Origin: Scenedesmus sp. ARA3
Taxonomy: Eukaryota; Chlorophyta; Chlorophyceae; Sphaeropleales; Scenedesmaceae
Assembly (NCBI GenBank): GCA_004335835.1
Contig: RWJK01001659.1
Location: forward strand, 49,643 to 113,642
DNA: 64,000 nt
Reading direction: 5' to 3'
Shown here: positions 1 through 64,000 of the stretch, piece after piece
Layout of the letters: each line of letters starts with the position of its first letter
Numbering within the stretch: the first letter of the stretch is position 1
The notes under the pieces: model-generated
The model's database searches: none
The model's input: the letters and a program-made list of their open reading frames with translations, nothing else
What the model was told of the DNA's origin: nothing
Position numbers and translations under genes: made by a program

Positions 1-1597
1 ATACGGTGATGCGATCGTAGAGTCCCACAAATGACACTGTCAAGCAACCAGAGCTCCCATTCACCTGACAGGATTGCACCAATGCGCCTGACAATGAGCG
101 CAATGCACCAAGGTATATACCGTATCTACAGCTGTCTACAATGCAACGTGTCGGCATGTCTGCCGCTGCAGCAGTATTCTGGCTGTTGCAGCGACTGCAG
201 TGTCTGAGCGTATGCATGCGGGTGATCATTCACAAAGTCCCCATTTTCTACGGCTATGCAACAGTGCACTTGATGTAACATGCAACTTCAAGTCCTTGGA
301 ATGGGAGCCTGCAGCTGCAGCATCTTGCAGTGCTGCATGTGAGTTCAGCGCACGTGACCAATGTGTCTGGGTGTCACACATGCAGGCGCATACTATGGCT
401 GAACGATAGCCCATTCAGAGGCGATTGTTGTGACAGATGCACTATTGCATGGCTCCCCTCCATCATGCGGAGGACAAGCTCCCAAGACACGCGAGTTCCA
501 CAGCTCAAACACACAGAATTGCCCCGACACAGTGTTGCGCACATGCATTCTGCAGGATGGCGGACCACAACAGTCATTTGTGTGTTCCATTCCAAACGTC
601 ACTCATTGCAGGCGGAGGCAAACATCAGCCCAATCTGCTGTGGCGGCTCCCAGCCAGCCATGCAGCACCATATTGCATGTACCTGCACAAAGCTGCGTTC
701 TGGAATCAGGGCTGCAGATGTGGGTAACTGTTCCAACCAAGGAACTCGACATCTGCAGACGCATGCAGCCGCTTTGGTCAGACGCTTCAAATCAAACGAA
801 GTGCAATCCAACACAGCTCTCAAACCCCCCTGCCCTCGTGCCGCCTGCTTTCCTGCAAGGCCCCACAAGCCAACACCATAGCCTGCTTCCATAACAACAC
901 AATGACAACAAATTTATCCTATATTACTTTGCAGCTGCTGTGTTGTGCGGCAGCGCCAGCACTCAGATGAGGAAATGACACTGCTGCATGGAGCAAGTGC
1001 ATCATGTCCCGACTGAAAAAGGGCTGCAGCCGTGCAACAACAGGTGTACCTGGGCTCCAGATCTACTCACTCTGCTGCTCCAGCTGACACACTGCTGCCC
1101 CTGCCAAGCCTCAAAGAGCTTTAATTGTGTACTGATGAGTGACCAACAGACCTGCCCACCAGTGCTCCCACCCCTTGCAACAAATGAGATACACCATACC
1201 AGACCTGCTCAACAATGCATAGATTCAGGGCGAAAGGCTGCCTGTTGCTGCAGGCAGCCGCTGCACGGATTTTTTCCAAACATAATTGTGAACAACTGAT
1301 CATGGCTGCCTGTTGCTGCAGGCAGGCGTAATTCTGATGTACCTTCTGCATGCAGGTATATATGCAAGCGACTAAAGCACTTTGGCATTGCCTCTATCCC
1401 GAGCACCACGGTAACAATGTTTGGTTATGCACATTTGCCCCCAGATGACCACAGCGTGAGGAACATCTGGAGTATTTGGGTTGTCAGGAGCAACTGCAAC
1501 ATGTGCACCTCTCCTATGCCAAGCACAGCCTAATTCTAGTTGAATATAGGGACAGATGCACTGGACTGAAGCGTGGCACGCTCTGGGAACTCTAAGT
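1..1597. other. Region without recognised gene
   Basis: No exon could be tied to a protein family on either strand. Open frames here are short, start at arbitrary points and have low-complexity Cys/His/Ala-rich translations typical of non-coding GC-rich algal DNA. The right part lies downstream of the glucan synthase gene and beyond its likely polyadenylation signal. Around 1240-1262 and 1304-1326 a short self-complementary element (CTGCCTG, loop, CAGGCAG) occurs twice about 64 bp apart; its role is unknown. Confidence 0.5.
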
Positions 1598-1602
1598 TTA
1601 CA
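1598..1602 (-). terminator. TGTAA polyadenylation signal, glucan synthase
   Basis: TTACA on the plus strand is TGTAA on the sense strand, about 345 nt beyond the stop at 1947. TGTAA is the usual chlorophyte polyadenylation signal. Confidence 0.45.
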
Positions 1603-1946
1603 GAGGCTGCGACATGACAACCTCCTGCAACAACATGCATGCAAGTGCTGATCTTCAGTGCTATCAGATCCCCTTGCAGCTGTTCTTTGACCAAAAAAAC
1701 TAGCACACAGCACAACACTCGAGCCAGAACAGGCAAGTTGTCTTAGCAGCAAACGCAGGTGGGCAGTGAGGCGCCTGCAGGGCAGCCTGCTACCCTCGCA
1801 CGCCACACACTACCCTGTTATTACCCAGGGCGCTAGTGATAGCTCCCTCAACAACGTCTCCCCCGAACCTTGCAACTTCTAGAAACGCTAGCACTAGCAG
1901 CTGCTCGACATCACCATATGCATATAAAGGCAGCTCAAACGTGGGC

Positions 1947-4900
1947 TCAAGGCGCGGAGAGGTTCTCCTGGGGGTAGCGCCTCCCCAGCAGCAGCACACA
2001 GCCACAGCGCAGCACCTCACAGCCCCCAATGAGCCCAGCCAGCAGCCAGGGGCTTGCTGTGATTGCTGCATGCTGCGCAGCGAAGGCGATGCCGCCCACC
2101 AACACCATTGCCACTGCAGGCAGGACAGCAGCAAGGCGGAGTGTGTGGTGGGCACTTAAAGATAGCAGCACATCATGTGGCAATTGTGAGCTGCAAGCTT
2201 CAAGCAGGTACAAGTGGGTGGCCAGTGCCACCAGCTGCAAATCTTGCTAAGACACAAAACGGCCTGCACCGGTGAGTGCATGCGCCGTTGTAAAATGTGC
2301 AGTTGGCAAAGGCAGACAAATAGCATGCAGCGCAACCTCCAATGCATGCGCATCATCCTAGCTAACTTACAATGCATCTATCAGCAACTCCAGTCGCACC
2401 TGATCCGATCATGATGCCCAGGCACTGCCACATGCTAATCACCTCGTGCAAGTGCACATCCTAGCAAATGCTTTACAGCATCAGCACTCCCAAGCCCACC
2501 TGATCCATTCATGATGCCCAGGAACTGCCACATGCTAACTACCTTGCGTGAAGGCAGCGTCACAAAGCCAGCCAAGCCCAGGATGCTGCTGCGGCCGCCC
2601 ATGGCCAGGTCCAGCAGCGCAGACACGCCAACATCACACCTGCTAGTAGCAGCAGCAGCAGCAGCATTTGATGATGGGAGCAGGTGCTGCTGCGGCCGCC
2701 CATTGCCAGGTCCAGCAGCGCAGACACGCCCAGCATGACACCTGACACATGTCAGCAGTTGTGGCAGCAGCAGCAGCAGCAGCATTGCAAGCATACTACA
2801 CTCCTCAACACACAATGTAACAGTTCATGTACAAGGCAGAAGGTTGATGATGAGAGAGAATGCTGCTGCGGCCACCCATGGCCAAGTCCAGCAGCACAGG
2901 AACACCAAGCATCACACCTGACCAGCTGCAGCAGCAGCAACAGCACTGAAGAGTGCATTAAATTGACCTGCTGGGTCCATGGCTTTAGATTGTTTGAGTG
3001 CGCTGCTAAAGCAGACTGTCCAGAGTTGCCACCGCACTGCCGTCAAAGTCTGCGGACCATAAGCATTAGCCCTGATACTGGATGCCCTAATGAATGACCT
3101 GTGACAGCAGCAAAATGCTTCTGCGCACCTGTAGGCAGGTGAGCCAGCAGCACAGCCGCCTTCAGCGCCTGATGCAGTGGTAGCCCAGCCAGCAGCAGCA
3201 TGGCCCCATTCAGGTGCAGCTCAGCAACACTGCTTGACAGTGCACGCCAGTTCCACAGCACCGCAGCAGCACTGCAGCCGAATGCAATAGCCTGGAATGA
3301 CGCCAGTGCTGCCAGGCTGTCAGTGATTGCTACCACCAGGAATCCGGTCAGCAGCAGCGCCAGGGTGTTGCAGGTGCCGGCAGCGAGGGATAGCCAGAAG
3401 CAGCTGCATAGAATAGAGCAGAACGGGAGCAGAATAAACAGGGGGAATAACGTTCAGCGTCAGCTATGTTCAGCACGTTTTCAACTTTCAGGGTTGGGAC
3501 TGTCTGCTGAAGCAAGGAAATACGGCAAGCCCAGGTTGCATCACCGTATTGCCAGCACATGCGCTTGTACGAATGTTCACCCGAACAGCTGGTGCAAATG
3601 GCTGGGGCACACGGCATGCTACAACTTGCAGCATGCCAGTGAAGGAAGCAACAGTTTGCACCACAAACCAACCTGAGGTGCTGCAGCAGAGCCCACTGGC
3701 GCCTACAGCTCAGCTGCATGTGGTGGTAGGCCTGTGTCACACAGTGAGAGCAGCACGTTCCAGTGATGCACAACCCGGTCACCACCCTGAGGTGCTGCAG
3801 CAGAGGCCACTGGCGCCTACAGCTCAGGTGCATGTGGTGATAAGCCTGAGTGATGCCAGCAGGGCTGCACAGCCAGGCGGCAATGGCCACAGCCACCAGC
3901 AGCGCACAGCCGGCCAGCAGCTGGTGCGGTAGATCTAGAGAGCTTGATGCTGCTGCGGCGGCGGCCATTGCTGCTGCCAGCAGGCTGTACTTGACGCACT
4001 CGCTGAGGGTGAGCATGCTGCGGCCGACCTGTTGTGGAGTGCATCAGAGGCAGATGCGTCAGCATGCAGTGAACACAGCAGACACGCAAGAAACATTGCC
4101 AGTTTTGGCTTCACATGTTGAGTTTATACAACCTACGCAGCCTGGCTCCCGGTGTGTACAATCATTGCTCGCAAAGACAAACAAGACGATCTGCTGGTCA
4201 ACGAGTTTGGTTTCAGATGATATGCATCAAAATCACCACCAGATTTTATTACCCTCTCTCCAAGTGTGCTGCACCCACCTCAAAGACGTCCACCTCCTCT
4301 TGTCCCAGCAAGCCCATTCTCATGACCGGGGCAGCCACCAGGTTCACACAACCCACCAGCCACACAGCCAGCGTTACAATGCTGCTGGCATACAGAGCCA
4401 CAAAGGCCAGCAGGTAGGCAGCAGCCACTGCCAGTGCTGCTGCGCGGATGTAGGTGGCGGGCTTAAGCTTGGCACCCAGCCAGAACCACAACGATGCAAA
4501 GGCTGCAACAGAGCGGCAGCGTAACAGATACACAGGACAGTGCAAGGGTGAGTGTGAAAGATGTAGGTGGCGGGCTTCAGCTTGGCACCCAGCCAGAACC
4601 ACAGCGGCGCAAAGGCTGCAACAAAGCGGCAGCGTAACAGATGCACAATCAGAGCAGTGCCAGGGTGAGTGTGCAAGCTCTAGGTGGCGGGCTTGAGCTT
4701 GGCACCAAGCCAGAACCACAGCGGCGCAAAGCCTGAACAAACAGACCGGCAGAGTAACAGATGCGCAGAGCAGTGCAAGGTTGGGTGCAACATTTGTTGC
4801 CTGGTCGCTGCAAGCGTAGGGTGGAGCTGCTGCAATATCTTCATCATTCAGAAAATGTGCAGCTGAAGATGTGCTCTTTGATCAGCAGCAGCCTCACCTA

Positions 4901-5133
4901 TGCTGATTGCAAATACAAGGAACCTGGCTCAGCTTGAAGCTGGTGAAAGGATCTGTTCAAAAGGCACTTTTGTTTTCTTTGACTAGAATCTGCAAGCTCA
5001 CCTGTGCTGAGTATGGCAAAGCCAATAAAGCTGGGTGCAAGCAGGCGCATGCCGCGGGGCAGCCAGGGCAGTATACTGTCCTGCAGGTGCAGCCCATACA
5101 GCGGCCTGGAGCCCACCAGCACGTCCTGCAGAT

Positions 5134-5164
<31 letters not shown>

Positions 5165-7011
5165 TGTAAGAAGCTAGGCAGCCACGCCAGCAGGTTTTCG
5201 TGCAGGTGCAGCCCACGCAGCCGCCTGGAGCCCACCAGCGCGTCCTGCAGCATGAAGCAGCGGCAGCATATCGGTAGTGCTAGGTTAGTAACGAGTGCAG
5301 CAGTTTGTCCTGCAGGTGCAGTTTGCACAGCAGCCCGGAGCCCGCATGCACATCCTGCAGCATGAAGCAGCAGCAGGGGCAGCAGCAGCAGCATGAAGCA
5401 GCAGTACAGCAATGACGACGGCACATTAGCAGAGCCCAGGTGCATTTATGTTGCAGGCTATTTATGTCTCCATCCAACAGCCACACCTCGTAATGTTGCA
5501 GGTGCAGCAACACCAAGCTACAAATTGGAACAAAATGCCTCTAAAGCAGTCCTCAAAGCCGCACCTCCAGCAGCACGAAGCTCAGCAGCAGGATGCCAGG
5601 GCCCAGACTGAATGGCAGCAGCACCACCAGCAGCCTGTTGCTCAGCCGCTGCTGCCAGCTGAGCCGCTGACCAGGGCCATCGCTGCATTGCTCAGCACTG
5701 CCACCACCTGCCATAAGTCGCGGCGGCAGCTGCTGCAGCCGGCTGCTGCGCTTGCAGCTGAAGCTGCTCAAGATAGCAGCGCAGTCCACTGACACCGAGC
5801 CATTGCGGTTGTCAGTGCTGCTAGAGGAGTGCTTTGCTGCTGCTGTTGTGCAGCTCTGGTCGGTGAGTGTGGCAGCAGCGGTGTCTTTTGGGGCAGTGGC
5901 AGCAGCAGCGCCAGTGCCTGCTGCTGCCGTGCCCTCGTTGCAGCGCTCCCACTTTTTGGCGAAGAAGCTGGCAGCGTGCTGCTGCTGTTGCTGCTGGGCT
6001 TGACGGACCTCCTTGGCCTGCCTGAAGCAGCGGTCCACCTGCGCAGGCAGGTAGGTAGAAACAGCCAGGCAGGTATGCTCGGAATGCATGTGCGACATCC
6101 ATCTCGCACTTTCTACGCATCAGAAGCAGGCAAGCTGCCCGAGCCTTTTCTGCCTTTCCTGTATGTGCAGTCTGGGAAAAGAGACGCAACTGAACATAAG
6201 AACTGGTGCAACAAAGGCAATGACAGTCAATTCACGTGTTTCCAGGTGTCAGCGTACGCGCCCAGCATGCCTTCTACAGGGAAGCGCCTCGCCAGCGCCT
6301 GCGCTGTCATGCTGTGCCGGTCCGAGACCGTTAGCGCCATGGCAGCATCAACAGCAGCCTTAAACTTGCGCGCCAGGTGGCCCAGGTGGCTGGCCCGAGC
6401 GGTGAAGTACACCCTGCAATTTGCGGCAAAACAGCAGCAGCGGAGAAGTGGCAGGAGCTGCACCAAGCAGAGGCTGAGACATCAAGGTAAGTGACAAGCA
6501 GTGACAGGCAGACTTCTTGCATTGCATTGACATCCTGCCACTTACAACCCCAAAAACGTGGCGTCTCACACACTCACCAGGGCATCCTGCCCAGCCGCCT
6601 AATGTTGCTCAACACCCCTGACAGGAACATGCCATGCGTGCCTCACCCTGGCACCTTGCCCAGGCCTACTGTGTCGTGGCCAATGACCAGGCAGCCAGAC
6701 TGACAAACCCTATGCTGAGCCCTGGTGCCTAAGTTTGCATAAAACCCTCAAAATACTTGTGACACTCACCCCGGCACTTTTCCCAAGCCTCCTGTGTCAT
6801 GGCCGATGACGAGGCAGCCTAACCAACATTCCCCAAGCTGAATCCTGGTGCCTAAGTTTGCATAAAACCCTCAAAATACTTGTGACACCCACCCCGGCAT
6901 CTTGCCCAGGCCTCCTGTGTCGTGGCCAATGACGAGGCAGCCATTCCAGCCAAACCCAATGTCCACCAGGCCGCCTGGGGGTGGCAGCAGCAGCAGCAGC
7001 AGCAGCAGCAG

Positions 7012-7044
<33 letters not shown>

Positions 7045-10000
7045 TGAGTGAGAAAAATTTGCCTGGTATGTGTGTGGCCCCACAGGTATCATCAAAGGCC
7101 TTGCTGATGTGTGGAGTCTCCTCAACAAATGACATTTGAGTGTACTACCACCAACTGTTGACCGCTGGTACGAAACTTCAGCGCACCCAAACATGCCTCT
7201 AGCTGTTGCCTGCCAGGCTGTTGACAGACGGCAGATGGCTGGATGACGTACATGGCTCAAACCGGCTGGGCAGCAGGCAGAAGTCCGTAGCGCGCAGCAG
7301 CAGCTCCTTTGCGCCCATCCATCAACGACACCACCCCTCAGCCAAATAACCGACTCACAATAGCGCCACTCACATGGCTCAAACCTGCTGGGAAGCAGGC
7401 AGAAGTCAGTGGCCCGCAGCAGCAGCTTCTTCTCAGCGCCAGCCACGTAGCGGTCCAGCGGGCAGAACATACGCCCAGGGAAGGCCCCTGACAGCTGCAA
7501 CGAACACAGCTTGGCGGCTGCTGCGCTGCCAACAGGGTCACCTGCACATGCACATGATGTGTGGAAAAGGAGCACAGGCAGGCAGCAGGCAGGGTCATTA
7601 GCAATCCAGGCAGCTGCAGCGCACACAGCTTGGCAGCAGCAGCGCTTCCAATGGGGTCACCTGATGTGTAAAGATACAAGCACAGCAGGCAGGGGAAGCA
7701 TGGTGACAGGCAGGTTCAGCATTGCATACGTATGTGTTTTTGCATTGACACAAGTGTATTGGGGTGTGCTGCTGTGGGCTGTGTTCCTGGCTGAATGCAA
7801 CATAGCTGAAGCTGAGCGCTTGCCAACAGTATAAGCAGCAGACGCACAAACGCAAGCCGGGTATGCATGTGAACTCTGAGCAGCGCTGCATGCAGTACAT
7901 GGCATACTGCAAACCTCATCTGAGCGACAGCCCGAGCTGAGCTGGTTGCAGCTTCCAATCCTTTCAGGTGTTAGTGGTGGCGTATGCCGCGCAAGGACAC
8001 CCGTGTCACCCCCCCCCCTCCTCTATTGCAAGCCTGGCATTGCACGCGTTGGGCGCACCTGCTGGGCCCACCACCACCAGCTGCAGCACCGGGTGCCTCG
8101 CCAGAAGCGCGCCAATGACATCCACACATTTCTGCTGAGTAAGGTTGTACGGTTGTACTGCTGCCCAGAAAGCTGAGTATTTGTCAACGCCTTGAGCATC
8201 AAAACACACACGCACAAGCCAAGCAGGCAAACCTATAGGCCACTGAACAGAGCAGCACTGCTTGCAGCTACCCCAGCCCAACCCATTCACCTGCCGGCCC
8301 CACCACCACCAGCTGCAGCAGCGGGTGCCTCGCCAGCAGCGCCGCCGCCGCCTCCGCAATCACATCCACGCCCTTCTGCTGCGTCAGCCTCCCCACAAAG
8401 GCCGCCAAGCTGTACTGCTGCCCCCTTGACAGCCCATACAGCGTCTGCAGCTGCACTTTACAGCTTGATTTGAGGGCAAGGACGGCATCCAAGCTCATGG
8501 AGTCGTCTGCTGCCAGGCTGTCTGAGGTGTCCAGGGCGTTGGTGATGCCTCGCATGTGGGTGGCGTCTGGGCGGCCGAGGGGCACCAGGTCCCAGAAGCA
8601 GGACAGCTTCTTACTGATCTGTGCAGCGTACCTGCGGCGATTTGTTTCAAGTGAAGCAGCACGTCAAAAAAGGCAGCGACAGCTTGGAAAACCACAGCAG
8701 CGCTTGCACGCCATGCTGTGCAGCGCATACAAAGCAGAGCAGTTCCCAACAACCTTTCTTCCAACAGCATACATATGTAGGATATGCTGTAAAAGGCAAC
8801 TGCACACCTAGGCGAGACTGCCACCACGCCGCAGCCGAGCTGGTGCAGCCGCATGTGTTTGACTGCGCCGCGCAGCACGTCCAGGGCGCCGTTGTGCTCT
8901 GTGAGAGGGGCTGCCTCGGGGGTGAGGTTGAGGTGCTCGTACACCTGCACGGCGTTCAGCAGCAACACAACAGGCAACCAGCGAGCATCTCACGACAACC
9001 CGAGTACAGAGCTGCTGCTTGTCTTTGCAGCGGTGCCACACCGTACAATCACTTGCCGCACAGAGAGCGCACTGCAGGTGCCATTGAGCTTTAGTGGCAG
9101 CATAGGCATGCCACGTTTGCATACGAAATGCTAAGTGGTGGAGCTACATTATGCATGAAATCCTCACGACGCTGCGCCAGCCACAGCCTGTGGCTGTCAT
9201 GCGCAGTATGCTCCTGCGGTGCAAAAGGCATCAGTGTGTCACCTTCCTCATACCATAGGATTATAACAAACAGCAGCCAACCCAACCAGACCAGACAGCG
9301 CGCAACACGGTGTGGTCAACAAAGGCAACCGGCGTTGTGTGCAGCAGAGGAACCGCCAGCCCTGAAATAGATTACCTCCAAGCATGATCAGGAATTCACA
9401 AGGAGCACAACGGGGTACTAGTAACAGCATCCGTGACATCACGCACACAGACCTTCACTCACCCGCAGCACCTTCTCCAGTGCAATCACCATTGGGAAGC
9501 TGAACGCACTCGAAGCTCCACCGGCTTTGACAAAGTCTGCCACCACGCCCATTGATAGCGAGATATTGTCCACGAGGAACAGCTCCCCCACAGTGAAGGA
9601 GCTGTTGCGGATTTCAGACGTTAGCGCAGCACACAAGGACTGCATGCAAGTGTGGCGTGTTTGGAGGTAGCAGGAGGTAGAAGCGGCAGGAGCGCGCAGG
9701 CGGTAAGGCAGGTGAGTGAGAGACAGAACACAAAGGCCGGGAGAGGATAGGAAGCTGAATACGCTTGAAGCTCTGCCTGCTGTGACAGTTTCCGCAACCA
9801 CGCGCATTGACAGCGAGATGTTGTCCATAAGAAACACCTTCCCCACAGTGAACGTGCTGTTGCTGATGCTGGCCGTCAGTGCAGCACGGAAGGACTGCAC
9901 GGGCGAGCGGTGTTGACAGAGGAAGCAGGGGCAGGAGTGTGCAGGCAGGCAGGCAGGTGCAGTGAGCGGGAGCACACACACAGGTGGGGAGAGGTTGATG

Positions 10001-11404
10001 TGCTGTCGCTGATGCCGGCAGTGACTGCAGCGCGGAAGGCTTGGCATGTGGCAGGTAGTTGCCAGGTATGACAGAGGCAGGCATGTGCAGGCAGGCAGGT
10101 GGCGGGTTGCAGTGAGAGGTCCAGTCTGCTTCTTATGGCAGTGCAACCTGGACAACAACCCCAAGCAACTTACTGCTTGCTGCGTGCTGTTTGAAGCCGG
10201 AGCATGTTGCAGGACATGCTGCACAAGCTGTGCAGCAACACTACAGGCCACAGAGCAAGCGGCACCTTCCAGCTGCTTGAAGTTGCTTGACTGCTTCATA
10301 GCACATGGTGCTAGCTTGCAAGGTTGAATTGGGTGGCTGCTGAAAACGAGCTAGGAGGAATCTAGGGCTTTGCTTACTGTGTCGGAGTGACCTGCAGCAT
10401 CCAGTCGCAGCCCATCAGGCTTGTACGCAGCCAGTGTGTGGTCAAACACATGCTGCATGCGTGTCAACACCCCAGGGCTGCTGTGGTTGAGGTCAGGTAG
10501 GCCAGACCTGAACCAGGCGCAGCCCATCTACATGTGATGTGAGCTGAACTATTGTAGGTTATTGTTGATTAGTTTCTTCAAAGCTTTCAACTCTGCTTTG
10601 CTTACCGTGTCGGAGTGCCCTGCTGCATCCAATTGCAGCCCATCAGGCTTGTACGCAGCCAGCGTGTGCTCAAACACCTGCTGCATGCGGGACAGCACCC
10701 CGGGACTGCTGTGGTTGAGGTCAGGTAGGCCTGCCAGCTTGCAGTGCTTGAAGCTGGCTGCTGCTGCTGGGCTGGCAAAGATGCCTGCTGGGTCTATGTC
10801 GCAGTAGGGGCCGTAGCAGCCTGCAGCAGGTGGCGAGAGGCACAAAAGGGCACACATGCAAGCGACGAAAAGCGCACAGTGGCAAAAAAGCACGCCCATG
10901 TTCATAAGCAAAGCCAGGAGAGGTTTTGCAGCAGTGCCGTGTGCAACGATGGTGGCCTACTGTGCACAGTCACCACTTGCAGCTGCAGCAGGCAGCAGCG
11001 CTTGCTGATCAGCCATGTGCTGCCTCAAATTAGGCGGGAAGTTGCTGCATTACCAGCAACATTTGCAGCTGCTGCTGCAAGCGGGATCATCAAGCTCACC
11101 GTTGCAGTCGTGGTAGTCGCTGCTTGCATTGAAGGGGTTGAAAGATGACACGTCACCATGGCCCATGTGATTGATGACCATGTCAAACATGACCAGCATG
11201 CCACCTGTGACAGTGTGAAGGGGCAGATGCAGGCGGTGCAGTGGGTGCATTGTTGTCAAATGCTGATCACAGGAGCAGCAACAGGCGACAGAACAGGTGC
11301 TGGTGCTGCTGATATAAGAGCACTGCCAGCTGCAGATCGGGGTAGAGGCAGCTGCTGCAGCAGTCCAGGGGCTGCCTGTACGAGTCAACAGCCTGCAGTT
11401 GCTG

Positions 11405-11446
<42 letters not shown>

Positions 11447-11567
11447 TGCTGTTCACATGTGGTGCCTGGCAGTAGTGCATGGCTGCGAGCTGAAGAGTGA
11501 GGGAGTACCCTTGCCAGCTGACAGACCAGCAACAAGCATGTTACAATCAGGAGGTGACAAGTAGGCG

Positions 11568-11602
<35 letters not shown>

Positions 11603-12931
11603 CAGCTCCATACATGCTGCCTGCGGGCATGCTCACTGTTGTGGCATTTGTGCACCAGCGCCTGCAGCTGCTGCTGGCTGCCAAATGCGGGGTTGAGGGT
11701 GAAGAGGTCTGCTGGCCAGTAGCCATGATAGCCGGCTGCCCCAACAGCATCACTGCCCTGCAGCAGAGACAATGCAGCATGCAAGCAGGTGTCATAAGCA
11801 GCTGGTTTACAGCAACAGCCGCAGATCTTGCAGCATGACACGCACAAATGAAGTAAAATGCAGCACTGCACCTTACTGATGTAACTCGGTGTGCGCGCTG
11901 CTGTCGGGTGGGAACAGTGACAGCTGACACATGCTGGCGTCAGTGTTGCGTCAGCCAGATGCCTCGTACCGCTGCTGGCAATCATCATGCCTGCATTTGT
12001 ATCCATGCAGACTTCTGCTGCTCTCATCCTAGGTGCTCAATGCTGCATTTGAAAATATTATCAGCTCACCTGCTTAGACACCGGGCTGATCCAGACTGCA
12101 TCAAAGCCCATGTCAGTTATGTAATTCAGCCGCTTTGACAGGCCCTCCCAGGTACCGCCACAGTAGCTGTCGAGGTCGCTGCAGGGCTGCCCCCAGCAGT
12201 CCGAGGGAGCAAAGCGGTCCGTGACAACCTGCATGGATATAAATACAAATGACGAAGTGCATTGTGGCGAGGTTTCAGCTGTTGTAAGTGGTCCAAGAGC
12301 ATGTCGTGCATGCCCTCGCACTGTGAGTACTGTGACAGCAGCTTTTGAAGCAGGGCTGCCCCCAGCAGTCCGAGGGTTCAAAGCGGTCCGTGAACACCTG
12401 CATGGATATAAAAGCAACTGACAATTGGGATGTACTGCGCTTTGAAATGTTGTGGAGGTGTGGATGCTGGTTGCATTGCGCTTGCAAGCCGATTGGCAAG
12501 TGCCACTGGAGGACATGTACATGTGTGCATGCATACACAGATGCGCAGAACAAGGCAGGAAGGCAGGCGCGATGCGCTCTGCTGCTCAGACAAATGTGAA
12601 GCACAGCCGCTACATTGGCTTGATGATAGAAGTGAATGTTTTGTCAGTGCATTACAGGCTTGTGATCTATGTATGCAGCTGTACAGCACAGGCGCTGCGC
12701 TGCATGCCAGGCGACACACCATGGTTGTGTGCCTAATTGCAGGAGACAACAGCCTGCCCCAATGTCTTCCAAGCCTCGTAAGCCGTCAAAACACATCCCA
12801 AAATCAAACACTCGCACCTGGTAGATCGTGCGGGAGCGCCACTCATCAGCTGGGGCTGCGTGGGCAACTGGAGCAAAGCTCGCTGCCGCAAGCGACAGGC
12901 CCAGGAGCAGGCTCAAGACGAATGATCTCAT
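1947..12931 (-). CDS. Alpha-1,3-glucan synthase-like protein (GH13 + GT5 + multi-TM)
   Basis: Exons on the minus strand, 5' to 3': 12818-12931, 12070-12228, 11637-11757, 11100-11204, 10606-10820, 9463-9639, 9148-9213 (weak donor), 8808-8944, 8291-8631, 7374-7541, 6893-6974, 6236-6413, 5565-6038, 5002-5125, 4279-4502, 3673-4028, 3129-3403, one near 2543-2741 (unresolved) and 1947-2234, about 1230 residues. Residues 1-25 form a signal peptide. GH13 follows, with DEWRSRTIYQ, VTDRFAPSDC, YCGGTWEGL, GYHGYWPADLF and MVINHMG, the nucleophile Asp in DGLQLDAAGH, the acid Glu in VGELF and a probable third Asp in AHDSHRL. GT5 follows, with VSPRYAAQI, FVGRLTQQKGVDVI, LVVVGPAGD, SRFEPCGLVD and TGGLGKMPG. 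A serine/alanine-rich linker and about ten hydrophobic segments end the protein. Fungal Ags1/Mok1 have this domain order and export alpha-glucan to the wall, but are about twice as long; here the GT5 N-lobe and part of GH13 are missing. Function in the alga is inferred. Confidence 0.75.
2543..2917 (-). repeat. Three partial copies of a membrane-segment exon
   Basis: Copies encoding a LLDLAMGGRSS core lie at 2543-2639, about 2683-2741 and about 2868-2917, each with an acceptor on its right. Only the first has a good donor (GTAGTT) and the SSILGLAGFVTLPSRK end, but it is 97 nt where 98 would keep frame between the neighbouring exons. Copies 2 and 3 have the in-frame 5' half (VMLGVSALLD, VMLGVPVLLD) but no clear donor. 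Which copy or combination is spliced is not settled. Confidence 0.65.
3673..3860 (-). repeat. Tandem duplication inside a coding exon
   Basis: Two copies of an AYHHM(H/Q)LSCRRQW(P/A)LLQHLR block lie in one open frame. Only the donor after the second copy (AG then GTTGGT) gives the phase needed by the next exon at 3129-3403, so both copies appear to be kept in the protein. Confidence 0.55.
4279..4740 (-). repeat. Exon-edge copies, 4279-4502 exon
   Basis: The 5' end of the exon (FASLWFWLGAKLKPATY) recurs upstream at about 4563-4620 and 4684-4735 as FAPLWFWLGAKLKPATY, each copy running into intron instead of the rest of the exon. Confidence 0.75.
5002..5370 (-). repeat. Exon-edge copies, 5002-5125 exon
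   Basis: The 5' part of the exon (DVLVGSRPLYGLHLQD) recurs at about 5180-5255 (DALVGSRRLRGLHLHE) and 5300-5360 (DVHAGSGLLCKLHLQD), with decreasing similarity. Only 5002-5125 has both splice sites in phase. Confidence 0.75.
6575..6974 (-). repeat. Exon-edge copies, GT5 GGLGKMPG exon
   Basis: The 3' half of exon 6893-6974, its donor and the following intron recur at about 6770-6825 and 6645-6700, with a remnant near 6580-6600. The copies lack the acceptor half of the exon. Confidence 0.75.
6984..7043 (+). repeat. (CAG)n tracts
   Basis: About 60 bp of CAG repeats broken by one GTGG. On the sense strand of the glucan synthase this is a (CTG)n tract just before the CCACCCCCAG acceptor of the 6893-6974 exon. 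Confidence 0.9.
7230..7662 (-). repeat. Exon-edge copies on both sides of the GT5 exon 7374-7541
   Basis: A copy of the 3' part (LLLRATDFCLLPSRFEP) lies downstream at about 7235-7310. A copy of the 5' part (GDPIGSAAAAKLCALQL) lies upstream at about 7604-7662. The complete exon lies between them. Confidence 0.75.
8046..8190 (-). repeat. Partial copy of the GT5 exon 8291-8631
   Basis: The 3' end of the exon with its donor recurs as GALLARHPVLQLVVVGPAG, preceded by a degenerate version of the FVGRLTQQKGVDVI segment (PYNLTQQKCVDVI). It has no usable acceptor in phase. Confidence 0.75.
9463..10040 (-). repeat. Copies of the GH13 catalytic-Glu exon
   Basis: The complete exon is 9463-9639 (FTVGELFLVDN). 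A longer copy at about 9750-9896 keeps the acceptor and reads FTVGKVFLMDN, so the catalytic Glu is Lys; it lacks the donor end. A third, more diverged 5' fragment lies near 9985-10040. Confidence 0.75.
10378..10820 (-). repeat. Copies of the GH13 nucleophile exon
   Basis: The complete exon 10606-10820 reads DGLQLDAAGH. A partial copy at 10378-10507 keeps the 3' half and donor and reads DGLRLDAAGH, with the Arg that is normal for GH13. Splicing the copy in after the full exon would put a stop codon in frame. Confidence 0.75.
11407..11445 (+). repeat. (CTG)n tract
   Basis: About 13 CTG units inside a glucan synthase intron. The sense strand reads CAG and the tract is not at an acceptor, an exception to the usual placement in this window. 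Confidence 0.9.
12070..12400 (-). repeat. Partial copy of the GH13 exon 12070-12228
   Basis: The 5' end of the exon with its acceptor and adjoining intron recurs at about 12345-12394 (VFTDRFEPSDCWGQPC). It lacks the rest of the exon and a donor. Confidence 0.75.
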
Positions 12932-13333
12932 AGACAATACGGTAATATTGTTGTTGGATGCTATTTAGCTTTGTCGAGGCGACGCCCGCGCCTGCCAATG
13001 CTCTCGTGAAATCATCACGGAACACGATCTGGGTGGCTAGTTCAATAAAAGGCTGACTTATTGACAGATCAGGTGTTCCTTCAATATATCGAATGCTTTG
13101 CATCGTGTCAACATATATCTGGCATTGGTGTGCACGTCTCGTCAGAAGAACGCCGGGGTGGTTGTCGCGGTAACAGTCGCAACCGTCGAGGTAACCTGCA
13201 CGCCTTAGTCTCGTGTGCACTAGGAGCAAAATTTAAGGGCAAAGCTACAAAGCTAACCAATGCTTCAAACGATTCTTCGCCTTGTTCCTGCGTCCGAGGT
13301 GACAATGCGAGAGAGGTAATGAGATTGGTAGAA
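12932..13333 (-). promoter_or_regulatory. Presumed upstream region of the glucan synthase gene
   Basis: About 400 bp separate the ATG at 12931 from the likely polyadenylation signal of the upstream TASH3 gene. It should hold the promoter and 5' UTR. No TATA box or initiator can be named with confidence. Confidence 0.35.
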
Positions 13334-13338
13334 TTACA
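13334..13338 (-). terminator. TGTAA polyadenylation signal, TASH3
   Basis: TTACA on the plus strand, about 590 nt past the TASH3 stop at 13930. I found no closer TGTAA. Confidence 0.4.
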
Positions 13339-13782
13339 TGCGGGTCCGGCCGCCATCTGAACAAGGTCAGAGAAACCAGAACCGACTACTTCAATTGATA
13401 TTAAAAATGAATCGAAAACGTGGCACATCCTTGCGCGCCAACTCCTGGTGCATGGAATGCAGGGGAACCTCGATGCACCTATCCTTGGACGTCAATCACA
13501 AGTCACCGTCTGCCCGGCCATCACTGACGATGACCGAGTGCATCAGCGAATACAGAGTATTGGTATGCATTAAAAACCGAGCTGGACTACCAGACTCAGG
13601 CCTGCAGGCCTGCAGTAGCTGCTCCAGGTTATGTATGAAGAAACACCAGCCAGTTACCATTGTTACCAATGTGCGGCCACGTGGCCCGGTGCACGTGCAC
13701 CAGCTGGCTGCAGCCCACCCATCAAAGAGCCAAGGAACATACGCAGTCGTACTGCGCGTCAATTAAGAGAGAACACAGCTGC

Positions 13783-13860
13783 ATCAGAACTGCTCCACAT
13801 CCACGTAGGACCTAGGCACCAGCCCCTGTGCCCCATCGCCGTCCCTGGCCACCTCTCAGG
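13783..13860 (-). repeat. Copy of the last TASH3 exon, with its own stop
   Basis: The 3' end of the terminal SH3 exon is repeated downstream as RDGDGAQGLVPRSYVDVEQF followed by a TGA, within the presumed 3' UTR. Confidence 0.75.
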
Positions 13861-13929
13861 GGACACAAGCGTGCAAGAAAGAAAACAAGCGTGCACGCTG
13901 TCCACTAAAGCCACGAAGGACAGCGGCCC

Positions 13930-16088
13930 TTAGAACTGCTCGACATCCACATAAGAGCTAGGCACCAGCCCCCGCGCTCCATCGCCGTCCCTTGCCACAG
14001 CGTACCAGCCGTCCACCTCGGACTCCACCCACAGCGAGTCACCCACTGCCACGCTGAGCTCGCCCTCGGCTTCGGCATCAAATGCGTACAGCACGCGCAC
14101 CTGCACTCGGCAGCAGCAGCAGCAGTAGCAGCACAAATTGTGAATTCAAAAGCAGCATGTGCATAGCCGCCCACTGCCACGCGGAGCTCGCCCTTGGCCT
14201 CCGCATCAAATGCGCACAGCAGGCGCACCTGCAGCGACACAGCACATGCAAAACATGCAGTGATGTGAAGCTTGAAAAAACAATGGCAGCAGCATCACTT
14301 AACTAACGTGGGCCTGCGCATCGAAAGCGTACAGGACGCCCAGCTACAGCAAAGCACGTGGAAACAAACACAGCATGAACAGCAGCACTAGCAGTAGAAC
14401 CTGTCAGTTGCTGTTGCGCCTTGACTGGCGTCCACGGCATACTGGTACATGCGCCCCACATTGGTGGGCTGGTACTTGTACTCCTCCCTGCTCCAGCCTC
14501 CGATGCAGCATAGCCCCCAGCCGCCTCGCCAGCACCACCACATCACAACAGCAGCTCGGCAGACGACCGTCATTATATCAGTCACTGATTACTGAAACCA
14601 AAAAAAATGCAGTACAGTGCCATACACACCTTGGTAGGCTGGTGCTGGTACTCCTCCCTAGCTCCAGCTTCAGACGCCGCGTAGCCTCCAACAGTCTCGC
14701 CCTGATTACTGAATCCAACCAAACTGCAGTACAATGCCACACACACCTTGGTGGGCTGGTGCTTGTGCTCCTCCCCTGCTCCAGCTTCAGACGCCGCATA
14801 GCCTCCAACAGTCTCGCCAGCACCACCCACAACAACAGCAGCTCACCAGATAAACATCTGCTAGTTACTAGTGATTGGCCAATCGCAGGGGAACATCACG
14901 TGACCAATAACAATGCCATACACACCTTGGTAGGCTGGTACTGATACTCCTCGCCGCCTCCAGCCTCCGATGCTGCATACCCTCCCGCAGTCTCGCCAGC
15001 GCCGCCAGCAGTACTGCCTGCATAGCCCGCCTGCCTATCCCTATCCCTAGGTGTAGCCATAGGAGAGCCTCCAGCAGCAGCAGCAGCAGCAGCAGCGGGG
15101 CCGCCACCCATTGCGTAGCGCCGTGCTGCTTCCAGGCGGTCCTGGCCTGCTGCTGCACGGTCGATCATTTGGCGGCGCATAGCGCGGGCGTCGCCAGACA
15201 ACTGCAGAGCGGTACGGAGAAATGAATGAGCAAAGTCAGCAGTATGTCGTATGCAGCGTCATGGAGCGCTGCTGCATGTTTGATCGATGTTGCAGCGCAT
15301 CGCCAGGAAGTAGCGCACAGCACACAGAGCACACTCGGCAGTCCGAGCAGCATTTAGTTGTGCTTGGCATGAGGCAGTGACTGCACTGCTGCTGTTGCTG
15401 CTGCCGCTGATGTTTCAAACAAGCACAGACCCCTATAGATTTGGCCAGCTAGCCCCCAAACCGGCCCACCTGCAGTGCATCCAGGCTGGCGATCGCCCGC
15501 CAGGGCCTCCCCCAACCGCCTCACCTGAACCTCAAACTGCTTAAAACCCCACAGAAGCCTAGCCCATCCAACCCCAGCGCACCTGCCGCGAGTCCAGGCA
15601 GGCGATGACGCCTGCCATGCTCAATCCACCAAATCCTAGCCCACACCCCACACTGCTTGAAACCTCACAGAACCCTAGCCCAAAACCCTAATTCAAACAC
15701 CCCAGCCCACCTGCAGCGCGTCCAGGCTGGCGATGACGCCTGCCAGGGCATGCTGATTCACTGAGCCCTATCTCAAAACCCAGACTGCTAAAACTTCTGA
15801 GACGTAACCCAAAGGTAACACCCACCTGCAGTGCCTCCAGGCTGGTGATGAAGCCTGCCAGGGCATCCCACAGACACCCCACAAAAGCCCCAGACTGCTG
15901 AAAACCCCACAGAACGCAAGCCCAATAAACCCCAGTCGACCCACCTGCAGTGCATCCAGGCTGGCGATGACACCCGCCAGCGCCTCCTGCAGGTGCAGCG
16001 CCTGCGGCTGGTTGAAGCCGCCAGCCCCGCGCGTGGCCGCCTCCAGTGCCTCAACCTGGCATACATACACAGCAGCAGCAGCAGCAGC

Positions 16089-16125
<37 letters not shown>

Positions 16126-16690
16126 ATGAAAGAACCGCCAGGTGCATACAGCAGCGCGAGGTGCAGCAGCCGCCGGCACCGCGCATAGCTGCCTCCAGCG
16201 CCTCCACCTGCAGCGGGGGAAAGCAACAAACATACACAGTACTTGCGTCAGCAGCAGTAGCGTGTACAGCAGCTGCCAAAGCCGCATGTAGCCGCCTCCA
16301 GCGCTTTCACATGTAGGAGGGCAATTCAATCACACAGCAGCGTAATCAACAGCAAAAACCTCAACATGGCAGCATACGGGTTCAAAAGTCTGTACTACCT
16401 GTAGTAGCAGCAGTAGCACAGACCAGCAGCATTCTGATGCTATCTCATGGTGATTGGAGCAACACGGAAAAACAGCAGAAACTTTGCACAAAGTCAACAC
16501 ACACCAGGCACACGGAGCACAATGCATGTACATCGGTGCTGACAATGGGGGTATTCATCTCGATTCCACTGACCTGCTCCAGCGCCGTGTCCAGCTCCCC
16601 GCCGCGCTGCGCCACCAGCGCCACCATGCGAGCCATGCCAGCAGCATCCACAGGCTCACCAGTGTCTGCTTCCTCAATGCTGCGCCTGCA

Positions 16691-16721
<31 letters not shown>

Positions 16722-16829
16722 AAAGAGGCACAGTCAAGGTGATGGTGTGATCTGCCGTGCCCGCAGCATCCACAGGCTCGCCGCTGTCTGCTTCCTCCAA
16801 CGCTGCGCCTGCAGCAGCAGCAGCAGAGG

Positions 16830-16869
<40 letters not shown>

Positions 16870-17199
16870 TGTTAGCGCCACCATGCGCGCCATGCCCCCA
16901 GCATCCACGGGCGCCCCGCTGTCTGCTTCCTCAACGCTGCGCCTGCAGCAGCAGCAGCAGAGGAAGCAGCAGCAGCACAAAGAGGCACAGTCAAGGTGAT
17001 GGTGTGATCTGCCATGCCCGCAGCATCCACAGGCTCACCACTATCCGCCTCCTCGACGCTGCGCCTGCAGCAGCAGCAGCAGCAGCAGCGGCAGCGGCAG
17101 CAGCAGCAGCAGAAAGATACAGAGTCAAGGTGATGGTGTGATCTGCCATGCCCGCAGCATCCACGGGCTCGCACTATCTGCCTCCTCGATGCTGCGCCT

Positions 17200-17230
<31 letters not shown>

Positions 17231-17312
17231 GCACAGTCAGCGGGGTAAAGTCATTTCAATTGACAGCAGCATCAACAGGCTCCATTGCGTCTGCCTCCTC
17301 AACGCTACGCCT

Positions 17313-17358
<46 letters not shown>

Positions 17359-17464
17359 TGCAGCGTGCTTGGCAGCACCATGCACATGCCCTTTCCCTGT
17401 ACAGTACCCGCTTCCTCAGCACAGCAGCAGCTTGCAATTGGTATGTAGCAACAGCTCCGGCTGG

Positions 17465-17495
<31 letters not shown>

Positions 17496-20400
17496 CACAC
17501 AAAGCTCACCTGTGCCGCACCTGCTGCGGCTGCTGCTGCTGCCGCTGGCGCATGCCGCTGAAGGAGGGGGAGCCAGCACATACACAGCTAGCTACCAAAG
17601 CAACACAACCCACATAAAACTTGGTGCCGCATTTGTCGGTGTGCACAACAAGCAGAAGTTAACAAAGCAACACAGTCCAAAACACCCTGCAACCACTAGT
17701 CGACTGTCAGCAACAGCTAGCAACAGCAGCCGCCAAAGCTCACCTGTGTCACTCTCGCTGCTACCGCTGGCACATGCCGCTGAAGGAGGAGGAGGCCTCA
17801 CATAGACAAGGGCAATCGCTGAATGCCACATTTGTCGCTGTGCACAAGAAGCAGAAGCTCCCAAAGCAACACAATCCAAATAATCCTGATACCACAAGTA
17901 GACTGCCAGCTGCTGCCAGCAGCAGCCGCCGCACGAAGCTCACCTGTGCCGCTGACTCTGCTGCCGCTGGCGCATGCCGCTGAAGGATGAGGAGGTGTCG
18001 CTGTCTGCGGTGCTGCGGCGCGTGCGCAGCCGCATGCTGGACCTGCAGCAGCAGCAGCAGCAGCAGCCGTGATCTGAGTTTGCCAAGCAGTAAGTGAAAG
18101 GCTTGATGCTTCGGCCCCGTGGCTGTACTATGGAGCCACATGACTGCCGTCGCTACAGCAAGCTGCTGCGAGGCATGCAGTGCTCACAGTGCTGGCAAGC
18201 TATTATGCGTGGAACGCCCGAGCGCGGGACCAGCACTGCCCCTGTCTTGTAACTTGAGCGCACTCCTGCCACGTTGACCCCTGCCCCCTGTTGCCGCCCT
18301 ACACATGCAGCAAATTTTCAAATAGCCCTTGAACATGCACACACAAGCGACAAACCTGAGTGCAAAAGCACATGTAGTTTGAGGTTATCTCCTACCTTGC
18401 AAGGAAGCTGTTGAGGTCATCCTGGCCGCCTGCCGCGCCTGCTGCGCTGCTGCCGCCAAGCTGAGTGCGTCACTGTCATCCTCCTCATCCTCCGCCACTG
18501 CCACCACCTTCTTACCTTACCGGGAAAGCTGTGCAAGCTGCCCTGACTGCAGCTGGCACTGTTGCAAGCTGTCAGGACGCTTCAACCCAACACATCAGCA
18601 ACAAATGAATGCAAAGCAGCACGCCCAGCAACTGTCTGCACCCACCGTGCCAGGAAGCTGTTGAGGTCATCCTGGCCGCCTGCTGCGCCCGCTGCGCTGC
18701 TGCCGCCTCCCGCCAGGCTGAGTGCATCACTGTCATCCTCCTCATCCTCTGCCACTTGCACATAGCTCTTGGGCACTAGGCCTCGGCTGCCATCGCGCTT
18801 GATGACCTGGCATGCAGCAGAACCAACAGCAACAGTGACAGTGCCAGTGGTTTTACAAGGGTGACTTCAGCAGTGACTCATCCTCTGCGGCTTGCACATA
18901 GCTTATTGGGCACCAACCCTCTGCTGCCATCACGCTTGATGACCTACAGATGACGTACAGACGTTTCAGTCGCAGTGTTAGTAACAGTGTTGATAACATC
19001 AAGATGACATCGGCAGCAACAATGCCACGCAGCTGTTGGGCACCAGGCCATGGCCCCTGCCGCCAACCAGCCGCCGCAGAAAGGATCAAAAGAATAACAA
19101 AAAGAAAGAGAAAGCACAGGGAAATTTTTCACCAATCTTCCCACAACAGCGCCCACCTGCAGCCATCCTCCCACTTCGTAGGCCACCTCCAGCGACTCGC
19201 CCCTCACGACTGCCACCTCGTCCTCTTCCTCAGCAGCAAAGTCGTACAGCACCAAGCCACGCCGCGTGACGATGTCGCTGTCATCGTCGCTGGCAGCACC
19301 TGCAGCAGCAGTGACAGGACATTAGGTAAGAGCCAGCAGATCTATTGCAGCTGCAGAGGCTTACAGCACCAGGCCCCGCCGCGTGACGATGTCGCTGTCA
19401 TCGTCGCTGGCAGCACCTGCAGCAGCAAGCAGGGGACAATGACCTGTCACAGACAGCACTCAGTGACGGTGTGCACCTGCATGTGGGAGTCCTGTATCTG
19501 TTCTCCGGTACAGGCTGCGCCTGCGGCAGCATGGTCAGCACTGGCAGCGCTCCCAACCAAAGAAGAAAGGCAAAAAATGGCCGGACTGACGAGTTAACCC
19601 CAGCCCTCACCTGCATAGTGATCATCGTCATAGTCAACCTGGCTGACAGAGTCATTGGGGTAGGGCTCCTCACACTCCGGCGGCTGCGCTGGGCATTTAA
19701 TCGCACACCAGTGTCGAATCCACGCTCTCTTTGCTGCTGTCAAGGACCGCTCAAGCTCACAGCACTGGCCAACACCAAACACGACAGGACCTCCCAAAGC
19801 ACACACAACAACATACAATAAGGCAGAAGCGTGGAGCAACACAAGTAACATAAGCCTCACCTGCGTAGTGGTCATCGTCATAGTCGATCTGGCTGACAGA
19901 GTCATCCGGGTAGGGCTCCTCGCTCTCCGGCGGCTGTGCTGCTGGATCATATTTACACCAGTGCTGAACACATGCTTTCTTTGCTGATGTCAAGGACCGT
20001 TAACGCTCACAGCGCTGGCCAACGGCACCACACGCAGCAATATGCTCTCCCAGGGCACAGACAACAACATAGACCATGGCTGAAGGTTTGAAGTACCAAC
20101 ACAAGCCTCACCGGCGTAGTGATCATCGTCATAGTCGATCTGGCTGACTGAGTCATCCGGGTAGGGCTCCTCACTCTCCGGCGGCTGCGCTGCTGGGTCA
20201 TAATCGTAGCCCTGCAGCTGCTGCAGCAGCCTGTTGCTGCGCTCCTCGCTCGGCGGCTGCTGCTGCTGCTGCTGCTGCTGTTCGTCAGCCCTGCAAGCAA
20301 CAGGGGGCACAGCAGGCGGTAGGCACAGTTGCATGATGTTGTTGCACATCTTGGTGCAGGTTGATAGCGGATGACTGCAGCTGCAAGTTGCCGCAGGTTG

Positions 20401-23400
20401 CTGCAGGGGGCAATGCAGTAAGCAAAAACCATGCAACAGCCAGCAGCGCAGAACAATAGAGCATCTGCCCAGAGCCTAAGGATGTGCTATTAGTGGGTAG
20501 GGAGCTGCTGTGCGCTCGTGCTCATACCTTGGACTGCCTGCCTTACTGCGTGGTGGTGTGGCCTGCTGCTGCTGTTCCTGCTCCTCCGTGCCAGCTGCTG
20601 CGGCTGCTGCTGCCTGCTGCTCCTGCTTCTTCTTCTTCTTCCGCTCCTCCTCAGCCTCTGCAGGGGCACACACAAAACACAACGGTATGATATGTTGATT
20701 TTAATTACCAACCATTTATGTCATGATAAGCACCAGACACCCCGCGTGACAAAGAAGAGCAGTCATCATGTGTCTCATCCATGTGCAGGCGATCAGCTGC
20801 ACAGTGGACCACCCTGCACCGTCACCACCCAGGGACAGGCGCCAAGCACGCATTACATAGGCATATCCGGCACCTACTGTCCATGCCATTGATAAACACC
20901 TGGGCAGCCCGTTCCCTGCCGCCACAGTGCAGGCGAAACATCAAACTTTTGATGCTGCAAAGCCCCACACTCACCATCTACGCCAGTGATGAGCTCCTTG
21001 GCAGCGTTGTCCAGCGGCCAAAACACACCGGGCGGCACAAAGCACAGTCGCTCGCTGATGGCAGATACCTTACCAAGCAGAGCAACCCATGTGGTGAAGC
21101 GCTGATGGCAGATACCTTACCAAGCAGAGCAACCCATGTGGTGAAGTGACCCATGCGCAAGCTGACAATAACCTGCACGATGGCCCACCCTGTATTGTTC
21201 CAATTGCTTTATATGACCCACAGAAGCACCAAGTACTAAGCCACAAACACAGATCCAGCCCTTGAGCTCACCATCTACGCCAATGATGAGCTCCTTAGCA
21301 GCGTTGCCCAGCGGCCAAAACACACCGGCCGGCACAAAGCACACTCGCTCGCTGATGGCAGCCGCCAGCGCTGCATTGCGCTGCTCCAGGCTTCGCAGCA
21401 GCTTTTTTGGCCATGCGCTGCGGCTTGGGCCGTAGCGCGACAGCAGCTGCTCCACAACCAGCTCGCCTGCAGAGCGTTGTAACAGTGGTTTGTAACAGCG
21501 TTATAACAGTGTTAGGAGGACACTGCACAGGGTTGAGCAGCAGCTGTTTGGGCCATGCGGAGGCTGGGGCCGTAGGGCGACAGCAGCTGCTCCACAACCA
21601 GATGGCCTGCAGAGTGTTGTAACAGCGGTTTGTAACCATGTTACAACAGTGTTTGAAGGAGGACATTGAGCAAGGTTGAGCAGCAGCTTTTTGGGCCATG
21701 CGGAGCGGCTGGGGCCGTAGCGCGACAGCAGCTGCTCCACAACCAGCTCGCCTGCATAGTGTTACAGTGTTACAGAAAGTGTGATAACACCTGTTACAAC
21801 CAGCTGCGTCGCATAATCTCTGCGCATCCCAGGGTTAGTGGCATGTAATGTCCATATGGTGTACACCTCCCAAACCGCTGACATTTGGAAGCGTACGGGG
21901 TTTGAACATAGCGATAACAACAGCAGATCCACTTTGGCCTTGTGCATTGCTGTACCTCTCACCTGCATATATGTGATCCAGCACTTCTAGCGCCGGCCCA
22001 GCAACAGCAGCAACGCCCAGAGGGTCAGCACTAGCACCCTCCGCCACTGCTGCAGCAGCAGCCGCCGATGCAGCAGCAGCCTGGCTGCTGTTGCTGCTGC
22101 CCACCGCGGCCGCGTGGCCGCCCCTGCTGCTGCTGCGCGCGCGGTGTGCGATGCTGCCGCCGGCTGCTGTTGCGAGGATGCTGTAGCACTGCACGCGGAA
22201 GGGCTCGCCGGAACGCACCGCAATCTTGGCCAGTGCCTGCAGGGCAAGGACAACAAGTAACCTAATGTTGCAAGACAGGATCAAAAATACAATCTATTGC
22301 ACACCACTGCACGCGGAAGGGCTTGCCGGAGCGCACCGCAATCCTGGCTAGCGCCTGAAGCGTGTTGAAGATGCAACCCCAGAATGCAGTGTGCGACGAA
22401 AGGGGTCCAAGTATTGGCTCACTCAGGCACCGCATGTGCTGACACAGCCGCAGCTTCACCGCACACTACTGGTGCATAAACAGCAGCCAGATCCGGCTGC
22501 ACACGTTTTGTAGAAGGAGAAGCACACAACATGAAACATGTATGTGTGCTGCTGGCAGCCCACCTGTGCTGCAGCCAGCCGCACTTCCCACAGCCCCGCC
22601 ACCAGCACCCTTTGTAGCCGTGCTATGAGCAGGCACAGCACAGGGTTGAGCGCCATGGCAGCAGCCGCAAGCTGCTGCTGGTCAGCGCCGTCTGCTGCCT
22701 CTAGCTGAGTCACCAGCTGCTGCGGCAGCGGCTTGGGTGCCCAGGCATACTCGCCCGTGCCAAAGTTGGCGTTCTCCCCAAGCCACCAGGCCGCAGACCT
22801 GCGGGTATACACGGGGCACAACACACAAGTCAAGGTGAAACAGCCATGCGGCAGTGGCTTGGGTGCCCAAGCATACTCGCCGGTACCAAAGTTGGCGTTT
22901 TCTTTGAGCCACCAGGCCGCCGACCTGTGCGGCATAGCACACAGTTCAAACAAGGCAAACAGGCATGCGGCAGTGGCTTGGGTGCCCAGGCATACTCGCC
23001 GGTGCCAAAGTTGGCGTTCTCTCCGAGCCACCAGGCCGCCCACCTGCGCACACATCACAATATTCACAAAGGTGCAACAGTCAAGCAACATAAAGGTCAA
23101 ACTGCGATGCAACAGCCATGCCAGCGCCAAAGTTGGCATTTCCTCCATGCGGCCAGGCCGCCGACCTGCAGCGCAAATGCAAAAAGGTCAAACAGCAATG
23201 CGGCAGCGGCTTGGGTGCCCAGGCATACTCGCCGGTGCCAAAGTTGGCGTTCTCTCCAAGCCACCAGGCCGCCAACCTGCGGGGCACAACAAACAACGAA
23301 CAAGTTAGAGCATCAAGTAAGCCAGCCATGCAGCTGCAGTCGGGAGGTTCATGTCTCTCCGGTGCTCTGCGCCACGTTACACGCGCCGAACAATGGGCAA

Positions 23401-25430
23401 TGATAGACATAAGACACGAATCAGCAAGTGCAGCTGCACATCTGTTACCTTACCAGCGCGATCATTGCTGCCTCTTCCTTGCTTGCAAGCGCCTTCAATT
23501 CCGGCAAACAGCACGTTGCACTAGAGAACAAAGATAACAGAAAAAGAAGATTACCTTGCCAGCGAAACCATTGCTGCCTCCTCCTTGCTCGCCAGTGCCT
23601 TGACTTCCGGCGCTGCTGCGGAGGGTGGCGCTGCAATCGCGGGTGTGGGTGCAGCCATGATTGCCAGAGCTGCTTGCAGACCTGCCAGCTTCACCGAAGG
23701 ATTGTTCGCCCTGCACATACATATGCGATCGAGGCATAACATGCTTGTCAATATTGCCGCGCCGCATGCTATGTTTCAGGCCATCATGGTGGGGTGTGCT
23801 GCCAGCACAGCCAGGGCTGCCTGCAGACCTGCCAGCTTCACCGAGAGAATATTGACCCTGCGGACATAGTTGCAGCACAAGTTGTAGTCTAGGGCAGCAT
23901 GCCTGGGCTTTGCCGCAGCACGCCCATGCAGCAGCTGGCACCGATGTGCATAGGTCACGAGCAGTGCTGTTAGGGCTGCCATATGATTGTGAAGTATTAG
24001 GCTTACCTGAGGCACACATCCCACATCGCGTGCAGCTGCTCCTGCCGCACCCTGCTGGGGCATGCGCTCGCCACAGCAGAGGCGCAAGCCAGCAGGTAAG
24101 AGGCAGCAGCGGGCGCTGACAGCAGCCGCCGCGACAGCGCATGAAGGAAGGAGGACAGCACATCTTCGGGCCAGGGGTCGGCGAAGATGGCGCGCACTGC
24201 CTGGGAGACGGTGCCGCCGCCTGCAAAAGGATAGCCGCAGAAGTACATTCTGCTTCAGTGTGATGCACGATGGTGAGATGACTGCCTAACATAAGATATT
24301 TGTAACAACACCGACAGTGTTATGTGGTCAACATGCATGCACATTGGCAAGCACAAGCACTTGCGCAGTCAGACTTGTTCAAGATAAAAACACCGAACCC
24401 ACCCGAGCCTGCCTGTCACTCTGCAGTCAGCCGGTGGGAGTACAGCCCCACCCTCCGTACTAACAAAACCACAAAACCAAATCAAAACTCACCCGTGCTC
24501 ATCCAGGCCAGGATCTGGCGCGGGCTGGTCAGCGGCCCCGGCCCCCTGCTGGCGCTGGGCAGGCTGCTGAACCACAGCAGCGCCTCCAGCGCTTTGCCCC
24601 GCTGCCGCGCAGCAAAGCCTGCAGGAGGCACAAAAGGTACAACATAGTGAGATAACATAGGTCGAAGGAAGTTGTGTTCGTGTACAACATGATCTGATGC
24701 TGCAGGAAGGAGCAGCGCCTCCAGCGCCTAGCCCCGCTGCCGCGCAGCAAAGCCTGCAGTTGCAGCACAGCAATGCGATGCATTGAAAGGCAATGTGTGT
24801 AAACGGAGAAGTGCGGCATGTCAGCAGTCGAGTGAGCATCTTCAGGGTCTAGGTAGTGCAGGGAGCAGCAGCGCCTCCAGCGCCTTGCCCCGCTGTAAGG
24901 CATGATTGCATTGAGGTGGTGCAAGGAGCAACACCATACGTCCAGGCAACCACACACAGTCCGCACCTGTGTCTGAAGCAATCGCCAGCATGCGCTCCTG
25001 CAGCAGCTGCATCAGCCTCTGGCAGCCCCCTCCCGCCCAGCACAGCAGCACCACCTTTCACACCACAATAGCATCAGGCAACCAACAGCAGCACAAACGA
25101 GTTTTGACAGCGCTATACTTGCAGGCAACCACACAAACAGCCCGCACCTGTGTCCGAAGCAATCGCCAGCATGCGCTCCTGCAGCAGCTGCATCAGCCCC
25201 CGCCACCCAGCACAGCCGCACCACCTTCGACATCAGTATACTTTCAGGCAACCACACAAACAGCCCGCACCTGTGTCTGAAGCAATCGCCAGCATGCGCT
25301 CCTGCAGCAGCTGCATAAGCTCCTGGCAGCCCTCCCCGCCAAGCACAGCAGCGCGATCAGCAGCGCTGCGTGCACCGGCCAGCGCATGCGCACGGGCCTC
25401 TGCCAGCACTGCGACAGCGCTCGTGGCACT

Positions 25431-25485
<55 letters not shown>

Positions 25486-28400
25486 GGGTTAGATTGGCAG
25501 GGGTGGGCAGCACGGCATCACCAGCAGGGGTCGGAAGCAAGGTGAGTAGCAGCGTAGAGCTAATCCAAGTTGCTGCACCGACAGAGCAGCAAGCACATCA
25601 TACTTCAGGCTGCGCTCTGCCGCTACTTGCTGTATCTTGCAACCGCATGAATTGCTGAGCACAGAACAGCAGCATGCACCTGCCCGGAACCGCTGGCATC
25701 TCGTTGATAACTATACAAATCCGCACACCTGCAGATGGCTGCGTGGCTCATCTGACTGAGGCACAGCAGCAGCCACAATGACACTCTAGAGGCAACAAGA
25801 TGGAGGCAAATAGCCCGCTGCTGGCAGGACGGTTGAGCGAACAACAGCAGCAGCGACCTTCCTAACCCAACTTGACTAACCCGCACCAAAGGCAGCTGTC
25901 TTACACTAGCACTCACCTGCAAATGGCTGCGTGGCTCATCTGGCTGAGGCACAGCAGCAGCCGCGATACCATGGAGGCAAACAGGCCACTGCTGGGTGCC
26001 CCGCTGCCATCAGCCCTGCCGGCTGCTTCAGTGCCCAGTGACGCCAGCAACAACATTCAAGGCAATGACCTGCTGCTGGCAGGGCTGCTGAGCAATCAGC
26101 AGCAGCAGCGACCCTTCCCAACCCAACTTGACTAACCCACACCAAAGGCACCTGTCTTACACCAGCACGCACCTGCAGATGGCTGCATGGCTCATCTGGC
26201 AGAGGCACAGCAGCAGCCGCGACACAATGGAGGCAAACAAGCCACTGCTAACAGGACTGCTGAGCCAACAGCTGCAGCAGCAGCCATGCTTTCTGACCAA
26301 TTGTAACCCGCACCGCCCCCATCACTCCGGCACACACCTGCAGATGGCTGCATGGCTCATATGGCTGAGGCCAATTCGTTACCAAATGTTACAAATTTGT
26401 TACTTGTCCCAGCACCACAGACACACGCACCTGCAGATGGCCGCATGGCTCATCTGACTGAGGCCAATTTGTTACCAGATGTTAATAATTTGTTACTTGT
26501 CCCAGCACCACAGACACACGCACCTGCAAATGGCCGCATGGCTCATCTGGCTGAGGCACAGCAGCAGCCGCGACACAATGGAGGCAAACAAGCCGCTGCT
26601 TGCCGCCCCGCTGCCGTCAGCCCTGCCGGCTGCTTCAGTGCCCAGTGAAGCCAGCCGCCGCAGCGATGCAGACTCCTGCATGCTGCGCTGCGTCCTGCAA
26701 ACCGGCAACAGGTGCAAATGCAGATGAGAAACACTGCCATCAGCCCTGCCAGCTGCTTCCGTGCCTAGTGAAGCCAGCCGCCGCAGCGACGCGGATTCCT
26801 GCATGCTTCGCTGCGTCCTGCAAAGGAGAGCAAACGGGAGCAACAGCAGATGAGTGGCACTGCCAGTTGGTGAATGCCCTGCAGCAGAATGACGAGGCCA
26901 GCCGCCGCAGCGATGCAGATTCTTGCAAGCTGCGCTGCGTCCTGCAAAGCGGGAGTAAAAGAATTGAAGCGATTGAGGTGAGCCGGGAGTTGCGTCGGAG
27001 CAGCACGAAAGATGCGCTGGGATAGGGTTGACAGAACGATAAAGAAGCTGCTGCAAGTGTACCAGCAGCCTCGCGCATGAAAACAGCAAAAGCCTCAGCT
27101 AACACGACCGCTTGCAGGAAAAACACCAATGCCACCAATGCGAGGACCCACATGTAACTATCCTCTACAACAAATTAACAACAGGCATAGGCAGCGCTGC
27201 AACAGCACACCTACACTTGCACGCGCTGCTCACCGAGATATCGTGAACTGCTTGTTTGCTGCTGCGCTCTGCGCTGCAGCTGCAGCGGCAGCAGCAGCGC
27301 CGCCTGCAGGATCAGGTGCATCATCATCTGCATGAGCCACCAGCAGCTGCCATGCCATTGCATAGCGCAGGCGTGTTTCTGCTTCAACGTGCTCGTCCGG
27401 CATCTGCAATGGCCGCCTGCTGCTGCTGCTGCTGCCACTTGTTGCGGCTGCGGTGGTGGATCCAATGTTTGCTGCTGCTGGGAAGGGTGCTCCTGCAAGT
27501 GGCAGCGGCAGCAGCAGTGCGCAGGCATGAAGTGTTCGCGGGTGTTGAAAGAGTAATACTTTGTGTATGCCGTACACTGCGAGGTGTTCACTGCATTAGG
27601 CATGCATGGAAAAGCTGCCGCCCCTTTGAACAGATTCAACCGTCCAGAATGACAAATCACCGAGGAATGCAGTGCATGCCCTACCTACTGCAGGCAAGCA
27701 GACGCCACAGTCGACGAGTTTGCCATGCAGCCCGAACTGCAGCGCGGTGCACATCAAACAGCGCAGGATTCCAGGGCCGGCACTCTAGCGTGTTGACAGC
27801 ACACACATCATTCCAAGACAGCTCCAAGCACAAACCTGCCAGGCCTTTGATCGCCTCCAGCGCCACAATGGTCGACTTGTCGCAGCAGGCCAGCAGCACC
27901 AGCATCTCCCAGAAGGGCCGGCTGTTGCCTGCAGCAGCAGCAGCAGCAGCAGCACATTGAGGTTTGCATCTATTGGGTAGCCTCTGAAAAACCCAGGTGC
28001 ACAAAAGCACAGCACAGCAACTACAAATAGACGCACCTTGCTCTGTCGCAAGCGCTGCACCACGAATGACGCACCTGCAGCCCCATGTGCACCTGCACGC
28101 AGAACACATGTGCAATCCTGCATAATGCACCTACCAACGCGGGAGTGCACGACTGCGCCGCAGCCGCGGGCCAGGTACACGCGTGCCCAGGCATCAGCCA
28201 AGTTGATGCTTTTCTCCTGGTACAGCTCCTTGGTTCCCCGCCTTGGAGAAGAGCTACAACAGCACACTGACCGACGCCAACACAAACAACATCTATCGCT
28301 GCCTTACAAACAGTGCAGATGCCAATCAAACTGACCAAAATGTACAGTACAGTCCTACCACTCACCGACACGGGAGTGCACGACTGCGCCGCAGCCGCGG

Positions 28401-31400
28401 GCCAGGTACACGCGTGCCCAGGCATCAGCCAGGTTCAGGCTCTTCTCCTGGTACAGCTCCTTGGTGGGACGCAGCGGTGCAGGCATGCCCTCGGCTGCTG
28501 CTGCTGCCATGGCAGCGGCCTGCTCAGCCCCTCCCAGGCTCCCTGCAGGCAGTCCGCGGCGCATGCGGTGCTGTATGAGCATGTAGGTAGTATGGTATAA
28601 GAGGACATGGCATGGCCAACATGAATAGGAGTTGAGCCGGCGTAATAGGCACGCACAGCATGCCTTCGGCTGCTGCTGCTGCCATGGCAGCGGCCTGCTC
28701 CGCCCCTCCCAGGCTCCCTGCAGGCAGTGCGCATGTAGGTAGTTGGGTATCATACGGCGATGCAAAAGGTTGGAGGGACGGGGATGTGTGACGCACGCGT
28801 AGCTGTTGCTGTGTGATGATACGCAGGGTGCAACGTGAATGAGTGCAGAGCTCTGGTTTTAAGAGCTCCTCCACTTGCATGATGCGCTGCACTTGCACCG
28901 TCCAAAACTAAACAGGTAGGTCTGAAATGTAAAAGCTACTTGCAGTAACTTCCAGCGCACCCACCTGTCTTGTGGTCTATCTCCAGTGTGTTTGCAACCA
29001 GCTGCCCCAACTGGTCAACATACATGCTGGGCATGTCAACTAAACTCATATAGTGCCATTAATGAGCTGAAACCTTGTGCCAAAAAAACCTACAATGTAT
29101 GCCAGCTGCTGTGTACCCACCTGTTTTATGGTAGATCTCCAGTGTGTTTGCCACCAGCTGCCCCAGCTGGTCAACATACGAGCCACACGTATAATACCAT
29201 TACTAAGATAAAACATTGTGCAAAGACCTACAACGTACGTCAGCTGCTGCAAACCCACCTGTTTTGTGGTAGATCTCCAGCGTGTTAGCCACCAGCTGCC
29301 CCAGCTGGTCAAAAAACCAAAGGCATATTTGAACTGTGCCGGTGACAGCAGTAGTAGGTGTTCACCCCACCTGTTTTGTGGTAGATCTCCAGCGTGTTTG
29401 CCACCACATGCCCGGCATGTCGGGGTTTGTGCAGAACCGTTACTGATCCTATGAGCGTGTTGACCAGCCTGCAACGTATGCCCAGCTGCTGCAAAACCCA
29501 CCTGTCTTGTGGTAAATCTCCAGCGTGTTTGCCACCAGCTGTCCCAGCTGGTCAACATACATGCCCGGCATGTCAACTCCACTCACAGAGTACCATTACT
29601 GATCTAAAACCTTTTACAAAGACCTAAAATGTATGCCAGCTGCTGCCAACCCACCTGTCTTGTGGTAAATCTCCAGTGTGTTAGCCACCAGCTGTCCCAA
29701 CTGGTCAACATACATGCTGGGCATGTCACGCGCCGCCAGCGCTGCAACCGCCAGCGCGTGGCGCGCACACGTAGCGTCCGGGGAGTTGACAGCGCCAAAT
29801 GCGCGGGGTGCGATTTTGCTCGACTGCAGCGCAGCAGCAGTGCAGCAGCAGGACAACGCTTGGTTTGCGCAGCACAGAATAGCAACAGGGATACCTAAAG
29901 GACCTGAGAGACAGACACCAGAGAGTACAGCAACAAGGTTCTCGACAGGCTATACAGCATTGACTGTGCTAAACACTTGTTGAGGTGTCCATTGATCAAG
30001 CAAAAGTGTTATGGTCAGTGCCAGCGCACCTGCACAAATCCTGGCAAGCCAATCCTGCTTGCCGACAGCGCCGCGCGCTGCGCCGCAACGCGCTCCAGCG
30101 TCTGCCGCCTGTCTGCATCCCGCGTCTTCTTGTTGCCACCAATGCCAAATGGCACCTTGCGGCGCCGCGCCGATTCGCAGCGGTCTAGGGTTGTTGCGAC
30201 TGCTGCCATGAGGTGTGACACGAGCGTGAGGTCGTCCGGGTCGCTGCAGTATGTGTGAGAGAGCAGTAAGGTTTTGTGTGAGGACGAGGTTGGGCTGGCA
30301 TGAATGGTGACACAAAAGTGAGGTCACTTGGGGTCTGCAGACATGTGTGCAAGCAGCAAGTGTTATTGACCAGGAGTTGGGCATCTAGTCAGACACGAGC
30401 GCAGTCAGTGAATCAATAAAATTACCATGGTAGGGACGCCATGCGCCATGTACTCAGACTTGCTCAGCTGCAGCAACTTGAGCTGCCAGCATCTACTGCA
30501 TCAGCATGCCGTGTGTGCCGCACCTGCTAAGGCTGCGGCGTGACAGTGCAGCCAGACTGTGGAAGGCTGCTGACATGCACAACCACGCGCAACAAACACA
30601 TTTCCATACGTCGGTCCTTCAGCAAACACTGCACGCCTGGCAGCTGCTGCTGCATGCTGTGTGTGCCACACCTGCTGAGGCTGCTGCGTGACAGTGCAGC
30701 CAGAGTGCGGAAGGCTGCTGACATGCACAACNNNNNNNNNNNNNNNNNNNNNNNNNNNNNNNNNNNNNNNNNNNNNNNNNNNNNNNNNNNNNNNNNNNNN
30801 NNNNNNNNNNNNNNNNNNNNNNNNNNNNNNNNNNNNNNAGGCTGCTGACATGCACAACCACGCGCAACAATCACATTTCCGTACATCGGTCCTTCAGCAG
30901 AACACTGCGCATCTGGCAGCTGCTGCTGCATGCTGTGTGTCGCACCTGCTGAGACTGCTGCGTGACAGTGCAGCCAGAGTGCGGAATGCTGCAGAGCGCT
31001 GGTAGTGCGTGACTGACTCGCTCTTGACATCAGCCCACAGCGTGTCCAGTGCACTGTACTCGAAGGTGTCTGTGGCTGTAGGTGGCAGCACCTGGCCTGT
31101 GGAGGCAGAGAGATGGAATGTGAGAGAGATGGATGGCAGCAAGCAGCATGTCTGTGTGCTTGTGTTGAAGAGGGCTGCTCTGCTGCTGCATCTGTTGCTG
31201 TATGAGGGCAGCGCGTACCCTGCTATACGCAATAGGTGAGATAGTCTTCCTGCACTGCCACTTAGGCATTGCACTGCCCGCACTCACAGCTTTGTGCAGT
31301 GGACGCACAACATGCTGTTCTGTCAAACGACACTCCACACCATAAGTCATCAAGTGCCACACCACCACTGCAGGCACGCTGTCAAAACACATCAGCAACA

Positions 31401-32592
31401 CCTGCAGCTGTGTTTCTGCTCACCGCTGAGTGTGCTGAAGGGCACCACTGTGCCAGCAGAGCCCTCGCCTGCTGCCAACTGCACCAGGTAGTTCACCACA
31501 CGCAGCAGCTTGCGGTCTGCGGTCTTGGGCAGGTCAACCTGCAGCCGCGGGAACAGCAGCAGTGCAACTGTGTGAGCGTTGCGCAACAATTTAAATCTGC
31601 GGTGACCTTGTGTGTTCAGGCGGGCTCTCTGCTACTCATTTGCTCGCTCAGCTGCTCTCCACCTGCACCCGGTCCATGTCAACTCTGTTTTAGCTGCTGT
31701 ACATCTGGCAGCTGCTGCAATGGGGCTTTCCAGCTATTGCTCCTGGGCTGCACTGCTGCAGCAACAGTCCAACGCTCTACTTCCATCAGTGCTGGGTTTA
31801 CTGCTGCCGTTAAAGGGTAAGTCTTCACCTTGAGCCGCACTGACACCAGCAGGGGCAAGATGGATGGCGGCAGCCCTCCAAAGAGGGTCAGCCGCACCAT
31901 GATCTTGCTGATAACCTCCCTGCCGCTGCCATCTGCTGCATTAAGGGCAGTAGCTGCACACAAGATAGGCGCAGCAAGACATGATGCGGGGATTCTCGTG
32001 TCTTGATTTGTGCAGGCGGGCAGAGCAGTGCTGAAATAGAGCGATGCTGATATGAGCTGGTGCGCAACAACCGGAGCACTGCTGCAGGTCATTGATACCT
32101 AGCTTGCTGCCACATGTGTGTATGTACACACTCGTGTGATGCAACGAGGCAGTTACTGCAAGCACACACGCTGAGCAAACAGCAGCACCAAGGCGTAGCT
32201 GACTGTGTATTGCTGTGAATGATTTGTCTTTGCTTGCAGGCTGCAAGCACGTCTGACATGCAGCTACCCAAGCTGATGCTGACGTATGGGATACTGCTAC
32301 AGTTTTCCAACCAATTGCAACTGGTGCTGCATTAGTTACAGGTGCTGCACACCACCTAAGCTGCTGCATAGCTGTGGCAGTTGCAGGTTGCTGGTTTCAC
32401 AACTGACGATCCAGCCGCTGCTGTGCCGATCAGCTCACCCAAAGCCCTTGCACAGTCTGCAAATGTGAGCACCTCAGCCCTGGACAGCTTGCCACGAACG
32501 TAGTTGTTCAGGTTGGGCACCAACTCATCATTCTTCCCTGGTGCTGCAGCAACAGCAGCAGGTGCTGCCGGTGCTACAGCTCCAGCCTGCAT
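13930..32592 (-). CDS. TASH3: TASH3 (TSAUCER), TPLATE/TSET complex subunit
   Basis: Twenty-six exons join in one consistent phase, 1449 residues: 32439-32592, 31829-31935, 31424-31538, 30946-31096, 30030-30243, 29655-29823, 28366-28542, 27836-27928, 27234-27492, 26524-26694, 25271-25428, 24493-24618, 24007-24220, 23555-23710, 22564-22798, 21963-22236, 21272-21466, 20528-20657, 20112-20290, 19157-19299, 18646-18806, 17944-18042, 16574-16685, 15945-16055, 14926-15201, 13930-14100. Residues 1-990 are an adaptin-like helical solenoid; AWWLGENANFGTGEYAW and KIAVRSGEPFRVQCYSIL match conserved stretches of plant TASH3. An acidic/poly-Q linker follows, then SH3 1 (about 1108-1165, LVLYDF and GLVPKSYV), a helical Ala-rich stretch, and SH3 2 (1394-1449, VRVLYAFDA and GLVPSSYV) up to the stop. 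Plant TASH3 acts at the plasma membrane in clathrin-mediated endocytosis and, as I recall it, has one SH3. The start is the first ATG giving a continuous exon; an upstream in-frame start is possible. Confidence 0.9.
14160..14350 (-). repeat. Partial copies of the final SH3 exon 5' end
   Basis: Two copies of the VRVLYAFDAEAEGEL coding edge lie upstream of exon 13930-14100, at about 14165-14227 (VRLLCAFDAEAKGEL) and about 14310-14345 (a short YAFDA remnant). Confidence 0.75.
14455..14925 (-). repeat. Copies of the 3' edge of TASH3 exon 14926-15201
   Basis: Three downstream copies of the GGYAASEAGGGEEYQYQPTK coding edge with its GTGTGT donor lie at about 14744-14825, 14628-14710 and 14450-14540. 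Divergence grows with distance. Confidence 0.75.
15470..16315 (-). repeat. Copies flanking TASH3 exon 15945-16055
   Basis: The 3' edge (ALAGVIASLDALQ plus donor) recurs downstream at about 15825-15870, 15708-15755, 15588-15620 and 15470-15510. The 5' edge (VEALEAA.RGAGG) recurs upstream at about 16165-16210 and 16285-16315. The one complete exon is in the middle. Confidence 0.75.
16071..16123 (+). repeat. (CAG)n tract in a TASH3 intron
   Basis: About 17 CAG units with one interruption. On the sense strand they are CTG units shortly upstream of the acceptor at 16055. Confidence 0.9.
16574..17320 (-). repeat. Six acceptor-edge copies of a TASH3 exon, each with a triplet tract
   Basis: The used exon is 16574-16685. 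Five more copies of its 5' part (RRSVEEADSGEPVDAAGMA) follow upstream at about 16755-16808, 16880-16945, 17012-17067, 17147-17199 and 17265-17311. Each acceptor is directly preceded, in the sense direction, by a (CTG)n tract of different length. None of the five has the donor end of the exon. Confidence 0.8.
17313..17356 (+). repeat. (CAG)n tract at a decoy acceptor
   Basis: Fourteen or more CAG units next to the outermost copy of the RRSVEEAD exon edge; (CTG)nCAG on the sense strand. Confidence 0.9.
17514..18042 (-). repeat. Copies of the 3' edge of TASH3 exon 17944-18042
   Basis: The SSFSGMRQRQQ coding edge with its GTGAGC donor recurs downstream at about 17743-17795 and 17510-17570. Confidence 0.75.
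18410..18945 (-). repeat. Copies flanking TASH3 SH3 exon 18646-18806
   Basis: A copy of the 3' part (EDDSDALSLGGSSAAGAAGGQDD, slightly diverged) lies at about 18400-18500. A copy of the 5' part (VIKRDGS.GLVP.SYVQAAEDE) lies at about 18865-18942. Confidence 0.7.
19360..19425 (-). repeat. Copy of the 5' edge of TASH3 exon 19157-19299
   Basis: The GAASDDDSDIVTRRGLVL coding edge and its (CTG)nCAG acceptor are repeated upstream of the used exon. Confidence 0.75.
19605..20290 (-). repeat. Copies of TASH3 acidic exon 20112-20290
   Basis: The 3' edge (EEPYPDDSVSQIDYDDDHYAG plus donor, here split for length as SVSQIDYDDDHYAG) recurs downstream at about 19859-19960 and 19612-19700. These are among the best-conserved extra copies in the window. 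Confidence 0.8.
20975..21755 (-). repeat. Copies flanking TASH3 exon 21272-21466
   Basis: Downstream, a 3' edge copy (RLCFVPPGVFWPLDNAAKEL) lies at about 20978-21065, with a further duplication of its upstream flank near 21100-21145. Upstream, two 5' edge copies (ELVVEQLLSRYGPSR) lie at about 21520-21610 and 21685-21755; the first has a small deletion that shifts frame. Confidence 0.75.
22300..22370 (-). repeat. Copy of the 5' edge of TASH3 exon 21963-22236
   Basis: ALARIAVRSGKPFRVQ recurs upstream of the used ALAKIAVRSGEPFRVQ edge and then runs into intron. Confidence 0.75.
22564..23280 (-). repeat. Five copies of the TASH3 LGENANFGTGEYAW exon edge
   Basis: The complete exon is 22564-22798. 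Upstream copies of its 5' part lie at about 22850-22925, 22965-23043 and 23200-23278, all reading WWLGENANFGTGEYAWAPK or nearly so, and a shortened copy lies at 23115-23166. Each has an acceptor on its right and no donor. Confidence 0.8.
23440..23865 (-). repeat. Copies flanking TASH3 exon 23555-23710
   Basis: A 3' edge copy (KALASKEEAAMIALVR) lies at about 23450-23510. A 5' edge copy (SVKLAGLQAALAVLAA) lies at about 23800-23863. Confidence 0.75.
24490..25430 (-). repeat. Copies around TASH3 exons 24493-24618 and 25271-25428
   Basis: The RGKALEALL edge recurs at about 24712-24755 and 24862-24897. The ELMQLLQERMLAIASDTG edge with donor recurs downstream of its exon at about 25147-25200 and 24966-25035. 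Confidence 0.75.
25431..25485 (+). repeat. (CAG)n tract at a TASH3 acceptor
   Basis: About 18 CAG units with one CAA. In the sense direction this is (CTG)n ending in the CAG acceptor of exon 25271-25428. Confidence 0.9.
25728..26945 (-). repeat. Copies flanking TASH3 exon 26524-26694
   Basis: The 3' part (SRLLLCLSQMSHAAICR plus donor) recurs downstream at about 25733-25850, 25917-26045, 26172-26285, 26335-26370 and 26428-26462. The 5' part (RTQRSMQESASLRRLAS) recurs upstream at about 26757-26822 and 26893-26943. This is the most duplicated exon in the window. Confidence 0.8.
28130..28740 (-). repeat. Copies flanking TASH3 exon 28366-28542
   Basis: A copy of the 3' part (NLADAWARVYLARGCGAVVH) lies at about 28137-28240. 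A copy of the 5' part (SLGGAEQAAAMAAAAAEGM) lies at about 28664-28728. Confidence 0.8.
28965..29823 (-). repeat. Six-copy array of the 3' edge of TASH3 exon 29655-29823
   Basis: Segments encoding MYVDQLGQLVANTLEIYHKT, each with a GTGGGT or close donor, begin at 28965, 29121, 29259, 29371, 29502 and 29655 (the last is the used exon). The unit is about 110-155 bp and includes intron sequence with the motif ATGCCAGCTGCTG. Confidence 0.85.
30495..31000 (-). repeat. Copies of TASH3 exon 30946-31096 3' edge around the assembly gap
   Basis: The AAFRTLAALSRSSLSR coding edge plus donor recurs at about 30523-30565 and 30668-30712, and flanking sequence is repeated on both sides of the run of Ns. The array is probably longer than shown. 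Confidence 0.75.
30732..30838. other. Assembly gap (107 N)
   Basis: A run of N inside the tandem copies of a TASH3 exon edge. It lies in an intron of the reconstructed gene, so the protein model does not depend on it. Confidence 1.
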
Positions 32593-33152
32593 TTTTTTGG
32601 TGTTCAAAGATGATCTATATCCATAACAACATTCTGGTGTTGAGACAGCAGCTCGTATGTGGTATTGGAAGCTCGCAGAGCGAGCGATCAGGCTAAATTC
32701 AGTGCGTGAAGCACCGCAGCATCGGCATAGCAATGTTAAAGCAACAAACACGCGCTTTTACTGCAACGTGAGTCGTTCGATCGTTGAAAGCTCTTACTTG
32801 TCAGTCACTGTGGGGTTGTGCCTTTCAAACTTGCTTGGCTGCCTCCTCTCACCCAGCTGTAAATCTTGTTCAGCAAGCTGTGTGTCATTGTTTGCTCGGC
32901 TTTCTTTCACTAAAGGCAGCAGCTGTCGACCAACACCCTCAAGGGTCAGGGCGTAGCAACGGCAGGGCGGCAGCTAACCCAGTGAAACAACTAAACGTGT
33001 TGCGTTTGATGCAACAGCAAGCAGACCGGCCGGGCCCCGAGTGGGCAGGCTGAGATACAGAGACACAGACGGTGTTGTTGTGGGGTCGCTTGCCTGCTGC
33101 CAACACCGTGGCAGCCACTACATTTTAAACATTAGAGCAGAGAAAAATTAAG
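32593..33152. promoter_or_regulatory. Bidirectional promoter region TASH3/CLASP
   Basis: Only 560 bp separate the two start codons, which face away from each other, so both 5' UTRs and promoters must fit here. I see no clear TATA box. The base composition is more AT-rich than the flanking exons. Confidence 0.5.
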
Positions 33153-36100
33153 ATGGCTATGGAGTGGAACGACCTGCTGAACCAGCTGGAGGGGCAGACA
33201 AAGCAGAAGCTGCTGGCTCTGGACCGCGTTGGGGTGCGCTGTCCTGCCCTGCCACATCCCTCCTGTTCCTGTCTGGTGTTTGCTGTTTGCATACCAGTGG
33301 CGTCACGAACCCAGTACTGTATGGACTACACTGCTCTGGCACTACTGCTCAGTTTCTTGCTGCTCTCTTTGCTGCTGCCGTGCAACCGCTGCCTTTAGGC
33401 ATATGTGCTTGCCAATGCGGTCGGCAAGGACCAAGTCAGCGCACTGCTGGACATGTCTGGCCAGCTGCTAGCAGACAACAACTTCAAGGTGAGGCCCTCC
33501 CTGCCATTGCACGTGCAGCAACAGTGACCACTTGCAAAGCAAGCCATTCTTTTAGGCAGACCCCAAGCAGCAGCACCTGCGCCAACAGCAGTAAATCAAG
33601 AGAAGCAACTGCTATGCTGCTTCCAATGGATTGTAACAGCAGCATGGATACATCATCAGTCTGCGCATCATTTGTACTTTTTTGGGGGCTTGGGCGCAGC
33701 CGTGGGGCAACGCTCAGCAAAGTGCCCTTCTCTGATGTTCAGGTGGCCTTGAAGCTGTTGAATTGCTGGGAGAGCATAGCAGGGGCAAACCGGGATGTCA
33801 TCAGGCCCTACGTCAATGCACTTCTGCCTCATGTGGTGGGTAACAACGCATCTCTGCGGTTGAGCAGCAGCAGCTGAGGCAGCACAATGCTGACATGCTC
33901 CGTCATTGGTGCTGCTGAGCATAGCAGCGCTCTTGACCGGTGCAGGCCATACCCCTCCTTAACTCTGTTGACTACCTTGATGGGACCTTGTTCCTGCAGC
34001 CCTTGCAGATGTGACTTGAGTCATACCAGCGTCTATGTTTGCAGCCTGGCCTTGCTGCTAACTGCTTTTGTTCGCCGTTCTGCAGGTGGAGCGGCTGAGC
34101 GACAACCGCCAGGAAGTGCGCCAGGCAGCATGCAACATGCTGCTGGAGCTGCTGCAGGTGGGTTGCAGCACAACAGTGGGAGCTGCAGCTCTGCATGCAT
34201 GTACTGTCCTGCTGAGTGACAGGATCAATAGGCTAGATGCTATCATCTCATGCTGCAAGCAGCGTGCCTCAGCTCAAGTTGCACAGTGCAAAGCAGCATC
34301 TGCACGCAATGGGCAGTGCCATGGCTCGTCACACTGCTTTGCTGCCTGCATTGAGTGCACAGGTGCTGCGGCCTGATGCCATGATGGACAAGCTCAGCCG
34401 CTTCTGGAACCACAAGCACTGGAAAGTGCGCCACGGGCTGCTGCAGTTTGTGGCGGAGGCAATCAGCTGCACTGGCGAGGCAGTGCTGGCGCCACCACGT
34501 GATGAGTCCACTTGGGTGCTGAACAAAGTGATCCAGCTGGTGGGAGACCCTGAGAGGTGAGCACTGGCTTTGAGCATGTGCTCACTCCATTGTGCTGTGC
34601 TGTCGGCCCGCCTTGACGCTACTCCAAGCCTCAACTGGTTGCATACGTGACTAACACTTGCCTTACAGCCACACTGCTGCTGTGCCTGCCATCCTTGTTG
34701 GTAACTTGGCATTGTGCTCTCCTGCGCACCTTGCACACATTTGCAGTGCTGTGCGCGATGCCGCAATCGAGTGCCTGGAGGAGGTCTACAAGGTGTGCGG
34801 CGAGCAGCTGGTGGACATCATCAGCAGCCACAACCTGCGCCCCGCGCACCTCAACTCCATCTACACCCGCCTGGCACAGCTGGGTGCTGATGTGGCACCT
34901 GGCCCTGTGCCATCAGGCTCAATGGGCGGGCAGTACAATGACCAGAGCCCCCCACACAGCGGCCGGCAGCAGCAGAACAGTGTTGGCGGCCACAGGCAGG
35001 CCGGTGGCGCTTACGGAGGAGAAGAGCACGACACGGCCACTAGCGGAGGGGCAGTGTGCGATGACGGCGGCTATGGAGACCAGGCAGATGTGCAGTCTGT
35101 TCGCAGCGATGCATCACCGCAGCGTGCCCCTGCACGGCAGCAGCAGGTGCAGCATGCGGTGGCTGCGGAGAACAGCAGCAGAAGCATGCTGGATGGCGGG
35201 AGCAGCAAGAGCTGGGGCCCTGCAGCAGCAGGGAAAGCCAAGCGTGGCGGCTACAAGGTGCGAGGCATCCTGCTGCCAAATAGACGTCTCTCGCAGCGGG
35301 CATGTGGCTTGGGAACATTGACTGGCACAGCTGCATAGACTGGGCATATGCGTCCTAGCAACCAACTGCTTGCAGTGCTTGTGCTTGCTTACAGCGCGTG
35401 CTTGCTGTGGTATATCTTCCCTGGTTGGCTGCACGCACCTCACCATCAGCTTGACTGGTGTTGCCGGTTGCGGTCTGGTTCTTGTGTTGCACGCAGGACG
35501 GTGGCGGCATCACCAGCGATGGCGGGCTCCCTTTTGTGCAGCCGCTGTTTGTTGGCTGCGAGCGCGAGCTGCGTGTTGAACTGGAGCGGATCACTTCCAC
35601 GCTCAGCAGAGGCGCAGCGCTGGTGGATTGGGAGAAGCGGTGAGTACAGCCCTGCACCTGTGACAGCCGCCTGCTGCTGTAGAAGAGCAGCAGCGCAGAG
35701 CAATGATGCAAGTGCATGTATGATCATCAGCTGCTGTAGGGTCACTAAAGTTGCATTGAACAACATCAGCTGCAGCAGGCCAAGTGCAAGCGCTGTGCAC
35801 ATAGCCAGGCAGACGATATGCTGAGCAGCACAGGTGGCTAGCTAAGCCAGCGAGTCAACTTTGCTGGTTGTGACGACAAGCGTTACCCTTCTGCTTGAGG
35901 CTGCCAGTGACGACCCTGTGCATGTGCCTGCAGTGTTGCCGCGCTGGTGCGGCTGGAGGCGCTGGTCAAGGGCGGCGCTGTGGGCAGCTATGAGGACACC
36001 TTCCTGGAGATGCTGCGGCCCCTGAGGGACCCGCTGCTTGAGCAGGCAGTGGACAGGAGGTCAGTAGGTCATTGTGTGATGTGGTGAAGCGCAGTGCTGC

Positions 36101-39100
36101 ATTCCAGACGGTCAGCCGCTGCCAATGCTCCGTTCACTCAGCCGCAACAGCAATTAAACCTTGTGCGCAGTAGCGGACGGCTGCAGCGCTTTCTAGAACT
36201 GGTGCACATGCGCGCTGCTGGTGCGCAGCTGTCTGCAGCGCGCACTGCACTAATTTGTCTCCATGTCTGCTGTGCTGCAGGTCTGCTGTTGCACGGCAAG
36301 CTGCACACATGTACGAGGTGCTGGCAGCAGCGCTGGGCTTCAGCTTTGAGTCTTATGCGGTGGCTTGCATGGGCGCGCTGTACAAGGCGATGGTCATCAC
36401 AGTGCAGGTGTGCGCGCGGCTGGCTGGGTTGCAAGGGGCAGATCAGCCAGAAGGCGAGCAGTTCCAGACTTTGCAGCAGCAATTGGCGCAACTGTGTCCC
36501 TGTGCATAATCGTAGAGCGTTCATCTGTGCAGGTTGCGCTGGTTTGTTCGCCGCTGCCTTTTTTGAACATGTCTCTGCGTGTGCCCTGTTGCAGGTTGTC
36601 TCAGAGGCGGCTGAGGCCGCCGCAAAAGGCATCCTGCGCCACTGCCATGCACCTAGGCTGGTGCCCTGCGTGTGTGACATCATGACTGGTGATAAGAACG
36701 CGAAGCTGCGGGGGCACTGCAGCAAGCTGCTGCTGCAGGTGAGGACCAGCAGAAGCACCACAGAACACAATCGTGCTGTCAACGCAGCTGTTCAAGTTGC
36801 GCAGCAATGTAATAATTAGGGATGGCCGTTGGTACGCCCATGCGCTGCAGGTGTCTGAACAGCACATCCTCGCACACATGCGCATGTTGCTTGGGCAGCC
36901 GCCGCAGAGCAACCACTTCTGGCACACTTTGCATGCTGCATCTGCTGTAACACCTCACACCACTCCTGTCACCTGCTGCTCCAGATTGTTGAGGAGTGGG
37001 AGCCACTGGAGTACCAGCGCCACATCGACTGTTTGGAGGCAGCACTGACAGCAGCCGTGCAAGATGCCATGGGCGAGACACGCACAGCAGGCCGCGCAGC
37101 GTTCGCAGCTTACGCAGCAAACATGCCAGAGCGCGCGAATGCGCTGCTGCGGCGGATGGACAGCGGCCTGCAGCAGAAGCTCACCGCTGCTGTGGCACAA
37201 TATGCTGCTGGCAAGAACTTGGTGGCAGGTACGGAGGAGCGGCGTTAAAAACATGTGCATTTCATGCAGGTGCAGCTCAGGTGACAGCACCACACAGGGC
37301 TGCCGGTGTTTGCGACACAGTTCCCTGTGCATCACAGTTCATGGTGTTCTGCAACATACAAACTGAGTGTGAATCAACCTTTGGCTGTTGTGCTCGCCAC
37401 TGCATGCCTGTTCTCTGTTGTCCGCAGCTATAGCACCTGTCATGGCGCCGCCAGCACGGCCCACCAGCAGCAAGCCATGGAAACGCACAGCAGTGTCTAG
37501 CCGCGGCGGTGCAGCAGACGCAGACAGCATGGGGCCACCTGCTGCCAAGCCGCCTCTGTCAAACCGCAGCACAGGCACATATCAGCGCTCATCGCTGCCG
37601 GCGAGTGCCGCAGCAGCAGCTAGCAATGCAGCGGTGGCAGCAGCAGCAGCGGCCAGGCCAGGCCGGAAGTCTGTTGCAGGCATGCCGATGCGTGTGCCTG
37701 GCCCTAGGGAGGTGCCAGAGGGAGGTGCAGTAGCCTATGAGCCAGCTGCTGCGGTAGCTGGCCCTGCAGCAGCGGCAGCAGCTGCTGCTGGCGGCCGGCG
37801 CCGCACAAGCGTCATGCCACAGCGGGTGCTGTACCAGCCAGAGTCACCACCTGGTGCAAAAGCGCATGGTGGAGCTGCAGCGGGTGGCTATGGTGCCAGC
37901 AGGCAGCAGCAGCCTTCGCTGCCCAACTCTCCTGAGAGCTGTGCCCAGTCCGAGGCATCTGTCGCCAACAGCGTCGCAAACAGTGCTGCTGGTGATGGGC
38001 GGGGCATCGGGCACAGCTCTGGTGTTGCCACCAGGTGCGGTAGTGGCACATAATACTCAACTTCTTGCATGTGTGCGCAGCATCACACGCATCTGCTTGT
38101 GAAGAGGCGTGTTCATCTGACCAGCATGCATGTCGAGTTGTAGCCTTCTCGTTACTTGCTCATAAGGCTTGCGCCTCTGTATGCTGCTGCATTTTCACAG
38201 GCTCTTCCAGCAGCCAAAGCAGCAGGGCCATGGCTACCAGCAAACATCGGGCGGCGGCAGCCTGTCTCGCGCAGCCTCTGCATCTGACGACCTGCAGCTG
38301 CTCAATGCCCTGCGGGACCAGCAGCAGCAGCAGCAGTACCAGCAGCAGCTAGCAGCACAGGCGAGCAGCGCCAGTGTGCTGAGCATGGCAGCCTCCCTGG
38401 CTGTGGGCGGGGCACAGCAGCGGCCTGCAACGCTGGCGCGCGCCATTGCCGGCGTGCAGTCAAACCCTAAGGACTGGAAGGACCGGGTGGAGAAGCTTGA
38501 GGCACTAGCAGAGGTGCTGCAAAGACAGGTGAGGCCAGCAGCTGCTGCTGCATGTTGATGAAATACATGTGATTGCCAGGCTGTAGAATCACGCATGCGG
38601 CCAGCAGTGCTCCTGGTCCCTGGATATTGCCGGTAACACCTCAGCACCCCCCGTGCAACTGCCCAATCCCCCACACGTCTGCTGTATTGCCACGCGTCTG
38701 TGCTCTGCCTGCTGCTGCTTGCCAGGCTCATGCTGACGCCCCTGCTGAGTCCTACCATGAGGTGGAGAAGGTGCTGCCAAGGCTGCTGGCAGCAGTGGAC
38801 GACCCACACTTCAAGGTGAGCAGTGCTGATGCTGTGCTCGGTATTGAAGTCAGCTAGGAGTTCGCTGTTGCAGCACATGTGCGGTTTGATTGACTGATGG
38901 TGGCAATGCGTGCACAGTTGCGTTGTCAAGTGGTGACTTTTCTCATGCGCGCTTTTGGCTCATCCAATCAAATCGCTGCCCTGTGCCTCCAAATCAAACA
39001 TGCAGGTGTCCCTGGCAGCACTGGCCACGCTGACTGTGTGCCTCAACACAGCGGCACACGTGATGGAGCCTTCCCTGGAGAAGCTGATGCCGCTGCTGTT

Positions 39101-42100
39101 CCTGAAGCTCTGCGCGCCAAAGCAGGCGGTGCGCTCGGCAGCGGAGGGCGCGCTGCAGGGTGAGTGAGCCGCCTGCTGCATCTCGCCTGCTGGTGTCATA
39201 AAGCGTGCCACAATCCACGTATCAGATTGGACTGCGTGCGCACAACAACAAACTCTGCCAGCGCCTGCATCACTGTCTGCAAATAACCTTTGCTTACTTT
39301 GTCATGTTGCCCTTGCAGCGTGCGCGCTGCGGCTGGGCCCGGACAGCCTGCTGCTGGCCCTGAACCGCAGCCTGGAGGCAATGAAGCAGCCTGCGGCGCG
39401 CGTGAGCGTGATGGAGTTCTGTGTGCTGTTCCTCGGCCCTGGCAAGGTGGCAGGCGTGCCCAGCAGCAACAGCCACCACATGAGGTGAGCGCAGCTGCTG
39501 CTCATACAGTGGGTACGGTAATTATCCGATGACTCTTTAGACGAAGGATGGGCTGCGACGCCAGAGGAGTTTCAGAGTGCTTGACAGTGGCCAGGAGCAT
39601 GTGGTATGGCTCTTGTTGTCCTTGCTATGTTATGGCAGTGCTGATGTGGTTGGACCGTTGAAACTGAGCAATTCTGTGGTTGCTTCCTGCCTGCTCGGAC
39701 CCTTGCAGGCAGTGGATCAGCCGTAACATACCGCTGCTGCTGGACAAGAACCCCAACATCAGGCAGATGGCAGGCCGCGCGCTGTGCACGATGTACAGCA
39801 TAGACCCGCACTCGGTGAGTCAAGGGTGCCGTAGCATTGGCGTCGTACATCAGCAGCTGCAAGTGATAGGAACCAGGCCCACCTGCACATATGGATGGAC
39901 AGCTTGACACAGTACATATGCAGCCATGCTTGTGCTACATACAGTAGGTCTGCTTTGTTCAAAAGCTAGATGTGTTGCTCTACTTTGCTTGCTGACATGA
40001 ATACTTCCTTGCTGCTGCATCGCAGGTGGCTGCGTGCCTGGCGCAATCTTCATCTCAGGAGGTTCTCGCAGTGCAGCGCAGCCTGGCAGTAGTGGAGGCA
40101 GCGGCAGCAGCCGAGGCGGCAGCAGCAGAGGAAGCTGACGAGCACGCAGCGCTGACAGCCGCCAGCAATGCTGAGCACGTCGCCACCTGGGCGCACAGGG
40201 GTCACTGGGGCACTGCTGGCGGCGTGGGAAGCACCAGCAGCTCGATGGACCTTTCCACTACAGCTTCTGTGGGCGGTGCAGGCGCTGGCGCCGACTCTGC
40301 AGCACTGCATGGCATCACAGCAGGGGTGGCAGAGCTGGGCGTGTCTCAACACCATGTGCGTGCTTCGCACAGGCAGTCGGCAGCCGCCGCACCAGCAGCA
40401 GCGGCCCCGCACAGCAGCCACATCCAGCAGCAGCAGCAGCAGCCGGCAGCAAACATGTACCAGCATCAGCCTGGTGAGATTCACAGTGTGGCCAGCAGCC
40501 CTGGGGGCCCTGCTGGAGCAGCGCTGCATGATGTGCTGGGGCGGCCGCTGCCAGCAGCAGCCTTTGCGCAACAGGCGGCAGTCGATGCGGCAGGCGCAGC
40601 GGGGCACTCCGTGGTCACTGTCGGCGCCGAGGCTGCGAGCAGCATAGGCAGCGCGAGCAGCAGCTTGAGGGGAGGAGTGAGTGCCGGAGGATTGGCGTCG
40701 TCCAATGGCGGCGGCGCTGGCGTGTGGGGAGGGGCGGCTGGCTTGGCAGGCTCTACGCCTGTGAGCCCAGGAAGGGACCCTGCAATTGGTGCGGCGGCTG
40801 CAGCGGCTGCGGCGGCTGCGGCATCTGGCGATGCAGGCAGCCAGGCGCGGCACCTGACGGTGCTGGTGCACCGGCTGCAGAGCAGGCCTGGCGAGGACGT
40901 GCTGGCTGAGTTGGCTGCGTGTGCGGGCACCATGTGCAAGCAGGCCTGGGTGGACAACTTCTCAAAGGTGAGTAAGAGTTTCTGGGCTGGATTCGATTGA
41001 GTGGCTGTACGTGTGCCGCGGGGGCGGTCTTTGCAGCGCTCATATGCAGCCACTTCGGCTGGCTTACAGCGTTGCATAGCGCGTGCCGTGTATTGCTAGT
41101 CGCACCCTCACCGCTTGTGCCACTTTGCACGCTGCTGCCCTTCCTCCTCACTCTCTCAGGTGCTGCTGGCGGGCCTGTCAGCGGCGCAGCACAGCAGCGA
41201 ATCCATCCGCGAGCTGGCGTTCCTGCTGGTGCTGAGCCTGGCGCGGCACCAGGCCGAGCTGTTTGAGCCGGTGCTGGACGTGGTGCTGCAGCCGCTGCTG
41301 CAGGGCTGCGCGGATGAGAGCAGGGAGGTGAGCTGCGAGTAGACATTGAATAAATAATTCAGTAGCTGCTGTAGATGCTGGCTGTTGTGTCAGGCTTGCC
41401 CAGGTGGTGGCCCCGCCATCACGCATTCAAATATTCAAGGAATATGGGTTCAGTCTCCTCCATGCAAGCAACTGTTACATGGTCAGCCCGCTCTGCTATC
41501 CCCAATTTTGTGGACATCGCACACTGCCCTTGCAGGTGCTGATGGCTGCACAGCAGGCGCTGGAGGTGCTGATGGTGGTGATGCCGCCGCTGCGCTGCAC
41601 TGACATCCTGGCACACAAGCTGCCCAGCGATGAGGCAGTGGCCAGCGGCACAGCGGTGGACGGAGAGGTGCTGTGCGCCACCATCCGCTGCTTGCAGGTG
41701 CGGGGGGCGCGTGTTGCCTGCATATGCAGCGTTGCCGGGCAGTGGCTGTTGTGTGATGTGTGCTGGGTACTGCATGGTTGCAGGGTTTTTCTGTGAAAGT
41801 TATATGTGTGAAAGATGACTGCTGCGAGCCTTGACCACCCCATGCCTACAGCCACAATCAAGTCGCAGTCCATGTGAGCTGCCGCTAACAAGGAGGCACC
41901 TTTGCTGCTCTGCTGCTGCTGTTGCTGCTGGCTGCAGTTGGTGTGCCGGCAGATGCAGTCCCAGGAGCTGATGTCGGTTGCGCCGACGCAGCTGCTGCCT
42001 GGGCTGTTTGCGGCCTTCAACCACGCACGGCCTGACGTGCGCAAGGCGGTTGTGTTCGCCATGGTGGACCTGTGGATTGCAGCAGGCGAAGGGTGAGCTG

Positions 42101-42402
42101 CAAACTGGCAGCATCGCAGCAGCGCCCAGCCAACATTGACGGCAATTGCGCAGGCCCCGGTATATTAGCAATGCCGGCTTAATGCCTCATGTATGCAGCA
42201 GGTGGCGTCGCAGCAGATGCAGAGCTGTCAAACCTGTTGCGCTTCCGCTGCTGTGCGCTGCAGGCTGACTCCCTACCTGTCAAGCCTGTCCACCTCGCAG
42301 CTCAAGCTGCTGACGATTTATTACAACAGGACGCTGGCCAGCAACAAGCAGCAGCGGGCCATGGCAGGTAGCGCTGAGCAGCAGCAGCAGTGCGGGTACT
42401 GA
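33153..42402 (+). CDS. CLASP: CLASP, TOG-domain microtubule-associated protein
   Basis: Twenty-two exons join in phase, 1613 residues: 33153-33233, 33399-33488, 33743-33835, 34086-34157, 34363-34556, 34747-35257, 35497-35639, 35934-36059, 36281-36407, 36595-36738, 36985-37228, 37428-38034, 38201-38528, 38726-38815, 39006-39159, 39319-39484, 39709-39814, 40026-40967, 41160-41327, 41536-41697, 41938-42092, 42264-42402. TOG1 covers about residues 1-230 (WNHKHWKVRHGLLQF, AVRDAAIECLEEVY), TOG2 about 350-608 (ELRVELERITSTL, DWEKR, AVARQAAHMYEVL) and TOG3 about 890-1095 (DWKDRVEKLEALAEVL, NPNIRQMAGRAL). Long Ser/Ala/Gln-rich linkers separate them, and a C-terminal helical domain follows (about 1380-1613). 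The order and motifs fit plant/animal CLASP, which binds microtubule plus ends and promotes rescue at the cortex and in the spindle. Exons are clean, with no duplicated edges. The start ATG is the first in the exon and directly precedes the TOG1 helix. Confidence 0.92.
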
Positions 42403-43845
42403 CTGGAGCTGCGCTTGCAGGAAGCAGCAGGCCTAGGAGTTGAGTTGGTGTAGGGGATGTGAAGGTGCGCAGACAGGAAAGGTGAACAGGTGGATGCTGA
42501 GTCTGCAGAAGTAGGTGGTAGCAGACTCTTGCAGTGCAGGAGTGACTGACAACACTGGGGTCTTGGAGGACAGGAGAACTGCTAGGAATCAGCGCATTGA
42601 GATGGTGAGATCAGCTGTGTACGTGAAGGGTATGGTGTGATATGAACTGGTAGCTATGCACGTGTGCCGTTGTCGTACTAAAGCCAGCGGCAAGATTGCG
42701 GTGAGCAGTGTTGTGCGGTGCTTTCTGGTTCTTGGTGTGTAGCAGCTGTGACTGTGCTTGATCCTATGGTGCAGTAATTTAGCTGAAGGTAGACCATGAA
42801 GCTGCAGCAGGGTGCCAGCTCTTTTGCTGGCTATGTGATCCTCTCCCACCAGCTGCATGCATACCTGCCAGCATGGCTCAGCAGCCTTGCTGCTTGTGAT
42901 CCAAACAACACTGTTGCGCTACAGCACCCAGATTGTGAGATTTCGAGCGCTAGCCTTGCAGAAGACGGTGTACAGCGCTTACCAAGCTACTAATAGGGCT
43001 TTGTCTGGGGGTTTAAAAGTTCAGCTGTTGTGCTTTGTAGGTAATGGTCTGGGCTGATGGTATGACTGCTAAGGATGTAACACAACGTATACGTACATCA
43101 CGCACCTTCAAGCAATGCTGGACCAGGAGACCCCCGGGCCCGCCCGAAGTCTCTTGATGCTCCGCGTGTGGATGTGTGCAGGATCCATGCCTACTGTGCG
43201 CAATGACAAGCCGCTTTACACGACAGTAACCTCATGAATGCAGCTGCCGGTGCCATGTGGACCTTGACTACTGATGCTGGCTGCTTGGAAATGGCAGCTC
43301 CGTCATCTGACTTCGATGTCAGACAGCTGTGATGACAGCTGCTAGCTCTGGCCCCTGAGGCTTAGAGTTGCTGGCGTTCGGTTATATTCTACTGTAGCTG
43401 GCAAAGCCGCGGCAAGCGGCCGCTTCACCTGTGTTTCCAGCTGTGTCTAGGGTATACTCTGATGCAGTGCTTTCAAGCTGTGCCTGGTATTCACTGCTTT
43501 TGCCTGGGAGGCAAGTCACCTTCAGGAATGTTAGGCAGGACTTGACTGTCAGCTTTCAAGTGGAGGAGATGTGACCTGTCCTTGTTAAAAGGACAGTCTA
43601 AGCAAAGGAAGACTGTTCGCCATCAAACCTTTTGGCGGTACTATCGCATGCACGGACTGATGCGACACATTGCATGCTCATGCACCTGCCTCACCTGCCT
43701 GCCTGGTTACCCTAGTGAGCTGCTACTGACCTTCTCTGAACGGACCTGGGGAGCTGTGGGACATCCAAGCGCAACGATGCGTCTGTAGTTTCACCTACCC
43801 TCACCTTTTGAAAATTGCCCTCGTCTGAAATCGCTCGTAGCAGGC
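42403..43845 (+). other. CLASP 3' UTR and upstream region of the RING-CH gene
   Basis: No exon recognised. TGTAA at 43076-43080, about 675 nt after the CLASP stop, is the likely polyadenylation signal. The remaining 765 bp should hold the promoter and 5' UTR of the next gene. Confidence 0.5.
43076..43080 (+). terminator. TGTAA polyadenylation signal, CLASP
   Basis: TGTAA in sense orientation downstream of the CLASP stop; the first one I find after it. Confidence 0.5.
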
Positions 43846-46589
43846 ATGACGGGCAGCAAAGGCAACACCAAGGTAGCAGCAGCAACAGGCGATCAAGCAT
43901 CGGTAGACGATGCTCGGCAGCGGGACGAGGAATCAGCACCCCTACTGCAGCCTGGCTTTCAGCGGACTGCAGCAACAGAGGTGGCAGTAGACATTGCACC
44001 TGCTGGTCAGGCATCCAGCTGCTCCCACAGGTCACTGTCTTGCAGCTCAGTTCCAGACAAGGACAAAGTTATCGGCACATGCAGGCAAGTCGAGGCGTAG
44101 ACAGCTTGCATGCCAGGGTGTGCACGCTATCCCATGCTGTTCATACTGTTGCTTGCCTGCACTACTACGCTGCTACTGAGGGTTGTGTTAATCACTGTTG
44201 TTGGCCTGCAAGCAATCTGGCATCCTCGACATCCAAATATATACGACTGTCATGCCTGGTGTGCTTGCAGGATTTGCTTTGAGCAGGAGACAGCTGAGAG
44301 CCAGGACCGCAGCAACCCGCTCATATGCCCATGCATGTGCAGTGGCAGCAGCAAGTACGTGCACAGGCAGTGCCTGCAGCAGTGGCGGAAAACCAACCAC
44401 AGGGCGGATGCATCCTACCAGTGTGAAGTCTGCAAGTACAGGTCGGTTGCTTGGTGCTTAGTCGATTAGAGCACTGCTATTTAAAGAGGGCTTGGCATGG
44501 CCAGACCTATGCAGCTGGCAGCATTTAAAAAACAGCCAGGTTGCAGCAGCATGGCAGTTACATCGGCATCTGCTGTGCGCAATTGTTGCTGGCTAGCTTT
44601 CAGCAGCGTGCAGGAGCAGCAGTGCAAGCGGGATGATAGGTCTGCAGGCACCTTGTGCTTGCATGAAGCGTCCGTAACTCGCAGGAGTAGATGCCCGCAG
44701 GAGCAGTGCATGCAGGCAGCAGCACAGGCAGGAAGCTTTCAACAGGCTGGTCGGGGCAGGTGCTGCTGCTTGCAGGAAGCACTTTCCTGCAAGGAGGAGT
44801 TTGTAACTAGCATGGAGCCTCCAGAGGCTAGCAATCCTGCACCTGCTGTTGTGGCCACCGAAACCATCCCCGTGCGCCCCTTTCTTCCTTCTCATGCGTG
44901 TGGTGCTGCACATATATCATAAATGATATATGGCAGCTCTTTCACCAGCTCTTGCCTTGGCTCATGCAGCCGCATCGCCTGCATGTGCATCCGCCTGCAG
45001 GTACCGCTACCAGCGGCTATGGTGGGCTTCCATCCTCGGACACCAGGTGACCGCAAACAGTGTGCTGCTTGCAGCAGCAGCAGCAGCACCACCACCTCAA
45101 GGCTACTAGCTAAGTAGCTGCTGGGGTGTGCTGTGTTGTGCTTGGCACTGCACTCATGAAGAGGCTGACACTGCACTCTTGAGCAGTGTCTAGCTGTCAG
45201 CTTGCAGGCATACCATGCTATTTTGCCACAAACATCACACCAAGGTCACGTGTGCTGCTCTGTAATGCATCCTTTCTCACTCTCTTGGTTGCTTCTAATG
45301 ATGTGCAGGTCACTCTTGCAATTATGTTTGTGCTGGTAATGGCAGCAAGCATCGCAGTGCTAGGCTACATACCCGTGACAAACGACATGTTTGGAAAAGG
45401 CAGCAGCAGCAGCAGCAGCAGCGACCCCAGCCCTAGTCCCAGCCCTAGCCCTGGTGGAGGCGGCAGCGGCAGTAGCTGGAACATAGATGCCCCCTACCCA
45501 GTCATACACCTGCTCAACGGGCTGATAATGCTGGGCATTGTGGGCTTGTGCCTGAGCCTGCTGCTGCTGTGTGCGGCGTACTGTGGAGGTGAGGAACGGC
45601 ACACGTATAATTGAAAAAAGCGAATTGAAAAAAAGCACGCAGCACATGGGCAGCATGCGGCGGCCATACAGCCAGGCCGGCTATGCATGCGAGCTTTCAT
45701 TCCATTTCATTCCATTGCATGCTCGACGCTGTATAGTCACACCAGCTCTGCTGCAAGGTGCTATGGGTGGTTCCTGCTGCTGCTGCTGCTGCTGCTGCGT
45801 GTCCATTGGTGTGCCTCTGATGTGCCATGCTCTCAGCGCCATGGTCTGCATTGCTGCTGTGTGCTGCTGCTGCTGTCTGCTGCTGCAGCGCGTGCAGCGA
45901 TCTTCCTGCCGGACACAATCTGGTGCCCCTGCATGTGGTGCCTCGAGGTGAGGCAGTGCTGTGTTGCATTGCATGCAAAAAGGCATATGTGAAAGAGCAA
46001 AGAAGGCCAAACATGCTTCGCCCTCTTGATCCTTTCCTAAGACTAAGATATTCACATCCGAATGAAAATGCAGATGGAAATACAACACGCAAAGTGCTTT
46101 TGCATGTGCCACATGCGCAGCCTTGGACTCTGCTGTTGCGCCTCACCTCCTTGTATGAAACTTGTTAGAAGCTGCCGACTATAATTTGATGCTGCTGTCC
46201 CTTGCTGATAATGTCTCGCTCTAGCTGCAATGGCCACCAACAGTTTTCCCCGCCGCGCTACGTCTGCTGCTTGCTGTGCTTGCTGCCAGTGCAATGGCAG
46301 CGGGGCACCGCTAATGGGGGAGGCCCTTGCAGCTGGGGGCGGCGAGTGCTGCATTGCATTTGGAGCTGTGATTGCAGTGATGATGCTGCTGGTGGGGCTT
46401 GTGACAGCATGCTACATGCTATACGGAGTGATCTGGCTGTTCGTGCAATCAGGGTTGAACCGGGCACAGAATATCGTGGAGAATGTGCAGCAGGGCCGGG
46501 AGCGGGCGCGCGGCTGGGCAGCAGATAAGAAGGAGGAGGGGCCTGCAGGCAGCAGCAGCAGCAGTGGCGCTGGCGAGCAGCAGGTATAG
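43846..46589 (+). CDS. RING-CH (MARCH-type) transmembrane E3 ubiquitin ligase
   Basis: Five exons join in phase, 366 residues: 43846-44084, 44271-44441, 45001-45046, 45309-45588, 46225-46589. The N-terminal 75 residues are polar. The RING-CH domain spans about 79-137: TCRICFEQE, CPCMCSGSSKYVHRQCLQQW and CEVCKYR supply the C4HC3 zinc ligands and the tryptophan typical of E2 binding. Three hydrophobic segments follow: LAIMFVLVMAASIAVLGY, NGLIMLGIVGLCLSLLLLCA and AFGAVIAVMMLLVGLVTACY, with a Ser/Pro repeat linker between the first two. A charged, Ser-rich tail ends the protein. Such proteins ubiquitinate membrane cargo; the substrate is unknown. The first intron starts with GC (AG then GCAAGT) and is needed to complete the zinc-ligand Cys-Arg-Ile-Cys. 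The start is the only upstream ATG in a suitable frame. Confidence 0.87.
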
Positions 46590-47087
46590 GGGTTTAGTTG
46601 CTGTGGAGGTTGTCCTTGCAAGACAGCATGGCAGAGCAGTCAAAGCTACCTTGCATGTGAGGGCACCTATGTTCACAACCAAGGTTTGTCATGTGCAGTA
46701 GCTGTACTTGTTTTGTATGGTACAATGAATGAGTTGGGTTGCATTTGGGCATGGGCTTTACAGCGGTGCTTGGGTCGTCAGAGTAGCCAGTATCACGGCC
46801 ACGGTTGTATCCTAGGGATGTATCATAGTTGTAGCATAGGTTCGTGGTTTCAGGGTGAGGTTTCCTTGTCTGTCAGGACACGAAAGCGTGTTGCGGCTGG
46901 TGTTGGTTTGGTGGACTTTGTGGCTGGTGGCAGCCTGCTTGGCTGATGCCTGCGACAGGTTTGAGTCCTCAGGCTGGCATGTATTGCATGGTAGGGCACT
47001 GTGCACACTTTGTCACTGACAAAGCACCAGGCTGGTGCTCCCCCTCCAAGAGCCACGGAGTGGGTCATGAGCCTTGCTGTCTTGTGT

Positions 47088-47092
47088 TGTAA
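47088..47092 (+). terminator. TGTAA polyadenylation signal, RING-CH gene
   Basis: First TGTAA I find after the stop, about 500 nt downstream. A second lies at 47195-47199. Confidence 0.45.
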
Positions 47093-47312
47093 GGTTCTCC
47101 TCTCTACAAACGGATGGTCCCAGGCCGTGTATTCTTCCTGTTGTGCACAACCAGTGGTACACACCATGTTCACATGGGTTGTGTCAGGACTGCATGTAAC
47201 TTCCTGCCTATGATCTGGCTGCTGACATGTCTCTACAGTGACTAGCTGTTGCCACCGCCACAATCCTTGAAAAGCAGCGCCCCATCCAGTCCATCCAGTT
47301 ACTAACCATGTG

Positions 47313-47332
47313 ACATGGTCACGTGACCATGT
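47313..47332. other. 20-bp perfect palindrome with CACGTG core
   Basis: ACATGGTCACGTGACCATGT is its own reverse complement and contains a G-box/E-box core. It lies between two convergent genes, where a promoter element would not be expected. Confidence 0.8.
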
Positions 47333-47448
47333 GTGCAGTGCAAACGCCCAGCCCTTGTCCTGCTCAGCAAGCAGTGCTTGCGCAACACACTCATCGTCAT
47401 CACCAACTTGCGACCAATCCACAGCAATATCAGCCTCTCAAACACTCG

Positions 47449-48120
47449 GGTTACACGCTCAGCCCCTGGTCCCGCTGCTTCCGCAGCACGTCACCCACGC
47501 TGCCGTTGCGACGCCTGCTGTCAGCCAGCATCGCCTCCCTGCTGCCGCCTTTGTCTCGCTTGGTGCGCTGATACCAGCCCAGCTCCTGAAATAAGGATGC
47601 ACCCTTGGCATATGAGCCTGCCCCTGGCTGCCCAAAAAGCAATCAAGACCGCACAAAGTGCTAGCGGAACATGCATCTGCGTCACACTTCCATTAGCCCC
47701 GCAGACAAAACAGACGGTCTGTCATACGCTCAGCCCCTGGTCCTGTTGCCTGCGCAGCACGTCACCTACGCTGCCGTTGCGCCGCCTGCTGTCAGCCAGC
47801 ATTGCTTCCCTGCTGCTTACATCTCCTCTCCCTCGGTGTGCTTGCAACCAGCCCAGCTGACATTTGTGGCATTTGAGTCTGCCCCCGCCAGCTGGCTCCC
47901 CAATTGAGCAGCCAGGACAGCGCACAAAGTGCTAGCAAAGCATGCATATGCGTCACACTTCAACAGCCTCTCATATGTGTATAAGAACGAATTTACACAT
48001 CCTCCGAGTCCTCACGGAGTGTGTACAAATGGTCTGTTACACGCTCAGCCCCTGGTCCTGCTGCTTTCGCAGCACGTCCCCTACGCTGCCGTTGCGCCGC
48101 CTGCTGTCGGCCAGCATTGC
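47449..48120 (-). repeat. Three tandem copies of a terminal exon, each with stop
   Basis: The last coding segment of the NTF2-like gene, SREAMLADSRRRNGSVGDVL followed by a short tail ending LSV and a stop, occurs at about 48037-48125 (used), 47720-47812 and 47451-47545. All three keep a stop at the same place. Only the first is joined to the rest of its exon. Confidence 0.8.
47993..47997 (-). terminator. TGTAA polyadenylation signal, NTF2-like gene
   Basis: TTACA on the plus strand, 40 nt past the stop at 48037. The stop itself (GTG TAA) also makes a TGTAA. Confidence 0.45.
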
Positions 48121-49392
48121 TTCCCTGCTGCCTGCTGCCCGCTTATAAACAGTCACCGCCTTCGCCTGCTTGCTGCCAATGCGTGTCTCTGCTGTAACCG
48201 TCATGCTGCCGTCTGGTAGTAGTGAGTAGAGCTCGGTCAGGGTGCCTGCAGCAGCAACGGCAATGATGGCGGCAGCATTGTCGTCTGCGGCAAAGGGAAG
48301 GTATCAATGGCAGCATGTTTCCAGTGTGGCAGATATATTTGCCGCAAGGCCCATGTTGGCGCTACTGATGCTTCGTCGACAAACACGCAGGTGAGATACT
48401 AACACTAATCAGTGCGATGATGAGCGCTGATATGTTTCGCTCAAACACCCCAATCACTTGAGCGCTCTCACCTGCCAGCGGCGCACCCCAAGCCATCTCC
48501 ACAAGCACGCCCCCCTGATCAGGTGACGCAAGAGCCCTTGCTGCTGCGCTCTGCTGAAACTGACTGACCCCCTCGCCTGCACAGAGCCTACACATACATA
48601 CCGCACCAAGCAAAAACATGCAGAAACTCTCTAAAAGAATGCAGAAACTTTCCAACAACCAGCCCACGTGCAGCACCCTCTCACCTGCCAGCGGGGTGCC
48701 CCAGGCCATCTCCACAAGCACCCCTCGCTGCTCAGCCGAGGTTACGGTCCTTGCCGCTGCGCTCCGCTGGCCCTGCCGCACCTCTCGCCGCCGCTGCTGC
48801 GCTGTGCAATGGTGGTCTGCTGTGTAGTTTCCTTCATACCTGTGAAGCGCCGTTTGTGTACCAGGCTCATTCTGGTGTCCTGCCAACACAACATCAACCA
48901 CATACTTCACCATGACCCTCCCAGCCTCTCACCTGCCAGCGGAGCACCCCAGGCCATTTCCACAAGCACCCCCCGCTGCTCAGCCGAGGTTGCGGTCCTT
49001 GCTGCTGCACTCTGCCGGCCTTGCCCGCCCACCCTCTTCCTGGCTGCTGTTAAAGCTGTTGAATTCGAGACCTGTGGTGTACTTTCCCTGATGTTTAAAT
49101 AGTCCTGGCGTTGTACCAGGCCCATTCAGGTCTCAAGGCAACACAACATCAACCACACAACTCCAAACAAACCCACCCACGCTCTCACCTGCCAGCGGCG
49201 CACCCCAAGCCATCTCCACAAGCACACCCCGCTGACCAGGTGAGGCAACAGTCCTAGCTGCTGCGCTCTGCTGGCCCTGCCGCAGGTCTCGCCGCCGCTG
49301 CTGCGTGCTGCCGCCGTTGATGGGCACTTCTTCAGTGACCTTGAAGAAAGGGACCACTGTCACGAAGCTGACGGTGAACTTTGAACTTGTCT

Positions 49393-49424
<32 letters not shown>

Positions 49425-49507
49425 GCAGCAGGTGAGGGGCACTTCTTCAGTGACCTTGAAGAAAGGGACCACTGTCACGAAGCTCACGGTGAACTTTGAA
49501 CTAGTCT

Positions 49508-49555
<48 letters not shown>

Positions 49556-50338
49556 GAAGCAGCAGCAGCAGGAGTGCAGCAGATGATCGAAATCTACGGC
49601 GCTTCCAAAGAAGGGCACTATTGCCACAAACTCACAGTGAGCCTGAAGCTTGTCTTTTCCAAACGGGGTAACTGGCAGTGCAGCGTCTGGCGACATGCAC
49701 TGCCCCATCCACTTGTTATAGCACACTGCTGATACGCACCCATAGCTGAGCAGCCGGAGATCAATGCGAGCAAGCCCAAAACTAAAAAACCCAGCTGCAG
49801 CGCACCTGTTGGATCTCCACGCCCTCTATGAGCCGAGCTGTGACCTTCTGCATGCCCGACAGCCCCAGCACATCCAGCATCGCCTCGTAGCCACCTGAGA
49901 AAAGGAGGCAACAGCAGCCACAAACAGATCAACATGCTGGGCGCAAGAGATTGCTGCATGCCAGACAGCCCCAGCACATCCAGCATCGCCAGCTACACAA
50001 CAGCAGAGCAGCAGCAGCAGCAGCAGAGGGATGAGGTGAGCACAATGCACACAAGTTCAAGCATCAAGCATCCTGGCAGAATTAAAGCCGCAAGCGACGC
50101 CTTTGACAAATTCACGGCTTCTGCAGGGGAATTGGGACATACCAGTGAAAGCAGCCATGTCCAACCACTTACTTGATAACAGACTGAAAGCGCGCTGCGC
50201 AATGCTCTTAGCTGCTGCTCTGCTGCAACAACTGCACGCACACAAATGCCGCCGCCCTTCAGAAAAACCAGCAGCAGCCACTCACTCAGGTCTGAACGTG
50301 CAGCATCCTTCACCCAGAGGCCTGAAAAGTCCTCCGAC

Positions 50339-50392
<54 letters not shown>

Positions 50393-52364
50393 GAGCCTGC
50401 TGCTCCGCTGCCTGCTGCAGGTCCTTGATTGCTGGATGCACCTGCACCTGCTCCTGCTGCTGCGCCTGCTGCTGACAGCCGCCGGGCCTTTGCTGCTGCT
50501 ACACGCGCTGCTGCACGCTGCTGTGCTGAAGGTGCTGCTGCTGCTGGCTGCATTGGTTGCAAGGGGCTGCGTGCTGGTGCTGCAGATGCAGCAGAAGCTG
50601 GTGAGTTACCGCTGCTGCTGAAAGTGCTGAAGGTGCTGCCACTGCTGCCACTGCTGCTGCTGCTGCTGCTGCTGCTGGGAGGTGCCACCAAGCCAGCCAG
50701 CGGTTGAAGCAGTGAGTCAACACCTTGCTGCAAGCCCCTGCACAGGCACAGTGCAGCGCAAACCCACAGCAGCGGCAGCAGCACAAGCGGTAGACAAGCT
50801 GATTGGCTTAGGCATTTGTCGCTTACTGCTATACATCCACTGCAGTGTGTCGAACACCCAAATGCTATGTGCAATCAGGGGCCTCTCACCAGCAGCATCA
50901 AGCTCCCCATGATCGCCCTGCGCTGCACCACACGCCAGCTGAGGTCCACTGCTTACAATGTGCAACCACAACTCTCTGTCAACAACACTCGACAACAACC
51001 AGCAGAACACCACACTTGCCAACAACAAATGATCAACACACTGCCGCGCCCACCTGCCTACTTCTTGCAGGCCTGGCAGCACAGCAGGCAGCGGGCCAGC
51101 CAGCCCTGCCACCAGCGGCTGGCTGTAGCTGAGCTTGCATTCTGTCAAATGATGAGATGCATTGCACACTCCAACTGGCGGAACAGCAGCAGCTGCATGC
51201 CCATGCACTTCAACTGCTGTATGACATGGACATCAAACACCAACTAGCAGAAACAACAACAAACACAATGGCAACAGTTCCTGCACCCACCTGCTCACCT
51301 CCTGCAAGCCTGGCAGCATTGCAGGCAACGGCCCTGCCAGCCCCGCCACCAGGGGCCGCACCAGCAGCAGCTGGCTGTAGCTGAGCTTGCATTGTGCCAA
51401 ACATTTAATGCATTGCAAGAATTCATGGCCCTCATCGTCAGCAGCTAGCCCCCAATAATCTGCCTGCGCTGCATGACACACCCTCAACAATAACTAGCAG
51501 CAAACAACAAACGACTACAACAAAAGTAAATGCCGTGCCCACCTGCTCAATTCCTGCAGGCCTGGCAGCACAGCCGGCAGCGGGCCAGCCAGCCCCGCCA
51601 CCAGCGGCCGCACCAGCAGCAGCTGGCTGTAGCTGAGCTTCACAGGGTGCTCATGACACTCCGTGACAGCCGCAATGCGACGGCTGCCTGGCTGCAAAGT
51701 GTAGAGTGCGATGCCTCTGATGAGTAGGGCTTGGCTGCTGGGTAAAATCAGGCGCCTCGTCACAAGGATTGTCATAAGGAAGCAAATGTCATAAGGAAGC
51801 AAACAGCAGCAAAACAACGGGCCACAGCAGGCAACCATGTGAGTGAGGCAAGCGTATGTGTAAGATGCAAGCAAATCTTGATGCGATAAAGGTGCATGCA
51901 GCATTCACCCATGACCACGAGCAGATGGCATGCTGCTGCTCATAGCTGCAATGCGACACAGATGGCAGCCTGCCTCCTGAGGAGAGTGAAGTCTGCATCT
52001 CATTACCAAAGCGAAAGCGTGACATGCCCTGTACTGCAGCTGCTTTTCTTGTGCATAGTGACCATTGCCGTTGCTGCTGCTGCGGTGCTCACCACACCAC
52101 CGTCACTGTGCTGCTCGCTGCGCCTGCCACTGTTTCCAGTTCAAATGCAGCTTCGCGCGGCACTGCTGCTAGCGACTCCACAAAGAAGCTTGTCACTGCC
52201 TGTGAGCAGTCAACAAAACCAAACAACGCAACAAGGTGCAACAGGTATCAGCCAGCGCAGGCATGGCTTCTGAAGCAAGGATTTTGCAGCAAGGCTTCGG
52301 GCTTTCAATGTGACTGGCACTGCGCTGCTTCAGGACAATTATTGCGGCACATTGTGCATTACAG

Positions 52365-52402
<38 letters not shown>

Positions 52403-53284
52403 ACACGGGTTCAACGCAATGCATGCAAGCATTGCGCCAACACATCTGGCACTTCCAAACGCCTTACACAGCAGATATACACTTACTAAAAGACCAGCGC
52501 ACTCACAGTGTTGCCTGCCAGGCTGTCTGCAATGGCGAGGTTTTCGTACGCCACGTCAGCCGCCAGGCAGCTGCTGATGGCTGCTGCATTGCGCGCATTG
52601 AGCGCAGCATACAGCCTGTTGAAAAAGGCACAACAGTGTTGTGCATGCGGGTGAGGAAGGCAAGGCTGAGGCAGTTAGGCGGTGATGAATGCGACTCTAA
52701 ATGGTTGAACACAACCTGTGCAACGACACAACATACATACCAGTTCTGCCACAAGGTGCCATTGCTGCACCAAACTTCGGAACCCAGGAGCTCAAGTCTG
52801 CTGCTGCTGCCTCTGCTGCTCCTGCTGCTTCTGCTGGTTATGGAGAAGCTGGTGCAACATGCAGCCACCTCTCAAAGGGCACAGCACAAGTGCCAGCGTG
52901 TGCCCACCTTGTGACGGCGTCAGTTGCCTGCGTGGCATTGCTGTCAGGTCCAGCAGCTGCCGCATGCAGATGTGAGGCCCGGCGTCGCCCAGCCTGCACA
53001 TTGTTACACTCACAGTAACATATTTGAAATACAGATATTTGAAATACAGATTGTGCTGTATAGTCTTCAAGAATGTTGAATGTGATGGTGTCGGGTGGCT
53101 GGATGTGTGTGCAATGACCTTGCATGGCACGAGAGTGGCACAGCTGCATAAAATCTTGCTGTAGCACCAGTGACAGCAGCAGTATGTGCAGCAGGAATGA
53201 AGATCTGGCTTTTGCAGCATGTTTCGTTCGGTTCAAGCATCCAGCTGCATCCTGCCTCACCTGCTGCCAGCAGGCAGGCTGCAT
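48037..53284 (-). CDS. NTF2-like (SnoaL-type) plus calycin-like domain protein, possibly plastid
   Basis: Minus-strand exons: 53261-53284 (uncertain first exon), 52908-52993, 52507-52615, 52093-52199, 51543-51734, 50286-50737, 49806-49894, 49189-49390, 48037-48284; all join in phase, about 502 residues. The N-terminus is short, basic and Ala-rich, compatible with an organelle transit peptide. Residues about 30-135 look like an NTF2/SnoaL fold (TDAVTRLYAALNARNAAAIS, TSFFVESLAAV, IALYTLQPGSRRIAAVTECH). A Ser/Ala-rich linker with poly-Ala follows. The C-terminal part (about 300-490) has the pattern of a calycin/lipocalin-like beta domain (DFSGLWVKDAARSDLSGYEA, KFTVSFVTVVPFFKVTEE, GVLVEMAWGAPLAG, GTLTELYSLLPDGSMTV). 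Similar plant and algal proteins are mostly uncharacterised, so no function is assigned. An alternative 5' end without canonical ATG was considered and not preferred. Confidence 0.7.
48470..49130 (-). repeat. Three downstream copies of the 3' half of exon 49189-49390
   Basis: The RGVLVEMAWGAPLAG edge with its GTGAGA-type donor recurs at about 48940-49060, 48685-48810 and 48470-48575. Preceding residues (QSAAARTVASPGQ) are also kept, with scattered substitutions. Confidence 0.8.
49391..49680 (-). repeat. Upstream acceptor-edge copies of exon 49189-49390 and (CAG)n tracts
   Basis: Copies of the KFTVSFVTVVPFFKVTEEVP edge lie at about 49440-49505 (nearly identical) and 49610-49665 (diverged). 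Between them are CAG tracts at about 49393-49423 and 49507-49572 which, in the sense direction, are (CTG)nCAG directly at each acceptor. Confidence 0.8.
49935..49992 (-). repeat. Copy of the 5' part of exon 49806-49894
   Basis: The AMLDVLGLSGMQ coding segment recurs upstream of the used exon and then loses similarity. Confidence 0.7.
50339..50391 (+). repeat. (CTG)n tract coding poly-Ala
   Basis: Lies within exon 50286-50737 of the minus-strand gene, where it is read as GCA repeats (about 17 Ala) just before the GLWVKDAARSD segment. Confidence 0.9.
51050..51400 (-). repeat. Copies of the 3' edge of exon 51543-51734
   Basis: KLSYSQLLLVRPLVAGLAGP and the following residues with donor recur at about 51292-51398 and 51050-51150 (the second lacks the LLVRP part). 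Confidence 0.8.
52364..52402 (+). repeat. (CTG)n tract in an intron
   Basis: Thirteen CTG units within an intron of the minus-strand NTF2-like gene; CAG on its sense strand and not at an acceptor. Confidence 0.9.
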
Positions 53285-53969
53285 GTGCAAGACCAAGGAT
53301 TGCCTTGCTCCGGTACATCTGCGCAGCAGCCAGCTTTTCACAGTGGTTGAATTAAGTTGACAGGTTTAAGTACTGTGGTTCGGTCCTCAGGCGTGGAGGA
53401 CTCACAACTGAGCGTTTGCAGGAAGAACAGCTGCGTGTGCTGAGCAGGCCCGAGATAGACACAGCCTTGGAACGCAATTGCCGGTCACAACAGAATCGTA
53501 AAGTGCGCTTTTAAAAGGCTGCAAGCTCTGCATGACTCCGAGCTTGTTGCAAGGGTCGGTTCGAAGTTGTGTGTGGCAGAGGACAGCAGCAGAGGGGTGG
53601 GCCCCTACTGTATGATTTGCTGTTGTGTGTGCAGTATGCACGATGCAAAATGCTTGTCACGCAAGTATATGACCTAGTTCAGATACAGTTCAGTGCTACT
53701 AGCTCTTCACGCACCCGTATTATGCAGGCTTCCTTCGCACAGACCATCTGTGACCTGAGCCCCAGGCTGTGAAACAGTCGCGTACCACATGCTCGATAAT
53801 GCTCTTATCACGTGCACAGGTGAACAAATTTCTTATATGTGAACAGAACGCTTATTGAAGCACCATTGTATCACCACAGGCGTATCAGAATCAGCTGAAC
53901 GAAGGCCCTTGCCACGAGCACCGGACAACCTGCTGTTGCAAAGCACCGAACACCAACGTTTCTTACATA
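53285..53969. promoter_or_regulatory. Bidirectional promoter region, NTF2-like / PDZ genes
   Basis: The two genes diverge across about 685 bp with no other gene recognised, so this interval should carry both promoters and 5' UTRs. No specific element can be named. Confidence 0.45.
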
Positions 53970-54264
53970 ATGCATGCTATGAGCTTTCAGAGTCAGCAAC
54001 TGCGTGCCTCTAGTCGGAGCTGGCGCCCCTGTCCAAGGCAGTTTATGTGTGGTGCACTTCCAAAGCAGTGAGTGGCTGAAAAGTCCCACCTCGGGTCGAC
54101 ATTTGCATGTGGCTAATGCTATTGTAAGCCTAAATGACAACACACAACAATGTGGCTTGTTATGCACGTCTCTTTCTGTGCAGGCAGCGGGCAACACCTC
54201 GGGTACAGCAGCTTGTTGTGGCAGCAGCAGCAGACGCAGCAGAGGCAGAAGCAGGTGATGCCCC

Positions 54265-54309
<45 letters not shown>

Positions 54310-55850
54310 CGTATCTGTCAAGCTACGGAAGCCTGTTGGGATTGTGTTTGCTCAGAACAAAAATGGGTGAGCAGCAAGCTGTGCTTGCTCTCGAAAACCT
54401 AGTGCACAGTCATGGCTCGCAGCAGCTGGCTTGGCACCCTGCGCAGCGTAGGCAGAAACAATGCATTCCGAGCAGATGTTCTAGGCTCAACTGTGTCTAG
54501 TCCGAACTTTCCACAGCACATATGCACTGCAGCTGACATGCTCACACCAGCAGCTGGCTTTGTAGCCTGAACTCAGGCATGTGCTTAGGACAGTATCCTT
54601 GTCACACTGCATGTGTGCGCAGTTTGTGTGTGCTGCCACTGCTGCAACACCTGTAGCCTGTACCTGTTGCTGCTGCAATACTGTAAGACTTGCACCTGCT
54701 TCTGCTGTCTCTCTCAGGCCCGTATTTGTGGAGGAAATAGCGCCAGGGTCAAATGCTGAGAAGTGTGGGGAGGTGCAGGTGCGGTGTGCTGCTCAGCAGC
54801 AACTGTCAGGGTCAACTTCTTAATGTCCATGCAGCCCGACCAGTGCCGTGGACGGCTGAAGGATGCTGCTAAATGCGTTGAGATATGTAGGAACAGTGTG
54901 CTGTGTCAGGCGGTGATGCAGTAATTGACGAAGCAGGCTGCGGCTGCCGAGGCATTTCTCAGCCAGTCTGCCAGAGTAGGTCAAGGACACAGCTTTGCTT
55001 GAAGGTTTCAGCATTGCTTATGCTTTTGTCTTTATTCACAGCTGAATTGTCTTTGTACACAGCTGACAGCTGGATATGACACTCAACATGCTTCCGCGGC
55101 ATCCAGTATGTAAGGCTGCATGTGGCGTGAAGTTTGGCATGCACAGCTTGTTGTGAGCAAAGCTCACCTCTACTGCACTGCACTGCTCATACTGCACTGT
55201 ACTGCATTGTTCTGCTCTCTACTGCAGGTTGGTGATGTGCTGGACCAGTGCAGTGCAATAGTACTGAAGGCAGGCAAGGAGGGGCAGTACGAAAAGGAAG
55301 GCTATGGGCAGCGCCCATACGACAACTGGGAGACAGTCATGATTGACTGCAATGGGCGGGTGCGTGTGGATGGCGAGTCATGCAAGTGCTGGCTGTCAAT
55401 CTGACAGTGTGGCAGCCTATGTAACGTCGAGTATGGCAGGGAATATCTCGGGGAGGCAGCACACCTCAATCGGAGACGGTCACGATCAACTGCAGCGAGT
55501 GAGTGTGGCTGGCAAGTGCTGGCTTTACAGCAGTAGCTGACAGACAGTGTGACAGCCTATGTGACATCAGGGGATTGATGGGATGTAGTGCAGGGGCGAG
55601 GGCAGAGCCAGGAAGTGGCTGGCAGACCGCCAGACTCAGGTAACACTGCAGAATTTGCAACATGGATCAGCTGCTGCTGCTGCTAACCACAGTCAAACCC
55701 CAGCGGCCCGTAAACCTTTTACCAGTTCACGTCGCGATGTTATGAAAGCCTTCGACGAGCTTCTCGATCGAACGTGCTGAGGATACTTCCATGCTTTCAT
55801 GCTATATGCAAACTCTCTGTGAACAGTAGGCTGTCATGCAACGCCAGGAA

Positions 55851-55883
<33 letters not shown>

Positions 55884-56017
55884 CCCCGCAGGAGTTCAAG
55901 ACTGTCATGAATGCGCTGAAGAGTAACAACGAGCGCTGGGGCATCAACCACGTCACGCTGGTGTTCAGGAAGCCAACAGCAGAGGAGGCGGCGCTTTGCG
56001 TAAAAGCGCAGGCCTGA
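53970..56017 (+). CDS. PDZ-domain protein, predicted organelle-targeted
   Basis: Five exons join in phase, 199 residues: 53970-54067, 54184-54366, 54718-54778, 55228-55359, 55892-56017. The first 50 residues are rich in Arg, Ser, Gln and Ala with no acidic residue (MHAMSFQSQQLRASSRSWR), as in plastid or mitochondrial transit peptides. An acidic/Ala stretch and about 14 Gln follow. Residues about 78-187 form a PDZ-like domain: KPVGIVFAQNKNGPVFVEEI (carboxylate-binding loop region), APGSNAEKCGEVQVGDVLDQ (typical of PDZ) and GINHVTLVFRKP (last strand). There is a charged insertion with GQYEKEGYGQRPYDNWETV. The protein is short for a plastid PDZ factor, and no protease or TPR part is present. The binding partner is unknown. 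Confidence 0.82.
54263..54305 (+). repeat. (CAG)n tract coding poly-Gln
   Basis: Fourteen CAG units within exon 54184-54366 of the PDZ gene, read as Gln between the transit region and the PDZ domain. Confidence 0.9.
55470..55530 (+). repeat. Decayed copy of the 3' edge of PDZ exon 55228-55359
   Basis: The stretch from GGAGACGGTCACGATCAACT through AAGTGCTGGC resembles the end of exon 4 and its donor-side intron (GGAGACAGTCATGATTGACT). It lies in the next intron and lacks an acceptor. Confidence 0.65.
55852..55882 (+). repeat. (CTG)n tract at a 3' splice site
   Basis: About ten CTG units followed by TCCCCGCAG, the acceptor of the last PDZ exon. Confidence 0.9.
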
Positions 56018-57643
56018 TGTGACGGACGCTGCAGCGCTGCTCATTGCAGCGTGCTGAGCATACTTCTGCTCCGGGCGCTGGGCACCTCCTGTTTAGCGGT
56101 GTTAACACGTCCAATGTTTAGGCGTGTCCTGCTGGTGGCGGCAGTGTCCCCTGCAGTCAGGTTCGCCTGACCGATGCATGCGAGTTTCCCAGCTCTGCCC
56201 TGGGTTCGGGGCATTTTGCAGTTTTGAGTGCAACCACTACACTGCTGAGTTGCCTGCCAAGATCAGTTGCTTCAGCTGCTGGCTCCAGCAGCACTGCCGA
56301 GACTCCCCTTTTCTAACAAAAATTGAAGATACAGTATATACTTCCTGCAACTCCTAATCAAGGGGACTCCCAGCAGATCTCTGTCGGCCACGGCGAAGCA
56401 TGCCGTCTGACATGCATGCAGAGTTGGCAAGGTCGTCTTTTTGAGCTTGCGGCGACAAGCAGGGTGAGCAGGCAGCTCCTTGCGGTGTTCACATACGGGT
56501 CGTGATATCATGCTGTAACAAATCAAATGGACCATTGGAACCTCTGGTACGCTCGACACTGCCTTGCCCCTCGAGCCAGCACCGAAACTGCAGATGCGCA
56601 GTCGACGCGTATTTGATGCTCCAGTCTGGCATCCCCTGAGCCAGTGTTCGACTCAAGCTAGTGGTTTACGAACTGCCCACACTAATAGAAACATGACAAC
56701 AACTTGGCTGGGGTTCTGCCCTGAGCCACACTGTGACAGCGAGCCAGTGAGTATTTAGAGATAAGCCACATGCTAATTGAAGCAGTGTGTCGCATGACAG
56801 GGTGATTAAGTTAACCCTGCGACATACTTGGGTGGATTCAACGGTGGTTGGCACCACATTGGTCATTGATTTGTCCAGGTGCCAGTTGCCTGTCTGCTTT
56901 TGGTGTGGTGCAGTCCATGAGCCTCTGAGGCGCCCCACTGCCTAACAATATGTTTATTGCTAGCTTAGTTTACGATTGACAAAAGGCCCTTTGCACGGCT
57001 ACTGCAGCACGCGTCTCCCCGGGATTTTTGGCAGCTTTCGTCGTCTCGTAGGGGCCTGTTGCATCTCATGGGTACTAAAACACTTATATGCATCGCTTCT
57101 AGCAAGCTAACACGCAGCTGATGCTGGAGGGCGCTGCACTTGTTGCGAAGCAGCAGTGCCATGTGCGTACCTGAGCTTGCCGGCTGCCAATCCCGCCTTG
57201 AATGATTGCAGAAGGTGAGATTGTTGTAAGCAGCAACTAGTCGGCTCTTCGCTCAGCGTTTCTGCAGGACCCGCCAAGAACGCACCAACACCCGCCAAGT
57301 CCCCAGCTGCACAGCAAAGAGCCCCTCCTGTACCACCGCGAATCGCTTTGTGCTTCTGGTACGCTGACAGTCTTGACGCGGCATCCAGCCAGGCCCAGCC
57401 CCAGCAGCGCCTCGCCGCAGCCATTCACCCAGCTACTTTGCCGACATACAGGTGCTGTAGTGTTGGTGCAGCAACAGCTACAGCAGTCGTTACCACAGCA
57501 ACAAGCAATCTTAACAAATCAATGTGGGCAGCTGGCACTGTTGAGTGCCTGCCATGCTCAAATTCAGCAGCTGCGCCTGCACCACACATCACACATCTCA
57601 TGGCTCTGGCAGCGGTCACATGCATGCTGCCTTTGCAGTGACG
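56018..57643. other. Intergenic; 3' UTR of PDZ gene then no recognised gene
   Basis: TGTAA at 56514-56518 is the likely polyadenylation signal. No protein-family exon was found on either strand after it. Confidence 0.5.
56514..56518 (+). terminator. TGTAA polyadenylation signal, PDZ gene
   Basis: Sense-strand TGTAA about 500 nt after the stop at 56017. Confidence 0.45.
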
Positions 57644-57893
57644 GGCAGGCTCAGAGTATATCAATCTGCAGTGCAAGGCAACATTCAGCAGGAGAGCTTT
57701 CATGCCATATGCCTGGGCTTATTGCATGGTTCACTGCGCAGAGGGCTGTGTGGTCCTTGTGCACGAGCGCTGCACAAAGACCACACAGCCCTCTGCGCAG
57801 TGAAGCATGCAATATGCCCAGGCATATGGCATGAAAGCTGTATCTCCTGCTGGATGTTGCTCTGCACTGCAGACTGATGTACTCGAAGCCTGC
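57644..57893. ncRNA. Long imperfect hairpin, candidate small-RNA precursor or foldback element
   Basis: The left arm (about 57644-57763) and right arm (about 57771-57893) are inverted copies around a loop of roughly 7 nt. Arm comparison gives about eight mismatches and one 4-nt bulge over about 115 bp; the apical half is the best paired. Chlamydomonas miRNAs often come from such long hairpins. A transposon-derived foldback is the main alternative. Orientation of any transcript cannot be told from sequence. Confidence 0.55.
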
Positions 57894-59078
57894 GGCGCAG
57901 GCCTGTGGCCACGCGCCAGGCACAGCAGGCGCAGGCGCAGACGGCTGTGTGCCCGTGTCAGACCTAGGACACCAACCTACTGTAAGTGAAGCATCGAGAC
58001 ACCACCTATTGTAAGTGGAGCACATGTACAACATATGTGATGATAATTGCTTGCCGCATTATTTTATCTGTTGCGAGTGTCATGACTGGAACCTACAACG
58101 CGGTCTATCAAGGGCCACATCAACTTCAAGTTCAAGAGGGTGCAGTGGGCGCAGTGTTGGGAGTTGAGCAAGTGTTGTTACTGGCCTTCGGCGTGCATGT
58201 GTTTGTGTTGCTGGATTTCTTCGGGTGCAGGTTAGTGCATCGCAGGGTTTGAGGCGTGGGCTTCCATGAGCGGGCGCCTACACCGGTGTACCACCTGCCT
58301 GGCCCAGGGACCATACTTCTCCCAGCACGTGGCAATGATGTTGAGCTTGCAGGACGAATTGCAGGACGCGTGTTTGTTGTTTGGGTTGTGAGGTGATGTT
58401 GGTGATGTGCTGGGGTGTGGTGCATGGCACTCAGTGACTGTTCCGCGGTGCTGCAGAAGTACTGCCGAGAGCCAACGTGTGTACAGCTGTGCAATTGAGA
58501 AATCTCGACCGGCAGCCATCGTTTGATTCGCTGGTTCTGTGGTTCCACAGAGCCATGCATACAGCAGCAGTCTCATGTTCAGGGGAGCGGGCTAACCTGG
58601 CTTGGACAGGCCAGCCCGGGCCATGAGCTGGGTCCGGGCCGTGGCACGTGGGCGGAAGGTCAGCACAGCCTGGCGTAGGGACATATTGCATATTTGAAGT
58701 CTCGGATGTAACTAGGTTACCTGCAGAATGGGTTTGCCTTCACGGTTTGGCGTGGCCAAGCGTGAAGGCCTCATATGGGTTGACGGTGTGTTGACATGTG
58801 AACCCACACCAGCGCTAGGACACTTTCAAACAAAGTTTTGCATGCATGTATTTACTACTGCATTTTCTTTCGGTGCGCTGAGTCTTTACTACTAAAAGTA
58901 GGGTTATATTGTGCGAGGGTCCTATTATTGACCTCGCTGCTGAGTTCATGGTGTGGCTCAGCGTATGTGTACTTTCCATTACGCTCTGTGACCTTTACCT
59001 GTTTCGCTCTGCACTAAGCTTTCGTGAAATTGATCGCCCCAGTCGCCCTGCTTCACCCAACAGAGTACTACAACAGCC
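57894..59078. other. Intergenic, no recognised gene
   Basis: No exon tied to a family on either strand. A short direct repeat (TGTAAGTG(A/G)AGC, around 57980 and 58010) is the only local pattern noticed. The right end should hold the promoter of the next gene. Confidence 0.45.
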
Positions 59079-60880
59079 ATGGCACCAACCAAGGAGCAGA
59101 GCATCGCGATCGGCGCAGCAGCGACCGTTGTTGCTGGAGTTGTGGCGCTGGGGTGCGCACCCGGGGGGAGGTCACGCAGCTGTTGGCACACCAGTGGCAC
59201 TCCTCACAGGCTCCAGCAGAACGCCGTCCGTTTTGCTGTTTAAACAATAGTGTAAAACGTCAAACACTGAATGCGATATGGAGGTTGGCTGCCAGCAGCT
59301 GTTGGGGCAGCGAAGCGATGTGCGACACCAGAGAGCACTGCCTCGCCCCAAAGCTCCTATGCAGCTGTTCCCGAGGCAGCTTCATGAGCTGTAGTAAACG
59401 CTAGAAGCTACCTTATACAGCGGCTGACGTAGAGTGCTGCGTCTTTGCCGCTGCTGCTGCAATGTGTGTGCTGCTGCTGCCACTGCAGGATTTACAACAG
59501 GGAGAAGACACAGCAGCTTGCATCAGCTAGCTACTCCAGGATCTCAGAAACCGTGAGTTACAGACTGCTGTCACAGATACATGCTCATGATGAAGTGCTG
59601 CTGGCCATAGCATGGAGACTCTTGCTCAGTTTTTCAGCAGGCATGCCTAGCGCTATAGCCCCTCTGCTGACGAGCTCACCCTGCTGCACAGCGCACAAGC
59701 ACACACCTCACACGCAAACAACGTGTACGTGATTCACTAATATACCAACATTTGCTTAATTGTTTGTGCCGCAGGCCTCTGCTGCAGCTACAAAGACCAG
59801 CGAGGGCTTCAAGGCGGTGCAGGCCGCTGCCGCCAACAGCGTGAGCAGCGTGTCCAAGAGCGCCACAGCCACATGGGAGGGCATGGCCAAGAAGATGGGG
59901 TGAGTTTAACAATGTAACAATGTGAATTAAGCTGCTGACATGGCACAGCTGAGTCACATTAATGTTGTTACCTGGCGCCTTTGCGCCACAGCCACATGGG
60001 AGGGCATGGCCAAGAAGATGGAGCGAGTGTGTTGCATTGAATCCATAAGCTGCTGATGTGGCAATGCTGAGCAGTTTGTGTCACCTTTACACGTGTGCCT
60101 GGGAGGGCATGGCCAAGAGATTTGGTACTTGTGTTACATTTGTGAGCATATCAAGCTGCTGACGCGGCGATGCTGCGTCACATCGTTGTTACCCGGCTCC
60201 TTGGCTTTCCCGTGTCTCCCCTTCTTTGACTAGCTCTTGCAGCTTGATGTAGTACCGGCAGAAGACATGCACTTTTGTTGCGTTACAACTGCTGCCGTTC
60301 CTTGTCCCTTCCTCACCCCTGGCTGCTGCCGCCGCCTCTGCTGCTGCTTCAACCAACAGCATGAAGCGCGTGAAGAGCTTCCCCATCATCCCCGATGAGG
60401 AGGACGTGGCTGCTGTTGTTGACCAGAGCAGCAAGGCTGCCAAGAAGGCGGCAAAGAAGGTGGCGCAGCAGATGGTGAGCGGCGGCGCTGCTTTTCATAA
60501 CCCTTCCATGTCACAATGCATGTCACGTTGGGGTGGCTATGGCGAACAGGGCACCGTCCGCGTGGCAAACACCATAACTTGCACTTGAGTTTAGCCAGCC
60601 TGTTGGGTGGCACTGCATCACGCCTCGGGTGACAGCGTTTCTGTGCTGCATGATTGCACACAGCTGTTGTTCGAGTGTGCGACCAGCTGTGTTTATAGAG
60701 TATGAGCGTGGTTGCCAGCAGCTCAACTCATATGGCATGCGTGCTGGCGTGCGTGCTGGCTACAAATCTTCATTGCATGTGTCCACAAGCACATACTCAT
60801 CATCCTGCTGCTGCCTCTGCCTGCTGTGTTTTTTGGCCTTGCAGGAGAAGGCTGGAGTGTCAGTGCAGGCAACTGCATGA
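59079..60880 (+). CDS. Small membrane-anchored protein of unknown function
   Basis: Five exons join in phase, 137 residues: 59079-59152, 59489-59552, 59775-59899, 60360-60474, 60845-60880. Residues 8-26 (SIAIGAAATVVAGVVALG) form one hydrophobic segment close to the N-terminus, followed by Tyr-Asn-Arg, so the protein is probably tail-in or signal-anchored. The rest is Ala/Lys/Ser-rich and likely helical (EGFKAVQAAAANSVSSVSKS, KAAKKAAKKVAQQMEKAG), with a VKSFPIIPDEEDVAAVV segment between. No family is recognised. Donor and acceptor sites are canonical throughout, which supports it being real despite its size. Confidence 0.62.
59990..60125 (+). repeat. Copies of the 3' edge of exon 59775-59899
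   Basis: The ATWEGMAKKM coding edge recurs at about 59990-60030 and 60098-60122 in the following intron, each followed by similar intron sequence (AAGCTGCTGA.GTGGC). Neither has an acceptor. Confidence 0.75.
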
Positions 60881-62328
60881 GCACATGGCAGTGCAGCTTG
60901 TTGATGTTTGTTTGTTGCCTCGCTCCTCGAGCCTTGAGTGCACCAAGTGCTCTCAAATAATCAATCTCAGCAGCAGCAGCAGTTTATGTACATGGTGCTG
61001 GGGTGAGCTCTGCAGGTTGTGTTTCATTCTGCTTGGTGCAGCTCTTGCGTCCTGTGCTGCAGTTTTTGGCGGCTTGTATGTATGCATATGCGGCAAGTTG
61101 GTGCATACGCTGCACATGCTTATCCAACATGTTGCGCAATCAAACACACTGTGCAGCATGTAATGCATAGGTTACTGCAGCCGGTCGAGAACCATGTTGA
61201 TTGAGATTCTTGCAGGCTGTCGCCTCGAAGGGAAGCAGGATTTCCCTGGCTTATGTGGTTGGTGGATTGCATAGCTGGCAGAGGTATACCTGACAGAGTT
61301 GCAGGCACACCTACTGCATGCTTGTGCTACAGGTTAAACTGTCAAAACTGGGTGTGTTGGTGACAGCCCTGCAGCAGCATCTGAGGAGTGCAGCTGGTGT
61401 GTGTTTGACTGAAATCACTTTGCTGGCCAATGCCAGATATTGGCTGCCAGCCAACGTGTGTTAGGGATTGTGTTAGTGCATGGCAAAGCCGGCAACAGTG
61501 CATCTGCTTCAGATCCCCGCAAGGCCACTGGCACCGTTTGAAGCAGCAGCAATGCATCAGCGGACGTGTGCGCTGCAACAGACGCACACCAACTGCAGCA
61601 TTGCTCTGCCCAGGGCGTGGTGTGGTGTAGTCTGGCGCGGTTTGCGCCTTTGCATGCGAGTTGCACCGGAAGCAGCAGGCCAAACAGTGGACAGCTTAAT
61701 TGACTGTGTGAGTGACTGGCTTGCTTGGAATGTCATGTCGCCGTTGGCGGCATGCGTCATGAGCATATTTTGTACAGTGTTTTGTTATGCTCGTGACAGC
61801 AGAGGCCGGCAAGAGCTTAAAGTTGAGGCCGTGTGCACCCATATGATGGTGGACCGCCGGCTGTCATGGCGCGGTGTGTAACTTATTTATGCATTCTATC
61901 CACCTGGCCTGAATGTGATTATGGTGCAGTGGCGGCAAGGCCGCAACCAAGCAGATGCCCTGCCTTGATTCATGGGGTTGCCACGAGCTTAAGCGGTGCC
62001 GTCAAGCTAATCTTTGTGCATCTGGCTCTCACAAAAGTTGCACGAGCAGCACGACTGCCAAGGGCCACCCAGTCATTGCAGCTGGTGATGGAAGCAGGAA
62101 AACCCTAGCACCTTGGGGTTCCAGGTGTGCGTGTCAAAACATCACAACGCTTCAACACGCTGATTTGTAATTGTGCAACCTACATTCAAGTGTGCACACG
62201 ATTTGATCTCACAGCAACTAGATTTCGCCGGTTGCTTGCTTGCACCGCGTTCCCAGCATAGATAGTTCGGATCCCGCGCGTAGAATGCCACACTCACATA
62301 GTGCTCAAACAAACTAAGCCATTTGAGC
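60881..62328. other. Intergenic, no recognised gene
   Basis: TGTAA at 61159-61163 is a likely polyadenylation signal for the upstream gene. No family-related exon was found in the rest. Confidence 0.45.
61159..61163 (+). terminator. TGTAA polyadenylation signal, small membrane protein gene
   Basis: Sense-strand TGTAA about 280 nt after the stop at 60880. Confidence 0.45.
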
Positions 62329-63939
62329 ATGTTACGCTCCGCGTTGCACTCGCAAAGGCCAGCACTTAGGCCGCACAGCTTTGCAGCAGCAGCACAACAC
62401 CCCCGGGCCCCTAGACGCATGCTGGCTCGCATTCGCAGTGTCAGCACTGCTGAAGCGACCCCACCCGGACTAGCTCCGCTTCCATGGCAGGGAACCCCCG
62501 AGCAGCTGCAGGTGTGCTGGTTGGTGTCCTCAGCATTGGCATGAGCAGAAGCAGCAGCGTAAGCACAGCATAATCATCGACAGCTGCACACACCGCCCTG
62601 TGCAAGGACGGTGGCAGATGGTGCTGCCTGCGGCATGTGTAGTGGTAGCAGCTGCTTTGGCATACATACCCACCACTGTGCAGGCTGGTTTGCTTGCACA
62701 TGGCTTTTGCACTGTGATCGCTGCAGAGTAAGACACACATCTGATTCCACCAGCACATGAAGTCTCAGCAACTTGGGTCAACCGCTTGTTGCAGTAGCGG
62801 CAGCAACAGCAGCAGCAGCACATGCCATCTGACTTGATCATGTTCTTCTGCATTATCGTTTTACTGCCCAATGCCACTATGCCTTCGATTGTGGCTCTCG
62901 CACACACGCTGGCTGCACTTTGATCACCACATCCCCCCAGGCACTAGAGCAGCTTCGCACGCGCATGAGCAAGAATGGGCAGGAGTGCCCGAATGAAGAC
63001 ACACTCAAGTGGTACCTGCGGGACAGGTGCGGCCACATCAGCTTGAATCAGTGCTGTCACATCATGCTGTTCTGTGACATGCTGTGCTGTGCTGTTAATG
63101 TGATGTGCTGTGCTGTGCTGTACGGTGCCGGGCAATGCTGTGCTTCCCAACACTGTGCTGTGCCACACAGTGCTGTGCTGTGCTGTGCTGTGCTGTGCTG
63201 TGCTGTGCTGTGCTGTGCTGTGCTGTGCTGCCCTGCTGTGTCACTAGAGGTGAAAGCTGTGCTGCCACATGTGCTGTGGTATGCTGTGCTATGCTGCCAG
63301 GTACCTTGATGTGGATGAGGCTGAGGAGAAGCTGGCACACTGGGCCTGCAGAATGTTCCTGCTGCCACCTGTTCTGTGCCGCGCGGCAATGCTGTCACGT
63401 GTGCTGCGCTGCACTGCCCCCTGCAGATACTTTAATGTCAGTGATTCACCCTGTTGGCGTGCCGTGCCACAACCTGCTGTGCTGTGCTGCTGCCACCTGT
63501 ATTGTTGACAAAAAGATTGCATGGTGTGCTGCCTGACCCCTGCAAGTACTTTGATGTCATTACGCTGCCTGCTGTGTAACCAACTGCCGCCTGTGCTGCA
63601 CTGCACTGCCCGCTGCAGGTACTTTGATGTGGATGAGGCTGAGGAGAAGCTGGCAGCAACACTCAAGTGGCGGCACGCCTTCAAGTGAGCAGCAGCAGCA
63701 GCAACAGCAGCCACCGACGTCTGTCATTGCAGTTGCAGCGGCAGCAGCAGCTGCATTGGCTACTGCCAGTGCCGCAGCACCTCCACTGTATGTCACCAGC
63801 TGCAGGGAGCGTTCACAGCACACTTTGCACATGCGTCATGACGCAGAGTGGACCACATCACGCTGGATGCCGTCAAAGCCGAGTAACACCACAGGCAAGT
63901 CATTTGTGCACGACCAGCTGGACAACTACCAGTACCAAC

Positions 63940-64000
<61 letters not shown>
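62329..64000 (+). CDS. CRAL-TRIO (Sec14-like) protein, 5' part only
   Basis: Partial gene running off the window. Exons 62329-62511, 62941-63026 and 63619-63684 join in phase, and a fourth starts at 63847. The first 40 residues are Arg/Ala/Ser-rich without acids (MLRSALHSQRPALRPHSFAA), a likely organelle transit peptide. ALEQLRTRMSKNGQ, DTLKWYLRDR, YFDVDEAEEKLAATLKWRHA and VDHITLDAVKAE follow; this is the helical CRAL-TRIO N-terminal region (the FLRARKFDVEKA pattern of Sec14), so a phosphoinositide or lipophilic-ligand transfer role is inferred. After AVKAE the frame hits TAA, yet KSFVHDQLDNYQ, which fits the family, follows one base out of frame (about 63896-63932), so an indel is likely. 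The ligand-binding domain lies beyond 64000. Confidence 0.75.
63171..63230 (+). repeat. Pentanucleotide microsatellite (TGCTG)12
   Basis: Twelve exact TGCTG units in an intron of the Sec14-like gene, flanked by about 150 bp of degenerate units (TGCTGTGC). Confidence 0.95.
63301..63684 (+). repeat. Four copies of an exon 5' edge
   Basis: The YFDVDEAEEKL edge with its acceptor occurs at about 63301-63350 (YLDVDEAEEKLAHW), 63426-63442 and 63550-63566 (short, decayed), and 63619-63684, the only copy with a donor. Confidence 0.8.
63942..64000 (+). repeat. (CTG)n tract at the window edge
   Basis: At least 19 CTG units continuing past the end of the window, sense orientation for the Sec14-like gene. 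Confidence 0.95.

Follow-up and report, generated by a model that had tools for sequence, protein, structure and literature searches.

The window, i.e. the whole stretch of 64,000 nucleotides of Scenedesmus sp. ARA3 that was analysed, is from Tetradesmus obliquus or a strain very close to it. It carries three genes whose verified models were set with T. obliquus proteins as templates for spliced alignment: a TASH3-like gene with two SH3 domains, a glucan-synthase-like gene, and a CLASP/TOG-domain gene that serves as an internal control (Table 1). At 47-53 kb, the gene finder alone predicts another array-bearing gene, whose predicted protein gave no match in a Pfam search; for this gene the NTF2-like label of the initial annotation, which counted six affected genes, is tentative. 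Unsupervised codon training caught CAG repeats and was abandoned; the model was seeded with 12 hand-read TASH3 exons, followed by spliced alignment of homologues. The model of the glucan-synthase-like gene, whose relative P0011 includes alpha-amylase and glycosyltransferase domains (Pfam), is less certain at exons 3811-4028 and 2500-2642 and in the gap between 9463 and 8944; the alignment of P0013 upstream of 8944 was poor and was discarded. Repeats were detected by comparing the window with itself in BLAST, with low-complexity filtering and an E-value limit of 1e-6, and each exon edge was used as a probe against both flanking introns.

Table 1. Genes and exon-edge arrays in the window
Feature	Position	Strand	Details and basis
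TASH3-like gene (two SH3 domains)	13933..32592	-	26 exons, 18 with a copied edge; spliced alignment to P0001, repeat pairs, Pfam SH3 on P0001
Glucan-synthase-like gene	1950..12931	-	18 exons modelled, 10 with a copied edge; spliced alignment, repeat pairs, Pfam
CLASP/TOG-domain gene	33153..42399	+	23 exons, no copied edge; internal control
Gene-finder-only gene, more arrays	47450..49547	-	tandem-repeat calls, self-BLAST
Gene-finder-only gene of 47-53 kb, another array	50985..51640	-	self-BLAST, gene finder
TASH3 exon 4 donor-edge array	30496..30995	-	107-base N gap inside; self-BLAST, edge probes
TASH3 exon 6 donor-edge array	28959..29728	-	used edge and 5 copies; self-BLAST, edge probes, site conflicts
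TASH3 exon 7 copies	28133..28732	-	one acceptor-edge and one donor-edge copy; self-BLAST, edge probes
TASH3 exon 10 donor-edge array	25726..26655	-	used edge and 5 copies; self-BLAST, edge probes, site conflicts
TASH3 exon 10 acceptor-edge array	26611..26959	-	2 copies; self-BLAST, spliced alignment, edge probes
TASH3 exon 15 acceptor-edge array	22721..23297	-	used edge and 4 copies; tandem-repeat calls, edge probes
TASH3 exon 17 acceptor-edge array	21395..21769	-	2 copies; self-BLAST, edge probes
TASH3 exon 17 donor-edge copy	20970..21361	-	similar repeat within annotated protein P0002; self-BLAST, edge probes
TASH3 exon 19 donor-edge array	19605..20202	-	2 copies; tandem-repeat calls, edge probes
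TASH3 exon 23 acceptor-edge array	16617..17383	-	used edge and 5 copies; self-BLAST, edge probes, site conflicts
TASH3 exon 24 donor-edge array	15449..15989	-	used edge and 4 copies; self-BLAST, edge probes, site conflicts
TASH3 exon 25 donor-edge array	14457..15007	-	used edge and 3 copies; self-BLAST, edge probes, site conflicts
Glucan-synthase-like exon 14 acceptor-edge array	4447..4787	-	2 copies, period 113; tandem-repeat calls, edge probes
Glucan-synthase-like exon 10 donor-edge array	6642..6961	-	2 copies, period 123; tandem-repeat calls, self-BLAST, edge probes

The self-BLAST returned 94 repeat pairs in the window, all of them direct and less than 800 bp apart, and none inverted. Among the 80 pairs in TASH3 and the glucan-synthase-like gene, 64 touch the edge of a used exon and the remaining 16 have no direct contact with any exon; none is a copy of a whole exon with both splice sites, and none is a copy of an exon interior. 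When the pairs of these two genes were merged into clusters, all 35 reached a used exon. The arrays include clean head-to-tail units (for instance 14585-14701/14702-14818, 117 bp at an offset of 117); the spacing between copies is approximately 120 bp (93-297), and the tandem-repeat calls in the window include periods from 93 to 271 bp. With the edge probes, acceptor-edge copies were located upstream and donor-edge copies downstream of the used exon in 72 of 75 hits; two of the three exceptions are in an 82-bp exon where both probes overlap. Each copied edge has from one to five copies, and exon 10 of TASH3 reaches seven in total, two of the acceptor and five of the donor. These results bear out the initial annotation, which had described tandemly repeated junction-spanning segments with this orientation, up to seven copies per exon, partial copies with one splice site and graded divergence, and, in nearly all cases, a single full copy per exon. 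Its statement that almost every exon is affected was too broad, since a copied edge lies near 28 of the 44 exons of the two genes combined (18/26 in TASH3 and 10/18 in the glucan-synthase-like gene), and near none of the 23 exons of CLASP.

By estimate, 58% of the intron length of TASH3 consists of such copies. Once the arrays are removed, the copy-bearing introns show medians of 210 and 277 bp, versus 290 and 265 bp for copy-free introns and 207 bp for those of CLASP; the arrays thus account for the extra length.

The pattern extends beyond the window. A sample of 21 other loci of the genome (186,945 bases, ~16,800 of them N) yielded 96 local direct pairs and no inverted ones, distributed over 16 loci, with five loci devoid of pairs. 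Of the 53 clusters formed by these pairs, 44 (83%) span a predicted junction and six touch no predicted exon, while intron-only clusters are absent (0/35) from TASH3 and the glucan-synthase-like gene; duplication was therefore not found at equal rates away from exon edges. Exon-interior repeats are not wholly absent from the sample: a predicted exon of 4 kb encloses one cluster (L018, 4226-5365). Within the window or any sampled locus, every pair is direct and its members are at most 1.5 kb apart, and a search of the assembly with the DNA of one array returned only the array itself.

Partial edge repeats are also present in annotated proteins. Repeats inside relatives were located by a diagonal scan; self-BLASTP gave no matches. 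P0001 (repeat offset of 16 amino acids) holds, at the residue level, the exon 10 acceptor copy of the window, and the copy at 26894-26941 aligns as an exon of this protein; P0002 (offset of 27 amino acids) repeats the donor edge of exon 17. A third T. obliquus record, P0011, has a similar partial repeat at 78 residues, at the protein level. No edge repeat was found in P0004 and P0005, which by name are apparently transcript-derived and which come from other species (71% and 69% identical). Given the edge copies inside P0001 and P0002, the earlier suggestion that copies are raw material for new exons is reasonable as a candidate role.

To obtain a geometric null, the 60 observed spacings were placed at random on the genes after removal of the arrays (CLASP was used as it stands). 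Among the tolerated placements, exactly one junction is included in 64% for the glucan-synthase-like gene, 71% for TASH3 and 74% for CLASP; exon-interior placements, the class absent from the first two genes, represent 9-16% of all random placements. The arrays are probably the result of frequent short tandem duplication, filtered by what the gene tolerates and followed by array growth, exchange and decay. According to this proposal, the genome would frequently acquire short tandem duplications, typically of a ~120-bp unit, and a gene would survive one only if an intact coding path were left. With exons of ~160 bp and original introns of ~210-280 bp, a 120-bp unit that spares the coding sequence would usually span exactly one junction; the copy contiguous with the exon would stay in use, and the other would be left as an edge copy that has a single splice site and lies upstream (acceptor) or downstream (donor). 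Arrays would later expand and contract, sequence would be swapped among copies, and unused copies would decay. The exon part of a copy would fade from recognition more slowly than the intron part, as selection preserves its used partner. The mutational source may be fill-in repair of staggered breaks followed by unequal exchange, and in T. obliquus splicing presumably uses the full exon alone. Exchange agrees with the four-gamete conflicts observed in five arrays (33/55, 48/171, 67/153, 39/91 and 26/55 site pairs).

Several observations fit short tandem duplication with filtering poorly: all 35 clusters are at used exons versus the 64-71% expected by geometry, splice sites are retained in the 60 copies described below, the copies show a codon bias of 2.18, and the intron flanks are strongly diverged. 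Unequal exchange between diverged alleles as the duplication route would ease most of these misfits. The proposal accounts neither for the unit length of ~120 bp nor for the absence of arrays in CLASP.

The retention of splice sites bears on a different explanation, that the copies are held by selection as working splice edges, either as decoys that tune splicing or intron retention, or as spares used after array contraction; we regard it as unlikely. All 60 junction-reaching copies of TASH3 and the glucan-synthase-like gene keep their AG or GT (15 of the 75 hits were left out for lying on the other side, belonging to the exon 17 acceptor, or stopping short of the junction). Under simulated neutral decay 9.5 losses were expected on average, and none of 2000 runs was as low as the observed zero. 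The site scores of these copies are nearly full (6.46 versus 6.62), and donor copies match the used site at +3 and +5 in 91%, as compared with 66% and 60% at +4 and +6. However, this retention was not repeated in the genome sample, where 10 of 77 copy sites were lost, with 11.1 expected from decay, and 24 of the 60 site-keeping copies carry frameshifting indels (overall, indels are present in 30 of 69 copies, and 40 of 44 shift the frame). In-frame use of the copies was considered and rejected: multiples of three show no clear enrichment (25/59 versus 19.7 expected), and only 5/59 would give an open, in-frame extension.

The coding portions of the copies were compared by codon, leaving out the three other-side hits and three hits of exon 17 of the glucan-synthase-like gene, which have no phase. 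dN/dS is 0.25 between used exon and copy and also among copies, and the ratio of third-position differences to the mean of the first two is 2.18 (bootstrap 1.8-2.7), at or above the maximum (~2) for a copy neutral from birth. A reading of pairwise dN/dS as strong constraint was discarded, given that changes in the used exon are counted several times and a minimal-change count weakens the signal. At edges with at least two copies, changes private to a single copy (54/47/74 by codon position) are far less rich in third positions than the rest (31/30/90), i.e. only mildly so, and amino acids change far faster in copies than in used exons: in TASH3, outgroups side with the used exon in 105 changes unique to a copy and with the copy in three, and copy and used exon differ in 13.6% of 1136 codons versus 2.0% between the used exons of the window and P0002. 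These rates count against selected edges; in their favor, dN/dS is low as given above and the exon parts are far less diverged than the intron flanks. Exon identity is at least 90% in 31 probe hits, of which only 13 have flanks with significant similarity, and the two copies of TASH3 exon 7 are 97% and 98% identical over the probe with flanks lacking significant likeness. There is a small chance that the spare edges are banks under exon-like constraint, serving splicing control or becoming used when arrays contract; if so, a broken spare would be a hidden load, and introns would hold a renewable standing pool of splice sites.

The two phases of divergence, with shared differences rich in third positions and private ones less so, would also be expected if the copies were once-used edges of diverged alleles joined by unequal exchange between haplotypes, so that most divergence dates from functional time. 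The site conflicts within arrays agree with this origin, as do 14 rows (TASH3 exons 6, 14, 17, 23 and 25) in which copy residues equal those of the used exon of P0002, and a related genome has been described as probably diploid, its alleles separated (PMC7955037). Nonetheless, outgroups share the state in seven of these rows, which ancestral retention therefore explains, and are uninformative in the other seven; a search of the assembly for another allele of TASH3 exon 16 found none, and the synonymous difference of ~0.3 between copy and used exon would need very diverged alleles. We consider this origin rather doubtful.

Duplication targeted to exon junctions, for instance by transcription- or splicing-linked breaks, is improbable. 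The excess of clusters at used exons and the 44 sample clusters over predicted junctions point in this direction, but with decay on both sides, intron-only copies would be expected to vanish from view sooner, so that the excess does not prove targeting; moreover, the proportion in the sample exceeds the expected 64-74% only slightly, clusters without a predicted exon do exist, and CLASP has introns and junctions with no copies. An assembly artefact, with fragments of other haplotypes or reads strung together one after another, could be suspected from the unit of ~120 bp, which resembles short-read or k-mer lengths, from the N gap (30732-30838) within an array and from the resemblance of the copies to functional alleles, but it is very improbable given the edge copies in two other T. 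obliquus protein records and the similar repeat in a third, the contigs of 5.1 Mb (P0001) and 5.07 Mb (P0011), and the exon 15 array of TASH3, where three of four copies are cut at the same point, as would be expected of a genuine array. Another scenario, the serial insertion of two haplotype paths, was also rejected: it predicts acceptor before donor copies within an intron, and donor copies come first in the introns found to hold both kinds, seven in TASH3 and two in the glucan-synthase-like gene.

Edge copying thus looks like ordinary short tandem duplication, but unusually frequent. The case for intron gain and growth through boundary-crossing duplication usually rests on isolated examples, and here many cases of many ages are present in one genome. 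For the study of splice-site choice, the arrays offer a natural collection of competing sites that are nearly identical. Edge copies may also be mistaken for exons by gene predictors, as seems to be the case in P0001 and P0002. Searches of the open-access literature, judged by title or the start of the abstract, turned up no account of such arrays in Scenedesmaceae.

In tandem exon duplication and mutually exclusive exons, exon-like copies with graded divergence lie side by side, as they do here; in contrast, whole-exon pairs are absent (0/80) from the two genes. Introners change intron content en masse (PMC9860276), a feature shared with the arrays, whereas the copies in the alga are local and the pieces compared have no dispersed sequence in common. 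In the AGGT model of intron gain (Rogers 1989; Gao and Lynch 2009, cited through PMC4974935) an internal tandem duplication also yields splice sites, but the unit has to be purely exonic; no such pair was found among the 80, and one sample cluster lies inside a predicted exon. Small tandem duplications produced by fill-in at staggered breaks (PMC8355091, which cites the rice survey of Vaughn and Bennetzen) are, like those described here, short, direct, local, cleanly head-to-tail and never inverted; the narrow unit and the high density in the alga are, by our reading, unusual. The statement of the initial annotation that no described process gives this pattern does not hold, given that short tandem duplication is well described, that geometry places 64-74% of tolerated units over one junction, and that a boundary-crossing case is known from an RdRp gene of potato, where an intron was gained by tandem duplication across an intron-exon boundary and splicing was proven by RNA-seq (PMC4974935). 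As in potato, the unit runs from the last part of an intron into the first part of the exon that follows, so that the acceptor is doubled and the exon partly copied, and the copy in P0001 belongs to an annotated protein; single-boundary units of this type correspond to the 64 pairs at used edges and the 44 sample clusters over predicted junctions. The potato case, as presented there, is one event, whereas the alga shows 35 clusters in two genes and more in the sample, with copies on both acceptor and donor sides and up to five per edge, whose splicing is at most hypothetical.

The window corresponds to bases 49643-113642 of its contig, in an assembly of 87.3 Mb and 1567 contigs. The protein joined from predicted window exons is 97% identical over its full length to P0001, a TASH3 relative from T. 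obliquus, 95% identical to P0002, which is also a T. obliquus record, and 86% identical to a relative from Scenedesmus sp. NREL 46B-D3. When full codons are counted, TASH3 differs between the window and P0001 at 6 of 1452 residues, and on this basis the DNA is from T. obliquus itself or from a strain very close to it. Pfam domains were found in the relatives of the three genes analyzed, i.e. SH3 domains in P0001, alpha-amylase and glycosyltransferase domains in P0011 (a relative of the glucan-synthase-like gene), and CLASP/TOG in P0109 (a CLASP relative); the names TASH3 and glucan synthase are presumptive.

Gene models in the window, built from DNA and homology, not from transcripts of the source strain
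Gene	Coordinates	Strand	Structure	Basis
TASH3	32592-13933	minus	26 exons	DNA and homology
Glucan-synthase-like gene	12931-1950	minus	18 exons	DNA and homology
CLASP	33153-42399	plus	23 exons, 22 introns	DNA and homology

The models come from spliced protein alignment and from a small gene finder that started from exons read by hand. Both procedures agree on nearly all the TASH3 and CLASP exons; for the glucan-synthase-like gene a choice was made wherever they disagreed. Unsupervised training was misled by CAG/CTG trinucleotide runs, which are very numerous in the window (e.g. 16617-17383 and 50340-50677). The glucan-synthase-like gene lacks coding sequence for about 530 residues (298-830 of P0011) at 8945-9462, between the exons 9639-9463 and 8944-8808, and a 373-residue piece of this part, searched elsewhere in the assembly, gave only partial matches of 45% and 36%; a deletion, a loss in assembly or a differing gene model are candidate explanations. 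In exon 17 of this gene the acceptor-edge copies located upstream (~2921 and ~2745) rival the presumed used acceptor at 2642, which is preceded by a CTG run, and the choice of the used copy is uncertain.

Self-comparison of the window revealed 94 local pairs, all of them direct. A used exon edge is touched by 48 of the 62 pairs in TASH3 and by 16 of the 18 in the glucan-synthase-like gene, and once merged, the 23 and 12 clusters of these genes all reach a used exon (35/35); in CLASP, the internal control, this comparison gave no repeat pair. A test in which 60-base tiles were searched for a copy within 1.2 kb is concordant with these counts. In TASH3 and the glucan-synthase-like gene, respectively, copies were found for 24/49 and 13/34 exon-edge tiles, 0/6 and 1/6 exon-centre tiles, 9/47 and 3/31 junction-adjoining intron tiles, and 85/160 and 23/74 mid-intron tiles, the last score being expected if those tiles are the copies themselves; none of the 44 CLASP edge tiles had a copy. 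CLASP carries no copied edge at its 22 introns, whereas copied edges abound in the adjacent gene, TASH3. Dense arrays occur in minus-strand genes of the window, but the number of genes is too small for any further conclusion. A run of 107 N (30732-30838) inside the donor array of TASH3 exon 4 may be a gap that arose because the repeats hampered assembly.

Edge copies are also present in database proteins. P0001, listed on a 5.1-Mb contig, includes the exon 10 edge copy that is present in the window at 26894-26941; this acceptor-edge copy is an extra exon that our TASH3 model omits. In P0002 the donor edge of exon 17 occurs twice. P0011 shows a 26-residue partial repeat offset by 78 residues, which would be 234 bp in a read-through sequence; the window lacks this part of the gene. 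P0004 and P0005, TASH3 relatives of other species with names like those of transcript ORFs, were scanned for an edge repeat and none was found. In P0013, the NREL 46B-D3 relative of the glucan-synthase-like gene, a GAFILST-like heptapeptide occurs about nine times from residue 783, where the donor edge of exon 13 lies.

The 60 spacings between adjacent junction copies in the two genes range from 93 to 297 bp (4 below 110 bp, 38 of 110-156 bp, 7 of 165-200 bp and 11 of 228-297 bp), with a floor at about 93 bp. Pair offsets in the window have modes at ~120 and ~245 bp, and both size classes recur in a sample of 21 other loci, which yielded 96 pairs; no cause was found for the floor or for these modes. 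Of the 53 clusters in this sample, 47 touch an exon predicted by the gene finder: 44 (83%) span one of its junctions and three do not, one of these (locus L018, 4226-5365) lying within a predicted 4-kb exon. The other six contact no predicted exon. A copy accompanies 58 of the 375 predicted edges, and density is very uneven, given that 5 of the 21 loci have no array.

Preference for junctions could reflect targeting or simple geometry. When the observed spacings were placed randomly on the genes after array removal, the share spanning a single junction, among placements breaking no exon, was 71% for TASH3, 64% for the glucan-synthase-like gene and 74% for CLASP; therefore, many 120-bp duplications in a genome must yield mostly edge copies. 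The observed proportion is higher than this in the two genes and just slightly higher in the sample. Nonetheless, we do not invoke targeting, because copies confined to an intron are free to diverge on either side of the pair and should therefore be lost from view earlier. In TASH3, arrays account for an estimated 8296 of the 14295 intron bases, and in the glucan-synthase-like gene for an estimated 2554 of 7563; after their removal, the median length of copy-bearing introns is 210 and 277 bp, similar to that of introns without copies.

Regarding the fate of the copies, several observations speak for decay. Indels occur in 30 of 69 copies, and 40 of the 44 indels are frameshifting. Of 1136 codons compared between TASH3 copies and the used exon, 13.6% differ, whereas used exons differ between the window and P0002 in 2.0%; for changes unique to a TASH3 copy, outgroups agree with the used exon in 105 cases and with the copy in 3, rows within one array being non-independent. 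The sample also speaks for decay, with 10 of 77 splice sites lost versus 11.1 expected, or 4 of 56 versus 7.0 for the firmer exons; the exons of the sample are all predicted, and the expectation is a rough scaling of total divergence. Against decay stands the retention of splice sites in the two genes: AG or GT is kept in 60 of the 60 copies in which homology to the exon extends as far as the junction, and a decay simulation using the copies' own first-plus-second-position divergence (mean 0.085) gave a mean loss of 9.5 sites, with at least one site lost in every one of 2000 runs. Splice-site scores of the copies nearly match those of used sites; donor copies match the used site in 91% at +3 and +5, 66% at +4 and 60% at +6, and their ungapped identity drops to 0.3-0.6 deeper into the intron.

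For edges with at least two copies, changes private to one copy fall on the three codon positions 54, 47 and 74 times, and all non-private changes 31, 30 and 90 times, a pattern that fits copies that were long part of a functional exon and have decayed since. Such copies may be snapshots of the used edge, or they may be edges that belonged to other alleles. Each of the 5 arrays tested has four-gamete conflicts, which demonstrate that sequence was exchanged or that mutations recurred. Intron flanks are significantly similar in only 13 of the 31 matches with exon identity of at least 90%, in a test whose power is limited by short spacers.

The genome paper of NREL 46B-D3 (PMC7955037) describes a likely diploid genome, in a main text without the word 'intron'. 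Precedents exist in a potato gene, where a duplication crossing one intron-exon boundary made a new intron (PMC4974935), and in cultured cells, where fill-in at breaks leads to small tandem duplications (PMC8355091); arrays of such density are not described in the portions of these two papers that were available. The arrays are very probably real, and they are widespread; both the type of mutation and the type of consequence are known, but the density is uncommon.
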